DNA of 64,000 nucleotides from Rathayibacter caricis DSM 15933 (GTDB taxonomy: Bacteria; Actinomycetota; Actinomycetes; Actinomycetales; Microbacteriaceae), in the NCBI RefSeq assembly GCF_003044275.1, contig NZ_PZPL01000001.1, positions 3,224,001-3,288,000 on the forward strand. The letters run 5' to 3'. Under the pieces are notes generated by a model. That model did not search any database. It was not told the DNA's origin and saw only the letters and a list, made by a program, of their open reading frames with translations. A program made the translations under genes and the position numbers. Shown here piece by piece: positions 1 through 64,000 of the stretch. Numbering within the stretch: position 1 is the first letter of the stretch; every line of letters begins with the position of its first letter.

Positions 1-628
1 CGATCGCGTCCGAGTCGATGTCGAGCTCGAGCAGCCGGGCGGCGCGGGCGAGGACCTGGCGCAGCTCGTCCTCGGCGTAGAACTCGAGGTGCGCGGTGAA
101 GCCGAAGCGGTCGCGGAGGGGGTTCGGGAGCAGGCCCGACCGGGTGGTGGCTCCGACGAGCGTGAACGGGGCGAGGTCGAGCGGCACCGACGTCGCTCCG
201 GCGCCCTTGCCGACCATGATGTCGATCCGGAAGTCCTCCATCGCGAGGTAGAGCATCTCCTCGGCGGAGCGGGCCATGCGGTGGATCTCGTCGATGAAGA
301 GGATCTCGCCGGGAAGGAGTGACGACAGGACGGCCGCGAGGTCGCCGGCGTGCTGGATCGCCGGACCGCTCGAGAGGCGCAGCGGCGACGAGCTCTCCTC
401 CGCCACGATCATCGCGAGAGTGGTCTTGCCGAGGCCGGGAGGACCGGCGAGCAGGATGTGGTCGGGCGTCCGCGCCTGCATCGCCGCGGCCTTCAGCAGG
501 AGCTCGAGCTGCCCGCGGACCTTGCGCTGCCCGACGAACTCGCTGAGGCTCTTGGGCCGCAGCGCGCCCTCGAAGGCGATCTCGGCCTCGGAGACGACCT
601 CGGGCCCGAGCAGTCCGTCGCCGCTCAC
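1..628 (-). CDS. ruvB: RuvB Holliday-junction branch-migration ATPase (C-terminus cut by window edge)
   Basis: RuvB is the hexameric AAA+ motor that drives branch migration of Holliday junctions held by RuvA and cut by RuvC. The first 209 codons are present; the rest lies to the left of the window. The GTG start at 628 was chosen because it overlaps the ruvA stop as GTGA. Visible motifs are the Walker [10 protein letters not shown] (about residues 62-70), the Walker B LFIDEIH (110-116) and the sensor-1 stretch GATTRSG (159-165), all in canonical spacing. It is the last gene seen of the ruvC-ruvA-ruvB operon. The family call is certain. Confidence 0.97.
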
Positions 629-1230
629 GAGCGGGCCGCCGGCCCGAGTCGGGCGAGTGCGAGGCGCAGGAGAGCCTGCACGTTCGCGGCGTCGGACGCC
701 TGGGCGTCGAGGAGGATCTCGTCGACCACCTCGGCCGCGATGCGCTCGGGCCAGCCGAGGCCGACGAGCGCCGACAGCACGCTCTGCGCGGCGGTCGCTC
801 CCGGCCCCGAGCCGCGGGCGGCGCGCGGGCGGACCGCGAGCTTGCCCGCGAGCGACAGGATGATGAGCTTCGCCGTCTTCGGGCCGATGCCCGAGACCTT
901 GCGGAACACCGCGTCGTCCTCGTCGGCGACCGCCTGCGCGATGCGCTCGGGCTCGACGGCCCCGAGGACGCCCAGAGCCGACTTCGGCCCGACTCCGGTC
1001 ACCGCGATGAGGAGCTCGAAGATCTCGAGCTGCTCCTCGTCCGGGAAGCCGTAGAGCGTGAGCGAGTCCTCGCGGACGATGAGCGTGGTCGTGACCGTCG
1101 TCTCGTCGCCGACGCGCATCTCGAGCGCGTGCTGCGGAGTCACGTTGACCGCGTAGCCGACGCCGTGGACGTCGATCACGGCGAGACTCCCGCGGGCGGA
1201 GAGGACGGTGCCGCGGAGGGAGGAGATCAC
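625..1230 (-). CDS. ruvA: RuvA Holliday-junction DNA-binding subunit
   Basis: RuvA binds four-way junctions as a tetramer and loads RuvB. The 201-residue product has the usual length and starts MISSLRGTV. It shows the N-terminal OB fold, two helix-hairpin-helix motifs (around VTGVGPKSA and VSGIGPKTA, about residues 77-85 and 112-120) and a C-terminal domain III that would contact RuvB. The start overlaps the ruvC stop by 4 bases, and the end overlaps the ruvB GTG by 4 bases, so the three genes are almost certainly translated from one transcript. Confidence 0.97.
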
Positions 1231-1811
1231 CGCGTCAGTCTAGATGCTCGAACAGGCGTTCGAGTGGAGGCCTCCGCGGCGCGCCACGCACGCTGCGCCG
1301 GCGTCTCCCCCTCCGTCGCGGACGACGGTCCGGCGGCGAGCGGAGCCCGCCACGCGTGGCAGACCGCGAGAGCCAGCGCATCGGCCGCGTCGGCCGGAGT
1401 CGGAGGCGCGTCCAGGCGGAGCACGCGCTGGATCATCGCGGTGACCTGCCGCTTGTCGGCGGCTCCGTAGCCCGTGACCGCGGCCTTCACCTCGCTCGGC
1501 GTGTGCATGCCGACCGGGAGGGAGCGGCGGGCCGCCGCGACGAGCGCCACTCCGCTGATCTGGGCTATGCCCATGACGGTGCGCACGTTGTTCTGCGCGA
1601 AGACGCGTTCGATCGCGACGGCGTCCGGGCGGTGCTCGTCGAGGAGCGCCTCGATGCCGTCGCCCAGCGCCAGCAGGCGCCGCTCGAGCGGGTCGTCGAC
1701 GGGAGTGCGCAGCACGCTGACGTGCACCAGAGTGGCCCGCCGATCGCGGGCGACGTCGACGATGCCGACGCCGCACCGGGTGAGCCCCGGATCGATCCCG
1801 AGGACGCGCAT
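1227..1811 (-). CDS. ruvC: RuvC Holliday-junction endonuclease
   Basis: RuvC resolves Holliday junctions by symmetrical nicking. The 194-residue protein opens [14 protein letters not shown], with the first catalytic Asp at residue 7. The Glu of AIERVF and the Asp residues of [10 protein letters not shown] complete the acidic cluster of the RNase H-like fold. It is first in ruvC-ruvA-ruvB. It lies 36 bases downstream of the YebC-type gene, so it could be read through from it. The Arg-rich C-terminal tail after the catalytic domain is longer than in E. coli RuvC, which is common in actinobacteria. Confidence 0.96.
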
Positions 1812-1847
1812 CAGCGCGCGCCTCCCCGTCGACCCGGGGTCACCGGG

Positions 1848-2609
1848 TCACTCCTCGTTCTCGAGCTCGGCGCGCACCGCAGCGGTGATGTCGAGGTTCG
1901 TGTAGACGTTCTGCACGTCGTCCGAGTCCTCGAGCGCGTCGATCAGCCGGAACACCTTGCGGGCGGTCTCGGCGTCGGCCTCGACCTGGAGCGACGCGAC
2001 GAACTCGACATCGGCTGAGTCGTAGTCGATGCCCGCCTCCTGCAGCGCCGACCGGGCCGGCACGAGCTCGCTCGGCTCGACTCGGACCTCGAAGCTCTCA
2101 CCGTGGTCGAGGACGTCGTCGACGCCGAAGTCGAGGACCGCGCCGAGGACGTCGTCCTCGGTGACGCTCTCGCCGTGGGGCACGCTGATGACGCCCTTGC
2201 GCGCGAAGTTGTAGGCCACGCTGCCCGGGTCGGCCATGGTGCCGCCGTTGCGGGTCATGGCGGTGCGGACGTCGGCCGCCGCGCGGTTCTTGTTGTCGGT
2301 GAGGCACTCGACGAGCAGGGCGATGCCGTTCGGGCCGTACGCCTCGTACATGATCGTCGTGTAGTCGATGACCTCGCCGGTGAGGCCGGCGCCGCGCTTG
2401 ATCGCGCGGTCGATGTTGTCGTTCGGGACCGACGTCTTCTTCGCCTTCTGCACGGCGTCGACGAGCGTCGGGTTGCCGGAGAGGTCGGCTCCGCCGATCT
2501 TGGCGGCGACCTCGATGTTCTTGATCAGCTTGGCGAACGACTTCGCGCGACGCGAGTCCTTGATCGCCTTCTGGTGCTTGGTCGTGGCCCACTTGGAATG
2601 CCCGGACAC
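1848..2609 (-). CDS. YebC/PmpR/TACO1-family protein
   Basis: A 253-residue member of the YebC family, formerly annotated as transcriptional regulators and more recently linked to translation of difficult peptide stretches. It starts with the family signature [15 protein letters not shown] and keeps the internal [14 protein letters not shown] region. The GTG start at 2609 was chosen because it has a GAGGGAG ribosome-binding site and gives exactly the conserved N-terminus. The gene sits just upstream of ruvC, a neighbourhood shared with mycobacteria. About 970 bases of repeat-rich DNA precede it. The family is sure; the molecular role is not shown by the sequence. Confidence 0.93.
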
Positions 2610-2692
2610 GGTGCTCCCTCGGAAAATCGTCGTAATGCGACCCCCGCAGGCGCCGCTGATAGCTGGATCAGTCTAATCCGGAGCCGGCGGTG

Positions 2693-2816
2693 CTGATTCG
2701 GAGCCGGTCCCTGCCCGGCTCCGCGCAGTCGGCTTCCCGAGGCGGTCCCGCAGGTGGAGCGTCCTGCGTCCGGCTACGCCGATCCGCTGACACGCGGATC
2801 GCCGGTTCGCCTGCGC
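2693..2816 (+). repeat. Paired-hairpin intergenic element, copy 1
   Basis: The element begins with hairpin H1 (arms GGAGCCGG at 2700-2707 and CCGGCTCC at 2715-2722, loop of 7). A G/C-rich body with GCAGTCGGCTTCCCGAGG and GGTGGAGCG follows. It ends with hairpin H2 (arms GATCCGC at 2781-2787 and GCGGATC at 2794-2800, loop of 6) followed by GGTTCGCCT. It is nearly identical to copy 2, which starts about 210 bases to the right. The H1 end faces the 5' side of the YebC-type gene. Confidence 0.85.
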
Positions 2817-2908
2817 CTTTGAGGGAGCCGACCCCGCGCGGCTCCACGCAATCACGGCGCCCACTCGGAGCCGGTCCCCGACCGGCTCCGCGCAGTCGAC
2901 GGCGCCCA

Positions 2909-3033
2909 TTCGGAGCCGGTCCCTGCCCAGCTCCGCGCAGTCGGCTTCCCGGAGTGGTCGCGCAGGTGGAGCGACCTACGTCCGGCTACGCCGATCCGCT
3001 CGCACGCGGATCGGCGGTTCGCCTCGCGCGGTG
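2909..3033 (+). repeat. Paired-hairpin intergenic element, copy 2
   Basis: Same orientation and order as copy 1: ATTCGGAGCCGGTCCCTG at the left, the GCAGTCGGCTTCCC body, then H2 with arms GCCGATCCGC (2990-2999) and GCGGATCGGC (3006-3015), which is a perfect 10-bp stem. A partial third H1-like unit (TCGGAGCCGGTCCCC) lies between copies 1 and 2 near 2866-2890, so the H1 module alone has been duplicated. Confidence 0.85.
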
Positions 3034-3107
3034 ACCGGGCTGCCGCTCGAAGGACAGAGTCCGATGCGGGCGTCGGGGCCAGGACGCTGCCGCAGGATCG
3101 GGAAGGT

Positions 3108-3147
3108 GGGTCTCGATACGGCGCTGCGCGCCTACTCGACCAGCAGT
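3108..3147 (+). repeat. TCGATACG...ACTCGACC stem-loop repeat, copy 1
   Basis: A 40-base unit with the frame GGTCTCGATAC ... CTACTCGACCAGC around a small stem-loop GGCGC-tgc-GCGCC. The same frame with a different but still paired stem occurs at 3256, 3356 and 42739. I recognise this frame as a frequent intergenic repeat in Microbacteriaceae; that is recollection, not a search. Confidence 0.8.
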
Positions 3148-3255
3148 GGGGGGTGTGGCCCTGAAGCAGCGGCGGTGGGATGCCGGACGGACGGACGCGG
3201 CGTCGGCTCCCGCACGATCGGTGAGGGTGGGCATCCTTGGAAGCGATCCCGACCT

Positions 3256-3299
3256 CCTTGCTGGTCGAGTAGCCCCGAAGGGGCGTATCGAGACCCACG
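3256..3299 (-). repeat. TCGATACG...ACTCGACC stem-loop repeat, copy 2 (inverted)
   Basis: Inverted copy reading CTGGTCGAGTAG ... GTATCGAGACC on the plus strand. The central stem-loop is GCCCC-gaa-GGGGC. The stem bases differ from copy 1 on both sides, so pairing is preserved. Confidence 0.8.
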
Positions 3300-3355
3300 T
3301 CTTTCAGAAGATCCGCCATTTCCCCGCCCCGCGCCGGCACCGAAGGCGCCCCCTC

Positions 3356-3394
3356 CGCTCGATACGGCGCTGCGTGCCTGCTCGACCAACAGGA
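3356..3394 (+). repeat. TCGATACG...CTCGACC stem-loop repeat, copy 3
   Basis: Direct-orientation copy (CGCTCGATACGG ... CTGCTCGACCAACAGG) with the stem GGCGC-tgc-GTGCC, which keeps pairing through one G-U. It is slightly more diverged than copies 1 and 2. Confidence 0.7.
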
Positions 3395-3436
3395 GGCAGT
3401 GTCCCGACTGGCAGGGGCCGGATCGGCGACCACCCG

Positions 3437-3553
3437 CGAGCCGAATCGGCGATTCGCGTGCCAGCGAATCGCCCTAGGCGGACGCCGGACGCTCCATCCG
3501 CGCGACCACGCCGCGAAGCCGACCGCGCCGAGCCGGGCAAGGACCGGCTCGGA
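3437..3553 (-). repeat. Paired-hairpin intergenic element, copy 3
   Basis: Minus-orientation copy. H2 lies at 3448-3473 with perfect 10-bp arms GGCGATTCGC and GCGAATCGCC around the loop gtgcca. H1 (CGAGCCGGGCAAGGACCGG) lies at about 3535-3553, just past the 3' end of the Fpg/Nei gene and its own terminator. Compared with copies 1 and 2, the H2 stem carries C-to-T and G-to-A changes on opposite arms that keep the pairing. Confidence 0.8.
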
Positions 3554-3554
3554 C

Positions 3555-3601
3555 GCGGTTGCTGAAGCAGCCGGCTGCGCCGGCTACTTCAGCAACCGCG
3601 A
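3555..3601 (-). terminator. Terminator-like inverted repeat overlapping the Fpg/Nei stop codon
   Basis: Two 22-base arms (3555-3576 and 3580-3601) separated by 3 bases. In the minus-strand transcript the only imperfect pair is a U-G at the first base of the TAG stop codon; the other 21 pairs are Watson-Crick. The upstream arm is made of the last codons and the stop of the Fpg/Nei gene. There is no U-tract, which is normal for actinobacterial terminators. Confidence 0.75.
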
Positions 3602-4444
3602 GAGAACACGGTCCGCGAGGGGCTTCCCGTTGGTCTGGCAGGTGGGGCAGTACTGGAGGGTGGAGTCGGCGAAGATCACCTGGCGGATCGTGTCGTCGCA
3701 GACGGGGCAGGCCTCGCCGGTCCGGCCGTGCACGCGCATGCCGAGCTTCTTCTCCTTCTTGAGGTCGGCGGCGTGCAGCCCCTCGGCACGGCCGAGCGCC
3801 TCCTCGAGGGTGTAGCGCAGCGCCGAGTAGAGGCGGTCGAGCTCCTCGGCGGTGAGGGTAGCGGGCTTGAACGGCGACATGCGGGCGACGTGCAGGATCT
3901 CGTCGGAGTAGGCGTTGCCGATGCCGGCGATCCGCGACTGGTCGCGCAGCACGCCCTTCAGCTGGGCACGACCGGCGGTCGCCAGGATCGCACCGAGGAT
4001 CTCGCGGGTGAAGGCGGGGTCCAGCGGATCGGGTCCGAGCCGGGCCGCGCGGTCGACGTCGCGCGGGTCGGCGACGATCGAGAGGGCGAGGCTCTTCCTC
4101 GTGCCGGCCTCGGTCACGTCGATCCCGGAGCCGTCCTCGAGGACGAAGCGGGCGGCGAGCGGTCCGCGGCCGGGCTTCACGGGAGCCGTCGGCCGCTCGG
4201 GGCGCCAGCGCACCCAGCCCGCGCGGGCCAGATGCAGGAGCACGTGCGCGTCACCCACCGCGAAGTCGAGGAACTTGCCGTGCCGCTCGACTCCGTGCAC
4301 CGGCTGCCCGGCAAGGGAGGACGGAGGGATCGCGACGGTCTTGAGCGCCGAGATCGCGAACACGTCGAGCCGCTCGAGGACGTGACCGCCGAGCCGCCCG
4401 TCGAGATCGCGCGCGAGCGCCTGCACTTCGGGGAGTTCGGGCAT
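3584..4444 (-). CDS. Fpg/Nei-family DNA glycosylase/AP lyase
   Basis: Base-excision repair glycosylase. The ATG at 4444 was chosen over an upstream in-frame ATG because it exposes MPELPEV, and the family needs Pro at position 2 as the catalytic nucleophile and Glu at position 3. The 286-residue protein has the family's Lys in VERHGKFLDF, the helix-two-turn-helix region with QSRIAGIGNAYSDEIL, and a C-terminal zinc finger (CPVC ... CPTC). Overall it looks like the actinobacterial Fpg-like branch rather than classical MutM, so I leave the symbol blank. It lies between pdxT and the YebC gene, and its terminator overlaps the stop codon. Confidence 0.9.
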   Translation of the reverse strand: MPELPEVQALARDLDGRLGGHVLERLDVFAISALKTVAIPPSSLAGQPVHGVERHGKFLDFAVGDAHVLLHLARAGWVRWRPERPTAPVKPGRGPLAARFVLEDGSGIDVTEAGTRKSLALSIVADPRDVDRAARLGPDPLDPAFTREILGAILATAGRAQLKGVLRDQSRIAGIGNAYSDEILHVARMSPFKPATLTAEELDRLYSALRYTLEEALGRAEGLHAADLKKEKKLGMRVHGRTGEACPVCDDTIRQVIFADSTLQYCPTCQTNGKPLADRVLSRLLK

Positions 4445-4493
4445 GGCCCTACCCTGCCGCGCACCACCGACGCGGTCCACCCCCGCGCGACGG

Positions 4494-5150
4494 TCAGGCT
4501 CCGAAGCGCGTCGCCGCGACCTTCCGCAGGAACAGCTCGTGGAAGCGGTAGTCGCCCGTGATCTCCGGGTGGAACGACGTGCCCATCAGGTTGCCCTGCT
4601 CGACCGCGACGACCCGGCCGTCCGCGATCGCGGCGAGGGCGGTCGCCCGCTCCCCCAGCTCCTCCACGATGGGCGCGCGGATGAAGACCGCATGCACGGG
4701 AGGGTCGCCGATCACCGGCACGTCGAGGTCGGTCTCGAAGGAGTCGAGCTGGTTGCCGAAGGCGTTGCGGCGCACGGTCACGTCGAGGCCGCCGAAGCTG
4801 TGCTGGCCCTCGATCCGGTCGAGCACGCGGTCGGCGAGCATGATTAGGCCGGCGCAGGTGCCGTAGGCGGGCAGGCCCGCCGCGATCGCCTCGCCGATCG
4901 GCTCCGCGAGTCCGAAGAGCCGCGAGAGCTTGTCCATGACCGTCGACTCGCCGCCGGGGATGATGAGGCCGGCGACCGAGGCGAGCTCGGCCGGGCGGCG
5001 CACGAGCACCACCTCCGCGCCGAGCTCGCGCAGCACGGCCGCGTGCTCGCGGAAGTCGCCCTGGAGCGCCAGGACGCCGACCCGGAGCCCCTCGAGGGAC
5101 TCGCGGGTCTCGCCCTCCCCCGCGACGCGGGGCCCGGTGCTACCAGCCAC
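4494..5150 (-). CDS. pdxT: PdxT glutaminase subunit of pyridoxal 5'-phosphate synthase
   Basis: PdxT hydrolyses glutamine and passes ammonia to PdxS in the deoxyxylulose-independent vitamin B6 pathway. The 218-residue class I glutamine amidotransferase shows the oxyanion strand [12 protein letters not shown], the nucleophile Cys in YGTCAGLI and the His-Glu pair in SFHPE near the end. The N-terminus carries about 22 residues before VGVLALQGD, longer than usual, so an internal start is possible. The annotated start overlaps the end of pdxS by 11 bases, which indicates coupled translation. Confidence 0.95.
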
Positions 5151-6060
5151 GCTCGGAGAGGCGGTGCGGCGCGGGGACGTCGGACACGTTGATGCCGACC
5201 ATCGCCTCGCCGAGTCCGCGGGACGCCTCCGCGATGACCTTCGCGTCGTCGTAGAAGGTGGTCGCCTTGACGATCGCCGCGGCGCGCTTGGCCGGGTCGC
5301 CCGACTTGAAGATGCCGGAACCGACGAAGACGCCGTCGGCGCCGAGCTGCATCATGAGCGCCGCGTCGGCCGGAGTGGCCACGCCACCGGCCGTGAACAG
5401 CACGACCGGGAGCTTGCCGGTCTGCGCGATCTCGGCGACGAGGTCGTAGGGCGCCTGCAGCTCCTTGGCCGCGACGTACAGCTCGTCCTTGGTCATCGCC
5501 TTGAGGCGGTTCACCTCGGCCGAGATGGTGCGGATGTGCTTGGTGGCCTCGGAGACGTCGCCGGTGCCGGCCTCCCCCTTGGAGCGGATCATCGCCGCGC
5601 CCTCGGTGATGCGGCGCAGCGCCTCGCCCAGGTTGGTCGCTCCGCAGACGAAGGGGACGGTGAACTTCCACTTGTCGATGTGGTTCACGTAGTCGGCCGG
5701 CGAGAGGACCTCGGACTCGTCGATGTAGTCGACGCCGAGCTCCGAGAGCACCTGCGCCTCGACGAAGTGGCCGATACGGGCCTTCGCCATGACGGGGATC
5801 GAGACGGAGGAGACGATCGCGTCGATCAGGTCGGGGTCGCTCATCCGCGCGACTCCGCCCTGCGAGCGGATGTCGGCCGGGACGCGCTCGAGCGCCATGA
5901 CGGCGACGGCGCCGGCGTCCTCGGCGATGCGGGCCTGCTCGGCCGTGACGACGTCCATGATCACGCCGCCCTTGAGCATCTCGGCGAGACCGCGCTTGAC
6001 GCGGCTGGAGCCGAACTGCTCGGACGCGGCGGAGGAGGAGGGAGTGGTGGTGTCGGTCAT
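5140..6060 (-). CDS. pdxS: PdxS pyridoxal 5'-phosphate synthase subunit
   Basis: PdxS is the dodecameric synthase that condenses a pentose phosphate, a triose phosphate and PdxT-derived ammonia into pyridoxal phosphate. It has 306 residues, the standard length. The family sequences [28 protein letters not shown], the Lys-bearing [14 protein letters not shown] and [11 protein letters not shown] are all present. It is the first gene of pdxST and starts 177 bases after the end of the HIT gene. That gap contains a 24-base tandem repeat. Confidence 0.97.
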
Positions 6061-6094
6061 GATCGCGGGTCCTGTTTCTCTGCTGTGTCTCCAG

Positions 6095-6160
6095 CCGACG
6101 GCTGGGCTCTGTCGCCCGCCGACGGCTGGGCTCTGTCTGGGGCCGACGGCCGGGCGGCGT
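6095..6160. repeat. 24-bp tandem repeat ahead of pdxS
   Basis: Three units with an exact 24-base period, marked by GACGG at 6097, 6121 and 6145. Units 1 and 2 share GCCGACGGCTGGGCTCTGTC exactly, and unit 3 is diverged. Unit 1 can also fold (CCAGCC-gac-GGCTGG). It lies in the pdxS leader, downstream of the HIT gene on the same strand, so it could act in termination or attenuation; nothing proves this. Confidence 0.75.
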
Positions 6161-6237
6161 CTCGCGTCGGAGGCGCTGCCGCACGTGCCGCCGACAGCGC
6201 CGTCCAGTCTACCGAGGTCCGCCTGCGCGGACCCCGC

Positions 6238-6792
6238 CTACTCGGCGGGCCAGGCGGCGGCGATGCTCGCGCGGACGTCGCCCAGGAGCTGCGGCAGCGC
6301 CTTCGTCCGGGCGATGATCGGGAAGAAGTTCGCGTCGGTCGCCCAGCGCGGAACCACGTGCTGGTGCAGATGCGCGGCGATCCCGGCTCCGGCGACCGCG
6401 CCCTGGTTCATCCCGAGGTTGAAGCCGTCGTTGTTCGACACCTCGCGGATCACGCGCATCGCGGTCTGCGTGAGGGCGCCGATCTCGGCCACTTCTTCCG
6501 GGGTGGCCTCGTCGTACAGCGGGATGTGGCGGTACGGGCAGACGAGGAGGTGGCCGGAGTTGTACGGGAAGAGGTTGAGCAGCACGTACGCGTGCTCGCC
6601 GCGGGCGACGATCAGCGCCTCCTCGTCGCTCAGCGTGGGCGCGACGCAGAACGGGCAGTCGTCGGCTCCGGGCTGCCCCTTCTGGATGTAGACCATGCGG
6701 TGCGGGGTCCACAGGCGCTGGAACTCGTCGGGGACGCCCGCGAGGTGCGCCGACCCCTCCGCTCCCTCGGGGACGAGCTCGTCCACGCTCAC
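6238..6792 (-). CDS. HIT-family nucleotide hydrolase/phosphorylase
   Basis: A 184-residue histidine-triad protein. It has CPFC followed by a long HIT fold ending in the active-site triad [10 protein letters not shown], and belongs with the actinobacterial proteins next to thrS that act on diadenosine polyphosphates (Rv2613c type). The GTG start at 6792 overlaps the thrS stop by 4 bases (GTGA) and was chosen for that reason. Coupling to thrS makes sense if it removes Ap4A made by aminoacyl-tRNA synthetases; that link is inference. Confidence 0.92.
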
Positions 6793-8792
6793 ACCTGCGC
6801 CTTCGACGCGATCGCCTCGCGGATGCGCGCCACGGCGTCGGCGACGGGGATGCCGTTCTCCTGGGTGCCGTCGCGGAAGCGGAAGCTGACCGCGCCGGCG
6901 TCGCGGTCCTTCTCGCCGACGATGATCTGGAACGGCACCTTCTGCAGCGTGGCGTTGCGGATCTTCTTCTGCATCCGGTCGCTGGAGTAGTCGATCTCGG
7001 CGCGGACGCCGGCACGCTTGAGCTCGCCCACGACCTCCTCGAGGTAGGGCAGGTACTCGTCCGCGATCGGGATGCCGACGACCTGCACGGGCGAGAGCCA
7101 GACGGGGAACGCCCCGGCGTAGTGCTCGGTGAGGATCGCGAAGAAGCGCTCGATCGAGCCGAACAGCGCGCGGTGGATCATCACGGGGCGCTTCTTGGTG
7201 CCGTCGGACGCGGTGTACTCCAGCTCGAAGCGCTCGGGCTGGTTGAAGTCGAGCTGGATCGTCGACATCTGCCAGGTACGGCCGATCGCGTCGCGCGCCT
7301 GCACCGAGATCTTCGGACCGTAGAACGCGGCTCCGCCCGGATCCGGGACCAGCTCGAGACCCGACTCCACCGCGACCGCGCGGAGCGACTCGATGGCCGC
7401 CTCCCACTGCTCGGGGGCGCCGACGAACTTCGGGTTGCCCTCCTCGTTGGTGGAGAGTTCGAGGTAGAAGTCGTTGAGGCCGTAGTCGCGGAGGACCTGG
7501 AGCACGAACTCGAGGTTGCGGGTGAGCTCCGCCGCCACGTCCTCCTGCGTCACGTAGATGTGCGCGTCGTCCTGGGTGAGCCCGCGCACGCGGGTGAGGC
7601 CCTGCAGGGTCCCGCTCTTCTCGTAGCGGTAGACGGTGCCGAACTCGGCCAGGCGCAGGGGCAGCTCGCGGTAGCTGCGGCCGCGCGAGCGGAAGATCAG
7701 GTTGTGGAACGGGCAGTTCATGGGCTTGAGGTAGTAGTCCTGGCCCTGGCGGGTGACGTTGCCGTCCTCGTCCTGCAGCTCGTCGAGGTGCATCGGGGGG
7801 AACATGCCCTCGGAGTACCACTGCAGGTGCCCGCTGGTGGTGAAGAGGTCGCCCTTGGTGATGTGCGGCGTGTAGACGAGCTCGTAGTCGTGCGCGAGCA
7901 GCTGCTCCCGCATGTACTGCTCGATCTCGTAGCGGATGATGCCGCCCTTGGGGTGGAACACCGCGAGACCGGAGCCGATCTCGTCCGGGAACGAGAACAG
8001 GTCGAGCTCGTGCCCGAGCTTGCGGTGATCGCGGCGCGCGGCCTCCTCGAGGCGGGCCTGGTGCGCGCGCAGCTCGTCCTTCGTCGGCCAGGCCGTGCCG
8101 TAGACGCGCTGCAGCTGGGGGTTCTTCTCGGAGCCGCGCCAGTAGGCCGCGGCGTTGCGGGTGAGCGCGTAGCCGTTGCCGATCATGCGGGTGTTGGGCA
8201 GGTGCGGACCGCGGCAGAGGTCCTTCCAGACCGTCTCGCCCGAGCGCGGGTCGACGTTGTCGTAGATCGTCAGCTCGGCGCCGCCGACCTCGACGGACTC
8301 CTCGTCACCACCGCCGCCCTTGATTCCGATGAGCTCCAGCTTGTAGGGCTCGCCGGACAGCTCGGCGCGGGCCTCGTCCTCGGTCACCACACGGCGCACG
8401 AAGCGCTGCCCCTGGCGGACGATGCGGTCCATCGCCTTCTCGAGCGCCTTCATCGCCTCGGGCGTGAAGGGCTCCTCGACGTCGAAGTCGTAGTAGAAGC
8501 CGTCGGTGACGGGCGGGCCGATGCCCAGCTTCGCGTCCGGGTTGATCTGCTGCACCGCCTGGGCGAGCACGTGCGCCGCGGAGTGGCGGAGGATGTTCAG
8601 CCCGTCCGGCGAGGAGATCAGGACCGGCTCGATGCGGTCGCCCGGCACGACGTCGGCGGCCAGGTCCTTCAGCTCGCCGTTGACCCGGATCGCGACGACG
8701 GCCCGGTCGGAGAAGTGCGTGAAGCCCGTCCCGGCCTCGGTCACCACCGCGACGGACTCGTTCTCGGACGGATTCGACGGTTCGTTCGACAC
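6789..8792 (-). CDS. thrS: Threonyl-tRNA synthetase
   Basis: Charges tRNA-Thr and edits misacylated serine. The 667-residue protein has an N-terminal TGS-like segment, then the editing domain ([10 protein letters not shown]). The class II core follows, with zinc ligands in [17 protein letters not shown] and [11 protein letters not shown], and then an anticodon-binding domain. The GTG at 8792 was chosen over a much longer open frame because GAGGAG lies 9 bases upstream and the protein then starts with a short acidic tail before the TGS region. It is first in thrS-HIT-pdxS-pdxT. Confidence 0.96.
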
Positions 8793-8889
8793 GCGCGGAC
8801 ACTCCTCAGGGCTTCGCCAACCCCTCGACTTTAGTCGCCCGTGTGCGCCGGGACGTTCCGGAGCCGGCTGCGGCAGCGACGGACGCACG

Positions 8890-9123
8890 TCAGCCGAGCA
8901 CGGCCCGGACGCGCTCGTCCAGACCGCGGAGGGCGTCGACGAGCTCGCCGCGGTCGGCCCCGTCGAGCAGCAGGTCGTTCTGCACGAGGTGGCGCACGAG
9001 GACGGCCTCGACCCCCTCGGGGAGGGCGTCCGAGACGAGGGCGCCCTCGAGGACGGCGAGGACCGCCACCACCGCGAGGGCGTCGTCGACGGAGAGCGGC
9101 AGCGCGCTGCGGTCCGTGTCCAT
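8890..9123 (-). CDS. Small acidic helical protein, related to the one at 9956-10147
   Basis: A 77-residue product of unknown function, predicted all-helical and acidic. It resembles the 63-residue protein on the other side of the TetR gene: both contain LEG-x-LV-x-DAL in the first half and a Leu/Asp/Arg-rich LxDAL-x-RL end. It is divergent from the TetR gene, whose operator lies 180 bases upstream of its start. The ribosome-binding site is weak (GGATCGGAT), so the start is uncertain. The paralogy supports it being real. Confidence 0.6.
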
Positions 9124-9302
9124 GCATCCGATCCCGGACGCAGGTCGCGTGCGTCCGTCTGGGTCCCCTCCACCTTGGCAAAACCCTCGGCGGAGAGAGC
9201 CGGAGAACGCCCGGCGGCTTCGTTTCCCGTACAGGCCCGCGGACGGGCGGGCTCCGCTCCTCGGGCTCGACTCCGCGCTGGTACGGTGTGCGAGACCGGC
9301 CC

Positions 9303-9328
9303 GGCACGCTGTACCGGTACACCGTGCC
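9303..9328. promoter_or_regulatory. Palindromic operator upstream of the TetR gene
   Basis: A 26-base near-perfect palindrome: outer arms GGCACG and CGTGCC around the perfect 12-base core TGTACCGGTACA, with one mismatched symmetric pair. Its position 46 bases before the TetR ATG, inside the likely 5' leader, is typical of autorepression by TetR-family dimers. A possible -10 (TACGGT, 9282-9287) lies just upstream. Confidence 0.8.
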
Positions 9329-9373
9329 AGTGTCGGGGTGGGACGCGGACAGACCGATCAGGAGGAGGATCCG

Positions 9374-9952
9374 ATGAACCGACGCGAGGAGATCCTCCGG
9401 GCGGCCCGGGCGCTCGCAGCCGAGCACGGAGTCGCGGCGCTGAGCGTCCGTGCCGTCGCGGCGCGCGCGGGCATCGGGGCCAGCACGTTGCGCCACCACT
9501 TCCCCACGCAGCGTGCTCTCTACGACGCGGTGGTCGCGGAGCTCTTCGACCCCGGTCTCGGCGATCTGCGGATCGACGACCGGCGCGTCGATCCGCTCGA
9601 GAGACTGCTGGAGTGCGTCGGGCAGTTCCTTCCGGCCGAGGACGCCCCTCCCGCCCTGGGCGGCTGGTTCGCGCTCCACGCGGCGTCCGCCGGTCCGGGC
9701 TCGACGGAGCAGGGCCGCGCTCTGGTCGCCGCCCTCGACGCGAGCAGCCGCGCGAGCACCGTGCGCTGGATCGATCTGCTCGCCGAGGAGGGCGTGCTGC
9801 GGCGCGGTCCGCTCGAGCAGCACGTGGAGCTGATCCTCGCGCTCGTCGACGGACTGCGGCTGCGGATGCTCGTGCCCGGGAGCGGGACCACTCCGGGCCG
9901 AGCGCTCGTCCTCCTGGCGGCGACCCTCGAGCGGGCCGTGATCCGCGACTGA
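9374..9952 (+). CDS. TetR/AcrR-family transcriptional regulator
   Basis: A 192-residue regulator with an N-terminal TetR helix-turn-helix: [16 protein letters not shown], then [22 protein letters not shown], residues about 4-45. The C-terminal ligand-binding half is of unknown specificity. The ATG at 9374 has a strong AGGAGGAT site 5 bases upstream, and the long open frame before it is not coding. The upstream palindrome at 9303 suggests self-repression and possibly control of the divergent 77-residue gene. The effector cannot be deduced. Confidence 0.93.
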
Positions 9953-9955
9953 TCG

Positions 9956-10147
9956 TCAGTCCGAGGCGCGGAGTCGTGTCGCCAGCGCGTCGAGCTCCCG
10001 ACCGAGCACGTCGGACTCCTGCGCGGCGAGTCCGCGGGCGAGCGCGTCCCGCTGCCGATCGTCGAGGGCGTCCGCCGCGACGAGCCCTTCCAGCATCGAG
10101 ACGAGATCGGCGAGTGCCGCCGCGTCCCGTCGATCGAGCCCGTCCAT
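9956..10147 (-). CDS. Small acidic helical protein, related to the one at 8890-9123
   Basis: A 63-residue protein of unknown function. The ATG at 10147 has a strong GAGGAGG site 5-6 bases upstream, which decides the start and supports the gene. Predicted helical, with [10 protein letters not shown] in the middle and [10 protein letters not shown] near the end, matching the 77-residue protein upstream of the TetR gene. It converges with the TetR gene: only 3 bases separate the stops, and the two TGA codons pair in the small palindrome GACTGA-tcg-TCAGTC (9947-9961). Confidence 0.75.
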
Positions 10148-10316
10148 CACGCCTCCTCGCGCCCGGGACAGTCTGCGCGCGGACCACCGGGGAGCGCTCC
10201 CCCCGGTGCGCGTTCGGTACAGCGCCGCTGGCAACCCTCTTGTCGATGATCCGGATCCGGCGTGGGCTGGACTCCTCCCACCGCCGCCGTGCGGCTTCTC
10301 GACGAAAGGCGCAGCC

Positions 10317-10694
10317 ATGCTCTCCGACTCACCCATCGGCCCCGTCCTCCTCTCCCAGGACCTCGCCGCCTCGCGCGCGTTCTACGCCGACGCCCTCGGC
10401 CTGGAGGTGCTGGAGGAGTCCGACTCCGCCATCGCCTACTCGACGGGAGGGACGCGCCTGACGGTCACCGCCAGCACGACGGGCTCGAAGGACGAGCAGA
10501 CGAAGGCGGCCTGGCGCGTCGAGGATCTCCGCGCCGAGCTCGAGGCCCTCGCGGCGCGCGGGGTGACGCCGGAGGACTACGACAGCGACGAGCTGCGCAC
10601 CGTCGACGGCGTCGCCGATCGCGGCAGCGTCTGGGCGGCCTGGATCCTCGACCCCGACGGCAACGCGCTGGGCATCGAGCAGCCGAAGGACTGA
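10317..10694 (+). CDS. VOC-superfamily (glyoxalase/bleomycin-resistance-like) protein
   Basis: A 125-residue single-domain VOC protein: an opening strand [22 protein letters not shown] and the closing [11 protein letters not shown] metal-site region. The Glu of the last strand is present, but the other usual metal ligands are not obvious (AWRVEDL and WILDPDGN in their place), so it may be a binding protein rather than an enzyme. The ATG at 10317 follows GAAAGG. It is divergent from the 63-residue gene. Substrate unknown. Confidence 0.85.
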
Positions 10695-10729
10695 TCGTCG
10701 AGGCGATCAGCGCGCCCTAGAATCGCCCC

Positions 10730-11290
10730 ATGTCCGACGACTCCCCCCGCACTCCCGCGCCCGGATGGTACCCGCACCCCGCCGACATCGGCTCGGAGCT
10801 CTACTGGGACGGCTCGGCCTGGACCGACCGGTCGCGCCCGTCCGCTCCGCAGGCCCCGCTGTACGGCACGCCGAGCGCGCCCCAGGCCGGTTCGCCCGGA
10901 ACGGCGTACGGCACCCCTCCGGCAGCGCCTTACGGCACGGACCCGGCGGTCCCGTCCGCACCGTACGGAGCGGACCCGTACTCGGCCGCCCCGTACGGAG
11001 CGAACCCGTACGCCGCGAACCCGTACGACTCCACCGCCGCCTCCGGCCGCAACCCGATGGCCGTCGCGAGCCTCGTGATGGGGATCCTCAGCCTCGTGTT
11101 CAACGTCCTGTTCGTCCCCTCGATCCTCGCCATCGTCTTCGCGGTCCGTGGCCGGGCCGCGGCGACGGCGACCGGGATCGGACGGGGCATGGCGACCGCC
11201 GGTCTGATCACGGGCATCGTGGGCATCGCCGTCGGTGGCCTCATGTTCCTCGTCAACGTCGCCGGGTTCCTCGCCGAGCTCGGCAGCTGA
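10730..11290 (+). CDS. DUF2510 / DUF4190 membrane protein
   Basis: A 186-residue actinobacterial protein with three parts. The N-terminal DUF2510 motif (GWYPHPADIGSELYWDG, then WTDRSRP) covers residues about 12-35. A low-complexity Pro/Ala/Tyr/Gly linker follows with repeated PYGAxPY-like units (residues about 45-102). A DUF4190 module with two transmembrane helices and a GIGRGMATAGLI turn covers about 108-180. Such proteins are membrane-anchored with a cytoplasmic DUF2510 tail; function unknown. The next gene starts 37 bases downstream. Confidence 0.88.
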   Translation: MSDDSPRTPAPGWYPHPADIGSELYWDGSAWTDRSRPSAPQAPLYGTPSAPQAGSPGTAYGTPPAAPYGTDPAVPSAPYGADPYSAAPYGANPYAANPYDSTAASGRNPMAVASLVMGILSLVFNVLFVPSILAIVFAVRGRAAATATGIGRGMATAGLITGIVGIAVGGLMFLVNVAGFLAELGS

Positions 11291-11327
11291 GCCGGGTGCG
11301 CCGCCCCGCTTCCTCCTCGATGCACCG

Positions 11328-12533
11328 ATGACGCCGCGCCGGAGCGCCCCCTGGCTCTTCGTCGTCGCCGTCTCGCTCGTCGCCCTGGTCCTCCGCGGCC
11401 CGATCGTGGCGGTCGCCCCGGTGATCGACGCCGTCCGCGACGATCTGGCCCTGTCCTCCGGTCAGGCCGGGATCCTCACGAGCATCCCCGTGCTCTGCTT
11501 CTCTCTGGCGACTCCGCTCGCGCTCCTGGTGATCCGGCGCGCCGGACCGGACGCCGCCGTGACGGCGACGGTCCTCGGAGTCGCCCTGGGTACCGTCGTC
11601 CGCTCGGCCGGCGACACCGTCGCGGTCGTCGCGGGGACGATCCTCATCGGCGTCTTCATCACGATCGGCAACGTCGTCGTCCCGGTCGTCATCCGGCGCG
11701 ACGTCCCTGCCCGGCGGGTCGACCTCACCACGGGCGTCTACACGGCGGCGCTCAACATCGGCTCGACGGTCACCTCCCTCGGCACGGCACCCCTGGCGAA
11801 CGCGCTCGGCTGGCGCGGGGCCCTGCTGGCCTGGCTCCTCCTGTCGGCACTCGCGCTGCTGGGCTGGCTCGCCGTCGCGGGCCCCTCCGGCGCCTTCCGG
11901 CCCGTCCCCCGGCCGGTGCCGCCCGCCGGCCTCGCCGCCGCTCCCCCGCGCGTCTTCCGCAGCGCCACGGTGCTCGCGCTCGCGGTCTGCTTCTCGAGCC
12001 AGGCGTTCTCCTACTACGGCGTGACCGCGTGGCTGCCGAGCCTCCTCGTCGATCGCAACGGCTTCTCGGTCGAGACCGCCGGAGCGAGCTCCTCCGTCTT
12101 CCAGGTCGCCGCCGTCGTGGGTGCGCTCGGCGTCCCGCTGCTCGTCCGCCGGCTCGCGCCGCTGGGCAGCATCGCGCTCGTCGGCTCGCTCTGGTGCACG
12201 GTCCCCGCCGGCCTGCTGCTCGCGCCCGACCTCTGGGCGCTGTGGTGCGCTCTGGGCGGCATCGCGCAGGGCGGCGGATTCACGGTGGTGTTCGTCCTCG
12301 TGGTCCGGCTCTCGCAGTCCGACGCCCACGCCTCCCGGCTCTCGGCGACCGTCCAGGGCATCGGCTACGCGGTCGCCGCGACGGCGCCCACCGTCCTCGG
12401 CATCGCGCACGACACGAGCGGCGGGTGGGACGCTCCCCTGCTCGTCGTCCTCGCGTCGACGACGTCGTTCCTCGTCTTCGGAACGATCGCCGCCGCGAGG
12501 CAGCGGCGGGCCCCGCGACCCCCGGTCGGCTGA
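11328..12533 (+). CDS. MFS transporter, CynX/NimT-like
   Basis: A 401-residue integral membrane protein with about 12 hydrophobic segments. The N-terminus (VLRGPIVAVAPVIDAV, then AGILTSIPVLCFSLATP) matches the CynX/NimT branch of the major facilitator superfamily, named after cyanate and nitroimidazole transport. The ATG at 11328 puts the first helix directly after a short basic tail; longer in-frame extensions overlap the previous gene and look non-coding. The substrate cannot be told from sequence. Confidence 0.87.
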   Translation: MTPRRSAPWLFVVAVSLVALVLRGPIVAVAPVIDAVRDDLALSSGQAGILTSIPVLCFSLATPLALLVIRRAGPDAAVTATVLGVALGTVVRSAGDTVAVVAGTILIGVFITIGNVVVPVVIRRDVPARRVDLTTGVYTAALNIGSTVTSLGTAPLANALGWRGALLAWLLLSALALLGWLAVAGPSGAFRPVPRPVPPAGLAAAPPRVFRSATVLALAVCFSSQAFSYYGVTAWLPSLLVDRNGFSVETAGASSSVFQVAAVVGALGVPLLVRRLAPLGSIALVGSLWCTVPAGLLLAPDLWALWCALGGIAQGGGFTVVFVLVVRLSQSDAHASRLSATVQGIGYAVAATAPTVLGIAHDTSGGWDAPLLVVLASTTSFLVFGTIAAARQRRAPRPPVG

Positions 12534-12605
12534 GCGCCTCCTGACAGCGCGGGGCACCGCCGTCAAGGGCCACCGCCGGATCGCCGAGCGCCGTAGCGTG
12601 GCCGC

Positions 12606-13694
12606 ATGGCCGAGAAGAGCACGACCCGCGAGAAGAGCGCGCCCGCACCCGACGACAGGCGCAAGCCCGACGAGCTGAGCGACCTGACGAAGCGGTCGTG
12701 GGGCTACGTGCTGAAGAAGACGATGCGCGAGTTCGGCGCCGACCAGTGCACCGACCTCGCCGCAGCACTCACGTACTACGCCGTCCTCGCACTGTTCCCG
12801 GCGCTGCTGGCGATCGTCTCGGTCCTCGGCCTCTTCGGCCAGGCGCAGGCCACCACCGACACCGTGCTCGAGCTGGTCGGGAACCTCGCCTCCGCGCAGG
12901 TCGTCGACGTCCTGCGCGAGCCCATCCAGTCGCTGACGAGCTCTCCGGCCGCGGGAGTCGCGTTCGTCACCGGTATCGTCGGCGCCCTCTGGTCGGCATC
13001 CGGCTACGTCGGCGCGTTCGGCCGCGCCATGAACCGCGTCTACGAGATCGACGAGGGACGTCCGTTCTGGAAGCTGCGCCCGACGATGCTCGGCGTGACG
13101 CTCGCCACGGTCGTGCTGATCGTCGTCGCCGCGCTGATCCTCGTGCTCAGCGGCCCCGTGGCCGAGGCCGTGGGCGACGTGGTCGGCCTCGGCTCCTCCG
13201 CTCTGCTGGTCTGGAACATCGCGAAGTGGCCCGTGCTGCTCGTCATCGCGATCGTGATCGTCGCGATCCTCTACTACTGGGCGCCGAACATCCGTCAGCC
13301 GAAGTTCCGCTGGATCGGAGCGGGCTCGGTCCTCGCTCTGCTGATCTGGCTCGTCGCCTCGATCGGCTTCGGCTTCTACGTCGCCAACTTCTCGAACTAC
13401 GACAAGACCTACGGCTCGCTCGGCGCGGTGATCGTCTTCCTCCTCTGGATCTGGATCACCAACATCGCGCTGCTCTTCGGAGCGGAGTTCGACGCGGAGC
13501 TCGAGCGCGGTCGCGAGCTGCAGGCGGGCATCGAGGCGGAGGAGACCATCCAGCTCCCGCCGCGCGACACCGCCGCCAGTGAGAAGAAGGCGGCCGTGCA
13601 CGAGCAGGACCTGCGCGACGGCCGGTGGCTGCGCCTCGCGTCCGAGAACAAGGAGTCGGCGCAGGACGAGAAGAAGGACGACTCCGCGAAGTGA
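12606..13694 (+). CDS. YihY/BrkB-family inner-membrane protein
   Basis: A 362-residue YihY/virulence-factor-BrkB family protein, sometimes mislabelled ribonuclease BN. A charged cytoplasmic N-terminus of about 30 residues precedes the family region with DLAAALTYYAVLALFPALLA (residues about 49-68), GYVGAFGRAMNRVYEI and GSLGAVIVFLLWIWI. Six membrane segments can be seen. The C-terminal 65 residues are charged and Lys/Glu-rich. It converges with the APH-like gene, 10 bases away. The biochemical role of the family is not established. Confidence 0.92.
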   Translation: MAEKSTTREKSAPAPDDRRKPDELSDLTKRSWGYVLKKTMREFGADQCTDLAAALTYYAVLALFPALLAIVSVLGLFGQAQATTDTVLELVGNLASAQVVDVLREPIQSLTSSPAAGVAFVTGIVGALWSASGYVGAFGRAMNRVYEIDEGRPFWKLRPTMLGVTLATVVLIVVAALILVLSGPVAEAVGDVVGLGSSALLVWNIAKWPVLLVIAIVIVAILYYWAPNIRQPKFRWIGAGSVLALLIWLVASIGFGFYVANFSNYDKTYGSLGAVIVFLLWIWITNIALLFGAEFDAELERGRELQAGIEAEETIQLPPRDTAASEKKAAVHEQDLRDGRWLRLASENKESAQDEKKDDSAK

Positions 13695-13704
13695 GCCGCG
13701 GGTC

Positions 13705-14409
13705 TCAGGACTCCGCGGCCCAGAGCGCGCGGTAGGCGGCGGCGCGCTCCTCGTCCGGCGCGATGCCGTACTCCTCGAGCAGGAGGCCGGTGAATCCGTC
13801 TCCGTAGTTCCAGTCGAGGCTTATCGCCGCGACGGCGAGGTCGGCCCAGCGGTCGCCCACTCCGAGGTCGCCGACGTCCACCGTGCCGCTCCAGGAGCCG
13901 TCGTCGTCGATCATCGTATTCGGGGCGCAGGCGTCGCCGTGCACGAGCACGGGCTGTTCGGGCTCCGGCGCCGCCCCGCGGTGGAACCAGGAGTCGTGCC
14001 GGAGCTCCTCCGGCAGGTCGTCCACGGGGACGGCGTGCAGCGCGCGCAGACCCCGCGCGATCGCGCGCACCGCCGTCTCGGGCCGCGCCAGCCAGAGCGG
14101 ATCGACGGCGCTGCGCCCCGCGACCGGTGCCGTGAGCAGCCACTGGCCGCCGTCCTCGTCCCCCTCGTCCAGCACCCGGGGCGCCGGATGACGGCCCTCC
14201 AGCCAGCGCAGCCGCGCCGATTCGCGCCGCAGGTCGATGCCGGTGCCCGCGGGATTCCACTTGAGGTACCCGGTCGGCACGCGGAAGGTCAGCCCGCCCG
14301 CCTGGTTGCGCCACGCGAGCTCCGGACCGCCACCGCCGAGCCGTCGGGCGACCGCCGGGACCACGGCCCCCTCGAGCAAGTACTGCCGCGTGAGGTCCGG
14401 ACCGGTCAT
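13705..14409 (-). CDS. APH(3')-like phosphotransferase family protein
   Basis: A 234-residue protein with the aminoglycoside/choline-kinase fold. The catalytic loop VLVHGDACAPNTMID keeps the Asp and Asn, and the metal-binding loop reads GTVDVGDLGVGDRWADLAV, the same layout as APH(3') enzymes. A true resistance activity is possible but unproven; chromosomal relatives often act on other substrates. The ATG at 14409 lies 6 bases after a TAGGCT -10 box (14416-14421), so the mRNA is probably leaderless. An LldR-type palindrome (14438-14452) falls where its -35 would be. Confidence 0.82.
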   Translation of the reverse strand: MTGPDLTRQYLLEGAVVPAVARRLGGGGPELAWRNQAGGLTFRVPTGYLKWNPAGTGIDLRRESARLRWLEGRHPAPRVLDEGDEDGGQWLLTAPVAGRSAVDPLWLARPETAVRAIARGLRALHAVPVDDLPEELRHDSWFHRGAAPEPEQPVLVHGDACAPNTMIDDDGSWSGTVDVGDLGVGDRWADLAVAAISLDWNYGDGFTGLLLEEYGIAPDEERAAAYRALWAAES

Positions 14410-14437
14410 CCCGACAGCCTAGGCACTGTGCGAGCCC

Positions 14438-14452
14438 TGTGGTCCGACCACA
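14438..14452. promoter_or_regulatory. LldR/FadR-type operator O1
   Basis: A perfect palindrome, TGTGGTC-c-GACCACA. It contains the TGGTCxGACCA core typical of LldR-type GntR/FadR regulators. Its centre is 23 bases from O2, about two helical turns, so the two sites lie on the same face of the DNA. O1 lies over the -35 region of the APH-like gene. Confidence 0.85.
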
Positions 14453-14459
14453 TGCTACG

Positions 14460-14476
14460 GTGTGGTCAGACCACAC
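14460..14476. promoter_or_regulatory. LldR/FadR-type operator O2
   Basis: A perfect 17-base palindrome, GTGTGGTC-a-GACCACAC, ending just before the GAGGAGG ribosome-binding site of the regulator gene. A possible -10 (TACGGT, 14456-14461) overlaps its left edge, so occupancy would block the start of the lldR-lldD transcript. Confidence 0.88.
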
Positions 14477-14489
14477 GAGGAGGAGCGGG

Positions 14490-15212
14490 ATGAGCGACAC
14501 CGTCGAACGCGCGTGGGAGGCCGTCCTCGCCCACGTCGAGGGCCTCCTGCTCACCGGAGCGCTCGCGCCCGGTGACCGCCTCCCGGGTGAGCGCGCCCTC
14601 GCGCTCGAGCTCGGAGTCGGCCGGTCCTCGGTCCGCGAGGCCGTCCGCGTCCTCGAGGTGATGGGGCTGGTGCGCACCCGCTCCGGCTCCGGGCCGGCGG
14701 CGGGCGCCGTGATCGTGGCGCGGCCAACCGGAGGGATGAGCGCACTGCTGCGCCTCCAGGTCGCCGCGAGCGGTTTCGCGGTGGAGGACGTCGTCCGCAC
14801 CCGGCTCGTGCTCGAGACCGCCGTCGTCGACGACCTGGCCCGGACCCACCGTCCGGCTCTGGGCGAGAGCCGCGAGCTCCTCGATGCGATGGACGCCGAG
14901 GTGCTCGACCACGACGCGTTCCTCGCCCTCGACGCGCAGTTCCACCTCTCGCTCGCCGAGGCGTCCGGGAACGCGGTGATCGCGGCGATGACCGCGGGCC
15001 TGCGCGACGCGGTCGAGAGCTACGTGATCACCGCCGCGCGCACCCTGCCCGACTGGCCGCGGACCAGGGATCGACTCCGCTCGGAGCACCGCGCCCTGGT
15101 CGCCGCGATCGCGGCCGCCGACCCCGACCGCGCCCGCGCGCTCGTCGAGGCCCACATCTCCGGCTACTACGCCGAGACCCACCTGACACCCACCGGAGCG
15201 GAGAAGGACTGA
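14490..15212 (+). CDS. lldR: GntR/FadR-family regulator, probably lactate-responsive (LldR)
   Basis: A 240-residue regulator. The winged helix ([32 protein letters not shown], residues about 30-61) is followed by an FCD ligand-binding domain with the metal/ligand residues of [25 protein letters not shown] and EAHISGYY. The ATG at 14490 has GAGGAGGAG upstream; an in-frame start 51 bases earlier would read through both operators and is rejected. The gene is 2 bases from lldD, and the two palindromes upstream fit autoregulation and control by lactate. The specificity is inferred from the neighbour. Confidence 0.88.
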
Positions 15213-15214
15213 CC

Positions 15215-16486
15215 ATGGTCGACCGACGAATCCCGAAGGTGCGCGACCTCGCGCCCCTCATGCAGTTCAAGAAGCCCGAGCTCGACCTCAAGAAGGCCCG
15301 GCTCGACAAGGCGCTGACGATCCACGACCTCCAGCGCATCGCGAAGCGCCGGACGCCCAAGGCGGCGTTCGACTACACGGAGGGAGCCGCCGAGGCCGAG
15401 ATCTCGCTGGGCCGTGCGCGCCAGGCGTTCGAGGACATCCAGTTCAATCCGGCGATCCTGCGCGACGTCTCGGAGGTCAGAACCGGCTGGGACGTCCTCG
15501 GCGCTCCCGTCTCGCTCCCCTTCGGCATCGCGCCGACCGGCTTCACCCGGATGATGCAGACCGAGGGCGAGATCGCCGGCGCGCGCAACGCGGCCAAGTG
15601 GGGCATCCCCTTCTCGCTCTCCACCATGGGCACCACCGCCATCGAGGACGTGAAGGCCGCGAACCCCGACGGCCGCAACTGGTTCCAGCTGTACATGTGG
15701 AAGGACCGCGACCGCTCGATGGCGCTCGTGGAGCGCGCGGCCGCGTCAGGCTTCGACACGCTCCTGGTGACGGTCGACGTCCCCGTCGCGGGTGCGCGCC
15801 TCCGCGACAAGCGCAACGGCTTCTCGATCCCGCCGCAGCTGACGCTGGGCACCGTGGTGAACGCGATGCCGCGCCCGTGGTGGTGGGTCGACTTCCTCAC
15901 GACCGAGCCGCTGTCGTTCGCGTCGCTCGACCGCTGGTCCGGCACCGTCGGCGAGCTGCTCGACACCATGTTCGATCCCACCGTCGGCTTCGAGGACCTC
16001 GCCTGGATCCGCGACCAGTGGCCCGGGAAGATCGTCGTCAAGGGCGTCCAGACGGTCGACGACGCACGTCGCGTGGCCGAGCTCGGCGTCGACGGCGTCG
16101 TCCTCTCGAACCACGGCGGCCGCCAGCTCGATCGCGCTCCGATCCCCTTCCACCTCCTCCCGGACGTGGTGCGCGAGGTCGGCACGGGCAGCACGTCCGG
16201 CATGGAGATCCACCTCGACACCGGCATCATGTCCGGCGCCGACATCGTGGCCTCGATCGCCCTCGGCGCGCGCTTCACCTTGGTCGGCCGCGCCTACCTG
16301 TACGGCCTGATGGCCGGCGGCGAGGCGGGCGTGAACCGGATGATCGAGATCCTGTCCGAGCAGATCACGCGCACCATGCGCCTGCTGGGCGTGAACTCGC
16401 TCGAGGAGCTGAACCCCTCGCACGTCACGCAGCTCGAGCGTCTGGTGCCGCGCGCGGTCTCTCCGCAGTTCGTCCTCGCCGACTGA
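15215..16486 (+). CDS. lldD: FMN-dependent L-lactate dehydrogenase (alpha-hydroxy acid oxidase family)
   Basis: A 423-residue quinone-linked flavoenzyme that oxidises L-lactate to pyruvate. Visible are [13 protein letters not shown] (FMN-domain Tyr), [44 protein letters not shown] and the active-site [10 protein letters not shown] with its catalytic His. The N-terminus of about 35 residues is longer than in E. coli LldD, as in other actinobacteria. It follows lldR directly (TGA-CC-ATG), which is the main reason to prefer lactate over other hydroxy acids. No lactate permease is adjacent. Confidence 0.92.
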
Positions 16487-16492
16487 GGCTCC

Positions 16493-16519
16493 GTCGGGGC
16501 GTCCGGCCGGCGCCCCGAC
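16493..16519. terminator. Bidirectional terminator between lldD and the reductase gene
   Basis: Stem GTCGGGGCG (16493-16501) with CGCCCCGAC (16511-16519), loop of 9. The convergent stop codons TGA/TCA sit just outside and can extend the stem (TGAG with CTCA). It serves both converging genes. Confidence 0.7.
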
Positions 16520-16520
16520 C

Positions 16521-17264
16521 TCAGCGTGCGCGCAGGTAGCGCAGCAGCAGGGTGTCACCGGAGGCGAGGACGTGCGCGAGGCGCTGCACCCTCGCCTCCG
16601 CCTCGCCCCGGGCGATCCGGCCGGCTTCGCCGGCCTCGAGCGTCGGGCTGACGGTGAGGTCGAGCTCGTCGACCACGTCGTGCGCGAGGAGGGTGCCCAG
16701 GAACCCCGGTCCGCCCTCGCAGTGGATCCTGGCGAGCCCGCGATCGGCGAGGGCGTCGCGCATCCGCACCGCGTCCAGATCCTCCTCGCCGCAGACCAGC
16801 ACGTCCGCCACCTCGGCGAGCTCCTCGCGCCGACGGGCGGGAGACGCTCCGGTGGTGACCACGACCGGGCGCACCGGGGCCTCGGTGAAGATCCGCGAGG
16901 CCGGGTCCAGGTCCAGCGAGCCCGAGACGATCGCGAACACCGGATGCGCGGGGCGCCCCTCGGCGGAGCGCGCCGCGGCCGACTCCTCCCCCAGCACCAT
17001 CGGCCCGTAGCCCTCGGTGCGGACCGTGCCCGCCGCGACCAGCACCACGTCGGCGAGACGACGGAGGAGGTCGAAGACCCGCTCGTCCGCGTCCCCGCCC
17101 AGCGCGCCCGAGACGCCCTCCCGGGTGACCGCTCCGTCGATGCTCGAGACGAAATTCACCCGCAGCCACGGCTCGGAGGTCTCGGCCGAGTAGAGCGCGA
17201 GGAGCGCGTCGTCGTCGAGCGCCGCGAGCGGGGACGGGTGCAGGCGGTCGATCGCGGCGCTCAT
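16521..17264 (-). CDS. RibD C-terminal-like pyrimidine reductase/dihydrofolate-reductase-fold protein
   Basis: A 247-residue protein of the RibD C-terminal domain family (NADPH-dependent reductase fold): LRVNFVSSIDGAVTREG, then VVLVAAGTVRTEGYGPMVL (residues about 80-98) and the dinucleotide-loop IHCEGGPGFLGTLLAHDVVDELDLTVSP region. The ATG at 17264 overlaps the stop of the folP2-like gene as ATGA, which decides the start. Substrate unknown: it could be a deazaflavin, riboflavin or pterin intermediate. Coupling to a DHPS homologue favours pterin chemistry, but only weakly. Confidence 0.82.
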   Translation of the reverse strand: MSAAIDRLHPSPLAALDDDALLALYSAETSEPWLRVNFVSSIDGAVTREGVSGALGGDADERVFDLLRRLADVVLVAAGTVRTEGYGPMVLGEESAAARSAEGRPAHPVFAIVSGSLDLDPASRIFTEAPVRPVVVTTGASPARRREELAEVADVLVCGEEDLDAVRMRDALADRGLARIHCEGGPGFLGTLLAHDVVDELDLTVSPTLEAGEAGRIARGEAEARVQRLAHVLASGDTLLLRYLRAR

Positions 17265-18136
17265 GCGACGGGCTCCTCCTCGATGTTGTGACGGAGGTGG
17301 GCGGGTGCCCGCCAGCCGAGAACGGCCTCGGTCAATCGGACCGCGTCGACGGCCTGTCGCACGTCGTGCATGCGCACGATGCGCGCACCGTTGAGGATGC
17401 AGATCACCGCCGCTGCGAGGGATCCCTCGAGCCGCTCGCCCTGCGCGCGGTCGAGCGTCTCGCCGATGAAGTCCTTGTTCGACACCGCTGCGAGTACCGG
17501 GAGTCCCAGCGCCGCGATCTCGCCCAGGCGACGGGTGAGCTCCAGGGTGTGCAAGGTGTTCTTGTTGAGGTCGTGACCGGGGTCGAGGATGATGCGCTCG
17601 TCCGGGACGCCGCCCGCGACCGCCCGGTCCCGCCTCTCGCGCAGGTGGGCGATCACCGAGGCCACGACGTCGTCGTACTCGGGCCGCACGGGCTCGCTCC
17701 GCGGTGCGCCCAGGCTGTGCGTGATCACGAGCTGCGCCTCGGACGACGCGACGACGGCGAGCATGTCCGGGTCGTGCAGCCCGCTGGTGTCGTTGACGAC
17801 GGAGGCGCCCTCGGCGATGCTCAGCCGGGCCACCTCGGCCCGCGTCGTGTCGACCGAGACGACCACGTCGCTCCGCTCGTGGATGCCGGCGACGACGGGC
17901 ACCACCCGGTCGATCTCCTCCTGCAGCGAGACGGCCGGGCCCCGGCCGAACGGCACTCCCCCGATGTCGACCCAGTCGGCGCCCTGCTCGGCCGCCCGCA
18001 CCGAGGCGGCGACCGCTCGATCCAGCGCGAAGGTCGAGCCCTTGTCGTAGAAGGAGTCGGGGGTGCGGTTCACGACCGCCATCACGGCGACCTGCCGCTC
18101 GAAGTCGAACTCGCGTCCGCCGATGGTGCGGGTCAT
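17261..18136 (-). CDS. FolP2-type dihydropteroate synthase homologue
   Basis: A 291-residue TIM-barrel protein of the DHPS family. It reads VVNRTPDSFYDKGSTF where true DHPS has a VTPDSFSDGG-type loop, and DIGGVPFGRGPAV where DHPS has the ESTRPG loop. It keeps SVDTTRAEVA, NDTSGLHDP, DPGHDLNKNT and the NKDF stretch. These are the hallmarks of the actinobacterial FolP2 group, whose mycobacterial member is not thought to be the main DHPS. The function is therefore open. It is coupled to the downstream reductase by a 4-base overlap. Confidence 0.85.
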   Translation of the reverse strand: MTRTIGGREFDFERQVAVMAVVNRTPDSFYDKGSTFALDRAVAASVRAAEQGADWVDIGGVPFGRGPAVSLQEEIDRVVPVVAGIHERSDVVVSVDTTRAEVARLSIAEGASVVNDTSGLHDPDMLAVVASSEAQLVITHSLGAPRSEPVRPEYDDVVASVIAHLRERRDRAVAGGVPDERIILDPGHDLNKNTLHTLELTRRLGEIAALGLPVLAAVSNKDFIGETLDRAQGERLEGSLAAAVICILNGARIVRMHDVRQAVDAVRLTEAVLGWRAPAHLRHNIEEEPVA

Positions 18137-18196
18137 GCTCCAGCCGTCCCTCTCGGTGCGAGCGCCGACGGATCACCGGCGCGGCCGTCGCCCACC

Positions 18197-18799
18197 CTAG
18201 ACGAGACGACTCGGAGGCGGCTGCGGCCCCTCCGGCGGCGTCAGCGGTGCGTTCGGCGCGTGCTCGAGCAGTCGCTGGAACAGCACGTGGTCCTGCCACT
18301 CGCCCGCGATCCGGAGGTAGCGGCGGGCGATGCCGATGCGCTCGAAGCCGTTGCGCTCGAGCACCGTCTGCGAGCCGACGTTGTGGAGGAGGGTCCCCGC
18401 CTGGACGCGGTGCAGGCCCAGCTCACCGCCGGCGATCCCCATCGCCTCGCCGACCGCGCGGGTCATCACACCGCGCCCCTCGAGGCGGGCGTCGAGCCAG
18501 TAGCCCATCTCGGCGCTCTCGAAGGCGCCGCGGAGGATGTTCGACAGGGTGATCCGTCCGACGATCTCCTCGCCCTGGACGAGGACGAGCGGCAGCACGC
18601 TGCCGGAGCGGTGGGCGAACAGCGAGTCGGCGATGGCGTCCGTCTGCCCGCCCGCCTCGAAGAACCGGGTCGAGCGCAACGGCTCCCACGGAGCGAGGTG
18701 GCGGCGGTTGCGGCGGTAGGCCGCCGAGAGCGCCGGTCCGTCCTCTCGGGCGACGAGGCGGAGCACCGTGCTCTCGTCGAGGCGGATCGGAGCGGGCAC
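18197..18799 (-). CDS. GNAT acetyltransferase, RimJ/RimL-like
   Basis: A 200-residue N-acetyltransferase. It shows GEEIVGRITLSN, AEMGYWLDARLEGRGVMTRAVGE (acetyl-CoA loop, residues about 97-119) and GTLLHNVGSQTVLERNGFERIGI near the end, as in RimJ/RimL enzymes that modify ribosomal proteins or small molecules. The GTG at 18799 lies 6 bases after TACCCT (18806-18811), so it is probably leaderless. The Pro-rich tail is unconserved. The target is unknown. Confidence 0.88.
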   Translation of the reverse strand: MPAPIRLDESTVLRLVAREDGPALSAAYRRNRRHLAPWEPLRSTRFFEAGGQTDAIADSLFAHRSGSVLPLVLVQGEEIVGRITLSNILRGAFESAEMGYWLDARLEGRGVMTRAVGEAMGIAGGELGLHRVQAGTLLHNVGSQTVLERNGFERIGIARRYLRIAGEWQDHVLFQRLLEHAPNAPLTPPEGPQPPPSRLV

Positions 18800-18846
18800 G
18801 TCCCGAGGGTAGCCCGCGCGGCCGCCAGCGCAGAACCTCGAGGCGA

Positions 18847-18926
18847 GCCGCAGGCGGGGCCGCAGGCGGGGCCGCAGGCGGGGGCCGCAGGCGGGGCCGC
18901 AGGCGGGGGCCGCAGGCGGGGGCCGC
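18847..18926. repeat. GC-rich 12/13-bp tandem repeat
   Basis: About seven units of CCGCAGGCGGGG, some with one extra G, next to the tRNA terminator and upstream of the acetyltransferase promoter. There are no spacers, so it is not CRISPR. One strand is G-run rich (GGGG every 12-13 bases) and could form a G-quadruplex. The 12/13 alternation looks like slippage. Confidence 0.85.
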
Positions 18927-18936
18927 CGTTAACGAC

Positions 18937-18963
18937 GGAACCCCGGCCGAGGGCCGGGGTTCC
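18937..18963 (-). terminator. Terminator of the Gly-Cys-Val tRNA operon
   Basis: A perfect 12-bp stem: GGAACCCCGGCC with GGCCGGGGTTCC around loop gag, immediately after the CCA end of tRNA-Val on the minus strand. It is followed by the T-containing stretch GTCGTTAAC. Confidence 0.88.
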
Positions 18964-18966
18964 AGG

Positions 18967-19041
18967 TGGTGGGCGATACTGGGATCGAACCAGTGACCTC
19001 TTCCGTGTCAGGGAAGCGCGCTACCGCTGCGCCAATCGCCC
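18967..19041 (-). tRNA. tRNA-Val (GAC)
   Basis: Cloverleaf with acceptor stem GGGCGAT/ATCGCCC, D-arm GCGCAGCGGTAGCGC, anticodon stem CTTCC/GGAAG with loop CTGACAC (anticodon GAC), and T-arm with GGTTCGATCC. The CCA end is encoded (18967-18969). It is last in a Gly-Cys-Val tRNA operon and is followed by a strong terminator. Confidence 0.96.
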
Positions 19042-19080
19042 GTTGCTCCGCGAGGAGCGCCTCGTTCGTCGGAACGATCG

Positions 19081-19151
19081 AGGTGGATACGGGATTCGAA
19101 CCCGTGTATACGGCTTTGCAGGCCGCTGCCTCGCCTCTCGGCCAATCCACC
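19081..19151 (-). tRNA. tRNA-Cys (GCA)
   Basis: Acceptor stem GGTGGAT/ATCCACC, D-arm GCCGAGAGGCGAGGC, anticodon loop CTGCAAA (anticodon GCA) on stem CGGC/GCCG, and T-arm GGGTTCGAATCCC. The discriminator is T, and CCA is not encoded. It is the middle gene of the Gly-Cys-Val operon. Confidence 0.96.
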
Positions 19152-19250
19152 GTGTATTGGGTTCGGTGTCGGCGGCCCGCGAGGCGAGCCGACCGGGTGG
19201 AGAAGACCCGGAGGCCCTCTCAGAAACATCGGCCCGGAGGCCGATATTCG

Positions 19251-19322
19251 AGCGGATGACGAGATTCGAACTCGCGACCCTCACCTTGGCAAGGTGATGC
19301 GCTACCGCTGCGCCACATCCGC
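19251..19322 (-). tRNA. tRNA-Gly (GCC)
   Basis: Acceptor stem GCGGATG/CATCCGC, anticodon stem CACC/GGTG with loop TTGCCAA (anticodon GCC), and T-arm GAGTTCGAATCTC. CCA is not encoded. It is first of the Gly-Cys-Val operon, an order also known in mycobacteria. Confidence 0.96.
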
Positions 19323-19618
19323 ATGTAGGTCGTATTCAGTTGTACTACTTCGGAGCCACGTCTTGCCGGACGTTTCCCGTCTTCGCCTCCCCGGCGCTTT
19401 CGCTGCCCGGCTCGACCTAGAAGACTTTATAGGACGGCCGCGGGAGAAACCAAATCGAGCGGACGCGGATCCGGGCCGTGTCGACGACTTGCCCGTCTTT
19501 CCGCCGGAAACCGCCCCGACACGCCCCGTTCACCCGGGCGTGGCGCACCGCCGTGGTGCTCCGCGCGCTTCGGGATCCGCTAACATCGTCTCTCGGGTCG
19601 TCCACAAGACGGCCTCCT
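19323..19618. promoter_or_regulatory. Promoter region between divergent tRNA genes
   Basis: A 296-base gap with no gene. It is less GC-rich at its left end (CGTATTCAGTTGTACTACTT) and holds GACTTTATAGGA near 19422. A plausible -10 for tRNA-Val(CAC) is TAACAT at 19581-19586. I could not assign -35 boxes with confidence. Confidence 0.45.
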
Positions 19619-19691
19619 GGGCGATTGGCGCAGTTGGTAGCGCGCTTCCTTCACACGGAAGAGGTCATCGGTTCGAGTCCGGTATCGCCCA
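19619..19691 (+). tRNA. tRNA-Val (CAC)
   Basis: Acceptor stem GGGCGAT/ATCGCCC, anticodon stem CTTCC/GGAAG with loop TTCACAC (anticodon CAC), and T-arm CGGTTCGAGTCCG. The 3' end reads ACCC, so CCA is not encoded. The body is nearly identical to the tRNA-Val(GAC) of the neighbouring divergent operon, which suggests a local duplication followed by an anticodon change. Confidence 0.96.
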
Positions 19692-19697
19692 CCCTCA

Positions 19698-19734
19698 CCC
19701 CCGGCCCGTGCAGCAGCGCGGTACCGGGGGTTTT
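19698..19734 (+). terminator. Terminator of tRNA-Val (CAC)
   Basis: Stem CCCCCGG (19698-19704) with CCGGGGG (19724-19730) followed by TTTT, a rare classical U-tract terminator in this window. Confidence 0.85.
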
Positions 19735-19797
19735 CTCGTGCCACTCCCGGGCATCGCCGTCCCGCTCCGATCCGACCACGAGGTGCCACCCGCCGTG

Positions 19798-20559
19798 ATG
19801 GGCCGCTCCCACGCCGTCTCCGGCGCTCTCGCCTGGTCGGTGGCCACCTCCGTGCCGGCGATCGCCGGCCCGCTCGGAGTCGCGGATCTGCCGCTCGACA
19901 TCCGTCTCGTCGGTCTCGGGGTCGCCGCGGGATGGGCGCTGGCCCCCGATGCCGACCACGCCCGCGCGACCATCTCCCGCTCCGCACCGGGAGCGTCGAT
20001 CCTGACGGCCACCGCCGGGCGCATCAGCGGCGGCCACCGCCACGGCATGCACTCGCTGCTCGCCGTCGCCGTGGTCTGGTACCTCGTGCCGGTCCTGACG
20101 GCGGTGCGCTTCCCGCTCCCTCCGCTGGGCACCGTGTCCCTCGCGGCGCTGCTGACGCTCCCTGCGCTCGCCTTCGCGGCGAAGGCCACCAGGACCGCCC
20201 GGTCCTGGCCGCTCGCCTGGGCCGTCGCAGCGGTGGTCACCGGGCTCCTGATCGGCCTCGCCGACGGCAGCTGGGCGTGGCTGCGCGTGGCGGCCACCCT
20301 GGGCTACTTCGTGCACATCGCCGGCGACGCGCTGACCACCGAGGGGATCAACTGGCTCTGGCCGCTGCGGATCCGGGCGCCCCGGGCGGTCCGCCGCATC
20401 CCGGTGCTGCGACGCCTTTGGACCTCCGGCGGGTACGCCGCGCTGCCGGTCCTCGGCTCGGCCGGCTCGTGGCGCGAGACGATCCTCTACTGGCTTATGT
20501 CCGCCGCGACGACGGCGCTGACCGCCGCGCTGCTCGTCTCGGAGCTCCTGCCCGCCTGA
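19798..20559 (+). CDS. YdjM-like (DUF457) membrane-bound metal-dependent hydrolase family protein
   Basis: A 253-residue membrane protein. The family signature is at the start, MGRSHAVSGALAW, then GWALAPDADHARATI and GGHRHGMHSLLAV: the His and Asp residues proposed to bind metal. About five hydrophobic segments follow, with FVHIAGDALTTEGINWLWPL. The ATG at 19798 was chosen because it exposes the GxSH motif; the long open frame before it crosses the tRNA. The family is linked to envelope or LexA-type stress responses in other bacteria; the role here is unknown. It converges with the next gene with only 4 bases between stops. Confidence 0.85.
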   Translation: MGRSHAVSGALAWSVATSVPAIAGPLGVADLPLDIRLVGLGVAAGWALAPDADHARATISRSAPGASILTATAGRISGGHRHGMHSLLAVAVVWYLVPVLTAVRFPLPPLGTVSLAALLTLPALAFAAKATRTARSWPLAWAVAAVVTGLLIGLADGSWAWLRVAATLGYFVHIAGDALTTEGINWLWPLRIRAPRAVRRIPVLRRLWTSGGYAALPVLGSAGSWRETILYWLMSAATTALTAALLVSELLPA

Positions 20560-20563
20560 CGCG

Positions 20564-21928
20564 TCAGAAGACCTTCCCCGGGTTCATGATCCCCAGCGGG
20601 TCGAACACCGCCTTGATCCCCCGCTGCAGGGCCGTCGAGTCCTCACCCAGCTCCTCCTCGAGCCAGCGCCGCTTGAGGAGCCCCACGCCGTGCTCCCCGG
20701 TCAGGGTGCCTCCGAGCGACACCGCCGTGCGGAAGAGCTCGGCGGCCGCCTCCCAGACCTCGTCTCCGACCTCGTGCGCACCCGCGGGCAGCACGAAGTT
20801 CGGATGCAGGTTGCCGTCGCCCGCGTGGGCGACCGTGGGGATCGTCAGTCCGGTCCGCTCCTCGATGCCCCTGATCGCCGCGAACATCGCGGGCAGCGCC
20901 GAGCGGGGCACGCAGACGTCCTCGATCAGGACCTCACCCTCGGCCTCCAGCGCGGGGTGGAACGCTCGGCGCACCGCGAGCAGCGCCTCCCCGGCGGCCC
21001 GGTCCTCCGTGGACTCCGCGTCGCCGCCCGCGCGCACGACGATCCCGAGGATCCGCCGAGCCTCGTCGCGGGCTCCCCCGTCGTCGGTCTGCACGAGGAG
21101 GTAGGCCGCACCGCGATCGAGCACCGTGCCCGTGTAGCGGCCGATCGCAGCGAGCGCCGCCTCGTCCATCAGCTCCATGACCGCCGGTCGGAGCCGCGCC
21201 GCGGTCACGGCCGCGGCGGCCGCTGCGGCGGCGACCACGCTCGGGAAGTACGCCCCGATCGTCACGACGGGCCCCTGCGGGAGGGGACGCAGCTTCACCG
21301 TCGCCTCGACGATCACGCCCAGCGTCCCCTCCGACCCGGTCAGCAGCGCGGTGAGGTCGTAGCCGGTCACGCCCTTGACGCTGCGCCGCCCGGTGCGCAC
21401 CAGCCGCCCGTCCGGCAGCACCACCGCCAGGCCCAGCACGGCCTCCCGCGTCACCCCGTACTTCGCGCAGAGCAGGCCGCCGGCGTTGGTGGCGATGTTG
21501 CCGCCGATGCTCGAGATCGCCTTGCTCGCGGGATCGGGCGAGAAGATCAGCCCGTCGGCGGCGACGGCGTCCGAGAGCGCCTGGTTGATCACTCCCGGCT
21601 CCACGACGGCCAGCTCGTCCTCGAGCGAGATCTCGAGGATCCGGTCCATGCGCGCGGTCGAGAGCACGATCGCGCCGCTCGTGGCGACGGCGCCGGCGGC
21701 CAGCCCGGTGCCGGCTCCCCGCGGGACGACCGGCACGCGGTGCGCGGTCGCGAGGCGCAGAACGGCCTGGACGTCCTCGACGGAGCGCGCGAGCACCAGG
21801 GCGAGCGCGCGCTCCCCCGTGGCGAAGCCCGACTTGTCGGTGTGCACCGCCTCGAAGTCCGGTCCGGCGCCGACGAGCGCCTCGCCGACGGCGTCCTGCA
21901 GTCCGCGCAGGATCTCGGTGCTGTCCAT
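20564..21928 (-). CDS. FAD-linked oxidase, GlcD/D-lactate dehydrogenase-like
   Basis: A 454-residue flavoprotein of the vanillyl-alcohol-oxidase fold. The FAD-binding PCMH domain has VPVVPRGAGTGLAAGAV (residues about 74-90), SSIGGNIATNAGGLLCAKYG and YDLTALLTGSEGTLGVI. The C-terminal domain has AHAGDGNLHPNF and TGEHGVGLLKRRWL. It oxidises a 2-hydroxy acid such as glycolate or D-lactate. The single-gene form without GlcE/GlcF resembles D-lactate/glycolate dehydrogenases. The ATG at 21928 starts the conserved domain; the upstream extension overlaps the Nudix gene. Confidence 0.9.
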   Translation of the reverse strand: MDSTEILRGLQDAVGEALVGAGPDFEAVHTDKSGFATGERALALVLARSVEDVQAVLRLATAHRVPVVPRGAGTGLAAGAVATSGAIVLSTARMDRILEISLEDELAVVEPGVINQALSDAVAADGLIFSPDPASKAISSIGGNIATNAGGLLCAKYGVTREAVLGLAVVLPDGRLVRTGRRSVKGVTGYDLTALLTGSEGTLGVIVEATVKLRPLPQGPVVTIGAYFPSVVAAAAAAAAVTAARLRPAVMELMDEAALAAIGRYTGTVLDRGAAYLLVQTDDGGARDEARRILGIVVRAGGDAESTEDRAAGEALLAVRRAFHPALEAEGEVLIEDVCVPRSALPAMFAAIRGIEERTGLTIPTVAHAGDGNLHPNFVLPAGAHEVGDEVWEAAAELFRTAVSLGGTLTGEHGVGLLKRRWLEEELGEDSTALQRGIKAVFDPLGIMNPGKVF

Positions 21929-22010
21929 GGTCCACTCCGTGCGTCGCGGTCGATCCTCTCGATCCTTCCACGCGGGAGGGGCAGGATGGCGGGATGACCA
22001 GGTGCCCGCG

Positions 22011-22490
22011 ATGACCGCCCCGACGAGCGCGGGCCTCCTCCTGCACCGCAATGGCCCGGAGGGTCTCGAGGTGTTCCTCGGACGGATGGGCGGACCGCTG
22101 TGGACGAGGCGTCCGCGCGCGTGGTCGATCCCGAAGGGCCTGTACACGGAGGAGGAGGCGCCGCTGGACGCGGCGAGACGCGAGTTCGAGGAGGAGATCG
22201 GCGTCCCCGCTCCCGACCTCGACTACCTGCTCCTCGGCGGGTTCCGGCAGTCCTCCGGCAAGATCGTCACGGTGTTCGCGGGCGGAGGGGGCGACGACGT
22301 GCGCTTCGTCATGAGCAACACCTTCGAGCTCGAGTGGCCGCGCGGCTCGGGCGTCGTCCGCGAGTACCCCGAGATCGAGACGGCCCGCTGGATGAGCACG
22401 GCCGAGGCGCGGAGCGGGATCGTCGCCGGTCAGCTGCCGATCCTCGACGCGCTCGAGGCGGGGCTCTCGAGCGGCTCGCCGTCGTCGTAG
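22011..22490 (+). CDS. Nudix hydrolase
   Basis: A 159-residue Nudix protein with a perfect box: G-x5-E-x7-REFEEEIGV, beginning at GLYTEEEAPL (residues about 41-63). SAGLLLHR at the start and IPKGLY just before the box place it with small MutT-like or diadenosine/diphosphoinositol hydrolases. The ATG at 22011 is divergent from the oxidase gene, 82 bases away. Substrate unknown. Confidence 0.9.
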   Translation: MTAPTSAGLLLHRNGPEGLEVFLGRMGGPLWTRRPRAWSIPKGLYTEEEAPLDAARREFEEEIGVPAPDLDYLLLGGFRQSSGKIVTVFAGGGGDDVRFVMSNTFELEWPRGSGVVREYPEIETARWMSTAEARSGIVAGQLPILDALEAGLSSGSPSS

Positions 22491-22555
22491 CCGGCCGCCG
22501 GCGCGCCGGCCCGGCAGAAGCCGCACCGGCCCCAGGAGTCGCTCCCGGCCGCGTC

Positions 22556-24136
22556 TCAGTCGGCGGTCGCGTAGACCCGGAGCGCCAGCCGCACGATCCG
22601 CACCGACGCCTCCTCGTAGCCGTCGCGCCGGCCGTCGAAGACCTCGGTCTCGCCGTCGTGCGCCCAGCCCGGGTCCTCCCCGCCCGGTCGACGCACCGAG
22701 ATCGTCAGCCGGTCGGTCGAGTACGACTCGACGACAGGAGCGCGCCAGCCGGGCACCCGCCCGACGATCGGAGTCGCGGTGCGGCCGAGCACGAGCGAGA
22801 TCGCGCCGCGGGTGCGCGGCCGACGACCCGAGTGCAGGATGCGCACGTCCAGCTGCCCGTCGTCGAGGCGTCGACGCGCGAGGGGGGTCGCCGTCCGCGG
22901 GTGCTCCTGATTGACGCCGACGAAGTAGGACCACACGAGCTCGCTCCGCCCCTCGCGCCGCAACTCGAACGGGTCGGTGCCGCGCACCACCCGCAGAGCG
23001 GCGAGCACCGCCGAGACGGGCTTGCCGAGAACCTTCTCGTGCTTCTCGCGCGCGGCGACGAACTCCGGGTAGACGCCGACCGAGACCGTGTTCAGCACCG
23101 TCACCGGCTCGGAGTCGCCCGCGACGACCTCCGCCACGTCCACGTCCCGTCTCTCGCCGTGCGCGGCCGCGTCGAGGGCGTCCTCGATCGTCAGCAGCCC
23201 CAGCGCCTTGGCGAAGTGGTTCATGGTGCCGCCGGGCAGCACCAGCAGCGTCATCCCCTCGGCCCTCGCGAGCGCGGCGCCGACCGACATCGTCCCGTCG
23301 CCGCCGTAGACGCCGAGGACCTCCGGGGGCGCATCACCCGCCCGCGCCGCGCGCACGACGTCGGCGAGCTCCTCCCCGTCCTCCAGGCGGTGGACCCGGG
23401 CCTTCGGGAAGCGCTCGAGGATCATCGGCTCCGGATCGGGCCGGTGGGAGTCGCGACCCGCACCCGGGTTCAGCACCACGAGCAGTGACGCGCCGTCGCC
23501 GAGGGGGCGGGTGTCGACCGGCGGCAGCGTCGCGCGCTCCGAGACCGGGACGTGCCGCGGAGTGGCCGGCACCAGCACCCGCCCCAGCGTCGCGACCACC
23601 GCGCCGAGCGCGGCACCGCCCAGCACGTCCGACAACCAGTGCACGCCCACGTGCAGTCGCGAGAAGGCCACCGCGGCGGCCAGCGGAGCGACCGCCGCGC
23701 CGACCTTCGGGTTCTCGAGAGCCACGCCCGCGGCGAAGGCGGCGGCGCTCGCCGCATGACCGGAGGGGAACGACGGGGACGTGGGCACGCGGGCGAGCCT
23801 GCGCCCCACGGGTACGTCGACGACCAGCGGGCGGACGCCGCCGAAGAGGCGCTTGCCGATCAGGTTCGCCACCGCACTCGCCGCGCTCAGCGAGAGCACG
23901 CCGCGCGCCGCCTCCCGCGGGCGCCCGGCGGCCAGCAGCACCGCACCGAGAGCGAACCACAGCACGCCGTGATCAGCCGCACGGGAGAGTCCGACGAGCG
24001 CGCCGTCGAGAGCCGGGGAGGCGCGTCGAGCGTTCAACCGCCGCGCTGCGCGGGCGTCCGCGCGGCGGACCGCCCGCGGCACCGCCGTGAGGCGGCGGAG
24101 GAGGACGATCGGGGGTCGGGTTCCGCGCAGGGCCAT
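22556..24136 (-). CDS. PAP2 phosphatase - diacylglycerol/lipid kinase fusion
   Basis: A 526-residue two-domain protein. The N-terminal membrane half has all three PAP2 signature blocks: KRLFGGVRP, PSFPSGHAAS and SRLHVGVHWLSDVLGG. The C-terminal half (from about residue 215) is a DAGK/lipid kinase with NPGAG, GVYGGDGTMS and LPGGTMNHFAKAL. It could dephosphorylate and phosphorylate related lipids at the membrane. The ATG at 24136 was chosen over a GTG two codons upstream because TAGGCT (24143-24148) lies 6 bases before it, as in the leaderless genes nearby. Confidence 0.9.
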   Translation of the reverse strand: MALRGTRPPIVLLRRLTAVPRAVRRADARAARRLNARRASPALDGALVGLSRAADHGVLWFALGAVLLAAGRPREAARGVLSLSAASAVANLIGKRLFGGVRPLVVDVPVGRRLARVPTSPSFPSGHAASAAAFAAGVALENPKVGAAVAPLAAAVAFSRLHVGVHWLSDVLGGAALGAVVATLGRVLVPATPRHVPVSERATLPPVDTRPLGDGASLLVVLNPGAGRDSHRPDPEPMILERFPKARVHRLEDGEELADVVRAARAGDAPPEVLGVYGGDGTMSVGAALARAEGMTLLVLPGGTMNHFAKALGLLTIEDALDAAAHGERRDVDVAEVVAGDSEPVTVLNTVSVGVYPEFVAAREKHEKVLGKPVSAVLAALRVVRGTDPFELRREGRSELVWSYFVGVNQEHPRTATPLARRRLDDGQLDVRILHSGRRPRTRGAISLVLGRTATPIVGRVPGWRAPVVESYSTDRLTISVRRPGGEDPGWAHDGETEVFDGRRDGYEEASVRIVRLALRVYATAD

Positions 24137-24178
24137 GGCCACAGCCTAGGAGCCGCGACCTGACGGAGCGCCGGTGCG

Positions 24179-24850
24179 TCAGACCTCGCCGAAGCCCGAC
24201 TCGACGAGGTCGCCGAGTCGTCGCACGGCCTCGTCGGCCTGGGAGCCCGTCGCCGAGATCACGACCTCGTCCCCCCGGTTCAAGCCCAGCGACATCACGC
24301 CGAGCAGGCTGGTCGCGTCCTTGCCGTTCGCGTCGATCCGCGCATCGAACGCGCTCGCCAGCGTGACGAACTCGGCGGCCGGCCGCGCGTGCAGCCCGTT
24401 CGGGTTGATCAGCACGACGCTGCGCCGGACCTGCGCCGCCGCGAGCTGCTCCTGGGGGGCGGACCCCGCGCCTCCCCGAGCCGACTCCGCGGCCAGCACG
24501 ACGTCGTCGAGCGAGGCCCCCGTCTCGGCCGCCACCGCCGCCGCCACCGCGCCCTCGACGAGCGGAGCGTCGACCAGGCGCGCGCGGTCCCTCGCGTCGT
24601 CGTCCAGGAACTCCAGCGCCGTCTCGGCCGTCATGATCGCGGATCCGAGGTCGCAGAGGACCACGGCGCCCTCGCCCGAGTCCGCCTCGGCGAGAGCCGC
24701 CGTGATCCGGTCGAAGCTGGTGCCGATCCCGCCGTCGTCCGTGCCACCCGCGGCGATGAGCGCGACGGAGGGCGCCATCTGCGCGGCGAGCTCCGCCAGT
24801 CCCTCCGCGAGCCGTGCACTGTGCGAGACGAGGACGAGCCCGACGCTCAT
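24179..24850 (-). CDS. dhaM: DhaM-HPr fusion phosphocarrier of the PTS-type dihydroxyacetone kinase
   Basis: A 223-residue protein. Residues 1 to about 130 are the EIIA-mannose-like DhaM domain with the phospho-His in VLVSHSARLAEG. Residues about 140-223 are an HPr domain with the active His in NPNGLHARPAAEF and a regulatory-site-like SLLGVMSLGL. Phosphate passes from enzyme I through the HPr part to DhaM and on to DhaL-ADP. The partial enzyme I domain found in E. coli DhaM is absent. The start overlaps the dhaL stop as ATGA. Confidence 0.92.
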   Translation of the reverse strand: MSVGLVLVSHSARLAEGLAELAAQMAPSVALIAAGGTDDGGIGTSFDRITAALAEADSGEGAVVLCDLGSAIMTAETALEFLDDDARDRARLVDAPLVEGAVAAAVAAETGASLDDVVLAAESARGGAGSAPQEQLAAAQVRRSVVLINPNGLHARPAAEFVTLASAFDARIDANGKDATSLLGVMSLGLNRGDEVVISATGSQADEAVRRLGDLVESGFGEV

Positions 24851-25494
24851 GCCGCCGCCTCGGCCGCCGCGCGCAGCAGCAGAACTGTCGACACGCTCCC
24901 CGGATCGCGGTGCCCGATGGCCCGCTCCCCCAGGTAGCTGGCCCGGCCCTTGCGGGCGACGAGCGGATCGGTCGACTCCGCTCCGGCCTGCGCCGCGTCC
25001 GCCGCCGCGCTCAGCACCGCGCCCGGCGCGGCACCCGCCGAGACGGCGGCCCCCGCCGCCTCGACGGCCGGGATCCACGCGTCGACCATCGTCTTGTCCC
25101 CCGCCTCCGCCTTGCCCCGGAGCACGATCCCGTCGCGCGCGGCGGTCAGCAGCGCCACCAGCGCAGGCCCGTCCAGCTGCTCGAGACCGGCGACCGCTCC
25201 CGAGGCCTTGAGGAACGCCGTGCCGAACAGCGGACCGGACGCGCCGCCCACCGTCGAGATCAGCGTCGTCGCGACCAGCTTGAGCACCTCGGCGGGGGTC
25301 GCCCCGCCGCCGACGGCGTCGAGCTTCGCGACCACCGCCTGGAATCCGCGGTCCATGTTCTCGCCGTGATCGCCGTCGCCGATCGCCCGGTCGAGCGTGA
25401 TCAGCTCCACGCGGTGCTGCGCGATCGACTCCGCCGCCGCGCGCACCCACGCGAGTGCCCACTCGGCGTCCAGCGCCGTCCGTCCGTCCTGCAT
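24847..25494 (-). CDS. dhaL: DhaL ADP-binding subunit of dihydroxyacetone kinase
   Basis: The 215-residue DhaL holds ADP as a cofactor and transfers phosphate to dihydroxyacetone bound by DhaK. It shows the Mg-binding LDRAIGDGDHGENMDRG (residues about 37-53) and GGASGPLFGTAF (about 83-94). It ends with the helical barrel and DPGSVST. The ATG at 25494 has GGAGAGGG upstream. The gene lies 68 bases after dhaK and is coupled to dhaM by a 4-base overlap. Confidence 0.93.
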   Translation of the reverse strand: MQDGRTALDAEWALAWVRAAAESIAQHRVELITLDRAIGDGDHGENMDRGFQAVVAKLDAVGGGATPAEVLKLVATTLISTVGGASGPLFGTAFLKASGAVAGLEQLDGPALVALLTAARDGIVLRGKAEAGDKTMVDAWIPAVEAAGAAVSAGAAPGAVLSAAADAAQAGAESTDPLVARKGRASYLGERAIGHRDPGSVSTVLLLRAAAEAAA

Positions 25495-25562
25495 CGTTCC
25501 CTCTCCTGCGACCGCTCCCGCGGCCGTCGTGTCGTGTGCGGCCCGAGCGCCGTCCTCGTCGA

Positions 25563-26564
25563 TCAGCGTCCCCAGCGCAGCGCCGCCGTCTCGACCGGAG
25601 CGTCCCAGAGCTCGGTCATCGCCGCATCCAGCTTCAGCACGCTCAGCGAGAACCCCTGCATCTCGAGCGAGGTGACGTAGTTGCCGACGAGGCTGCGGGT
25701 CACCTCGATGCCCTTCTCCGCGAGCACCTCCGCGGCACGGCGGTACGCGATGTAGAGCTCGATCTGCGGCGTGCCGCCCATGCCGTTCACGAACAGCAGC
25801 ACGCTGTCGCCGGAGGAGAAGGGCAGGTCCTCGAGGATCGGGCCGAGGATGCGGTCCACGATCCGGTCCGCCGGCTCGAGCGCGATCTTCTCGCGGCCCG
25901 GCTCGCCGTGGATGCCGATCCCGATCTCGATCTCGTCCTCGCCGAGCTCGAAGCTCGGCTCTCCCGCATGCGGCACGATGCACGGCGAGAGCGCGACGCC
26001 CATCGACCGCACGTTCGCGTTCACGGCCTCGGCGATCGCCGCGACCTCGTCGAGGGAGTCGCCGCGCTCGGCTGCCGCGCCCGCGATCTTCTCGACGAGG
26101 ACGGTGCCCGCCACCCCGCGGCGCCCGGCCGTGTAGAGCGAGTCCTTGACCGCCACGTCGTCGTCGATGACGACCGAGCGGACCTCGACGCCCTCCGCCG
26201 CCGCGAGATCGGCGGCGGTCTCGAAGTTCAGCACGTCGCCGGTGTAGTTCTTCACGAGGTGCAGCACGCCCGCACCGCCGTCGACCGCCTGCGTCGCCGC
26301 GACGATCGGATCGGGAGTGGGCGAGGTGAAGACGGCGCCGGGCACCGCGGCGTCGAGCATCCCGTGCCCGACGAATCCGGCGTGCAGCGGCTCGTGGCCG
26401 CTGCCCCCGCCGCTGACGATGCCGACCTTCCCCGCTCGCGGCGCACCGACGCGCACGACGAACAGCGGGTCCGCCTGGACCCGGACGAGATCGGCGTGGG
26501 CGAGGCCGAAACCGGCCACGGACTCGGCGACGACGTTCTTGGGGTCGTTGATGAGCTTCTTCAT
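25563..26564 (-). CDS. dhaK: DhaK dihydroxyacetone-binding subunit
   Basis: The 333-residue DhaK binds dihydroxyacetone covalently through a His. That residue is His219 in GIGIHGEPG. The substrate loop [15 protein letters not shown] (residues about 52-66) and [11 protein letters not shown] are intact. It is first of dhaK-dhaL-dhaM; no dhaR, glpF or glycerol dehydrogenase is adjacent. A promoter should lie in the 160-base gap after trpD, but I cannot define it. Confidence 0.95.
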
Positions 26565-26724
26565 CGAGGTCTCCTCCAGGGTCCGACCACCACTCGCGGA
26601 CCGGGGCGATCCGGCTCGGGGTGGATCGCGGTCCGCTCCGTCGCGGACAGCGCTCCCACGTTACGCCCTGGCGCCGTGTCCGGGCAGGGCCGGTCCGCGC
26701 CCTCGCGTCGGTCGCGGCGCAGCG

Positions 26725-27783
26725 TCAGTCCTGCCGTCGCGTCTCCGCGACCCAGGCGTCGAGCTTGGCCGTGGCGGCACCGGAGTCGACCGCGTCGGCC
26801 GCCCGCTCCATGGCGCTCCGGAAGCGGTCGAGGATCGCGGTCTGGATGAGGGACGGGTCGCGCGCGAGATCGAACGCGATGAGACCGGCCGCCGCGTTCA
26901 GCAGCACGATGTCGCGCACGGGCCCGCCGTCGCCCGCGAGCACCGACCGGACCACCTGGGCGTTGTACGCGGCGTCCTTCCCGCGGAGCTGGTCGATGCT
27001 CGCGCGGCGCAGGCCCAGATCGCGGGGATCGAGGTCGTGCTCGACGACGAGCCCGCGCGACACCTCCCAGATGTGGCTGTGCCCCGTGGTCGTCAGCTCG
27101 TCGAGCCCGTCGTCGCCGCGGAACACCAGCGCGGTCGCCCCGCGGGTCTGGAACACGCCGACGAACAGCGGCACGCGGTCGAGGTGGGCAACGCCCACGG
27201 CCGACGCCTCGGGGCGCGCCGGATTGCACAGCGGCCCGAGGAAGTTGAAGACCGTCGGGATCCCGAGCTCGGCCCGCACCGGACCCGCGTGCCGGAAGCC
27301 GGGGTGGAACATCGCCGCGAAGACGAACGCGATGCCGGTGCGCCGGAACGCCTCGGCCACGCGCTCGGCCGACAGGCTCAGGTCGACGCCGAGGGCGCCG
27401 AGCACGTCGGAGGAGCCGGAGGACGACGAGGCCGCCCGGTTCCCGTGCTTGATCACCGGAGTGCCGGCGGCCGCCGCGATGATCGACGCGGTCGAGGAGA
27501 TGTTGACGGTGCCGAAGCGGTCGCCGCCCGTGCCGACGATGTCCAGCGCCATCGGATCCACGTCCAGCGGGACCGCGTGCTCGAGGATCGCGTCGCGGAA
27601 GCCGACGATCTCGTCGACCGTCTCGCCCTTCGCCCTCAGCGCCACCAGGAGCCCCGCCAGCTGCGCCGGAGTGGCCTCGCCCCGCATCACCTGCTCCATC
27701 GCCCAGGTCGCCTCCGAGACGCTGAGATCGGAGGATTCGAGGAGAGCGCTGAGAATCCGCGGCCAGGACAGGGTTTCCGACAT
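26725..27783 (-). CDS. trpD: Anthranilate phosphoribosyltransferase
   Basis: Second step of tryptophan synthesis, anthranilate plus PRPP. The 352-residue protein has the PRPP loop [21 protein letters not shown] region ([17 protein letters not shown], residues about 80-96), [17 protein letters not shown], and [11 protein letters not shown]. The ATG at 27783 was chosen over an in-frame upstream Met because GATAAT (27793-27798) lies 9 bases before it, giving a near-leaderless mRNA. No other trp gene is adjacent. Confidence 0.95.
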
Positions 27784-27860
27784 GGCACTCAGATTATCCG
27801 GGTACGAACGGCATACGGGAAGTGCGAATGCCCCTCCGGGCATCGTCCATAATGGTCTGT
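27784..27860. promoter_or_regulatory. Back-to-back leaderless promoters of trpD and ctaE
   Basis: A 77-base divergent region. On minus, -10 GATAAT (27793-27798) lies 9 bases from the trpD ATG. On plus, -10 CATAAT (27848-27853) lies 7 bases from the ctaE GTG. Both mRNAs would start at or within a few bases of the start codon. No clear -35 is seen. Confidence 0.6.
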
Positions 27861-28490
27861 GTGACGAGCAGCACTCTTACCCCCACGGCCACCGCGCCCG
27901 TAGTGAACCGACCCAACCCGGTCGCGGTCGGAACGATCGTCTGGCTGGGCAGCGAGGTCATGTTCTTCGCGGGCCTGTTCGCGATCTACTTCACCCTCCG
28001 CAGCACCTCCCCGGAGCTGTGGGAGGCCGAGACGAGCATCCTCAACGTGCCGTTCGCGAGCGTCAACACGGTGATCCTCGTCGCCTCGTCGTTCACGTGC
28101 CAGTTCGGCGTGTTCGCGGCCGAGCGGCTCCAGGCGCGCTCCACCGGGCTCAGCCCGTTCAAGTGGGGCATGGTCGAGTGGTTCTTCCTCACCTACGCGC
28201 TCGGCGCGATCTTCGTCTGCGGCCAGGTCTTCGAGTACGCGACCCTCGTCTCCGAGGGTGTGAGCCTGTCGAGCAACGCCTACGGCTCCGCGTTCTACAT
28301 CACGACCGGCTTCCACGCCCTGCACGTCACCGGCGGGCTCATCGCCTTCCTCCTCGTCATCGGCCGCGCGTTCGCGGTCAAGAACTTCGGTCACAAGGAG
28401 GCGACGAGCGCCATCGTCGTCTCGTACTACTGGCACTTCGTCGACGTCGTCTGGGTCGGCCTCTTCGTGGTCATCTACTTCCTCAAGTGA
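27861..28490 (+). CDS. ctaE: Cytochrome c oxidase subunit III
   Basis: A 209-residue integral membrane subunit of the aa3 oxidase, with five hydrophobic helices. It has the subunit III sequences [19 protein letters not shown] and [15 protein letters not shown], and the final [15 protein letters not shown]. The GTG at 27861 is favoured because CATAAT sits 7 bases upstream (leaderless); an in-frame ATG at 27852 overlaps that box. It begins the ctaE-qcrC-qcrA-qcrB operon typical of actinobacteria. Confidence 0.94.
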
Positions 28491-28546
28491 TGGGTGCCTC
28501 CTCGATGAACTCCTCCACCCCCGATCCCCGCAGGAAGGTTGCCTCG

Positions 28547-29353
28547 ATGGCCTCCCCGAAGACGAAGAGCCGCGCCAAGAAGGGTCGCCGACACCCCCTG
28601 GCCACGCTGGCCCTGATCGCCATCGGCCTCGGTCTCACCGGCGGCACCTACGCGGCCGTCGGCGTCGCCACCTCGGCCTCCGCCGAGACGTCCGCCAACA
28701 GCCAGCAGACGATCGACGAGGGCTCGAAGCTCTTCGCCGCGAACTGCGCGACCTGCCACGGCCTCGACGCCGCGGGCACCGACAACGCGCCGTCGCTGAT
28801 CGGCGTCGGCGCCGCCTCGGTCGACTTCCAGGTCGGCACGGGCCGCATGCCGATGCAGATGCACGGCCCGCAGGCGCTCGAGAAGCCGGTGCAGTTCACC
28901 GACGAGCAGGTCGCCGAACTGGCCGCCTACGTCGCCTCCCTCGCGCCCGGCCCCGCCATCCCGACCGGAGAGGTCCTCGACGGCGGCGGCGACACCGCCA
29001 GCGGTGCCGAGCTCTTCCGCATCAACTGCGCGATGTGCCACAACGTCGCCGGAGCCGGCGGCGCGCTGACCGAGGGCAAGTTCGCTCCCCCGCTGGGCGG
29101 CGTGACCGAGGCGCACATCTACGAGGCGATGGTCACCGGCCCGCAGAACATGCCGGTCTTCAACGACCTGAACATCTCGCCCGAGGACAAGCGGGACATC
29201 ATCTCGTACCTCAAGTACATCGAGGCCAACCCGTCCCCGGGCGGATTCGCGCTCGGCTCCCTCGGGCCGGTCGCGGAGGGCCTCTTCCTCTGGATCTTCG
29301 GCCTCGGCGCCATCGTCGCGCTCACGGTGTGGATCACCGCCCGATCGAACTAG
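28547..29353 (+). CDS. qcrC: Cytochrome bc1 complex di-haem cytochrome c subunit
   Basis: A 268-residue membrane-anchored cytochrome with two haem-c sites, CATCH and CAMCH, each in a separate c-type domain. An N-terminal hydrophobic segment follows a Lys/Arg-rich tail, and a C-terminal anchor follows (FLWIFGLGAIVALTVWI). The second haem domain replaces a soluble cytochrome c in the actinobacterial bcc-aa3 supercomplex. The ATG at 28547 has AGGAAGG upstream; an alternative ATG at 28490 overlaps the ctaE stop and would add 19 residues. Confidence 0.93.
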   Translation: MASPKTKSRAKKGRRHPLATLALIAIGLGLTGGTYAAVGVATSASAETSANSQQTIDEGSKLFAANCATCHGLDAAGTDNAPSLIGVGAASVDFQVGTGRMPMQMHGPQALEKPVQFTDEQVAELAAYVASLAPGPAIPTGEVLDGGGDTASGAELFRINCAMCHNVAGAGGALTEGKFAPPLGGVTEAHIYEAMVTGPQNMPVFNDLNISPEDKRDIISYLKYIEANPSPGGFALGSLGPVAEGLFLWIFGLGAIVALTVWITARSN

Positions 29354-29428
29354 TGAACATCCGCGCCCTGACGGGCGTGACAACCCCCACGGCTCCGACC
29401 GGAGCCGATAGGCGTGAAAAGGAGAACC

Positions 29429-30487
29429 ATGGCAGAGCACGATGAGGGTGGCACGGACCTCGCCACCTCGTCGGCCACCGGGCACGGTTCGGCTCCGGCC
29501 GGCACCGCGGTCGTCACACGGGGCCGGGTCCAGGACCCGGGACTCCCGCCGCACCGCCCCCGGATGACCGATCTCGACCCCAAGGTCGAGAAGCGTGCCG
29601 AGCGCACGGTGTACACGCTCTTCTACCTCTCCTTCGCGGGATCCCTGTTCGCGGTCGCCGCGTACATGGCCTTCCCCATCACGGAGGAGATCGAGTCCGT
29701 CCGCCTGAACACGCTGTTCATCGGCCTGGGCATGTCCCTCGCCCTGCTCGCGATCGGCATCGCCGCTGTCCACTGGGGCAAGCAGCTGATGTCCGACCAC
29801 GAGGGCATCGACATCCGCCACCCGGTCCGCTCGTCGGAGGACACCCGGGCCCGCGCCCTCGAGATCTTCGACCAGTCCGACAAGGAGTCCGGCTTCGGCC
29901 GCCGCTCCGTCATCCGGAACAGCCTGATCGCCTCGCTGGTCGTCTTCCCGCTGCCGGCGGTCATCCTGTTCCGCGGCCTCGGTCCGCAGGACCAGAACCC
30001 GGTCGCCCTCCTCAAGACCACCATGTGGAAGGAGGGGACCCGGCTCACGCTGGACCCCTCCGGTGCCCCGATCCTCGCATCGGACGTCACCCTGGGCTCC
30101 GCCTTCCACGTCATCCCCGAAGGCCTCGAGCAGGTCGAGGGCAAGCTCGAGGAGAAGGCCAAGGCCTCCGTCCTCCTGATGCGCCTGAAGCCCGAGGACC
30201 TCGTCGTCAGCGAGGGTCGAGAGACCTGGAACTACGACGGAATCGTCGCCTATTCGAAGATCTGCACGCACGTCGGCTGCCCTGTGGCGCTGTACGAGCA
30301 GCAGACCCACCACCTGCTGTGCCCGTGCCACCAGTCGCAGTTCGACATCAAGCACGAGGCTGCCGTCATCTTCGGCCCGGCGAAGCGCCCGCTTCCGCAG
30401 CTGCCCATCACCGTCGACGACGAGGGCTATCTGGTCGCGCAGAGCGACTTCACGGAGCCCGTCGGACCGTCCTTCTGGGAGCGATGA
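29429..30487 (+). CDS. qcrA: Rieske iron-sulfur subunit of the cytochrome bc1 complex
   Basis: A 352-residue actinobacterial QcrA with three predicted N-terminal membrane helices instead of the usual one. The Rieske fold at the C-terminus has cluster ligands in CTHVGCPV and CPCHQSQFD. A Pro-Gly-rich cytoplasmic N-terminus of about 50 residues precedes the first helix. The ATG at 29429 follows AAGGAG. The end overlaps the qcrB ATG by 4 bases. Confidence 0.94.
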   Translation: MAEHDEGGTDLATSSATGHGSAPAGTAVVTRGRVQDPGLPPHRPRMTDLDPKVEKRAERTVYTLFYLSFAGSLFAVAAYMAFPITEEIESVRLNTLFIGLGMSLALLAIGIAAVHWGKQLMSDHEGIDIRHPVRSSEDTRARALEIFDQSDKESGFGRRSVIRNSLIASLVVFPLPAVILFRGLGPQDQNPVALLKTTMWKEGTRLTLDPSGAPILASDVTLGSAFHVIPEGLEQVEGKLEEKAKASVLLMRLKPEDLVVSEGRETWNYDGIVAYSKICTHVGCPVALYEQQTHHLLCPCHQSQFDIKHEAAVIFGPAKRPLPQLPITVDDEGYLVAQSDFTEPVGPSFWER

Positions 30488-32148
30488 CTCACATGTCCAC
30501 CACCACACCGTCACGACCCTCGTCGTCGCCCCAGGGCAACGACGACGGCGTCATCCTCGGCAGCGGCAAGCTGCAGAAGGGCTACGTCGGAGCAGCGTCG
30601 AACTACATCGACGAGCGGACGAGCATCTCGGCCGTCGTCAAGGAGTTCGGCCGCAAGATCTTCCCCGACCACTGGTCCTTCCTCCTCGGCGAGGTCGCGC
30701 TCTACAGCTTCGTCATCATCCTGCTGTCGGGCACGTTCCTCACGTTCTTCTTCCAGGCGTCCATGGTCGAGACGCACTACGAGGGCAGCTACCTCCCGAT
30801 GAAGGGCATCGAGATGTCCGCGGCGATGGCCTCGTCGCTCGACATCTCGTTCGACATCCGCGGCGGCCTGCTGATGCGCCAGATCCACCACTGGGCGGCG
30901 CTGCTGTTCGTGGCCTCGATCGGCCTCCACATGCTGCGCATCTTCTTCACCGGCGCGTTCCGCAAGCCGCGCGAGCTCAACTGGGTCATCGGCTTCGTCC
31001 TCTTCATCCTCGCGATGGCCGAGGGCTTCACCGGCTACTCCCTCCCCGACGACCTGCTGTCGGGCAACGGCCTCCGCATCATCGACGGCATGGTCAAGGG
31101 CATCCCGGTCGTCGGCACCTGGATCTCGTTCCTGCTCTTCGGCGGCGAGTTCCCGGGCACCGACATCGTCGGCCGCCTGTACACCCTGCACATCCTGCTG
31201 CTGCCGGCCCTTGTGCTCGCGTTCATCGCCCTGCACCTCGTGTTCGTGGTCGTCCACAAGCACACCCAGTTCCCCGGTGCGGGCAAGACCGAGCAGAACG
31301 TCGTCGGCTACCCGGTGCTCCCGGTCTACGCCGCGAAGGCCGGTGGATTCTTCTTCATCGTCTTCGGTGTCGTCGTCCTCATCGCGTCGCTGTTCACGAT
31401 CAACCCGATCTGGAACTACGGCCCCTACGACCCCTCGCCCGTGTCCGCCGGCACCCAGCCCGACTGGTACATCGGCTTCGCGGACGGTGCGCTGCGCCTC
31501 GTCCCGCCGGGACTCGAGTGGGCCATCCCGGGCCTCGGCACGCTGTCGTTCAACATCCTCATCCCGCTCGTCGGCCTGGGTCTGTTCATCGTCGCGGTCA
31601 TGCTCTACCCCTTCCTCGAGGCGTGGATCACCGGTGACAAGCGCGAGCACCACCTGCTCGACCGCCCGCGCAACGCCGCGACCCGCACGGCGATCGGTGC
31701 CGCCGGAGTCACGTTCTACGCGGTCCTCTGGGCTGCTGCGTCCTCGGACATCATCGCCACGCACTTCCACCTCACGATGGAGGGCGTCATCCACGCCCTG
31801 CAGTTCTGCCTGATCGTCGGCCCCTTCGTCGCGTACTTCATCACGAAGCGCATCTGCCTCGCCCTGCAGAAGAAGGACCGCGAGATCGCCCTGCACGGCT
31901 TCGAGTCCGGCCGCATCGTCCGCCTCCCGGGCGGCGAGTTCATCGAGGTGCACCAGCAGCTCGACGAGTACGAGCGCTGGAAGCTGGTCAGCCAGGACGA
32001 GTACGAGCCGCTGATGATCCGCCCGAACTCGCGTGGACGCATCACCGCCCCGCAGCGCGTGCGTGCCGGTCTCTCCCGCTGGTTCTTCGAGGACCGCATC
32101 ACCCCCGTCACCCAGAAGGAGCTCGAGAGCTCGCACAGCGAGCACTGA
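30484..32148 (+). CDS. qcrB: Cytochrome b subunit of the bc1 complex
   Basis: A 554-residue cytochrome b with paired haem-ligand histidines in helices B and D (QIHHWAALLFVASIGLHMLR and ILLLPALVLAFIALHLVF), a Qo-site stretch GLEWAIPGL, and the long hydrophilic C-terminal extension (about 130 residues) seen in actinobacterial QcrB. The ATG at 30484 overlaps the qcrA stop; another ATG lies three codons in. It is last in the operon and is followed by a strong terminator. Confidence 0.95.
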   Translation: MTHMSTTTPSRPSSSPQGNDDGVILGSGKLQKGYVGAASNYIDERTSISAVVKEFGRKIFPDHWSFLLGEVALYSFVIILLSGTFLTFFFQASMVETHYEGSYLPMKGIEMSAAMASSLDISFDIRGGLLMRQIHHWAALLFVASIGLHMLRIFFTGAFRKPRELNWVIGFVLFILAMAEGFTGYSLPDDLLSGNGLRIIDGMVKGIPVVGTWISFLLFGGEFPGTDIVGRLYTLHILLLPALVLAFIALHLVFVVVHKHTQFPGAGKTEQNVVGYPVLPVYAAKAGGFFFIVFGVVVLIASLFTINPIWNYGPYDPSPVSAGTQPDWYIGFADGALRLVPPGLEWAIPGLGTLSFNILIPLVGLGLFIVAVMLYPFLEAWITGDKREHHLLDRPRNAATRTAIGAAGVTFYAVLWAAASSDIIATHFHLTMEGVIHALQFCLIVGPFVAYFITKRICLALQKKDREIALHGFESGRIVRLPGGEFIEVHQQLDEYERWKLVSQDEYEPLMIRPNSRGRITAPQRVRAGLSRWFFEDRITPVTQKELESSHSEH

Positions 32149-32160
32149 CCTCCCTCCCCC

Positions 32161-32194
32161 GAAGGGCCCGGACGATCCGTCGTCCGGGCCCTTC
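32161..32194 (+). terminator. Terminator of the ctaE-qcrCAB operon
   Basis: A perfect 15-bp stem (GAAGGGCCCGGACGA with TCGTCCGGGCCCTTC, loop tccg), 12 bases after the qcrB stop. Confidence 0.92.
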
Positions 32195-32414
32195 GTCGTT
32201 CCCGGGCGAACTCCGCGCTTCTCCCCCGTCGCCCTCCGCCGCGAGTCGCGATGACACCTGCGCCTGTGGTTCGTCGTCATCACTGCAGTCGGATCGGCTC
32301 TCAGAGCCGGGCAGGTGATCGTCGGGACGGAGTCGCCGTGGCGGTGGTACTCGGCCGGTCGTATGACGGCCCGGTGAGGGCGCCAGGTGGTGGTTGTCGA
32401 TGCTGCGATCCATC

Positions 32415-32900
32415 GGTGCCGACGCCGTGAGCGGAGGCGCTCGAGCCGGGAGTCGGAGAGCGGCCTGGCGTCGACGAGCCGAAGCCCGGACTGGGCGGCC
32501 CGAAGCAGACAGAGGAGCCGTCTCGGGCGAGTCCGGCTCCTGACGAGCACGATCAGCTCGTCGACGAGGCCCTCGCGCAGCAGCGGGTTCCAGGTCGTCG
32601 CGCGGCCGACCATCAGTAGATTGCGGTCCCCGGTCGCCGTGAGCCTCCGGATCTCGGCTACGGCGGCGTCACGCGGCACGATGGGGGTGGTCGATGCCCG
32701 GGGGCATCCGCACCGGCGGCCAGCGAGTCACTGATGACCAGGGAAGCCTGGAGTCAGCGTCCTTGCTCACGAGTGGATGAACACCGGAGGGACGGCCCAC
32801 CAACCCTTCTGAAGGGTCCATTTGCCTCCGCCGAACATGATTCCCACGCGGCCGACACGGTGTGGCGTGCTCGATGCTCCCGTCGGCGTCGAACAAGTTC
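32415..32900 (-). pseudogene. Decayed RibD-C/dihydrofolate-reductase-family gene
   Basis: On the minus strand one frame reads VAEIRRLTATGDRNLLMVG and then EGLVDELIVLV, typical of the C-terminal half of DHFR/RibD-like reductases. The next stretch is only family-like in another frame (AGLARDGSSVCFG, near 32500-32545). The first frame then resumes with SGLRLVDARPLSDSRL. So at least two frameshifts flank about 13 codons. Upstream, GIMFGGGKWTLQKGWW and PPVFIHS (near 32767-32840) and FDADGSIEHAT lie in further different frames. No intact start or continuous frame remains. The gap around it (32195-33285) holds no other recognisable gene. Confidence 0.55.
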
Positions 32901-33285
32901 TGGCCGTCGGCTCTCGTCGATCCGGGGCATGGAATGAGGATCCGACGTCGACAGGGCGCGCGAGAGGGCGCTCACCCGGTGACCGCTCGTCCACGTCTCC
33001 GCCGTGCCACCGCCCACCGTCGTGGCCACCGCCGTCCGCGTTCCTGCCTTCCGAGCACACCAGGTGGCGCTGACAGGTCCAGGAGGCCCTGGAGGCGGCC
33101 GTCGGGCTCACTCACGGCCCCACAGTTGAGGGCCCACGGCGCCGCGGCGACCACACGGTCGGACCCTGACCGTTCCTCCGTCGACGGCGAACTGCTCGCT
33201 GACATGACGCGTAACGTGGCGCCGAGCATTCCGTGCACCTCGGTCGCCGCTCGACCGCGCAGCGGGCCCTGCCAAGCACAGCGAA

Positions 33286-33328
33286 AGGGCCGGGTGCCGG
33301 GACCTGTCGCTCCCGTGCGCCCGGCCCT
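33286..33328 (-). terminator. Terminator of ctaCDF
   Basis: Compound hairpin 18 bases past the ctaF stop: outer stem AGGGCCGGGTGC with GCGCCCGGCCCT (one T-G pair), inner stem CGGGA with TCCCG. Confidence 0.8.
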
Positions 33329-33345
33329 CAGCCGATGCCCTCTGC

Positions 33346-33762
33346 CTAGCGGGCGAAGTATCCGCGGTAGTACTCGTAGACCCAGCCCGTGATCGCGATC
33401 AGGAAGATGCCGGCCGCGATGTAGGTGATCCAGATGCCGACGGCGAGGCCGAGGAACGCCAGAGCCGCGGCACCGCCGAGGATCAGCGGCCACCAGCTCC
33501 AGGGGCTGAAGAAGCCGAGCTCCGGGTCCCCGTCGTCGATGTCGGCGTCGAGGCGGTCCTCGGGCAGTTCGGCACCCTGCGCCTTGTGCACGCGACCGAC
33601 GTAGAACGCGATGAACGCACCCAGCACGGCTGAGAGGGTGATGCCGACGGTCCCGACCCACTCCACCTGCTCGGTGTCGATGAGCGACCAGACGGTGTAC
33701 GCGACGGCCGCGAGGAGGAAGAAGCCGGACAGGAGCCAGAACAGATTGACGTTGGCGCGCAT
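33346..33762 (-). CDS. ctaF: Cytochrome c oxidase subunit IV (actinobacterial)
   Basis: A 138-residue membrane protein with four hydrophobic segments. It begins MRANVNLFWLLSGFFLLAA and carries the central AFYVGRVHKAQGAELPEDR, as in actinobacterial CtaF. A conserved WSWWPLILGG precedes the last two helices. It is 4 bases downstream of ctaD and is last in ctaC-ctaD-ctaF. Confidence 0.93.
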   Translation of the reverse strand: MRANVNLFWLLSGFFLLAAVAYTVWSLIDTEQVEWVGTVGITLSAVLGAFIAFYVGRVHKAQGAELPEDRLDADIDDGDPELGFFSPWSWWPLILGGAAALAFLGLAVGIWITYIAAGIFLIAITGWVYEYYRGYFAR

Positions 33763-33766
33763 GGCC

Positions 33767-35494
33767 CTACTTCACCGTGCCTTCGGACTTGTCGTACGTG
33801 GGGGCGTCCGGAGCGTCCTTCGCCGGACCGATTCCGACGGGGATGCCGGCCTCGGGGTGGTTCAGGTCGAAGGCCGGAGCCTCGCTGCGGATGCGCGGGA
33901 TGGACGTGAAGTTGTGGCGGGGCGGCGGGCACGAGGTGGCCCACTCGAGCGAGCGCGAGAAGCCCCACGGGTCGTTCACGGTGACCTTCGGCGCCTTGCG
34001 GGCCGTGATGTACACGTTGAGGAAGAACGGGATCAGCGAGACCGCGAGGATCATCGCTCCGATCGTCGACAGCTGATTCATCCAGGTGAAGCCGTCCTCG
34101 GGGAGGTAGCTCGCGTAGCGGCGGGGCATGCCCACGACGCCGAGCCAGTGCTGGATGAGGAACGTGGTGTGGAAGCCGATGAACAGCAGCCAGAAGTGCC
34201 ACTTGCCCAGGGTCTCGTTCAGCATCTTGCCGGTCCACTTGGGCCACCAGAAGTAGAAGCCCGAGAACATCGCGAACACGACGGTGCCGAACACGACGTA
34301 GTGGAAGTGCGCGACCACGAAGTACGAGTCGGACACGTGGAAGTCGAGCGGCGGGGACGCCAGGATCACGCCGGTGAGGCCACCGAAGGTGAAGGTGATC
34401 AGGAAGCCGATCGCCCAGATCATCGGGGTCTCGAACGTGACCGACCCGCGCCACATGGTGCCGATCCAGTTGAAGATCTTCACGCCGGTCGGGACCGCGA
34501 TGAGCATCGTCATCAGCGAGAAGAACGGCAGGAGCACCGAGCCGGTGACGTACATGTGGTGCGCCCAGACCGTCACGGACAGCGCCGCGATGGCGATCGT
34601 CGCGTAGATCAGCGTCTTGTAGCCGAAGATCGGCTTGCGGCTGAAGACCGGGAAGACCTCGGACACGATGCCGAAGAACGGCAGCGCGATGATGTAGACC
34701 TCGGGGTGGCCGAAGAACCAGAACAGGTGCTGCCAGAGCAGGACGCCGCCGTTGGCCGCGTCGTAGATGTGGGCGTCGAAGACGCGGTCGGCACCGAGGG
34801 CGAACATCGCCGCGGCGAGGACCGGGAAGGCCAGCAGCACGAGGATCGACGTCACGAGGATGTTCCAGGTGAAGATCGGCATGCGGAACATCGTCATGCC
34901 CGGAGCGCGCATGGTGATGATCGTGGTGATGAAGTTCACCGCGCCGAGGATCGTGCCGAAGCCGGACAGGCCCAGGCCGAAGACCCAGAGATTGCCGCCC
35001 AACCCTGGCGAGAACGTCGTGCTCGACAACGGCGCGTAGGCGAACCATCCGAACGAGGCGGCGCCCTGCGGGGTGACGAAGCCGGCGACCGCGATGAGCG
35101 AGCCGAAGCTGTAGAGCCAGTAGGCGAAGGCGTTCAGTCGCGGGAAGGCGACGTCGGGGGCACCGATCTGCAGCGGCATCAGGACGTTGGCGAAGCCGGC
35201 GAACAGCGGCGTCGCGAACATCAGCAGCATGATCGTGCCGTGCATGGTGAACAGCTGGTTGTACTGCTCGCGCGTCTCGACGACGGCCAGGCCCGGCTGG
35301 AAGAGCTGGGCACGGATCACCAGTGCCATCACTCCTGCGATGCAGAAGTAGATGAACGACGTGATCAGGTACATGTACCCGATGACCTTGTGGTCGGTGG
35401 ACGTCATCCAGCGAACGAGGACGTTCGCCTTGCGCTCGACGGGCGGGGTGCCGAAGGTGCGGGACGACGGGGCGGGTGCGGTGGCGGTGCTCAT
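33767..35494 (-). CDS. ctaD: Cytochrome c oxidase subunit I
   Basis: The 575-residue catalytic subunit of the aa3 oxidase. Haem and CuB ligands are visible in [31 protein letters not shown] (with the His-Tyr pair), [10 protein letters not shown] and [14 protein letters not shown]. The C-terminus carries a Pro-rich tail after the twelfth helix. The ATG at 35494 lies 6 bases after the ctaC stop. Confidence 0.97.
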
Positions 35495-35500
35495 GCTCCC

Positions 35501-36388
35501 CTACTCCTCGTTCTCGGTGCGGACCGGCGCACCGGTTCCGGGAAGGTTGCTGTTGCGGTCGTACTCCGCGCCGAGCTGGCCGGTCTGGCCCGCGTCGCGC
35601 AGCGACTGGATGTAGTCGTCGTACGTGTCTCGGTCGACGACCTCGACGTTGAAGAGCATCGCGGAGTGGTACTCGCCGCAGAGCTCGGCGCACTTGCCGG
35701 CGTACGTGCCCTCCTTGAGCGGCGTGACGTACATGTAGTTCGTCTTGCCGGGGATCATGTCCTTCTTGTAGAGGAAGTCGACGACCCAGAAGGAGTGGAT
35801 GACATCGCGGGCGTCGAGCTGGATCTTGATCTTCTCGCCGACGGGCAGGTAGAGGGTGGGCACCTCGGACTCGACGAGCGAGCCGTTGGCGTCGCCGTCG
35901 GAGGACTCGTACTGGCCCTGGATGCCGGCGGAGTACACGTCCTCGTCGACGTAGTTGAAGTCCCACGCCCACTGCTTGCCGTAGACCTGGATGGTCTCGT
36001 CGGGGTTCTCGTAGGGCTCCTCGATCGCCGCCTGATCGCGGGCGGTGAAGGCGAAGAAGCCGATCACCAGGATCAGCGGCACGATCGTGTAGAAGATCTC
36101 GATCGGCATGTTGTAGCGCAGCTGCACCGGGAGGCCCGTCTGGCCCTTCCGGCGCCGGTACACGACGACGGCCCAGATCGTGAGCCCCCACGTGACGACG
36201 CCGACGGCGAGGAGGACGATCCAGGAGGTGACCCAGAGCCCGATGACCCGGTCGACGTGGTTCGTCGTGCCGGGTTCGGTGGGGAGCCAGCCCTGGAGCT
36301 GCTCCTGCGTGCAGCCCGCGAGAACGAGGGCGAGGGCTCCTGCAACGGGGGCAGCGACCCATCTGCGGAGACGGCGATTGAAGCGCAC
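35501..36388 (-). CDS. ctaC: Cytochrome c oxidase subunit II (lipoprotein)
   Basis: A 295-residue subunit II: a lipoprotein signal ending LVLAGC (lipobox, Cys about residue 26), two membrane helices, and an extracellular cupredoxin domain with CuA ligands in CAELCGEYHSAM and the aromatic YGKQWAWDFNY region. The GTG at 36388 follows GAAAGG. A possible -10, TAATAC (36431-36436, minus), would give a leader of about 36 bases. Confidence 0.95.
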   Translation of the reverse strand: MRFNRRLRRWVAAPVAGALALVLAGCTQEQLQGWLPTEPGTTNHVDRVIGLWVTSWIVLLAVGVVTWGLTIWAVVVYRRRKGQTGLPVQLRYNMPIEIFYTIVPLILVIGFFAFTARDQAAIEEPYENPDETIQVYGKQWAWDFNYVDEDVYSAGIQGQYESSDGDANGSLVESEVPTLYLPVGEKIKIQLDARDVIHSFWVVDFLYKKDMIPGKTNYMYVTPLKEGTYAGKCAELCGEYHSAMLFNVEVVDRDTYDDYIQSLRDAGQTGQLGAEYDRNSNLPGTGAPVRTENEE

Positions 36389-36603
36389 CGGTGACCTTTC
36401 GGAAGACTGGGGACCAGTTCACACGAAACTGTATTAGACCGGCTCCAGCCTACCTTCCCCGTCGGGACCGGAGTGCACCGCCGTCCGCTCTTGACCTCCG
36501 CGGCCGAGGGTGCGAAGAACGACAGACGGCGCCCGACCGCCCGCTTCTGCGAGCCGTTGGACGCCGTCCGGGAGGTGCTGGAGCGGCGTGTCGCCGCCGC
36601 CGA

Positions 36604-36966
36604 TCAGTGGAAGCTGTCGCCGCAGGCGCAGCTGCCGCCCGCGTTGGGGTTGTCGATGGTGAAGCCCTGCTTCTGGATGGTGTCCTCGAAGTCGATCGAG
36701 GCGCCGTCGAGGTACGGGACGCTCATCTTGTCGACGACGAGGCCGACGCCCTCGAACTCGACCGCCGCATCGCCGTCGAGGGTGCGCTCGTCGAAGTAGA
36801 GCTGGTAGATGAGACCCGAGCAGCCACCGGGCTGGACGGCGACGCGCAGGCGCAGGTCGTCGCGGCCCTCCTGCTCGAGGAGGCTCTTGACCTTCGCGGC
36901 GGCGACGGGGGTCATCGAGACGCCGTGCGCGGTCTTCTGGTCGACGGTCGATGTCGTGTCGGACAT
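36604..36966 (-). CDS. erpA: HesB/IscA/ErpA-type iron-sulfur cluster assembly protein
   Basis: A 120-residue A-type carrier that delivers Fe-S clusters to apoproteins. The three conserved cysteines are in GGCSGL (residue about 49) and SCACGDSF near the end. It fits next to the cytochrome oxidase genes, as in other actinobacteria, with 215 bases to ctaC. Start MSDTTSTVDQ at 36966. Confidence 0.92.
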   Translation of the reverse strand: MSDTTSTVDQKTAHGVSMTPVAAAKVKSLLEQEGRDDLRLRVAVQPGGCSGLIYQLYFDERTLDGDAAVEFEGVGLVVDKMSVPYLDGASIDFEDTIQKQGFTIDNPNAGGSCACGDSFH

Positions 36967-37102
36967 GTCACTCCTCGAGGGGGTCGGTGCGGTGATGACG
37001 GCGTGGCGTCGGGGGGACGGCGTGCTGCCGTCGGTGATGCCACACGATTCTACGGTGGCAACTGCTCCGCGGAGCCGGGTATTCCGGATCCGTGCGGCCG
37101 CG

Positions 37103-38521
37103 TCAGCCGCGGTGGGCCGCCGCGCGCAGCAGGAAGAGCGCCTCCGTCTGCGCGGCCCGCTTGAAGACGCCGAGGTGGAGGGACTCGTTGGGGCTGTGCG
37201 CGCGCGAGTCGGGGTCCTCCACGCCGGTCACCAGGATCTGGGCGGCCGGGAACTCCCGGACGAGGTCGGCGATGAAGGGGATGCTGCCTCCCGCGCTCGT
37301 CTCCAGCGCGTCGCGGCCCCAGGCGTCCGCCATCGCCTGCTTGACGAGGCCCACGGCCCAGCCCGAGGTGTCGACGAGGAAGGCCTCCCCCGTGTCGACG
37401 TCGTCGATCTCGAGGTGGGCGCCGAACGGAGCCTGATCGCGCAGGTGGCGCTCGAGCGCGGCGAAGCCCTCGGGCGCCTCCTGGCCGGGGGCGATGCGCG
37501 CGCTGATCTTGACCCGCACGGAGGGGCTCAGGGTGTTGGAGGCGTCCACGACGCTCGGGGCGTCGATCCCCGTGACCGTGATCGACGGCTTGGACCAGAT
37601 CCGCGAGAGGAAGGGGCCGGAGCCGATCGGCGAGACGCCGTCGAGCAGGCCGGCGTCGCGGCGGAGGTCGCCCTCGGTGATCTCGGGGACGGCGCCGTCG
37701 TGCTCGCGCAGACCGTCGACGGCGACCGAGCCGTCCTCGTTCCACAGGGTGGAGAGCAGGCGCACCGTCGCGAGCATCGCATCCGGGACCGCTCCGCCGA
37801 GCATCCCGGAGTGGGAGGCGTGGTCGAGGGTCCGGACGGTGAGCGTGAAGGTGACGTTGCCGCGCAGACCCACGGTCAGCGACGGAGTGTCCACGTCCCA
37901 GTTGTCGCTGTCGGCGACGACGATGACGTCGGCGCGCAGGGCGTCGTGGTGCTCGCGGAGGAAGGTCGGGAACGACCGCGAGCCGAACTCCTCCTCGCCC
38001 TCGATGAAGAGCACGAGGCCGAGGTCGTGGTCGTCACCCGCCACCTCGCGCAGCGCGCGGACGGCGGCGAGGTGGGACACCACTCCGGCCTTGTCGTCGG
38101 CCGCGCCCCGGCCGTAGAGGCGGTCGCCGCGCACGGTCGGCTCGAACGGAGGGGTCTCCCACGAGGTCTCGGCGCCCTGCGGCTGGACGTCGTGGTGCGC
38201 GTAGAGGAGGACCGTGGGAGCGCCGTTGCGCGCGGCACGGGTGGCGAGGACGGCCGGCTGCCCGAGGACTCCCGAGTCGCCGATCGTCGACCGGCGGATC
38301 GACACGTCCTCGAAGGCCCCGGTCTCGCGGGCGAGCTCGGCGATCGCCTCGGCGCTCGCGGCCACCCGCGTGGCGTCGAAGCCGTCCCACGAGACGGAGG
38401 GGATGCGCACGAGGCGCCCGAGCTCCGCGAGCGAGCGCGGCAGGTCGTCGCGGACGGCGGCCAGGACCGCCTCCTCGGCTGCTGGGAGAGTGGACGTCGG
38501 AGTCGGAGCGTCGTGGGCCAT
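37103..38521 (-). CDS. M20-family dipeptidase
   Basis: A 472-residue zinc peptidase of the M20 family. Metal ligands are in LLYAHHDVQPQG, GRGAADDKAGV, IEGEEEFGSRSF and SDNWD; LDHASHSGMLGG marks the lid/dimerisation domain, and the final His lies in DSRAHSPNES. It is of the cytosolic dipeptidase type. The ATG at 38521 was chosen over an upstream in-frame Met because TAAGAT (38529-38534) lies 7 bases before it, implying a leaderless mRNA. It is divergent from the DUF3043 gene. Confidence 0.9.
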   Translation of the reverse strand: MAHDAPTPTSTLPAAEEAVLAAVRDDLPRSLAELGRLVRIPSVSWDGFDATRVAASAEAIAELARETGAFEDVSIRRSTIGDSGVLGQPAVLATRAARNGAPTVLLYAHHDVQPQGAETSWETPPFEPTVRGDRLYGRGAADDKAGVVSHLAAVRALREVAGDDHDLGLVLFIEGEEEFGSRSFPTFLREHHDALRADVIVVADSDNWDVDTPSLTVGLRGNVTFTLTVRTLDHASHSGMLGGAVPDAMLATVRLLSTLWNEDGSVAVDGLREHDGAVPEITEGDLRRDAGLLDGVSPIGSGPFLSRIWSKPSITVTGIDAPSVVDASNTLSPSVRVKISARIAPGQEAPEGFAALERHLRDQAPFGAHLEIDDVDTGEAFLVDTSGWAVGLVKQAMADAWGRDALETSAGGSIPFIADLVREFPAAQILVTGVEDPDSRAHSPNESLHLGVFKRAAQTEALFLLRAAAHRG

Positions 38522-38563
38522 GCAGGTAATCTTAAGAGACCCTCGATTCCAAGGACGTTCACC

Positions 38564-39136
38564 GTGGCCAAGCACCCGATCGCAACCGACACGCCCGACG
38601 ACGCCGACTCGGCCCCGTCGACCGGCAAGGGGCGGCCGACGCCGACCCGGCGCGAGCGCGAGCTCGCCAACCAGCGTCCGCTCGTGACGACCGATCGCAA
38701 GCAGGCCGCGCGCGACGCCCGCGAGAAGGCCGCCGTGGCGCGCGAGCAGGCCCGGATCGGCCTCGCCGCCGGTGACCAGCGCTACCTGCCGCTGCGCGAC
38801 AAGGGCCCGCAGCGCAAGTTCGTGCGCGACTGGGTCGACGCGCGCTTCAGCCTAGGCGAGTTCCTCATCCCCGTGATGGTCGTCGTCCTGCTGCTGAGCT
38901 TCTTCCCGCAGCCAGAGCTCCAGTACGTCACGCTCATCGTCCTCTGGGCGTTCTTCCTCGTCGCCGTGCTCGACTGCGTGCTGCTCGGCATGCGCATGCG
39001 GAAGAAGCTCGGGGAGCGCTACGGAGCCGACAAGGTCGAGAAGGGCATCCGCTGGTACGCCGCGATGCGCGCCCTCCAGCTCCGCGTCATGCGCCTCCCC
39101 AAGCCCCAGGTGAAGCGCGGGGCGTTCCCCGAGTGA
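38564..39136 (+). CDS. DUF3043 membrane protein
   Basis: A 190-residue actinobacterial protein of unknown function. A charged N-terminus rich in Arg/Glu (residues 1-80) with PTPTRRERELANQRPL and GPQRKFVRDWVDARFSLGEF precedes two membrane helices (about 106-148) and a short basic tail. The GTG at 38564 follows AAGGACG. It is divergent from the dipeptidase gene (42 bases apart) and converges, across repeats, with pyrD. Confidence 0.88.
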   Translation: MAKHPIATDTPDDADSAPSTGKGRPTPTRRERELANQRPLVTTDRKQAARDAREKAAVAREQARIGLAAGDQRYLPLRDKGPQRKFVRDWVDARFSLGEFLIPVMVVVLLLSFFPQPELQYVTLIVLWAFFLVAVLDCVLLGMRMRKKLGERYGADKVEKGIRWYAAMRALQLRVMRLPKPQVKRGAFPE

Positions 39137-39154
39137 GCGCGTAGCGCTCGCTCG
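39130..39154 (+). terminator. Hairpin overlapping the DUF3043 stop codon
   Basis: Two 11-base arms (CGAGTGAGCGC and GCGCTCGCTCG) with loop gta. The stop TGA is inside the left arm. The only non-Watson-Crick pair is U-G at the first base of the stop, as in the hairpin at 3555-3601. Confidence 0.65.
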
Positions 39155-39590
39155 GAAAACTGGTGCTCGCTTGCTCGGCCTGCGGCCTCGCCGCAGTCGG
39201 CTGAGCAGGGGGTCGCGTTCCGAGGAGCGTCTCGCCTCCGACTAGGTCGATCCGCTGGCACGCGGATCGACCGTTCGTCTTCTCGCGCCCGAGTGGTGAG
39301 GTGACTCGGCCGCGGGACGGGCAGTGACGACGGAGCGACGAGCTTCGTAGCGGTCGTCGCTCCCTCCAACCGGGATGCCGTCGATTTCCTGATCTCCACC
39401 GTCTCCAACGGCGACATGATGGAGTCGTCGGGCGGCTGCCCTCTGCTCTCCTCGCAGCACCTCCGACATCCGTCGACGTCGGGAAGTCGAGCTCACGGTC
39501 GAGGTCCGAGAGCAGAGCTCTGCGGAGCACGAGACGCGTCCGACCGATAACCTCTGTTCGGTCTTCGGCGAGGAGATCTTGCGGAGGCGA
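39155..39590. repeat. Gene-free gap with paired-hairpin element, copy 4 (plus orientation)
   Basis: The element occupies about 39170-39290: a diverged H1 part, GCCGCAGTCGGCTGAG, and H2 with 11-base arms GGTCGATCCGC (39245-39255) and GCGGATCGACC (39262-39272) around tggcac, then GTTCGTC. The outer pairs of H2 differ from the other copies on both arms. From 39291 to 39590 I see no gene and no clear structure. Confidence 0.7.
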
Positions 39591-39731
39591 ACGGGTGATT
39601 CGCGTGTCAGCGAATCGCCCTAGCCGAGCGCAAGACGCTCTGCAGGACGCGACCGCCTCGGAAGGCCGACTGCGCCGAGCCGGGCAGGGACCGGCTCGGG
39701 ATCAGCACCGCGGGCAGGGACCGGCTCGGGA
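39591..39731 (-). repeat. Paired-hairpin intergenic element, copy 5
   Basis: Minus orientation. H2 at 39594-39619 has arms GGTGATTCGC and GCGAATCGCC around gtgtca. The H1 module (GAGCCGGTCCCTGCCCGG read on minus) occurs twice, the outer copy immediately after the pyrD stop. The body keeps GAAGGCCGACTGCGCCGAGC. Confidence 0.82.
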
Positions 39732-40751
39732 TCAGCGCAGCGCGCGATTCACCTTCGCAGCCCACAGGGGGCCCTCGTAGATGAACGCGGTGTAGCCCTG
39801 GACGAGGGTGGCGCCGGCGGCGAGACGCTCCTGCACGTCGGCGGCGGTCTCGACGCCTCCGACCGAGACGACGCAGAACTCCGCGGGGACGACGGCGCGG
39901 ATCACGCGGAGGACGGCGAGCGAGCGGGCGGCGAGCGGGGCTCCCGAGAGCCCTCCGGCACCGGCGGCGTCGACGACGGAGGCGGCCGTCTCGAGGCCCT
40001 CGCGGGAGAGGGTCGTGTTCGTGGCGATGACGCCGTCGAGCCCGAGGCGCACGGCGAGCTCGGCGACGCGCACGACCTCGTCGTCGGAGAGGTCGGGGGC
40101 GATCTTCACGAGCAGCGGAGTCGTGTCGGCCGCGTCCTTCACTGCGGCGAGCAGCGGCTCCAGCTTGTCGATCTCCTGCAGCCCGCGCAGGCCGGGGGTG
40201 TTCGGAGAACTCACGTTGACGACCAGGTAGTCGGCGAGTGGCGCCAGCATCCGGGCGCTGATCAGGTAGTCCTCGATCGCGTCGTCGACGTCGACCGCGC
40301 GGCTCTTGCCGATGTTGACGCCGATGACCGGACGCCCGCGGACCCCGCGGAGTCGGGCCAGTCGACCCGCGGCCGCCCGCGCCCCGAGGTTGTTGAAGCC
40401 CATCCGGTTGATGACGGCGCGGTCCGCGACGAGGCGGAAGAGGCGCGGTCTGTCGTTGCCGGGCTGGGGGCGGGCCGTGATCGTGCCCACCTCCACGTGC
40501 CCGAAGCCCAGCGCGCCCAGCCCCAGGACGGCCGTGGCGTTCTTGTCGAAGCCGGCGGCGACTCCGAACGGCGTCGCGAAGCGCAGCCCGAGGGTCTCGA
40601 CCGAGGTGTCGTGCTTCGGCATCGTGAAGCGGCGCGCGAGGGGCGCGACGAGGGCGAGGCCGCGGATGACCGGGAAGGCGAGGTGATGCGCGCGCTCCGG
40701 ATCGATGCGCCGCAGGACCGTGCGGAACAGGAGCGGGTAGACGGCGGCCAT
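39732..40751 (-). CDS. pyrD: Dihydroorotate dehydrogenase (quinone), class 2
   Basis: The fourth step of pyrimidine synthesis, membrane-associated and quinone-linked. The 339-residue protein has the class 2 N-terminal helix ([20 protein letters not shown]), FGVAAGFDKNA, the catalytic Ser region NVSSPNTPGLR, and FMN-phosphate loops SVGGVETAADV and GYTAFIYEGP. The start overlaps the nrdR stop by one base (TGATG-type junction). A paired-hairpin element follows the stop directly. Confidence 0.95.
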   Translation of the reverse strand: MAAVYPLLFRTVLRRIDPERAHHLAFPVIRGLALVAPLARRFTMPKHDTSVETLGLRFATPFGVAAGFDKNATAVLGLGALGFGHVEVGTITARPQPGNDRPRLFRLVADRAVINRMGFNNLGARAAAGRLARLRGVRGRPVIGVNIGKSRAVDVDDAIEDYLISARMLAPLADYLVVNVSSPNTPGLRGLQEIDKLEPLLAAVKDAADTTPLLVKIAPDLSDDEVVRVAELAVRLGLDGVIATNTTLSREGLETAASVVDAAGAGGLSGAPLAARSLAVLRVIRAVVPAEFCVVSVGGVETAADVQERLAAGATLVQGYTAFIYEGPLWAAKVNRALR

Positions 40752-41227
40752 CAGAGCTCCTCGACGTCACGCGCAGGCCCGCTGCGCTCGGCGCGCAGGA
40801 GGGTGATGGCCGAGTCGAAGTCGTCGAGCGAGTCGAAGGCCTGGTACACGCTCGCGAAGCGCAGGTACGCGACCTCGTCGAGCTCGCGCAGCGGTGCGAG
40901 GATCGCGAGGCCGATGTCGTTCGCGTCGATCTGCGAGGCGCCGGTGGAGCGGATGCTCTCCTCCACCCGCTGGGCGAGCACCGCGAGATCGGAATCGGTG
41001 ACGGGGCGGCCCTGGCAGGCCTTCCGCACGCCGCTGACGATCTTCTCGCGGCTGAACGGCTCGACCACTCCGCTGCGCTTGATCACGACGAGGCTGGCGG
41101 TCTCGGTGGTCGAGAAGCGGCGACCGCACGAGGGGCACTGGCGCCGGCGTCGGATCGAGAGGCCGTCGTCGCTGGTGCGCGAGTCGATCACCCGGGAGTC
41201 GGGGTGCCGGCAGAACGGGCAGAACAT
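40751..41227 (-). CDS. nrdR: NrdR repressor of ribonucleotide reductase genes
   Basis: The 158-residue NrdR has an N-terminal zinc ribbon ([17 protein letters not shown], then [12 protein letters not shown]) and an ATP-cone ([19 protein letters not shown], about residues 50-68). It senses dATP/ATP and binds NrdR boxes upstream of nrd genes, which are not in this window. It lies 18 bases after hisD on the same strand. Confidence 0.96.
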
Positions 41228-41245
41228 CGCGGAGTGCCTCTCGGG

Positions 41246-42550
41246 TCAGGCGAAGCGCGCGTCGACGGCGTCGCCGTGCGCGGGGAGCGCCTCGGCGTCG
41301 CTGAGCGCGCGGATGTGCGGGGCGACGCGAGCGAGGGCGCCGCGGTCGTAGCTGATGAGCTGCTGCGGGCGCAGGAACGTGTAGGCGCCCAGACCGGAGG
41401 AGAACCGCGCCTGGCCCATCGTGGGCAGCACGTGGTTGGAGCCGGCCAGGTAGTCGCCGAGGCTGACCGGCGCCGTGGGGCCGAGGAAGATCGCGCCCGC
41501 GTCGTGGATGAGCGCGGCGGTCGCCTCGGGGTCGCTCGTGTGCAGCTCGAGGTGCTCGGGGCCGTAGGCGTCGCTGAAGGCGCAGGCGGTCTCGAGGTCG
41601 TCCACGATGACGAGTGCCGACTGGGGACCGTCGAGCGCGATCGCCACGCGCGCGGAGTGGTGGGTCGTCGCGGCCTGACGCTCGACCTCCGCGCCGACCG
41701 CGCGGGCCAGCTCGGCGTCGTCCGTGACCAGCACGGCCGAGGCCGCCTCGTCGTGCTCGGCCTGGCTGACCAGGTCGGCCGCGATCAGACGGGGATCGCC
41801 GGTGGAGTCGGCGATGACGAGGATCTCCGTCGGGCCGGCCTCGGAGTCGATCCCGACCTGGCCGAGCACCTGGCGCTTCGCGGTCGTGACCCAGATGTTG
41901 CCGGGGCCGGTGATCATGCCGACGGGCTCGAGGCCGATCGACTCGACACCGTAGGCCAGGGCGGCAACGGCGCCCGCGCCGCCTGCGGCGTAGACCTCGT
42001 CGACGCCGAGGAGACCCGCTGCCGCCAGGATCGTCGGGTGAACGGCGCCGCCGAACGCCTTCTGCGGCGGGGAGACGATCGCGATGGACTCGACGCCTGC
42101 GGCCTGAGCCGGGACGACGTTCATCACGACGCTCGAGGGGTACACGGCCTTGCCGCCGGGGACGTAGAGGCCCGCGCGGGCGACCGGCGTCCAGCGCTGG
42201 ACCACGGTCGCGCCGTCGTCGAGCACGGTGGTGCGCTCGGGCGGGATCTGCGCGGCGCTCGCGCTGCGCACCCGGGAGATCGCCTCGTCGAGGGCCGAGC
42301 GGATGGCCGGATCGAGGTCGCGGACGGCGGCGGCGATGTGCTCGGCCGGCACCCGCAGGTGCGGCTGACGGACTCCGTCGAGTCGCTCGGACTGGTCGAG
42401 GAGCGCCTCCGCACCGCGGGCTCGGACGTCGGCGATGAGCTCGGCGACGATCGGTCCGACGTCGGCGGAGGTACCCGGGTTGCGCGGCACGAGGGCGAGC
42501 AGCTCGGCGGCGGAGGGACGACGGCCGCGGAGGTCGAGAGTCTGGATCAT
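41246..42550 (-). CDS. hisD: Histidinol dehydrogenase
   Basis: The last two oxidations of histidine synthesis. The 434-residue zinc enzyme has VPAQAAGVESIAIVSPP, GAGAVAALAYGVESI, GPTEILVIAD, LVSQAEHDEAA and the catalytic region GPEHLELHTSDPEA. The ATG at 42550 lies 9 bases after TAGACT (42560-42565), suggesting a near-leaderless mRNA. The other his genes are not adjacent. Confidence 0.95.
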   Translation of the reverse strand: MIQTLDLRGRRPSAAELLALVPRNPGTSADVGPIVAELIADVRARGAEALLDQSERLDGVRQPHLRVPAEHIAAAVRDLDPAIRSALDEAISRVRSASAAQIPPERTTVLDDGATVVQRWTPVARAGLYVPGGKAVYPSSVVMNVVPAQAAGVESIAIVSPPQKAFGGAVHPTILAAAGLLGVDEVYAAGGAGAVAALAYGVESIGLEPVGMITGPGNIWVTTAKRQVLGQVGIDSEAGPTEILVIADSTGDPRLIAADLVSQAEHDEAASAVLVTDDAELARAVGAEVERQAATTHHSARVAIALDGPQSALVIVDDLETACAFSDAYGPEHLELHTSDPEATAALIHDAGAIFLGPTAPVSLGDYLAGSNHVLPTMGQARFSSGLGAYTFLRPQQLISYDRGALARVAPHIRALSDAEALPAHGDAVDARFA

Positions 42551-42738
42551 GGCCGCCCCAGTCTATCGGCCGCCCCCGCCGCCCTCCGGCGCTGCGGCGC
42601 CGCTGGGCGGCTCTGCTCGCGGGCTGTCGCCGGTCGCTCCGGGACATCGCGGGCAGATCATCTACGGGCAGCGGAGCGAAGTCGCGTCGGTGCCGACGAG
42701 CAGGACGGGGTCTCCTGGGATCCGCTGCGCGGGTGCAA

Positions 42739-42778
42739 GGGTCTCGATACGCCGCTCCGCGGCTACTCGACCAGCAAA
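42739..42778 (+). repeat. TCGATACG...ACTCGACC stem-loop repeat, copy 4
   Basis: GGTCTCGATACGCC ... GGCTACTCGACCAGC with stem GCCGC-tcc-GCGGC, a third version of the paired core. It lies in the gene-free gap 42551-43025 between hisD and dnaE. Confidence 0.82.
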
Positions 42779-42857
42779 GGGGGAGCCGGCGCCATTCGTC
42801 GGGAGGCGCACAGAGCCGCGCCGCCGCAGGCGCGCCTCCCCACCTCGCAGCACCCCC

Positions 42858-43022
42858 GAGGCGAACCGGTGATCCGCGTGCCAGCGGATCGCCGTAGCCG
42901 AACGCACCCCGCTCCACGCGACGCACCCCGTCGCGAAGCCGACCGCGCCGGGCCGGGCAGGGACCGGCTCGCAATAAGCACAGCGGACCGCGCCGGGCCG
43001 GGCAGGGACCGGCTCGGAATCC
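42858..43022 (-). repeat. Paired-hairpin intergenic element, copy 6
   Basis: Minus orientation. H2 at 42868-42893 has arms GGTGATCCGC and GCGGATCGCC around gtgcca. The H1 module (GAGCCGGTCCCTGCCCGG on minus) occurs twice, the last one ending 4 bases from the dnaE stop. The rest of the hisD-dnaE gap (42551-42738, 42779-42857) shows no gene. Confidence 0.83.
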
Positions 43023-43025
43023 GAC

Positions 43026-46538
<3,513 letters not shown>

Positions 46539-46664
46539 GGATGCGCCTCCGACGGACTGCGAGCGAGGGGACCGGGGACCCGGGGAGGGTCGTGACCGCG
46601 GTAGGAAAGTCTAACCGCGCGAGCACGGCCGGACGGCGGGGAGCGACGGATCGCTCGCCGCGGA

Positions 46665-47588
46665 TCACTCCCCGCGCAGCACTGAGAGCGCGTGCGCGAG
46701 GTCGTCGGGATAGGACGCCTGGAACTCGACCCACTCCCCCGAGCCCGGGTGGGTGAAGCCCAGGCGCACCGCGTCGAGCCACTGTCGGGTGAGTCCGAGC
46801 CGGGCCGACAGAGTGGGATCGGCGCCGTACATCGCGTCGCCGACGCACGGATGGCGCTGGGCGGCCATGTGCACCCGGATCTGGTGGGTGCGGCCGGTCT
46901 CGAGGTGGATCTCGAGCAGCGAGGCGAACGGGAAGGCCTCGATGGTCTCGTAGTGGGTCACGGACGGCTTGCCGTCGGCCCGCACCGCGAACTTCCAGTC
47001 CGAGGAGGGGTGCCGTCCGAGCGGAGCGTCGATCGTGCCGGCGAGCGGATCCGGGTGACCCTGGACCACCGCGTGGTAGACCTTCTCGACCGTGCGGTCG
47101 TGGAACGCGCGCTTCAGGTGGGTGTAGGCCCGCTCCGACTTCGCGACGACCATGAGGCCGCTGGTGCCGGCGTCGAGGCGGTGGACGATGCCCGCACGCT
47201 CGGCCGCTCCCGACGTGGACACCGTGAAGCCGGCTGCCGCGAGAGCGCCGAGGACCGTGGGGCCCTCCCAGCCGACCGCGGGATGCGCCGCGACTCCGAC
47301 CGGCTTGTCGATGACGACGATGTCGTCGTCGTCGTGCACGATGCCGAGGTCGGGGACCGCGATCGGGACGATCCGCGGCTCCTCGCGCGGGGACCACTCC
47401 ACCGTCAGCCAGGAGCCGGCGACGACCCGGTCGCTCTTGTCGAGGACGCGGCCGTCGGCCGTCACTCCCCCGGCCTCCGCGACGTCGGCGGCGAAGGTGC
47501 GCGAGAAGCCCAGGAGTTTGGCGACGGCGGCGTCGGTGCGCAGGCCGTCGAGCCCGTCGGGGACGGGCAAGGAGCGGGACTGCACCAT
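46665..47588 (-). CDS. RluA/RluD-family pseudouridine synthase
   Basis: A 307-residue rRNA-modifying enzyme. An S4-like N-terminus (residues about 12-70) is followed by [18 protein letters not shown], then the catalytic-Asp motif [19 protein letters not shown] and [13 protein letters not shown]. Its position after lspA is the classic actinobacterial place of RluD-type enzymes. The start overlaps the lspA stop by one base (TGATG), so the genes are co-translated. Confidence 0.93.
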
Positions 47589-48202
47589 CAGGCGCCGGGC
47601 CTCGGCTCGCCGTGCGGCGCGTCGGCGTCGTCGGCCGATCGCGCGGCGTCGGACGACTCCTCGGCCGCGGCGGCCTCACTCGCCTTCGTCGTGCGCGTGC
47701 CGTCGAGGTTCACGCCCCGCAGACTCAGGATCACGAAGATCGCCATCGCCGAGCAGATGGCGATGTCGGCGATGTTGTAGATCGCCGGGAGCAGCCACGG
47801 CGTGTAGAGGAAGTCGACGACGTGTCCGAGGCCGAAGGACGGCTCGCGGAAGAGACGGTCGAACAGGTTGCCGAGCGTGCCGCCGAGCAGCAGCCCGAAG
47901 AACAGCGCCCAGGCGGCCGAGCGGATGCGCCGGGCGAACCAGATCACCGCGACGACCACGCACGCGGCGATGATCGAGAAGATCCAGGTCGAGCCGCTCG
48001 CGAGCGAGAACGCCGCCCCCGGGTTCTTCACGTAGTGGAGGATCAGGACGTCGCCCAGGACGTGGACGTCCTCGCCGAGCGTGAGGGTCGTCGTGACCAG
48101 GTGCTTCGCGATCTGGTCGATCGCGAACACCGCGAGCGCAACGAGGCCGAGGGTGACGAGCACCCTCGGCCTGACGTTCGCTGCGGTGGTGCTACGCCCC
48201 AA
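47588..48202 (-). CDS. lspA: Lipoprotein signal peptidase
   Basis: The 204-residue SPase II removes signal peptides from lipoproteins such as CtaC. Four membrane helices are seen. Catalytic Asp residues lie in [13 protein letters not shown] and [10 protein letters not shown], with [10 protein letters not shown] between. The C-terminal 35 residues are a low-complexity Ala/Ser/Asp tail beyond the usual end. It overlaps divIVA by 11 bases. Confidence 0.95.
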
Positions 48203-48839
48203 AGCCGGGGAACGAGGACGACTCCGCCGGAACCGGCTGGACGTCGAGCTCGCGGAGCTGACCCTCGATATAGCTCTTCAGCTTCTGGCGGTACTCGCGC
48301 TCGAAGGTGCGCAGCTCGTCGATGCGGTGCTCGACCGTCGCGCGCTCCTCGTCGAGCTTCGCAAGCTGCTGGCGCTGCTTCGCCTCGGCCTCGGCGACGA
48401 GACGGGCGGCGGTCGCCCGGCCCTCGGCGACGAGAGCATCGCGCTTCTCGGCGCCCTCGCGGACGTGCTCCTCGTGGAGACGGCGGGCGAGCTGCAGAAG
48501 TCCGCTGGAGGACTCGGCCTCGTCGACCGGGGCCGACTGCGACGCGCTGGGAGCGGCGACGGGCGCGGGCGCCGGAGTGGGCTCGGGCTCGGGCTCCGGC
48601 TCGGGAGCCGGGGTCTCGTCGACGACGGGAGCGGGGGACGTCACCGGCGCGGCGTCGCGCGGTGCGTCGGAGCCGCCGGAGGCGAGGCTCTGGCGCAGCT
48701 CCTCGTTCTCCTGGTTCAGGCGGCGGAGCTCCACGACGACCTCGTCGAGGAAGTCGTCGACCTCGTCCTGGTCGTAGCCCTCGCGGAACTTCGTCGGCTG
48801 GAACCGCTTATTGACAACATCTTCGGGAGTGAGCGCCAT
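48192..48839 (-). CDS. divIVA: DivIVA/Wag31 polar growth and division protein
   Basis: A 215-residue coiled-coil protein. The membrane-targeting N-terminus MALTPEDVVNKRFQPTKFREGYDQDEVDDFLDEV is canonical. A Pro/Glu-rich linker (PEPEPEPEPTPAPAP) separates the two coiled-coil halves at residues about 66-105. It marks poles and recruits the elongation machinery in actinobacteria. The leader (48850-48905) is AT-rich compared with its surroundings, and AAGGTGG precedes the ATG, so it has its own promoter. Confidence 0.95.
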   Translation of the reverse strand: MALTPEDVVNKRFQPTKFREGYDQDEVDDFLDEVVVELRRLNQENEELRQSLASGGSDAPRDAAPVTSPAPVVDETPAPEPEPEPEPTPAPAPVAAPSASQSAPVDEAESSSGLLQLARRLHEEHVREGAEKRDALVAEGRATAARLVAEAEAKQRQQLAKLDEERATVEHRIDELRTFEREYRQKLKSYIEGQLRELDVQPVPAESSSFPGFGA

Positions 48840-49034
48840 GGCTTTCCACCTTCGATTTCAAGTAGGTACACGTTTATCGACGTTCGACTAAAGCTAGCAA
48901 CTTCGTGAACGCGGCGCAGTGCGAGCACCGCGGAGAACGTCAGGACGCCCCCACGATACAGGGAGCGGAAGTGATCCCGGCACCGCCCCGTGCGTCCCTC
49001 GGCTGAGGGATCACCGGGAGCGGCCGGAGTCGGA

Positions 49035-49340
49035 TCAGGCGGCGCGGAGCCAGGTCGCGATGTACATGCCCACGATCACGCAGAGCATGGTGAGGCTCCA
49101 GCCGAAGTCGAGGGCGATCGGACCGATCGACACGGGCTTGATGAGCCGCCGGAAGAAGGAGATGGGCGGGTCCGTGACCGTGTAGACGGTCTCGGCGGCG
49201 ACGAGACCGGCGCCGCGCGGACGCCAGTCCCGGCGGATGACCCGCACCAGGTCGAGCACGAACCTCGCCCACATGGCGAAGAAGTACAGGAGCAGGACGA
49301 AGTAGAGGACGCTCCCGAGGAGCGAGACGACGGAGGTCAC
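49035..49340 (-). CDS. YggT-family membrane protein
   Basis: A 101-residue integral membrane protein with two hydrophobic segments (VVSLLGSVLYFVLLLYFFAM and the final LTMLCVIVGMYIATWL) and the family motif TDPPISFFRRLIKPV between them. It sits between sepF and divIVA, its usual place in actinobacteria. It probably helps localise envelope or division proteins; no direct function is shown. Confidence 0.92.
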   Translation of the reverse strand: MTSVVSLLGSVLYFVLLLYFFAMWARFVLDLVRVIRRDWRPRGAGLVAAETVYTVTDPPISFFRRLIKPVSIGPIALDFGWSLTMLCVIVGMYIATWLRAA

Positions 49341-49362
49341 CGCTGGCCAGGGCTCCCCGGGG

Positions 49363-49881
49363 TCAGGACTTCGCGAAGAACGACGCGTCGGCGTCGCTCT
49401 CGGCGGAGGCCGAGTCGCCGGCGACCGTGATGTGCGACGGCGAGAGCAGGAAGACCTTGCTCGTCACGCGCTCGATCCGGCCGTAGAGGCCCTGCGAGAG
49501 GCCGCTCGCGAAGTCGATGAGACGGCGGGCGTCCGCATCGCTCATCTGCGAGAGGTTGATGATCACGGGGATGCCGTCGCGGAAGTTCTCCGCGATGACC
49601 TGCGCGTCACGGTACTGCTTGGGGTGGACGGTGAGGATCTCGTTCATCTCGGCGTGGGCCGTCGCCTTCGGAGTCTGGGGGGTGGGCTTGCGGAGCGGGG
49701 TGACCGTCGCGCGGGGCTGCTGCGGAGCGGTCTGCTCGACCGGCGGGACGGGCTGGACGGGCGAGACCGGGGCGCGGTGGGCCGTGGTCGGAGCCGCCTC
49801 GACGGTGTCGGCGCGCTCGTACTCGACCTCTTCATCGGCGAGTCCGAGGTAGACCATCGTCTTCTTCAGCGGGTTGGCCAT
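49363..49881 (-). CDS. sepF: SepF cell-division protein
   Basis: The 172-residue SepF anchors FtsZ to the membrane in bacteria without FtsA. It has an amphipathic N-terminus [18 protein letters not shown], a Pro/Gln/Thr-rich linker, and the core fold with [19 protein letters not shown] and [20 protein letters not shown]. The ATG at 49881 follows GGAGGA; the 10-residue upstream extension is rejected because it destroys the amphipathic N-terminus. Confidence 0.96.
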
Positions 49882-49929
49882 CTGTGTCCTCCGTGTCGTG
49901 TCTGCTCCCACTAGTGGGTCAGGTCGAGG

Positions 49930-50607
49930 TTAAGGGCGGGCGGGTCGATTGCCGGTGATTGCCGACCCGATTCGCAGGTGTGTCGCGCCCTCCGCGATCG
50001 CCTCGGCGAAGTCGTGCGACATGCCGGCCGAGACGGCGGAGGCCGACGGATCGATGGCGCGCACGCGCTCCGAGAGCACGCGGAGTCGCGCGAACGCGGG
50101 TCGGGGGTCCTCGCCGAGCGGAGCGACCGCCATGACGCCCCGGAAGCGCAGGTGCGCGGCGCTCGCGAGGGCCTCGGCGAGGTGCTCGACGTCGTCGGGT
50201 GCCGCGCCTCCGCGGTCCGGATCGTCGGTGAGGTTGATCTGCAGGAAGACGTCGAGAGCGTCCTCGCCCGCGTCCAGGAGCGGAACCAGGGCGAGGCGGT
50301 CGACGGAGTGGACCGCCGACGCGTACCGGCGCGCCTGCCGGGCCTTCTTGCTCTGCAGCTGCCCGATGAAGTGCCAGCGCGCGGGGGTGCCGGCGAGCTC
50401 GGCCGCCTTCTCCTGCGCCTCCTGGTGCCGGTTCTCGCCGAAGTCGACGACCCCCAGCTCGAGCAGATCGCGGATCAGCGCGACGGGATGGAACTTGGTC
50501 ACGACGATGGTGGTGATGTCACCGGGATCGCGACCGGCCGAGCGGGCCGCATCGGCGACCCGCTCGGAGACCGAGGACCAGCGCGCGGCCAGCTCGGGAT
50601 CGGTCAC
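49930..50607 (-). CDS. YggS/PLPBP-family pyridoxal phosphate homeostasis protein
   Basis: A 225-residue alanine-racemase-fold protein that binds PLP without a known catalytic role. The PLP Lys lies in TIVVTKFHPVALI (residue about 38). FGENRHQEAQEK, WHFIGQLQSKKAR and SAGMSHDFAEAIAEGATHLRIG are all present. It follows ftsZ by 6 bases. The laccase-domain gene (pgeF/ylmD) that often sits between them is absent. Confidence 0.93.
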   Translation of the reverse strand: MTDPELAARWSSVSERVADAARSAGRDPGDITTIVVTKFHPVALIRDLLELGVVDFGENRHQEAQEKAAELAGTPARWHFIGQLQSKKARQARRYASAVHSVDRLALVPLLDAGEDALDVFLQINLTDDPDRGGAAPDDVEHLAEALASAAHLRFRGVMAVAPLGEDPRPAFARLRVLSERVRAIDPSASAVSAGMSHDFAEAIAEGATHLRIGSAITGNRPARP

Positions 50608-50613
50608 AGCCGA

Positions 50614-51771
50614 CTACTTGAGGAAGTCGGGGATGTCGAGGTCGCTGTCGTCGTCGTCGAACGACGGGTCGGCGACCGGCGCCGGAGCCGCGACGGGCGC
50701 GCTCGACCAGATCGATCCGGCGGCGGGGGCGGCCGCGGCCACGGGGACCGGCTCGGACGACTCCGACGCCGCGCTCTGCTGCGTGCGGGGCTGAGCGAGG
50801 GCCGCGGGAGCCTGCCCGCCCGGCTCTCCGCCGTCGAAGCCGGCCGCGATGACCGTGACGCGCACCTCGTCGCCGAGGGTGTCGTCGATGACGGCACCGA
50901 AGATGATGTTCGCCTCGGCGTGCACCGCCTCCTGGACCAGTCGGGCGGCGTCGTTGATCTCGAAGATGCCGAGGTTCGATCCGCCCTGGATCGAGAGCAG
51001 CACGCCGTGCGCGCCGTCGATGCTCGCCTCGAGCAGCGGGGACGCGACCGCGAGTTCGGCGGCCTTGATCGCGCGGTCCGCCCCGCGCGAGGATCCGATG
51101 CCCATGAGCGCGGATCCGGCGCCCTGCATGACCGACTTGACGTCGGCGAAGTCGAGGTTGATCAGGCCCGGAGTGGTGATGAGGTCGGTGATGCCCTGCA
51201 CACCGGCGAGGAGGACCTGGTCGGCGGTGGCGAACGCCTCGAGCATCGAGATGCCGCGGTCGCTGATCTCGAGCAGGCGGTCGTTCGGGACGACGATGAG
51301 GGTGTCGACCTCGTTCTTGAGCGTCGCGACACCCGCCTCGGCCTGGGTCTGGCGACGACGTCCCTCGAAGCCGAAGGGCTTGGTCACGACGCCGATCGTC
51401 AGGGCGCCGATCGACTTGGCGATGCGCGCGACGACGGGCGCGCCGCCGGTGCCGGTGCCGCCGCCCTCTCCGGCGGTCACGAAGACCATGTCGGCGCCCG
51501 CGAGCACCTCCTCGATCTCCTCGGCGTGGTCCTCGGCGGCGCGGCGGCCGACCTCGGGGTCGGCGCCCGCGCCGAGTCCACGGGTGAGCTCGCGTCCGAC
51601 GTCGAGCTTGACGTCGGCGTCGCTGAGGAGGAGCGCCTGTGCATCGGTGTTGATGGCGATGAACTCGACGCCGCGAAGGCCGAGCTCGATCATGCGGTTG
51701 ACGGCGTTGACGCCGCCGCCGCCGATGCCGACGACCTTGATCACGGCGAGGTAGTTCTGGTGTGAAGTCAC
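50614..51771 (-). CDS. ftsZ: FtsZ cell-division GTPase
   Basis: The 385-residue tubulin homologue that forms the Z ring. The GTP-binding loop is [17 protein letters not shown] (residues about 102-118), with [16 protein letters not shown] at the start and the T7 loop [11 protein letters not shown]. The C-terminal linker is short, and the tail DLDIPDFLK is the site for SepF/FtsW-type partners. The start is GTG at 51771. A 163-base AT-richer leader precedes it, with its own promoter. Confidence 0.97.
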
Positions 51772-51785
51772 GTGTCCGGCCTCCG

Positions 51786-51840
51786 GGCTGAACCTTAAAC
51801 CTGTAGTTGAGGCTTAAAGTTATGCTGAGTATGCATTTGG
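51786..51840 (-). promoter_or_regulatory. ftsZ promoter/leader with inverted repeat
   Basis: Between ftsQ and ftsZ (51772-51934), which is otherwise gene-free. A -10-like CATAAC (51822-51827, minus) is followed by an imperfect inverted repeat, CTTTAAGCCT and AGGTTTAAGG (51793-51819), 22 bases before the GTG. The AT-richness stands out, and the repeat could be an operator or an RNA hairpin. Confidence 0.5.
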
Positions 51841-51934
51841 GGTGTGGGATCGACGGTAGGCGGAGTCCGCTCCCGCTCGCGACAGACACGCCCGCATTCG
51901 GCAAAGAGCCGAGCGGATCCGTCCGAGCCGGGGC

Positions 51935-52975
51935 TCAGCGTCGGCCGACGACGGCAGCGGCGGGCGAGGACACGTCGTACGACGACACCTCCGCCGGGTC
52001 CGTGGCCGCCATGAGCTTCTCGAGGACGATCGCCTTCTGCGCCGAGCGGTCGGGCCCGCCCCACATCACGACCGCTCCATCGCTCAGGGTGAGCGTGACG
52101 TCGTCGCCCGTGGTGGCGGTCACCGCGGCGACCCGCCCGTCGAGGGACGCCGGGAGCGTGAGCAGCACCCGGGCCAGTGAGTGGAACGCCGTCCCCGTCG
52201 CTCCGCCCGACGGCGTGGTGAGGGTCGGGTAACCGGCCGGGGCCGTGTCGGAGGTCTCGATGACGACGCCCGCCGAATCGACGAGGTCGAAGCGGTCCCC
52301 GTTCTGCAGGACGCCGACCGGAGTCCGCTCGACGACGGACACGACCAGTGTGCTCGGCGGGCGGGTCTGCAGGGAGTAGCTCTGGATGAGCGGGTAGCCG
52401 CCGATCACGTCGCCGACGGCGTCGCGGTCGACGAGGGTCAGTGGGACCCCGATCTGATCCGACAGCGAGTCCTCGAGCGCGACCGCGTCGATGCGCGCGG
52501 TGCCGGTGATCTCGATGGTCCTGACCGCCATCAGCGGGGAGTACGCCGCGACCGCGACGACGATCGCGAGGAGCACCAGGGATCCGGCGACGACCAGCGC
52601 GGTCAGGCGGCGGCGGCGGGCGCGCCGGGTGAAGCGGCGCACCTCGCCGCGCTCGAACCGGCGCCGGGTGCGTGCGGCTCGCGCGACGGCGCGCTGCTCG
52701 GCGCCGGGCATCCGGAGCCCGGCGACGGCCGAGCGCGCGGAGGCCGCAGCCCGGGAGGCCGTGCGCCGCGCAGAGGCGGGAGCGGAGGACGCGCCGGAAC
52801 CGGGTGACGCTCGTTCCGTCGCTCGTTCCTCAGCCGGCGTCGACGAGGCGGAGCGAGTAGCCGGGACGATGCGGATCGGCTCGGTCGGCTCTCCGCTGGA
52901 CTCCGGCACGGACTCCCGCTCGCGCGGCTCCGGGTGCACGGGCGGCGCCGGGCGGCGCCCCTCGGGCCGCTTCAC
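51935..52975 (-). CDS. ftsQ: FtsQ/DivIB cell-division protein
   Basis: A 346-residue bitopic protein. The Ser/Arg/Ala-rich cytoplasmic N-terminus of about 125 residues ends in [17 protein letters not shown]. One membrane helix (about 128-148) leads to a POTRA domain (MAVRTIEITGTARIDAVAL) and the FtsQ domain (PSTLVVSVVERTPVGVL, GVVIETSD). The GTG at 52975 is the first start downstream of the murC stop in this frame; the ribosome-binding site is poor and the N-terminus is uncertain. Confidence 0.88.
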   Translation of the reverse strand: MKRPEGRRPAPPVHPEPRERESVPESSGEPTEPIRIVPATRSASSTPAEERATERASPGSGASSAPASARRTASRAAASARSAVAGLRMPGAEQRAVARAARTRRRFERGEVRRFTRRARRRRLTALVVAGSLVLLAIVVAVAAYSPLMAVRTIEITGTARIDAVALEDSLSDQIGVPLTLVDRDAVGDVIGGYPLIQSYSLQTRPPSTLVVSVVERTPVGVLQNGDRFDLVDSAGVVIETSDTAPAGYPTLTTPSGGATGTAFHSLARVLLTLPASLDGRVAAVTATTGDDVTLTLSDGAVVMWGGPDRSAQKAIVLEKLMAATDPAEVSSYDVSSPAAAVVGRR

Positions 52976-53003
52976 GCCCGTCGCCCCGGTCGATCCGATC
53001 CGG

Positions 53004-54416
53004 TCATCGACCGACCGCGGCGTCCTCGCTCGCTCCGAGCGACTCGAGCAGCTGCGGGATGATCCGGTAGACGTCGCCGCAGCCCAGCGTGATGACGAAG
53101 TCGCCCTCGCGCGCGAGGCGTGCGGTCTGCTCCGCGGCCTCCTGCCAGTCGGCGAGGAAGGACACGTGCGACGGGTCGGCGAACTTGCCGCTGACGAGCG
53201 CGCCGGTGACGCCGGGCTCCGGGTCCTCGCGAGCGCCGTAGACGTCCAGCACGATCGTCTCGTCGGCGTAGCGCTCGAGCGTCTCGGCGAACTCCTTCGC
53301 GAAGAGTCGGGTCCTGCTGTACAGGTGCGGCTGGTGCACCGCGATGATGCGCCCCTCCCCCACGACGGTCCGTGCGGCCGACAGTGCGGCCGCGACCTCG
53401 GTGGGGTGGTGGGCGTAGTCGTCGTAGACGCTGACGCCGCGGACCGCCCCGTGCAGCTCGAACCGGCGCTCGGTCCCTCCGAAGGCCGACACCGCCTCGA
53501 GCGAGGCGGCGGGATCGAAGCCGAGGCCCACCAGCACGGCGAACGCGCCGGCCGCGTTGACGGCGTTGTGGCGGCCCGGGATGCGCAGGCGGGCGGAGTA
53601 GCGGCGGCCCTCGAACTCGACGGTGAAGCCCACCGGGCCCACGAGCTCCAGGTCGACGACCCGCACATCGGCGCCCTCCGCCTCGCCGAAGGTGAGGACC
53701 CGCTTGCCCTCGAGCTTCTCGGAGACCTTCACCGCGCCGGGGTCGTCGGAGGAGATGACGACGAGTTCGCCCGCGTTCGACGCGAAGGTGACGAACGCGT
53801 CCTCGAACGCCTGCAGCGAGCCGTAGTGGTCGAGGTGGTCGGGATCGACGTTGGTGATCAGCGTCACCGCGGTGTCGTAGAGCAGGAAGCTGCCGTCCGA
53901 CTCGTCCGCCTCGACGACGAAGAGGTCGCTCGACCCCGCCGCCGAGGAGGTGCCCAGGCTCTCGATGATGCCGCCGTTCACGAAGCTCGGATCTGCGTCG
54001 AGACCCAGCAGACCGGTCACGATCATGCCGGTCGAGGTGGTCTTGCCGTGCGCGCCGGCCACCGCGACGAGGCGGTGCCCGCGGACGAGCCAGGCGAGCG
54101 CCTGCGAGCGGTGCAGGACGGGCAGGCCCCGCTCCTTCGCGAGCACGTACTCCGGGTTGTCCGGCCAGAGGGCGGAGGTGACGACGACGGCCTCCGCGTC
54201 GCCCAGGTTCTGTGCGTCGTGACCGATGGCGACCGGGATGCCGAGCTCGCGCAGCTGCTCGATCGGGTGCGACTCGCGCACGTCCGATCCGGTGACCCGG
54301 TGCCCGGCGTGGTGGAAGAGGCGCGCGATACCGCTCATGCCCGATCCGCCGATGCCGATGAAGTGCACCGATCCGAGTTCGTCGGGGACGGTGATGCCGA
54401 GGTCGGGCTTGATCAC
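53004..54416 (-). CDS. murC: UDP-N-acetylmuramate-L-alanine ligase
   Basis: Adds the first amino acid of the peptidoglycan stem. The 470-residue Mur ligase has [17 protein letters not shown] at the N-terminus, the ATP loop [13 protein letters not shown], then [12 protein letters not shown] and [12 protein letters not shown]. It follows murG after 120 bases. A promoter or leader may lie in that gap, but nothing clear is seen. Confidence 0.97.
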
Positions 54417-54536
54417 GGAGGTCTCGCTTTCGGGTCTTCGGCGGCCGGGAGTCGCTGCGGCGAGGGGGCCGGGGCGTGGCGCCGGATCAGTGTAGACGGT
54501 GCTGCGGAAGCGTTCGGGGAGCCGCGCGGAGGGGTG

Positions 54537-55616
54537 TCATCGGCGTGCCGCGAGGGCCGAGTCGACGAGGTCGACGAGCCGCTCCGAGCCGTCGCGGACG
54601 CCGACCGTGGCGGCACGGCGGCCCATGGCCTCGAGCCGGGCGGGGTCCTGCAGCAGCGGGACGAGCCCGCCCTGCACCCAGCCGGGGAGGAAGGCGGCGT
54701 CCTCGACCAGGAGCGCTCCCCCGGCCTCGACGACGCCCCGGGCGTTGAAGCGCTGCTCGCCGTTGCCGACGGGGTAGGGGACGTAGACCGCGGGCAGGCC
54801 GAGCGCGCTCAGCTCGCTGACGGTCGCCGCTCCTGCTCGAGAGACGGCCACGTCGGCGGCCGAGAGGGCGAGGTCCATCCGGTCGCAGTACGGGAGGAGG
54901 TGGTAGCCGGGGAGACCCGGATCGGAGATCTCGGCGCGGTCGCCGGTGATGTGCAGGATCTGGACGCCGGTGGCGAGGATCACCGCGGCCGACGCGTGCA
55001 CCGTGGCGTTGATCCGCCGGGCGCCGAGCGAGCCGCCCGTCACGAGCAGAGTGGGGCGCCCGGCGTCCAGCCCGAACGCCGCGATCGCCTCGTCGCGCCC
55101 GGCGGAGCGGTCGAGGTCCGCGATCTCGCGGCGCAGCGGCATGCCGACCACGGTCGCGTGCGGCAGCGGAGTGCCCTCGAACGCGACACCGACGAAGCGG
55201 GTGCCGCGGGCGCCGAGCCGGTTCGCGAGGCCCGGGCGGGCGTTCGCCTCGTGCACGACGTACGGCACGCGGGCGCGGCGGGCGGCGAGGTAGGCGGGAG
55301 CCGCCGCGTAGCCGCCGTAGCCGACCACGACGTCGATCCGTCGGTCGCGGATCGTGCGCACGACGCCGTTGATCGCGGCCTTGAGCGCGCCGGGGAAGCG
55401 CAGGACCGCGGCGTCCGGCCGCCGCGGGAAGGGCAGCCGGGGGATCACCGACAGCTCGTAGCCGCGGAGCGGGACGAGGCGGGCCTCGAGTCCCTCCGCG
55501 GTGCCGAGCACCAGGACCTCGGCGTCCGCGTCGCGTGCGCGGATCTCGTCGGCGGTCGCGAGCAGCGGATTCACGTGGCCGGCGGTGCCTCCGCCGGCGA
55601 GCAGGTAGCGGGTCAC
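54537..55616 (-). CDS. murG: MurG lipid II synthase (GlcNAc transferase)
   Basis: Makes lipid II from lipid I at the inner face of the membrane. The 359-residue GT28 enzyme has LLAGGGTAGHVNPLLA, VGYGGYAAAPAYLAA, VVHEANARPGLANRL and VTGGSLGARRIN; SRAGAATVSELSALGLP is the UDP-GlcNAc site. The GTG at 55616 overlaps the ftsW stop (GTGA). Confidence 0.96.
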   Translation of the reverse strand: MTRYLLAGGGTAGHVNPLLATADEIRARDADAEVLVLGTAEGLEARLVPLRGYELSVIPRLPFPRRPDAAVLRFPGALKAAINGVVRTIRDRRIDVVVGYGGYAAAPAYLAARRARVPYVVHEANARPGLANRLGARGTRFVGVAFEGTPLPHATVVGMPLRREIADLDRSAGRDEAIAAFGLDAGRPTLLVTGGSLGARRINATVHASAAVILATGVQILHITGDRAEISDPGLPGYHLLPYCDRMDLALSAADVAVSRAGAATVSELSALGLPAVYVPYPVGNGEQRFNARGVVEAGGALLVEDAAFLPGWVQGGLVPLLQDPARLEAMGRRAATVGVRDGSERLVDLVDSALAARR

Positions 55617-56902
55617 TTCGCAGCGGCCTTCCGCGAGCGGCGGGGCGCACCGAGGTGCGGCAGTCCGGTCGTCTGGTTGCGGGAGAACGAGAGCACGACC
55701 CCGATGGCGAGCAGTGAGCTGAGCAGGGCGGTGCCTCCGGAGGAGATGAGCGGGAGCGGTACGCCCAGGACCGGCAGGACCCCGAGCACCACACCGATGT
55801 TCACGAAGGCCTGGCCGATGAGCCAGACCATGACGGCCGCCGTCGTGACGCGCACGAAGGGGTCGGTCGCGGCGTGGATGATGCGGAAGAAGGCGACGGA
55901 CAGCACCACGAACAGCGCCAGCACGACGATCGCGCCGATCAGGCCGAGCTCCTCGCCGATGATCGCGAAGATGTAGTCGTTGTCGGCCGCGGGGAGCCAC
56001 GACCACTTCGCCTTCGAGTTCCCGAGCCCGACGCCGAAGACGCCGCCGGAGGCCATCGCCCAGGTGCCGTGCAGGGGCTGCCAGCAGGACGTCTCGTACT
56101 GCCCGGGCCCCGAGCAGTCGCCGAGGAAGGAGAAGATGCGGGTGCGGCGGTTCTCGGTCGAGATCGCGAAGAGGACGGCTCCGGCCGCGCCGATGAGCAC
56201 GATCGGTGTGAGCACCCGCATCGGCATCCCGGCGTAGAACAGCGCGGCGAGCACGATGCCCGCCATGATCACGACGGTTCCGAGGTCCCCTCCCGCGAGC
56301 ACCAGCATGATCGCGGATCCGGCGACGAGCAGGACCGGGACGAGCGCGCTCTTCCACTCCGTCACCGCTCGGAAGCGCCGAGCGAGCAGCAGACCGAGCC
56401 AGAGGGCGAGGCCGAGCTTGAGGATCTCGGAGGGCTGCAGCGTGAAGGCGCCCAGCTTCAGCCAGTTCTTGTTGCCGCCTGTACCCACTCCGAGCGGGGA
56501 GACGAGGACGAGCAGCTGCAGGACGCAGCCCGCGCCGAGCAGCCACGGCGTCGACCGCTTGAGCAGGGTGAGCGGGACGCGCGAGACGAGGAGCATCAAC
56601 GGGATCCCGGCCAGCGCGAACACGCCCTGGCGGAGGAACCCTCCGAACGAGTCGGCGCTCGACCGGAACGAGGTCACCGAGGAGGAGGAGAGGACCATGG
56701 TCAGCCCGAACAGCACCAGGAACAGCGTGGTGCCGAACAGGAGGTAGAAGTTCGGCGACTCCGAGGCGAAGACCTTCGCGAGGACGACGCGCGCGGTGCG
56801 CACCCCTCCACGCTCCTTCGCGGACCGGCCGCTCTCGGGCTTCGCGCCCTGCGGACCCCTGCCGGCGTCAGTGCGGGAGCGGCCCGTCGTCGGAGCGGTC
56901 AT
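55613..56902 (-). CDS. ftsW: FtsW septal peptidoglycan glycosyltransferase (SEDS)
   Basis: The 429-residue SEDS polymerase that works with FtsI. An unusually long charged N-terminus (about 45 residues) precedes ten membrane helices. The SEDS motifs KNWLKLGAFTLQPSEILKL, ENRRTRI and PVLGVPLPLISSGGTALL are intact. The ATG at 56902 makes a 35-base overlap with the end of murD, larger than the 4-base overlaps around it, so a later start is possible. Confidence 0.95.
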   Translation of the reverse strand: MTAPTTGRSRTDAGRGPQGAKPESGRSAKERGGVRTARVVLAKVFASESPNFYLLFGTTLFLVLFGLTMVLSSSSVTSFRSSADSFGGFLRQGVFALAGIPLMLLVSRVPLTLLKRSTPWLLGAGCVLQLLVLVSPLGVGTGGNKNWLKLGAFTLQPSEILKLGLALWLGLLLARRFRAVTEWKSALVPVLLVAGSAIMLVLAGGDLGTVVIMAGIVLAALFYAGMPMRVLTPIVLIGAAGAVLFAISTENRRTRIFSFLGDCSGPGQYETSCWQPLHGTWAMASGGVFGVGLGNSKAKWSWLPAADNDYIFAIIGEELGLIGAIVVLALFVVLSVAFFRIIHAATDPFVRVTTAAVMVWLIGQAFVNIGVVLGVLPVLGVPLPLISSGGTALLSSLLAIGVVLSFSRNQTTGLPHLGAPRRSRKAAAK

Positions 56903-58400
56903 CGGCCCCTCCTCCCAGATACGTCTCGACGGCCGCAGCGAACGAGCGGCCCCGCGCCGCGTAATCGCGGAACTGGTCCATGGATGCTGCGGCGGGTGCG
57001 AGCAGGACGACGTCGCCCTCCAGGGCGAGCACCGCGGCGGCCTCGACGGCCGTCTGCATCACCGCCCCAGTGTCATCCGGGACCACCTCGGTGACGGGGA
57101 GTTCGGGCGCGTGTCGCCGGAATGCCTCGAGGACCGCGACGCGGTCGACTCCGATCACCACGGCGCCCCGGAGTCGATCGACATGGGCGGCGACGAGGGC
57201 GTCGACGTCGACGCCTTTGAGCAGGCCGCCGACCAGCCAGACGACCGACGGGTAGGCGCGGAGCGACGCGTCGGCGGCGTGCGGGTTGGTGGCCTTCGAG
57301 TCGTCGATCCACGTCACTCCGGAGCGCTCGGCGACGACCTGGATGCGGTGCGCGTCGAGCTCGAAGACCGCCAGGGCGCGGCGGATCGCGCCCGGCTCGA
57401 TGCCGCAGGCCCGCGACAGGGCGGCGGCGGCGAGGACGTTCTGCACGATGTGCGGAGCGGCGAGGTGGCGGGCGGCCAGTTCGTCGACCGTCGCGATCTC
57501 GATGGCGCTGCTGTGCCGGTCCTCCAGGAACGCGCGGTCGCAGAGGATGCCGTCGACGATGCCGAAGTCGCTGGGCCCGGGCACGCCGAGTCCGAAGCCG
57601 ATCGCCCGAGCGCCCTCGATCACCTCGGCGTCGAGCACCATCTGCTCGGTGGCGGAGTCGGCGCGGTTGTACACGCAGGCCACCCGCGTGTTCGCGTAGA
57701 CCTTGGCCTTCGCGTCGCGGTACGCCTCGAACGAGCCGTGCCAGTCGAGGTGGTCCTCGGCGATGTTGAGGCAGGTGGACGCGATCGGCTCGATCGCGTC
57801 GAGGTAGTGCAGCTGGTAGCTCGAGAGCTCGACGACGAGCACGTCGAAGCCCTGCGGATCGCGCACCGCGTCGAGGACCGGGACGCCAATGTTCCCGCAG
57901 GGCGCGGCCCGGAGCCCGCCGGCGACGAGCATCGTCGCGGTCAGCTGGACCGTGGTGGTCTTGCCGTTCGTACCGGTGACGAGCACCCAGTCGGCCGGGG
58001 TGCCGTCAGCGCGCACGACCTTGTCGCGCACGCGCCAGGCGAGCTCGACGTCGCCCCACACCGCGGTGCCTCTCGAGGCGGTCCACTCGAGGATCGGATG
58101 CGTCGGCCGGAAGCCGGGCGAGACGATCACGAGCTCCGGGTCGAACGCGACGAGCTCGTCGGGCACGGTGTCGAGGCTCTCGGCGCGGTGGAGGCGGGCG
58201 CCGATCACCTCGAGCAGTCGCTCGCGCTCCTCGTCCGCGCGGTCGGCGAGGACCAGGACCTCCGCCCCGAGCTCGGTCAGGGTGTCGGCGACGGAGAAGC
58301 CCGTGACTCCGAGCCCCAGGACCGCGACGCGGAGCCCGCGCCAGTCGGAGTGCCAGCTGCGGAGGGAGTCGAGGCGGTCGGCGGGTGCGGAGTCGGTCAT
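56868..58400 (-). CDS. murD: UDP-N-acetylmuramoyl-L-alanine-D-glutamate ligase
   Basis: Adds D-glutamate, the stem residue through which B-type peptidoglycan is cross-linked. The 510-residue ligase has [15 protein letters not shown], the ATP loop [29 protein letters not shown] and [12 protein letters not shown]. The ATG at 58400 overlaps the mraY stop as ATGA. Confidence 0.96.
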
Positions 58401-59491
58401 GCCAGGGAGAGCCATTCGAGGTAGAAGAGCCCGACGCCGGCGGCCACGAGGATGCCGGCGATGATCCAGAAGCGGACCACGACGGTGATCTCGGCCCATC
58501 CTTTGAGCTCGAAGTGGTGGTGGAGCGGGCTCATCAGGAAGATGCGCTTGCCCCGGGTCAGCTTGAAGTAGATCCGCTGCACGATCACCGATCCGGTGAC
58601 GATGACGAAGAGCCCGCCGATGAGGATGACGAGCAGCTCGGTGCGGGTCAGGATCGCCAGCGCGGCGAGGGCGCCGCCGAGGCCCAGCGAGCCGGTGTCA
58701 CCCATGAAGATCTGCGCCGGCGAGGTGTTCCACCAGAGGAACCCGACGAGCGCCCCCGAGATGGCCGCGGCGATGATCGCGAGGTCGAACGGATCGCTCA
58801 CCGTGTAGCACTTGTCGGCGACCTCGGGATTGAGCTGCGCGTCGAAGCACCACTGGTTGGACTGCCAGAAGCCGATGATGACGTAGGAGCCGATGGCGAG
58901 GATCGAGGATCCCGTCGCAAGTCCGTCGAGACCGTCGGCGACGTTCACGCCGTTCGACGTGCTCGTGACGATGACGCAGATCCACAGCACGAACAGACCG
59001 ATGCCGATCCAGCCGAGCGAGGCGAAGTCGAACGGCAGGTCCCGGATGAACGAGATCGACGTCGACGCGGGAGTCAGCCCGTTCTGGTCGCGCACCATGA
59101 TCGCGATCACCGCGAAGCCCGCGGCGACGATCACCTGGCCCGCGATCTTCGCCCAGCCGCCGAGACCCAGGCTCCGCTGGTTGCGGGTCTTGAGGAAGTC
59201 GTCGAGGAAGCCGACGAGGCCGAGGCCGACCATCATGAACAGCACGAGCAGCGCCGAGGGCGCCACGGCGCGGTTCCCGAACAGCATGCCGAGGAAGTAC
59301 CCCGCCACGGTCGCGATGATGATGACGATCCCGCCCATCGTGGCGGTGCCGTGCTTCACGTGGTGCGACTTCGGTCCGTCCTCGCGGATGAACTGGCCCC
59401 ACTGCAGCCGGTGGAAGAGCCGGATGAACAGGGGAGTCAGGAGAAGGGTGAACGCGCCCGAGAAGGCGCCGGCCAGAAGGAGTGCTCTCAT
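58397..59491 (-). CDS. mraY: MraY phospho-MurNAc-pentapeptide translocase
   Basis: Forms lipid I on undecaprenyl phosphate. The 364-residue membrane enzyme has [52 protein letters not shown] and [12 protein letters not shown], which together carry the catalytic Asp residues and the HHH motif. The ATG at 59491 overlaps the murF stop (ATGA). Confidence 0.97.
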
Positions 59492-60912
59492 CGGTGTCGC
59501 TCTCCCAGTCGGTCGCCGAGGAATCGCAGCCCGGCCGAGTTCGAGGACTTCACCAGGACGGTGTCGCCGCTCTGCAGGTAGTCCTCGAGGAACGCGTACG
59601 CGTCGTCCGCGCTGTCGACGAAGACGGACTCGCCGCTCCACGACCCCTCGCGCTCCGCCGCGATGTGGATGCGCCTCGCTCCGGCGCCCACGACGACGAT
59701 CTGCGAGAGGTTCAGGCGGACGGCGTGCAGGCCGATGCGGTCGTGCTCCTCGTCGGCCCACTCCCCCAGCTCGCTCATCTCGCCGAGGACCGCGACCGTG
59801 CGGCCCCCGGGCTTCGCGATCTGCGCCAGCGTGCGCAGCGCTGCCGCGGTCGAGTCCGGGCTCGCGTTGTAGGCGTCGTTGACCACCACGACGTCCGACC
59901 CGCCGAGCACCTGCATCCGCCAGCGCTCGGCGAGCGTGACGGTCGAGAGCGCCTCGACGATCGCCGGCAGCGGGACGCCGACCGAGAGCGCGGCGGCCGT
60001 CGCGGCGAGGGCGTTCATGACGTGGTGCTCGCCCAGCACGCGCAGCAGCAGCTCGGCGCGGCCGGCCTCGCGGCCCTCGCCCTCGCGCACGACGATCGTG
60101 AACCGGGTGCCCTCCGCGGAGGGCTCGACGTCGACGGCGCGCACGTCGGCCCGCTCGCCGCGGCCGAACCAGAGCACGCGGGCGGCCGTGCGATCGGCCA
60201 TCGTGGCCACACGCCCGTCGTCGGAGTTGAGGACCGCGACGTCGTCGGCGGTGAGATCGGCGACCATCTCGGTCTTCGCCTCGAGGGTGCGCTCGATGCC
60301 GCCGAACTCGCCGGCGTGCGCGAGGCCCACCGCGAGGACCACCCCGACGTCCGGCTTCGCCATGCGGACCAGGCGCCGGATCTCGCCGACGGCGCTGGCG
60401 CCCATCTCGGCGACCAGGAACCGCGTCGACTCCGACACCTGCAGCATCGTGATCGGCGCACCGACCTCGTTGTTGAACGAGCCGCGCGGGGCGACGGTCT
60501 CGCCGACGCGGTGGAGGATCGTGCGGAGGAGGTTCTTCGTCGTCGTCTTGCCGTTGGACCCGGTCACGCCGACGACGGTCAGCCCGCCGAGCGCACGGAC
60601 GCGCCGGACGACCTCCGTCGCGAGGGCGCCGAGCGCCTGCACGGAGTCGTCGACGAGCACCTGCGGCACGTCGAGATCGAGCGGGCGCTCCACGATCAGG
60701 AGGGCGGCGCCGTTCTGCACGGCGGCCGGCGCGAAGAGGTGCCCGTCGGTGTGCTCCCCGCGCTTGGCGACGAAGATCCCGCCGGGGCGGATCTCGCGGG
60801 AGTCGGTCTCGGTGGCTCCGTCGACGAGCGTCGACGCCGTCGAGGAGGGGCCGGCGAGGTGCAGGCGTCCGGCGACGGCCTCGGCGACCTCGGTGAGGGT
60901 CATGGCGATCAT
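59488..60912 (-). CDS. murF: UDP-MurNAc-tripeptide D-Ala-D-Ala ligase
   Basis: Adds D-Ala-D-Ala to the stem peptide. The 474-residue ligase has [38 protein letters not shown] and [12 protein letters not shown]. The ATG at 60912 follows the murE TAG directly; a second ATG lies three codons in. No ddl gene is adjacent. Confidence 0.96.
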
Positions 60913-62511
60913 CTAGAGCCAGCCCGCCTCACGCAGAGCCAGACGGACGTCGTCCCTGGCCGAATACGGCATGTGCACTCCTGCAACCTCCTGGTAGTCC
61001 TCGTGGCCGGGTCCGGCGTAGAGGATCGAATCCCCCTCGCGCGCGAGCGCGACGGCGGCGCGCACGGCGGCGCGCGGGTCGGGGATCTCGTGGATCTCCC
61101 GGTCGGGTGACGCCTCCCTCGCCGCACGGAGGAGGACGTCGCGGATCGCGGCGGGGTCCTCCCAGCGGGGGTGGAAGTCGGTGACGACGACGACGTCCGA
61201 CAGCCTGGCGGCGATCGCGCCCATGTCGGCGCGCTTGGTCGGATCGCGGTCGCCGTCGGCCCCGAACACCATGATCAGGCGACCAGGCGTCAGTGCCCGC
61301 AACGCCTCGAGAGCGTTCTGGAACGCATCGGGAGTGTGGCCGTAGTCGACGTAGACGCGCGGACCGCGCTCGCCCGAGACCCGCTCGGCGCGACCCGGGA
61401 TGTAGACGTCGAGGACGCCCTCCTCGAGGGCGTGGGCGATGGCTCCGAGGTCGAAGCCGGACTCGACCAGCATCACGATCGCGAGGGCGGCGTTGGCAGC
61501 CATGTACCAGCCGATGAGCGGCACGGTCACCTCGACCGAGCGGTGCTCGGGCCCGTCGAGCCGGAAGGTCGTCTGCTCGGTCGTCCCCGCGACGACGGTC
61601 ATCGTCCAGTCCGCGGGGACGTCGGGGGCGACTCCGACCGCCGGGGAGCTCGCGAGGGTCGCGACGGGGATGCGCGAGCGCTCGGCCAGCTCCCGGCCCC
61701 AGGTGCTGTCGACGGTCACCACGCCGCGACGTGCACGGTCGGGTTGGAAGAGATCCGCCTTGGCCTCGAAGTAGTGGGCCATGTCGGAGTAGTCATCGAG
61801 GTGGTCGTGGCTCAGGTTCGTGAAGCCGACGACGTCGAAGACGACGCCGTCGATGCGGTGCCGGGTCAGCGCCTGGGCGGACACCTCGATCGACACGGCG
61901 CGGACGGCCGACTCGCGCATCCGTGCCAGGAGCGCGTGCAGCTCACTGGCCTCGGGGGTGGTCAGGGAGCTCGGCACGGCAACGTCGCCGATGCGGCGCT
62001 CGGCCGTCGAGCTGAGACCGGACACGACTCCGAGACGGCGCAGGAGGGCGTCGAGAAGGTAGACGACGCTCGTCTTGCCGTTCGTGCCGGTGACGCCGAA
62101 CAGGGTGGGCACGTCCTCGCGGGTGCGGTGGATCCAGGAGGCGACGTCGCCGAGGGCGGCGCGCGGATCGGGGGTGACGAGGACGGGCAGTCCGCTCGCC
62201 GCGGCGAGGGCCGCGCCCTCCTGGTCGGTCAGCACGGCCACGGCGCCCGAGGCGGCGGCGTCGGAGGCGAACGCGGCGCCGTGCACACTCCGGCCGGCGA
62301 CGCCGACGTAGAGGTCGCCGGACTCGACCTGACGCGAGTCGAGCGTCACTCCGCTCACCTCGACGCCCTCCGTGCCCGGAACGGCGCGGAGCGAGAACTC
62401 GGACACCAGCTGCGAGAGCGACCTCGGGACCGGATGCTCGGGTCGGAGGGAGGACTGCGGGCGAGTGACGTGCAATGCCCGCTCTTTCTCTCGTGGTGGT
62501 GCGATCACCAC
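60913..62511 (-). CDS. murE: MurE-type UDP-MurNAc-dipeptide ligase with atypical substrate motif
   Basis: Adds the third stem amino acid. The 532-residue ligase has [59 protein letters not shown] and [10 protein letters not shown]. At residues 445-450 (61162-61179) it reads DFHPRW, where diaminopimelate-adding MurE has DNPR and lysine-adding enzymes usually DNP(N/A). This fits a family whose walls carry diaminobutyrate, ornithine, lysine or homoserine at position 3. Tandem GTG codons at 62511 and 62508 are possible starts; the second overlaps the ftsI stop as GTGA. Confidence 0.95.
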
Positions 62512-64000
62512 GTCGTGGGGTAGCTCACGGCGGGGACCGTCGACGGCTCCACCCGGTTGGTCTTCAGCACCTGGGTCATGACCTGCTGGAAGACCGGGGC
62601 GGTCGCCTGGGACGTGTTCATCTTAACCGGATCGGCGATGGTGACCGTCACGACGTACTTCGGGTCCTCTGCGGGAGCGAGCCCCGCGAGGGAGACCGTG
62701 TAGCTCGAGGAGTAGCCGCCGTCGCCGTCCGGCTGCTGAGCCGTTCCGGTCTTCGTCGCGATGTTGTAGCCGTCGACGTGGATGTAGTCGGCGAGCCAGC
62801 CGTCGGTGTAGTGGGTCTGCAGCATGTCGACGACGTCGTGCGCGGCTCCGGCCGAGACGACCTGCGTGCCCGTCGCGTCCGGGACGTCGACGACGGTCCC
62901 GTCGGCCGTGGTGCAGCCGGCCACCAGCTGCGCCGGGAGGCGCACTCCGTCGTTCCCGAGGGTCTGGTAGATGCCCGCGACCTGGATCGCCGTGGCGGAG
63001 ACGCCCTGGCCGAACATGGTCGTGTAGTTGGTCTGGCCGTCCCAGTCCTGGTAGTCGCTGAGCAGGCCGCCGGACTCGCCGGGGAACCCGACCGCGGTCG
63101 GAGCGTCGAGCCCGAACTTCAGCATGTAGTCGTAGCGCTGCTTAGCCGACAGCTTCGAGCCGATCGTCGCGATGCCCACGTTCGACGAGTCCTTGAGGAT
63201 CCCGGTCAGCGTGTAGTTCGTCGGCGTGTGCGCGAAGTCGTCGCTGAACGAGACGCCGTTCTTCTCGAAGGTGTCGGGCGTCACCACGTGGGTCGTCGGC
63301 GTCGCGAGCCCCTGGTCGATCAGCATCGCGGCCGTCATGGGCTTGAACGTCGATCCGGGCTCGAACGGGCTCTGGAACGCGCGGGATCCGCGATCGGCCG
63401 CGGCGCTGGCCGTGACGTCGTTGGGGTCGACGGTCGGGGTCTCGGCGACGGTGAGCAGCTTGCCGGTCTCGACCTCCTGCACGACGACGATCCCGTAGCT
63501 GCCGCCGACCTCGGCGACCCGCTGCGACAGCACCTGCTGCGCGTAGTACTGCAGATCGGAGTCGATGGTCAGCTGCACCTGCCCGCCGTCGACGGCGGGC
63601 GTCTCGGCGACGGTGCTGCCCGGGATCCGGACGTAGTCGGCGCTGCGCTCGAAGCTCTCGGAGCCGTTCTTGCCGGCGAGGCACGAGTTCTCGGTGTACT
63701 CCACGCCCTCCTGAGCCGCACCGTCGGCGCCGACGTAGCCGATCAGGTTGCCGGCCACCGCGCCGTTGGGGTAGGTCCGCCCCTGCTGCGTCTCGAAGTA
63801 GAGCCACGGGATGTCGAGCGCGACCAGCTTCTGGTAGGCCTCGAGGTCCAGGCCCTCGGCCAGCACGAGGTAGTTTGCCTTCGCGTTCTCGGCCAGCTCG
63901 GCGTCGACGAGGCCCGTCACCTGCTCCACGCTCTGGCCGGTGATCGCACCGATCTCGGCGGCGGCCTGCTCGATGCTGACCACGACCTCCCGACCGTCCG
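62505..64000 (-). CDS. ftsI: FtsI/PBP3-type septal transpeptidase (N-terminus beyond window)
   Basis: The class B penicillin-binding protein partner of FtsW; the first part of the gene lies to the right of 64000. About 498 codons are visible. The dimerisation domain includes RTYPNGAVAGNLIGYVG. The transpeptidase domain has the active Ser-x-x-Lys in EPGSTFKPMTAA, Ser-x-Asn in DSSNVGIATI and Lys-Thr-Gly in ATKTGTAQQP, all in order. It overlaps murE at the 3' end. Confidence 0.95.
   Translation of the reverse strand, partial: DGREVVVSIEQAAAEIGAITGQSVEQVTGLVDAELAENAKANYLVLAEGLDLEAYQKLVALDIPWLYFETQQGRTYPNGAVAGNLIGYVGADGAAQEGVEYTENSCLAGKNGSESFERSADYVRIPGSTVAETPAVDGGQVQLTIDSDLQYYAQQVLSQRVAEVGGSYGIVVVQEVETGKLLTVAETPTVDPNDVTASAAADRGSRAFQSPFEPGSTFKPMTAAMLIDQGLATPTTHVVTPDTFEKNGVSFSDDFAHTPTNYTLTGILKDSSNVGIATIGSKLSAKQRYDYMLKFGLDAPTAVGFPGESGGLLSDYQDWDGQTNYTTMFGQGVSATAIQVAGIYQTLGNDGVRLPAQLVAGCTTADGTVVDVPDATGTQVVSAGAAHDVVDMLQTHYTDGWLADYIHVDGYNIATKTGTAQQPDGDGGYSSSYTVSLAGLAPAEDPKYVVTVTIADPVKMNTSQATAPVFQQVMTQVLKTNRVEPSTVPAVSYPTTW

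Follow-up and report, generated by a model that had tools for sequence, protein, structure and literature searches.

What kind of element occupies the gaps around dnaE and its neighbors in Rathayibacter caricis DSM 15933, and what might it do there? An earlier note on this 64,000-nt stretch of DNA (the window) described six copies of a sequence with two covarying hairpins, H1 and H2, with H1 facing the 3' end of a gene in four or five of them. All six copies were located, and covariance-model matches agree with them. Copies 1 to 3 are direct or inverted repeats of 115-134 nt that are 82-88% alike. Copy 1 (plus strand, 2699-2818) consists of H1 at 2699-2723 and a core from 2723 (model match 2723-2818, 89.6 bits), with the H2 palindrome at 2777-2804 flanked by an outer GGC/GCC at 2772-2774/2809-2811. 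Copy 2 (plus strand, 2911-3030) has H1 at 2911-2935, the core, and H2 at 2989-3016 (match 2935-3030, 90.7 bits). Between them, at 2820-2898 on the plus strand, lie two H1-only modules (family D2), the first degenerate and the second intact at 2866-2890. Copy 3 (minus strand, 3433-3553) has H1 at about 3528-3553 and H2 towards 3433 (match 3433-3528, 78.9 bits), and lies downstream of a minus-strand gene ending at 3584.

The remaining copies also follow genes. Copy 4 (plus strand, 39170-39286; match 39191-39286, 88.3 bits) lies downstream of a plus-strand gene ending at 39136 and has a weak H1 before its core and H2, an exception to the description of H1 in every copy. Copy 5 (minus strand, 39579-39731; match 39579-39675, 94.9 bits) lies downstream of a minus-strand gene ending at 39732 and has a second, partial H1 at 39700-39731, while copy 6 (minus strand, 42853-43020; match 42853-42948, 82.0 bits) lies downstream of dnaE (which ends at 43026) and has a second H1 at about 42993-43018. 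The reported duplications of H1 (2820-2898, 39700-39731 and 42982-43020) are real. Copies 1 and 2 depart from the proposed link to gene 3' ends, which holds as a general one genome-wide: their H1 points at the 5' side of a gene that begins at 2609 on the minus strand and that we take to be yebC from a reading of its peptide. An Rfam scan of the window returned only four tRNAs above the gathering score and no match for the element; for the copy 5 region, E-values up to 10 gave four matches, all far below gathering scores. Four tRNA genes are clustered at 18970-19691. A record-level literature search found no description of the element.

The element is about 125 nt long and comprises, in H1 to H2 order, the GC-rich hairpin H1, the sequence CGC[A/G]GTCGGC, a core of about 45 nt, and H2, which has a six-base loop; the element ends near GTTCGCCT. 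The paired stem of H2 was described correctly, but H2 also includes an outer helix of 3 bp and a loop inside the stem, both of them overlooked; the commonest internal loop is TA/GTTC (69 of 206 parsed copies). The core is conserved, yet shows no covariation. Central helices predicted in it by RNAalifold gained no covariation support across 219 copies, and only one of nine predicted pairs shows any double change (two cells) in the A3 alignment described below. The motif GCGGCTGGTC, considered as a third conserved motif downstream, is not universal (48 of 223 copies, with some clustering in position, vs 27 of 223 after shuffling) and was rejected. No terminal inverted repeats were seen by eye in alignments of the copies.

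A covariance model of 97 nt (R1), built from 25 copies with H1 left out, gave 53 matches in the same genome at E ≤ 1, of which 50 reach E ≤ 0.01; the six copies of the note are not the only ones. In 60 related genomes including this one, all 15 of the genus were positive with 10-69 matches each, and none of the 45 others was. In a family sample 10 of 398 genomes were positive, all of the genus, and in a phylum sample 1 of 396, which was this genome; both samples had ten candidates scored per genome, and all these taxon searches used Infernal's stricter filters, by which weak relatives of the element could be missed. A pattern scan of 84,980 species genomes, with a strict pattern that fits 48 of the 225 known copies, found 44 stretches, 43 titled Rathayibacter, with sp. 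Leaf185 among the carriers, and one titled 'Microbacteriaceae bacterium VKM Ac-2855'. Nine matches to a loose pattern in viral contigs were taken as chance. Within the genomes searched, the element is restricted to Rathayibacter.

The paired changes reported for H2 are real. In the A3 alignment (116 distinct rows), 305 cells are double-changed, compared with 91±11 in 500 shuffles, none of which reached 305, and with 31-68 in slid-partner controls; 91.9% of cells pair, a value favored by the fitting of A3 to the covariance model. An independent MAFFT alignment of 219 of the 225 unique copies also places the leading covarying pairs in H2. The signal comes from H2 and its outer helix, with almost none from the two predicted central helices. 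The outer helix occurs in many versions among the 206 parsed copies (GGC/GCC 75, GCG/CGC 38, GCC/GGC 29, CGC/GCG 14, CCG/CGG 13, and others), and 599 of its 618 cells are Watson-Crick, a figure inflated by best-register parsing. Base-pairing is preserved through sequence change, and covariation beyond shuffles and slid controls supports the proposed selection on the folded form.

H1 behaves differently: it changes mostly by replacement of the whole hairpin, unlike the pair-by-pair changes of H2. Its stem score is 10.8±3.0 over 225 copies (5.9±1.0 in shuffles), its last base has a fixed position ahead of the core in 145 of the 225, and its inner 7-mers take 101 different forms. In the 195 copies with a good stem there are 1853 Watson-Crick, 12 G.U, 10 A.C and 57 other pairs, as counted by a stem search that favors Watson-Crick pairs. 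The sequence varies from locus to locus, and frequently between orthologs at a given locus, but pairing is mostly kept. At site 2450367, for example, the orthologs have GTCCGGCGG/CCGCCGGAC, GCACGGCGG/CCGCCGTGC and GCGCGGCGG/CCGCCGCGC, and at site 3415333 the entire hairpin is different in three relatives. The stem finder gave no good H1 ending at the core at 1024071, 1207619, 2721602 and parts of 176067, 267126 and 1682230, where by eye some stems stop a few bases short of the core or carry long loops. Template-switch correction in replication can also keep hairpins perfect, and H1 pairing alone is for this reason weaker evidence of selection than H2.

For 47 of 51 copies the H1-side gene is on the same strand and ends at H1 (46 by a codon-score gene caller, plus copy 4, a miscall whose gene ends 54 nt before the core). 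The distance from stop codon to core is at most 100 nt in 35 of the 47; of the 12 with a longer one, 11 belong to arrays, as units after the first. The four remaining copies, at three loci, have H1 towards a gene start at a distance of 28-325 nt: copies 1 and 2 (yebC), the copy at 2751762 (downstream gene presumably dnaG) and the copy at 2335174 (presumably a BMP-type lipoprotein gene), the last two named from reading of the peptides. In one stretch (L103, 3316-3420) H1 is directly upstream of the dnaG start and adjoins TACGAT, a possible -10 box. Ten upstream genes that were scanned have unrelated functions (7 of 10 above a curated cut-off); the other gene calls rest on the codon-score caller. 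Beyond H2, the next gene has the same direction in 21 copies and the opposite in 27, with none called in three. The element is tied to transcription-unit boundaries.

The element probably marks where transcription should stop. As a tentative reading, which we give somewhat less than an even chance, it would be an element of about 125 nt, specific to the genus, that sets transcription boundaries, with H1 as the stop hairpin; a stopping action is suggested by its position and by occasional replacements. The unrelated functions of the scanned genes, the strand rule and the rewriting of H1 at orthologous ends with pairing mostly kept all fit such a role, as does the presence of other hairpins at some gene ends that lack the element: in relative G005 it is missing at 2291581 and 2319989, where another hairpin stands at the gene end, and in G003 at 3300842 the hairpin is kept and the core absent. 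The suggestion that the element serves as a terminator is likewise plausible from its 3'-end position, but H1 has no U-tract in either direction: in the sense direction it is followed by the conserved CGCRGTCGGCT, and in the other the sense side of H1 has T at 0.25 and A at 0.12, making the sequence after H1 richer in A than in U. Nor has a terminator any obvious need of a conserved, unpaired core.

As to mechanism, H1 would be set against the guarded gene, usually at its 3' end and at three loci at its start, and the core and H2 would form a folded module on its far side. Transcription from H2 through the core to H1 would yield the RNA of H2 and core first and then H1, and the module may act on polymerase nearing the gene from behind, whether as antisense entry at a 3' end or as read-through into a promoter. 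We give the antisense direction some weight because only in that direction is H1 the last feature before the guarded gene both at 3' ends and at the three starts. H1 alone may also terminate the gene's own transcript, and a factor may recognize the core. A stricter version, a directional transcription insulator in which RNA of H2 and core with a free-sequence H1 stops polymerase from behind and a genus-specific factor binds the core, seems unlikely to us; if true, it would protect 3' ends against antisense transcription and shield a few promoters against read-through.

A possible but more doubtful explanation, akin to the mobile element suggested in the note, is an interspersed repeat, similar to BIMEs or MITEs, which multiplied by transposing or being copied and settled next to gene-end hairpins; it would now pass down vertically, its tandem units growing or shrinking by recombination. 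The clearly homologous cores of paralogous copies, the tandem arrays with a period of about 124, the partial H1-only copies and the 10-69 copies per genome are as expected of such a repeat, and the H1 hairpins, with no sequence relation from one locus to the next, could have been terminators already in place that served as targets. At G013:C1:105638-107500 element units of either orientation form a long array, several of them spaced at period 124. Presence also varies: the dnaE gap has a copy in 9 of 12 relatives, and the pyrD gap has one in 4 of 13 and is empty in nine, which counts against a boundary role as well. The strict orientation and maintained pairing argue against a repeat of this kind, and the genome has no Y1 transposase. 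An origin from RAYT or IS200-like elements was rejected (no PF01797 match in this genome; 5 of 14 control genomes positive). Mobilization by reverse transcriptase was likewise set aside, the only such gene in the genome lying at 1.38 Mb with none of the copies listed within 170 kb; this gene (G000:C1:1379506-1380144, outside the window) is matched by retron-type models. For insertion behind terminators in the manner of group IIC introns the orientation fits, but no hairpin-only ancestor was found, and the best case (G011 vs G007 at the pyrD gap) is equally explained by deletion.

The age of the sites also bears on this explanation. Twenty-two sites that carry a copy in this genome were traced to orthologs in six relatives, and 86 of 88 possible stretches were obtained from four of them (two sites are missing for G013; G007 and G011 were left out). 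A correctly oriented R1 match is held by 73 of the 86 (69 of 80 plus 4 of 6), at sites chosen for a copy in this genome, where gains elsewhere would stay invisible; most of them being old speaks against this explanation. Four of the 11 negatives among the first 80 show a truncated core by eye, and counting by a looser motif put the number at 70 of 80 but missed some model hits and took in at least one spurious match (L269). The 2335174 site has a copy in 4 of 4 relatives. The dnaG site has one in only two of four (G010 and G013, none in G003 or G005), a further point against a boundary role. At yebC the core is visible in this orientation in 5 of 8 relatives (G010, G013, G003, G007 and G002), and is not present in G008, G005 or G011 within the 330 nt examined. 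At 1207619 there are two candidate genes each in G010 and G005, none of the four followed by a copy. Junctions at the empty gaps are too diverged for any target duplication to be read. These comparisons suggest that the copies are mostly old, and that retention dominates at the chosen sites, with some turnover.

A multicopy family of small-RNA genes, transcribed from H2 through the core to H1 as terminator and converging on the neighboring gene, is also unlikely. This explanation draws on a strand asymmetry in H2, where mismatches read in gene-sense orientation are A.C in 111 cases, G.U in 32 and other in 106; slips counted by 80% clusters are 47 A.C vs 21 G.U events (p 0.002), and a second count gave 86:15 (44:12 for distinct stems). 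The excess of A.C over G.U is consistent with the boundary element as well, but much of it comes from pairs 58-81 and 59-80, which tolerate other mismatches too, and without them a hand count gives 23:12 clusters (p estimated at about 0.09). H1 has no strand bias (G.U 12, A.C 10); the orientation of its GNRA-type loops (23 vs 2) stems from a single common loop and was left out of account. The internal loop TA/GTTC sets U against C in the sense strand and G against A in the other. Together these are moderate evidence, a hint that the strand antisense to the H1-side gene may be the folded one. Room for a small-RNA gene exists: in the 48 copies with a called gene beyond H2, at least 135 nt separate that gene from the core. 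Against it stand the close spacing to stop codons at most loci, which would be odd for such genes, and the A-richer, not U-rich, sequence after H1 in that direction.

Nor is there a conserved promoter-like block beyond H2 in the G013 and G003 orthologs, and a promoter there was rejected. Between -15 and +85 the binned identity to G000 is 0.69-0.88 (G013) and 0.52-0.68 (G003), past +105 it is mostly 0.4-0.6, and in both relatives it drops just past H2, in keeping with the boundary element; the nearest relative, G010, is non-discriminating, its identity declining only gradually (0.72 at +105). A sense-strand 3'UTR RNA with H1 first, acting in stability or processing, fits the position just past stop codons in the gene's own direction, and is very unlikely given a wobble asymmetry that points the opposite way and three loci at gene starts.

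Gene ends that lack the element are in some cases occupied by a second palindromic repeat, TCTCGATACGCC....GCTACTCGACCAGC, which occurs 161 times in the genome when up to three mismatches are allowed (64 exact). It lies in the window at 3106-3145, 3259-3298, 3358-3402 and about 42739-42776, and is sometimes tandem at about 121 nt. It is found in element-lacking alleles of 2474542 and 3294840 in G005, and at 1207619 in G010 and one of the two G005 candidates; such alleles weigh against the boundary element. The two families differ in chromosomal distribution. With dnaA at 1.027 Mb and copies up to 3 kb apart counted as one locus, 26 of 34 element loci fall in the opposite half of the chromosome (p 0.003; 3, 5, 12 and 14 by quarters from dnaA), as do 13 of 16, 9 of 11 and 6 of 9 of the best-scoring copies listed for three relatives. 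Exact copies of the second repeat lie there at 10 of 46 merged loci (quarters 25, 11, 5 and 5). This opposite bias is a testable oddity.

What makes the element of wider interest is a strongly selected fold at dozens of gene ends in one plant-associated genus. Its stems, rewritten in place, offer natural replicates for the study of transcript boundaries without U-tracts and cases of perfect-hairpin replacement within a lineage. It also bears on whether selection acts on antisense entry at the 3' ends of genes.

Several known systems resemble the element in part. The bcr1-type repeats of Bacillus cereus are likewise interspersed, close to the element in size, and have a predicted structure. Intrinsic (bidirectional) terminators are like H1, which is a strong, GC-rich gene-end hairpin and alternates there with other hairpins; H1 differs in lacking a U-tract and in being attached to the conserved core and, beyond it, to another hairpin, which covaries. 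REP/BIME sequences, according to one account (PMC3733652), are short, palindromic, many-copy, extragenic and clustered repeats with a GTAG or CGTC tag at one end, and roles in termination, mRNA stability and supercoiling have been proposed for them. The Rathayibacter element is similar in being multicopy, palindromic, extragenic and clustered; it differs in having no Y1/RAYT gene in its genome, and in being a 125-nt composite with a conserved core, changeable stems and strict orientation.
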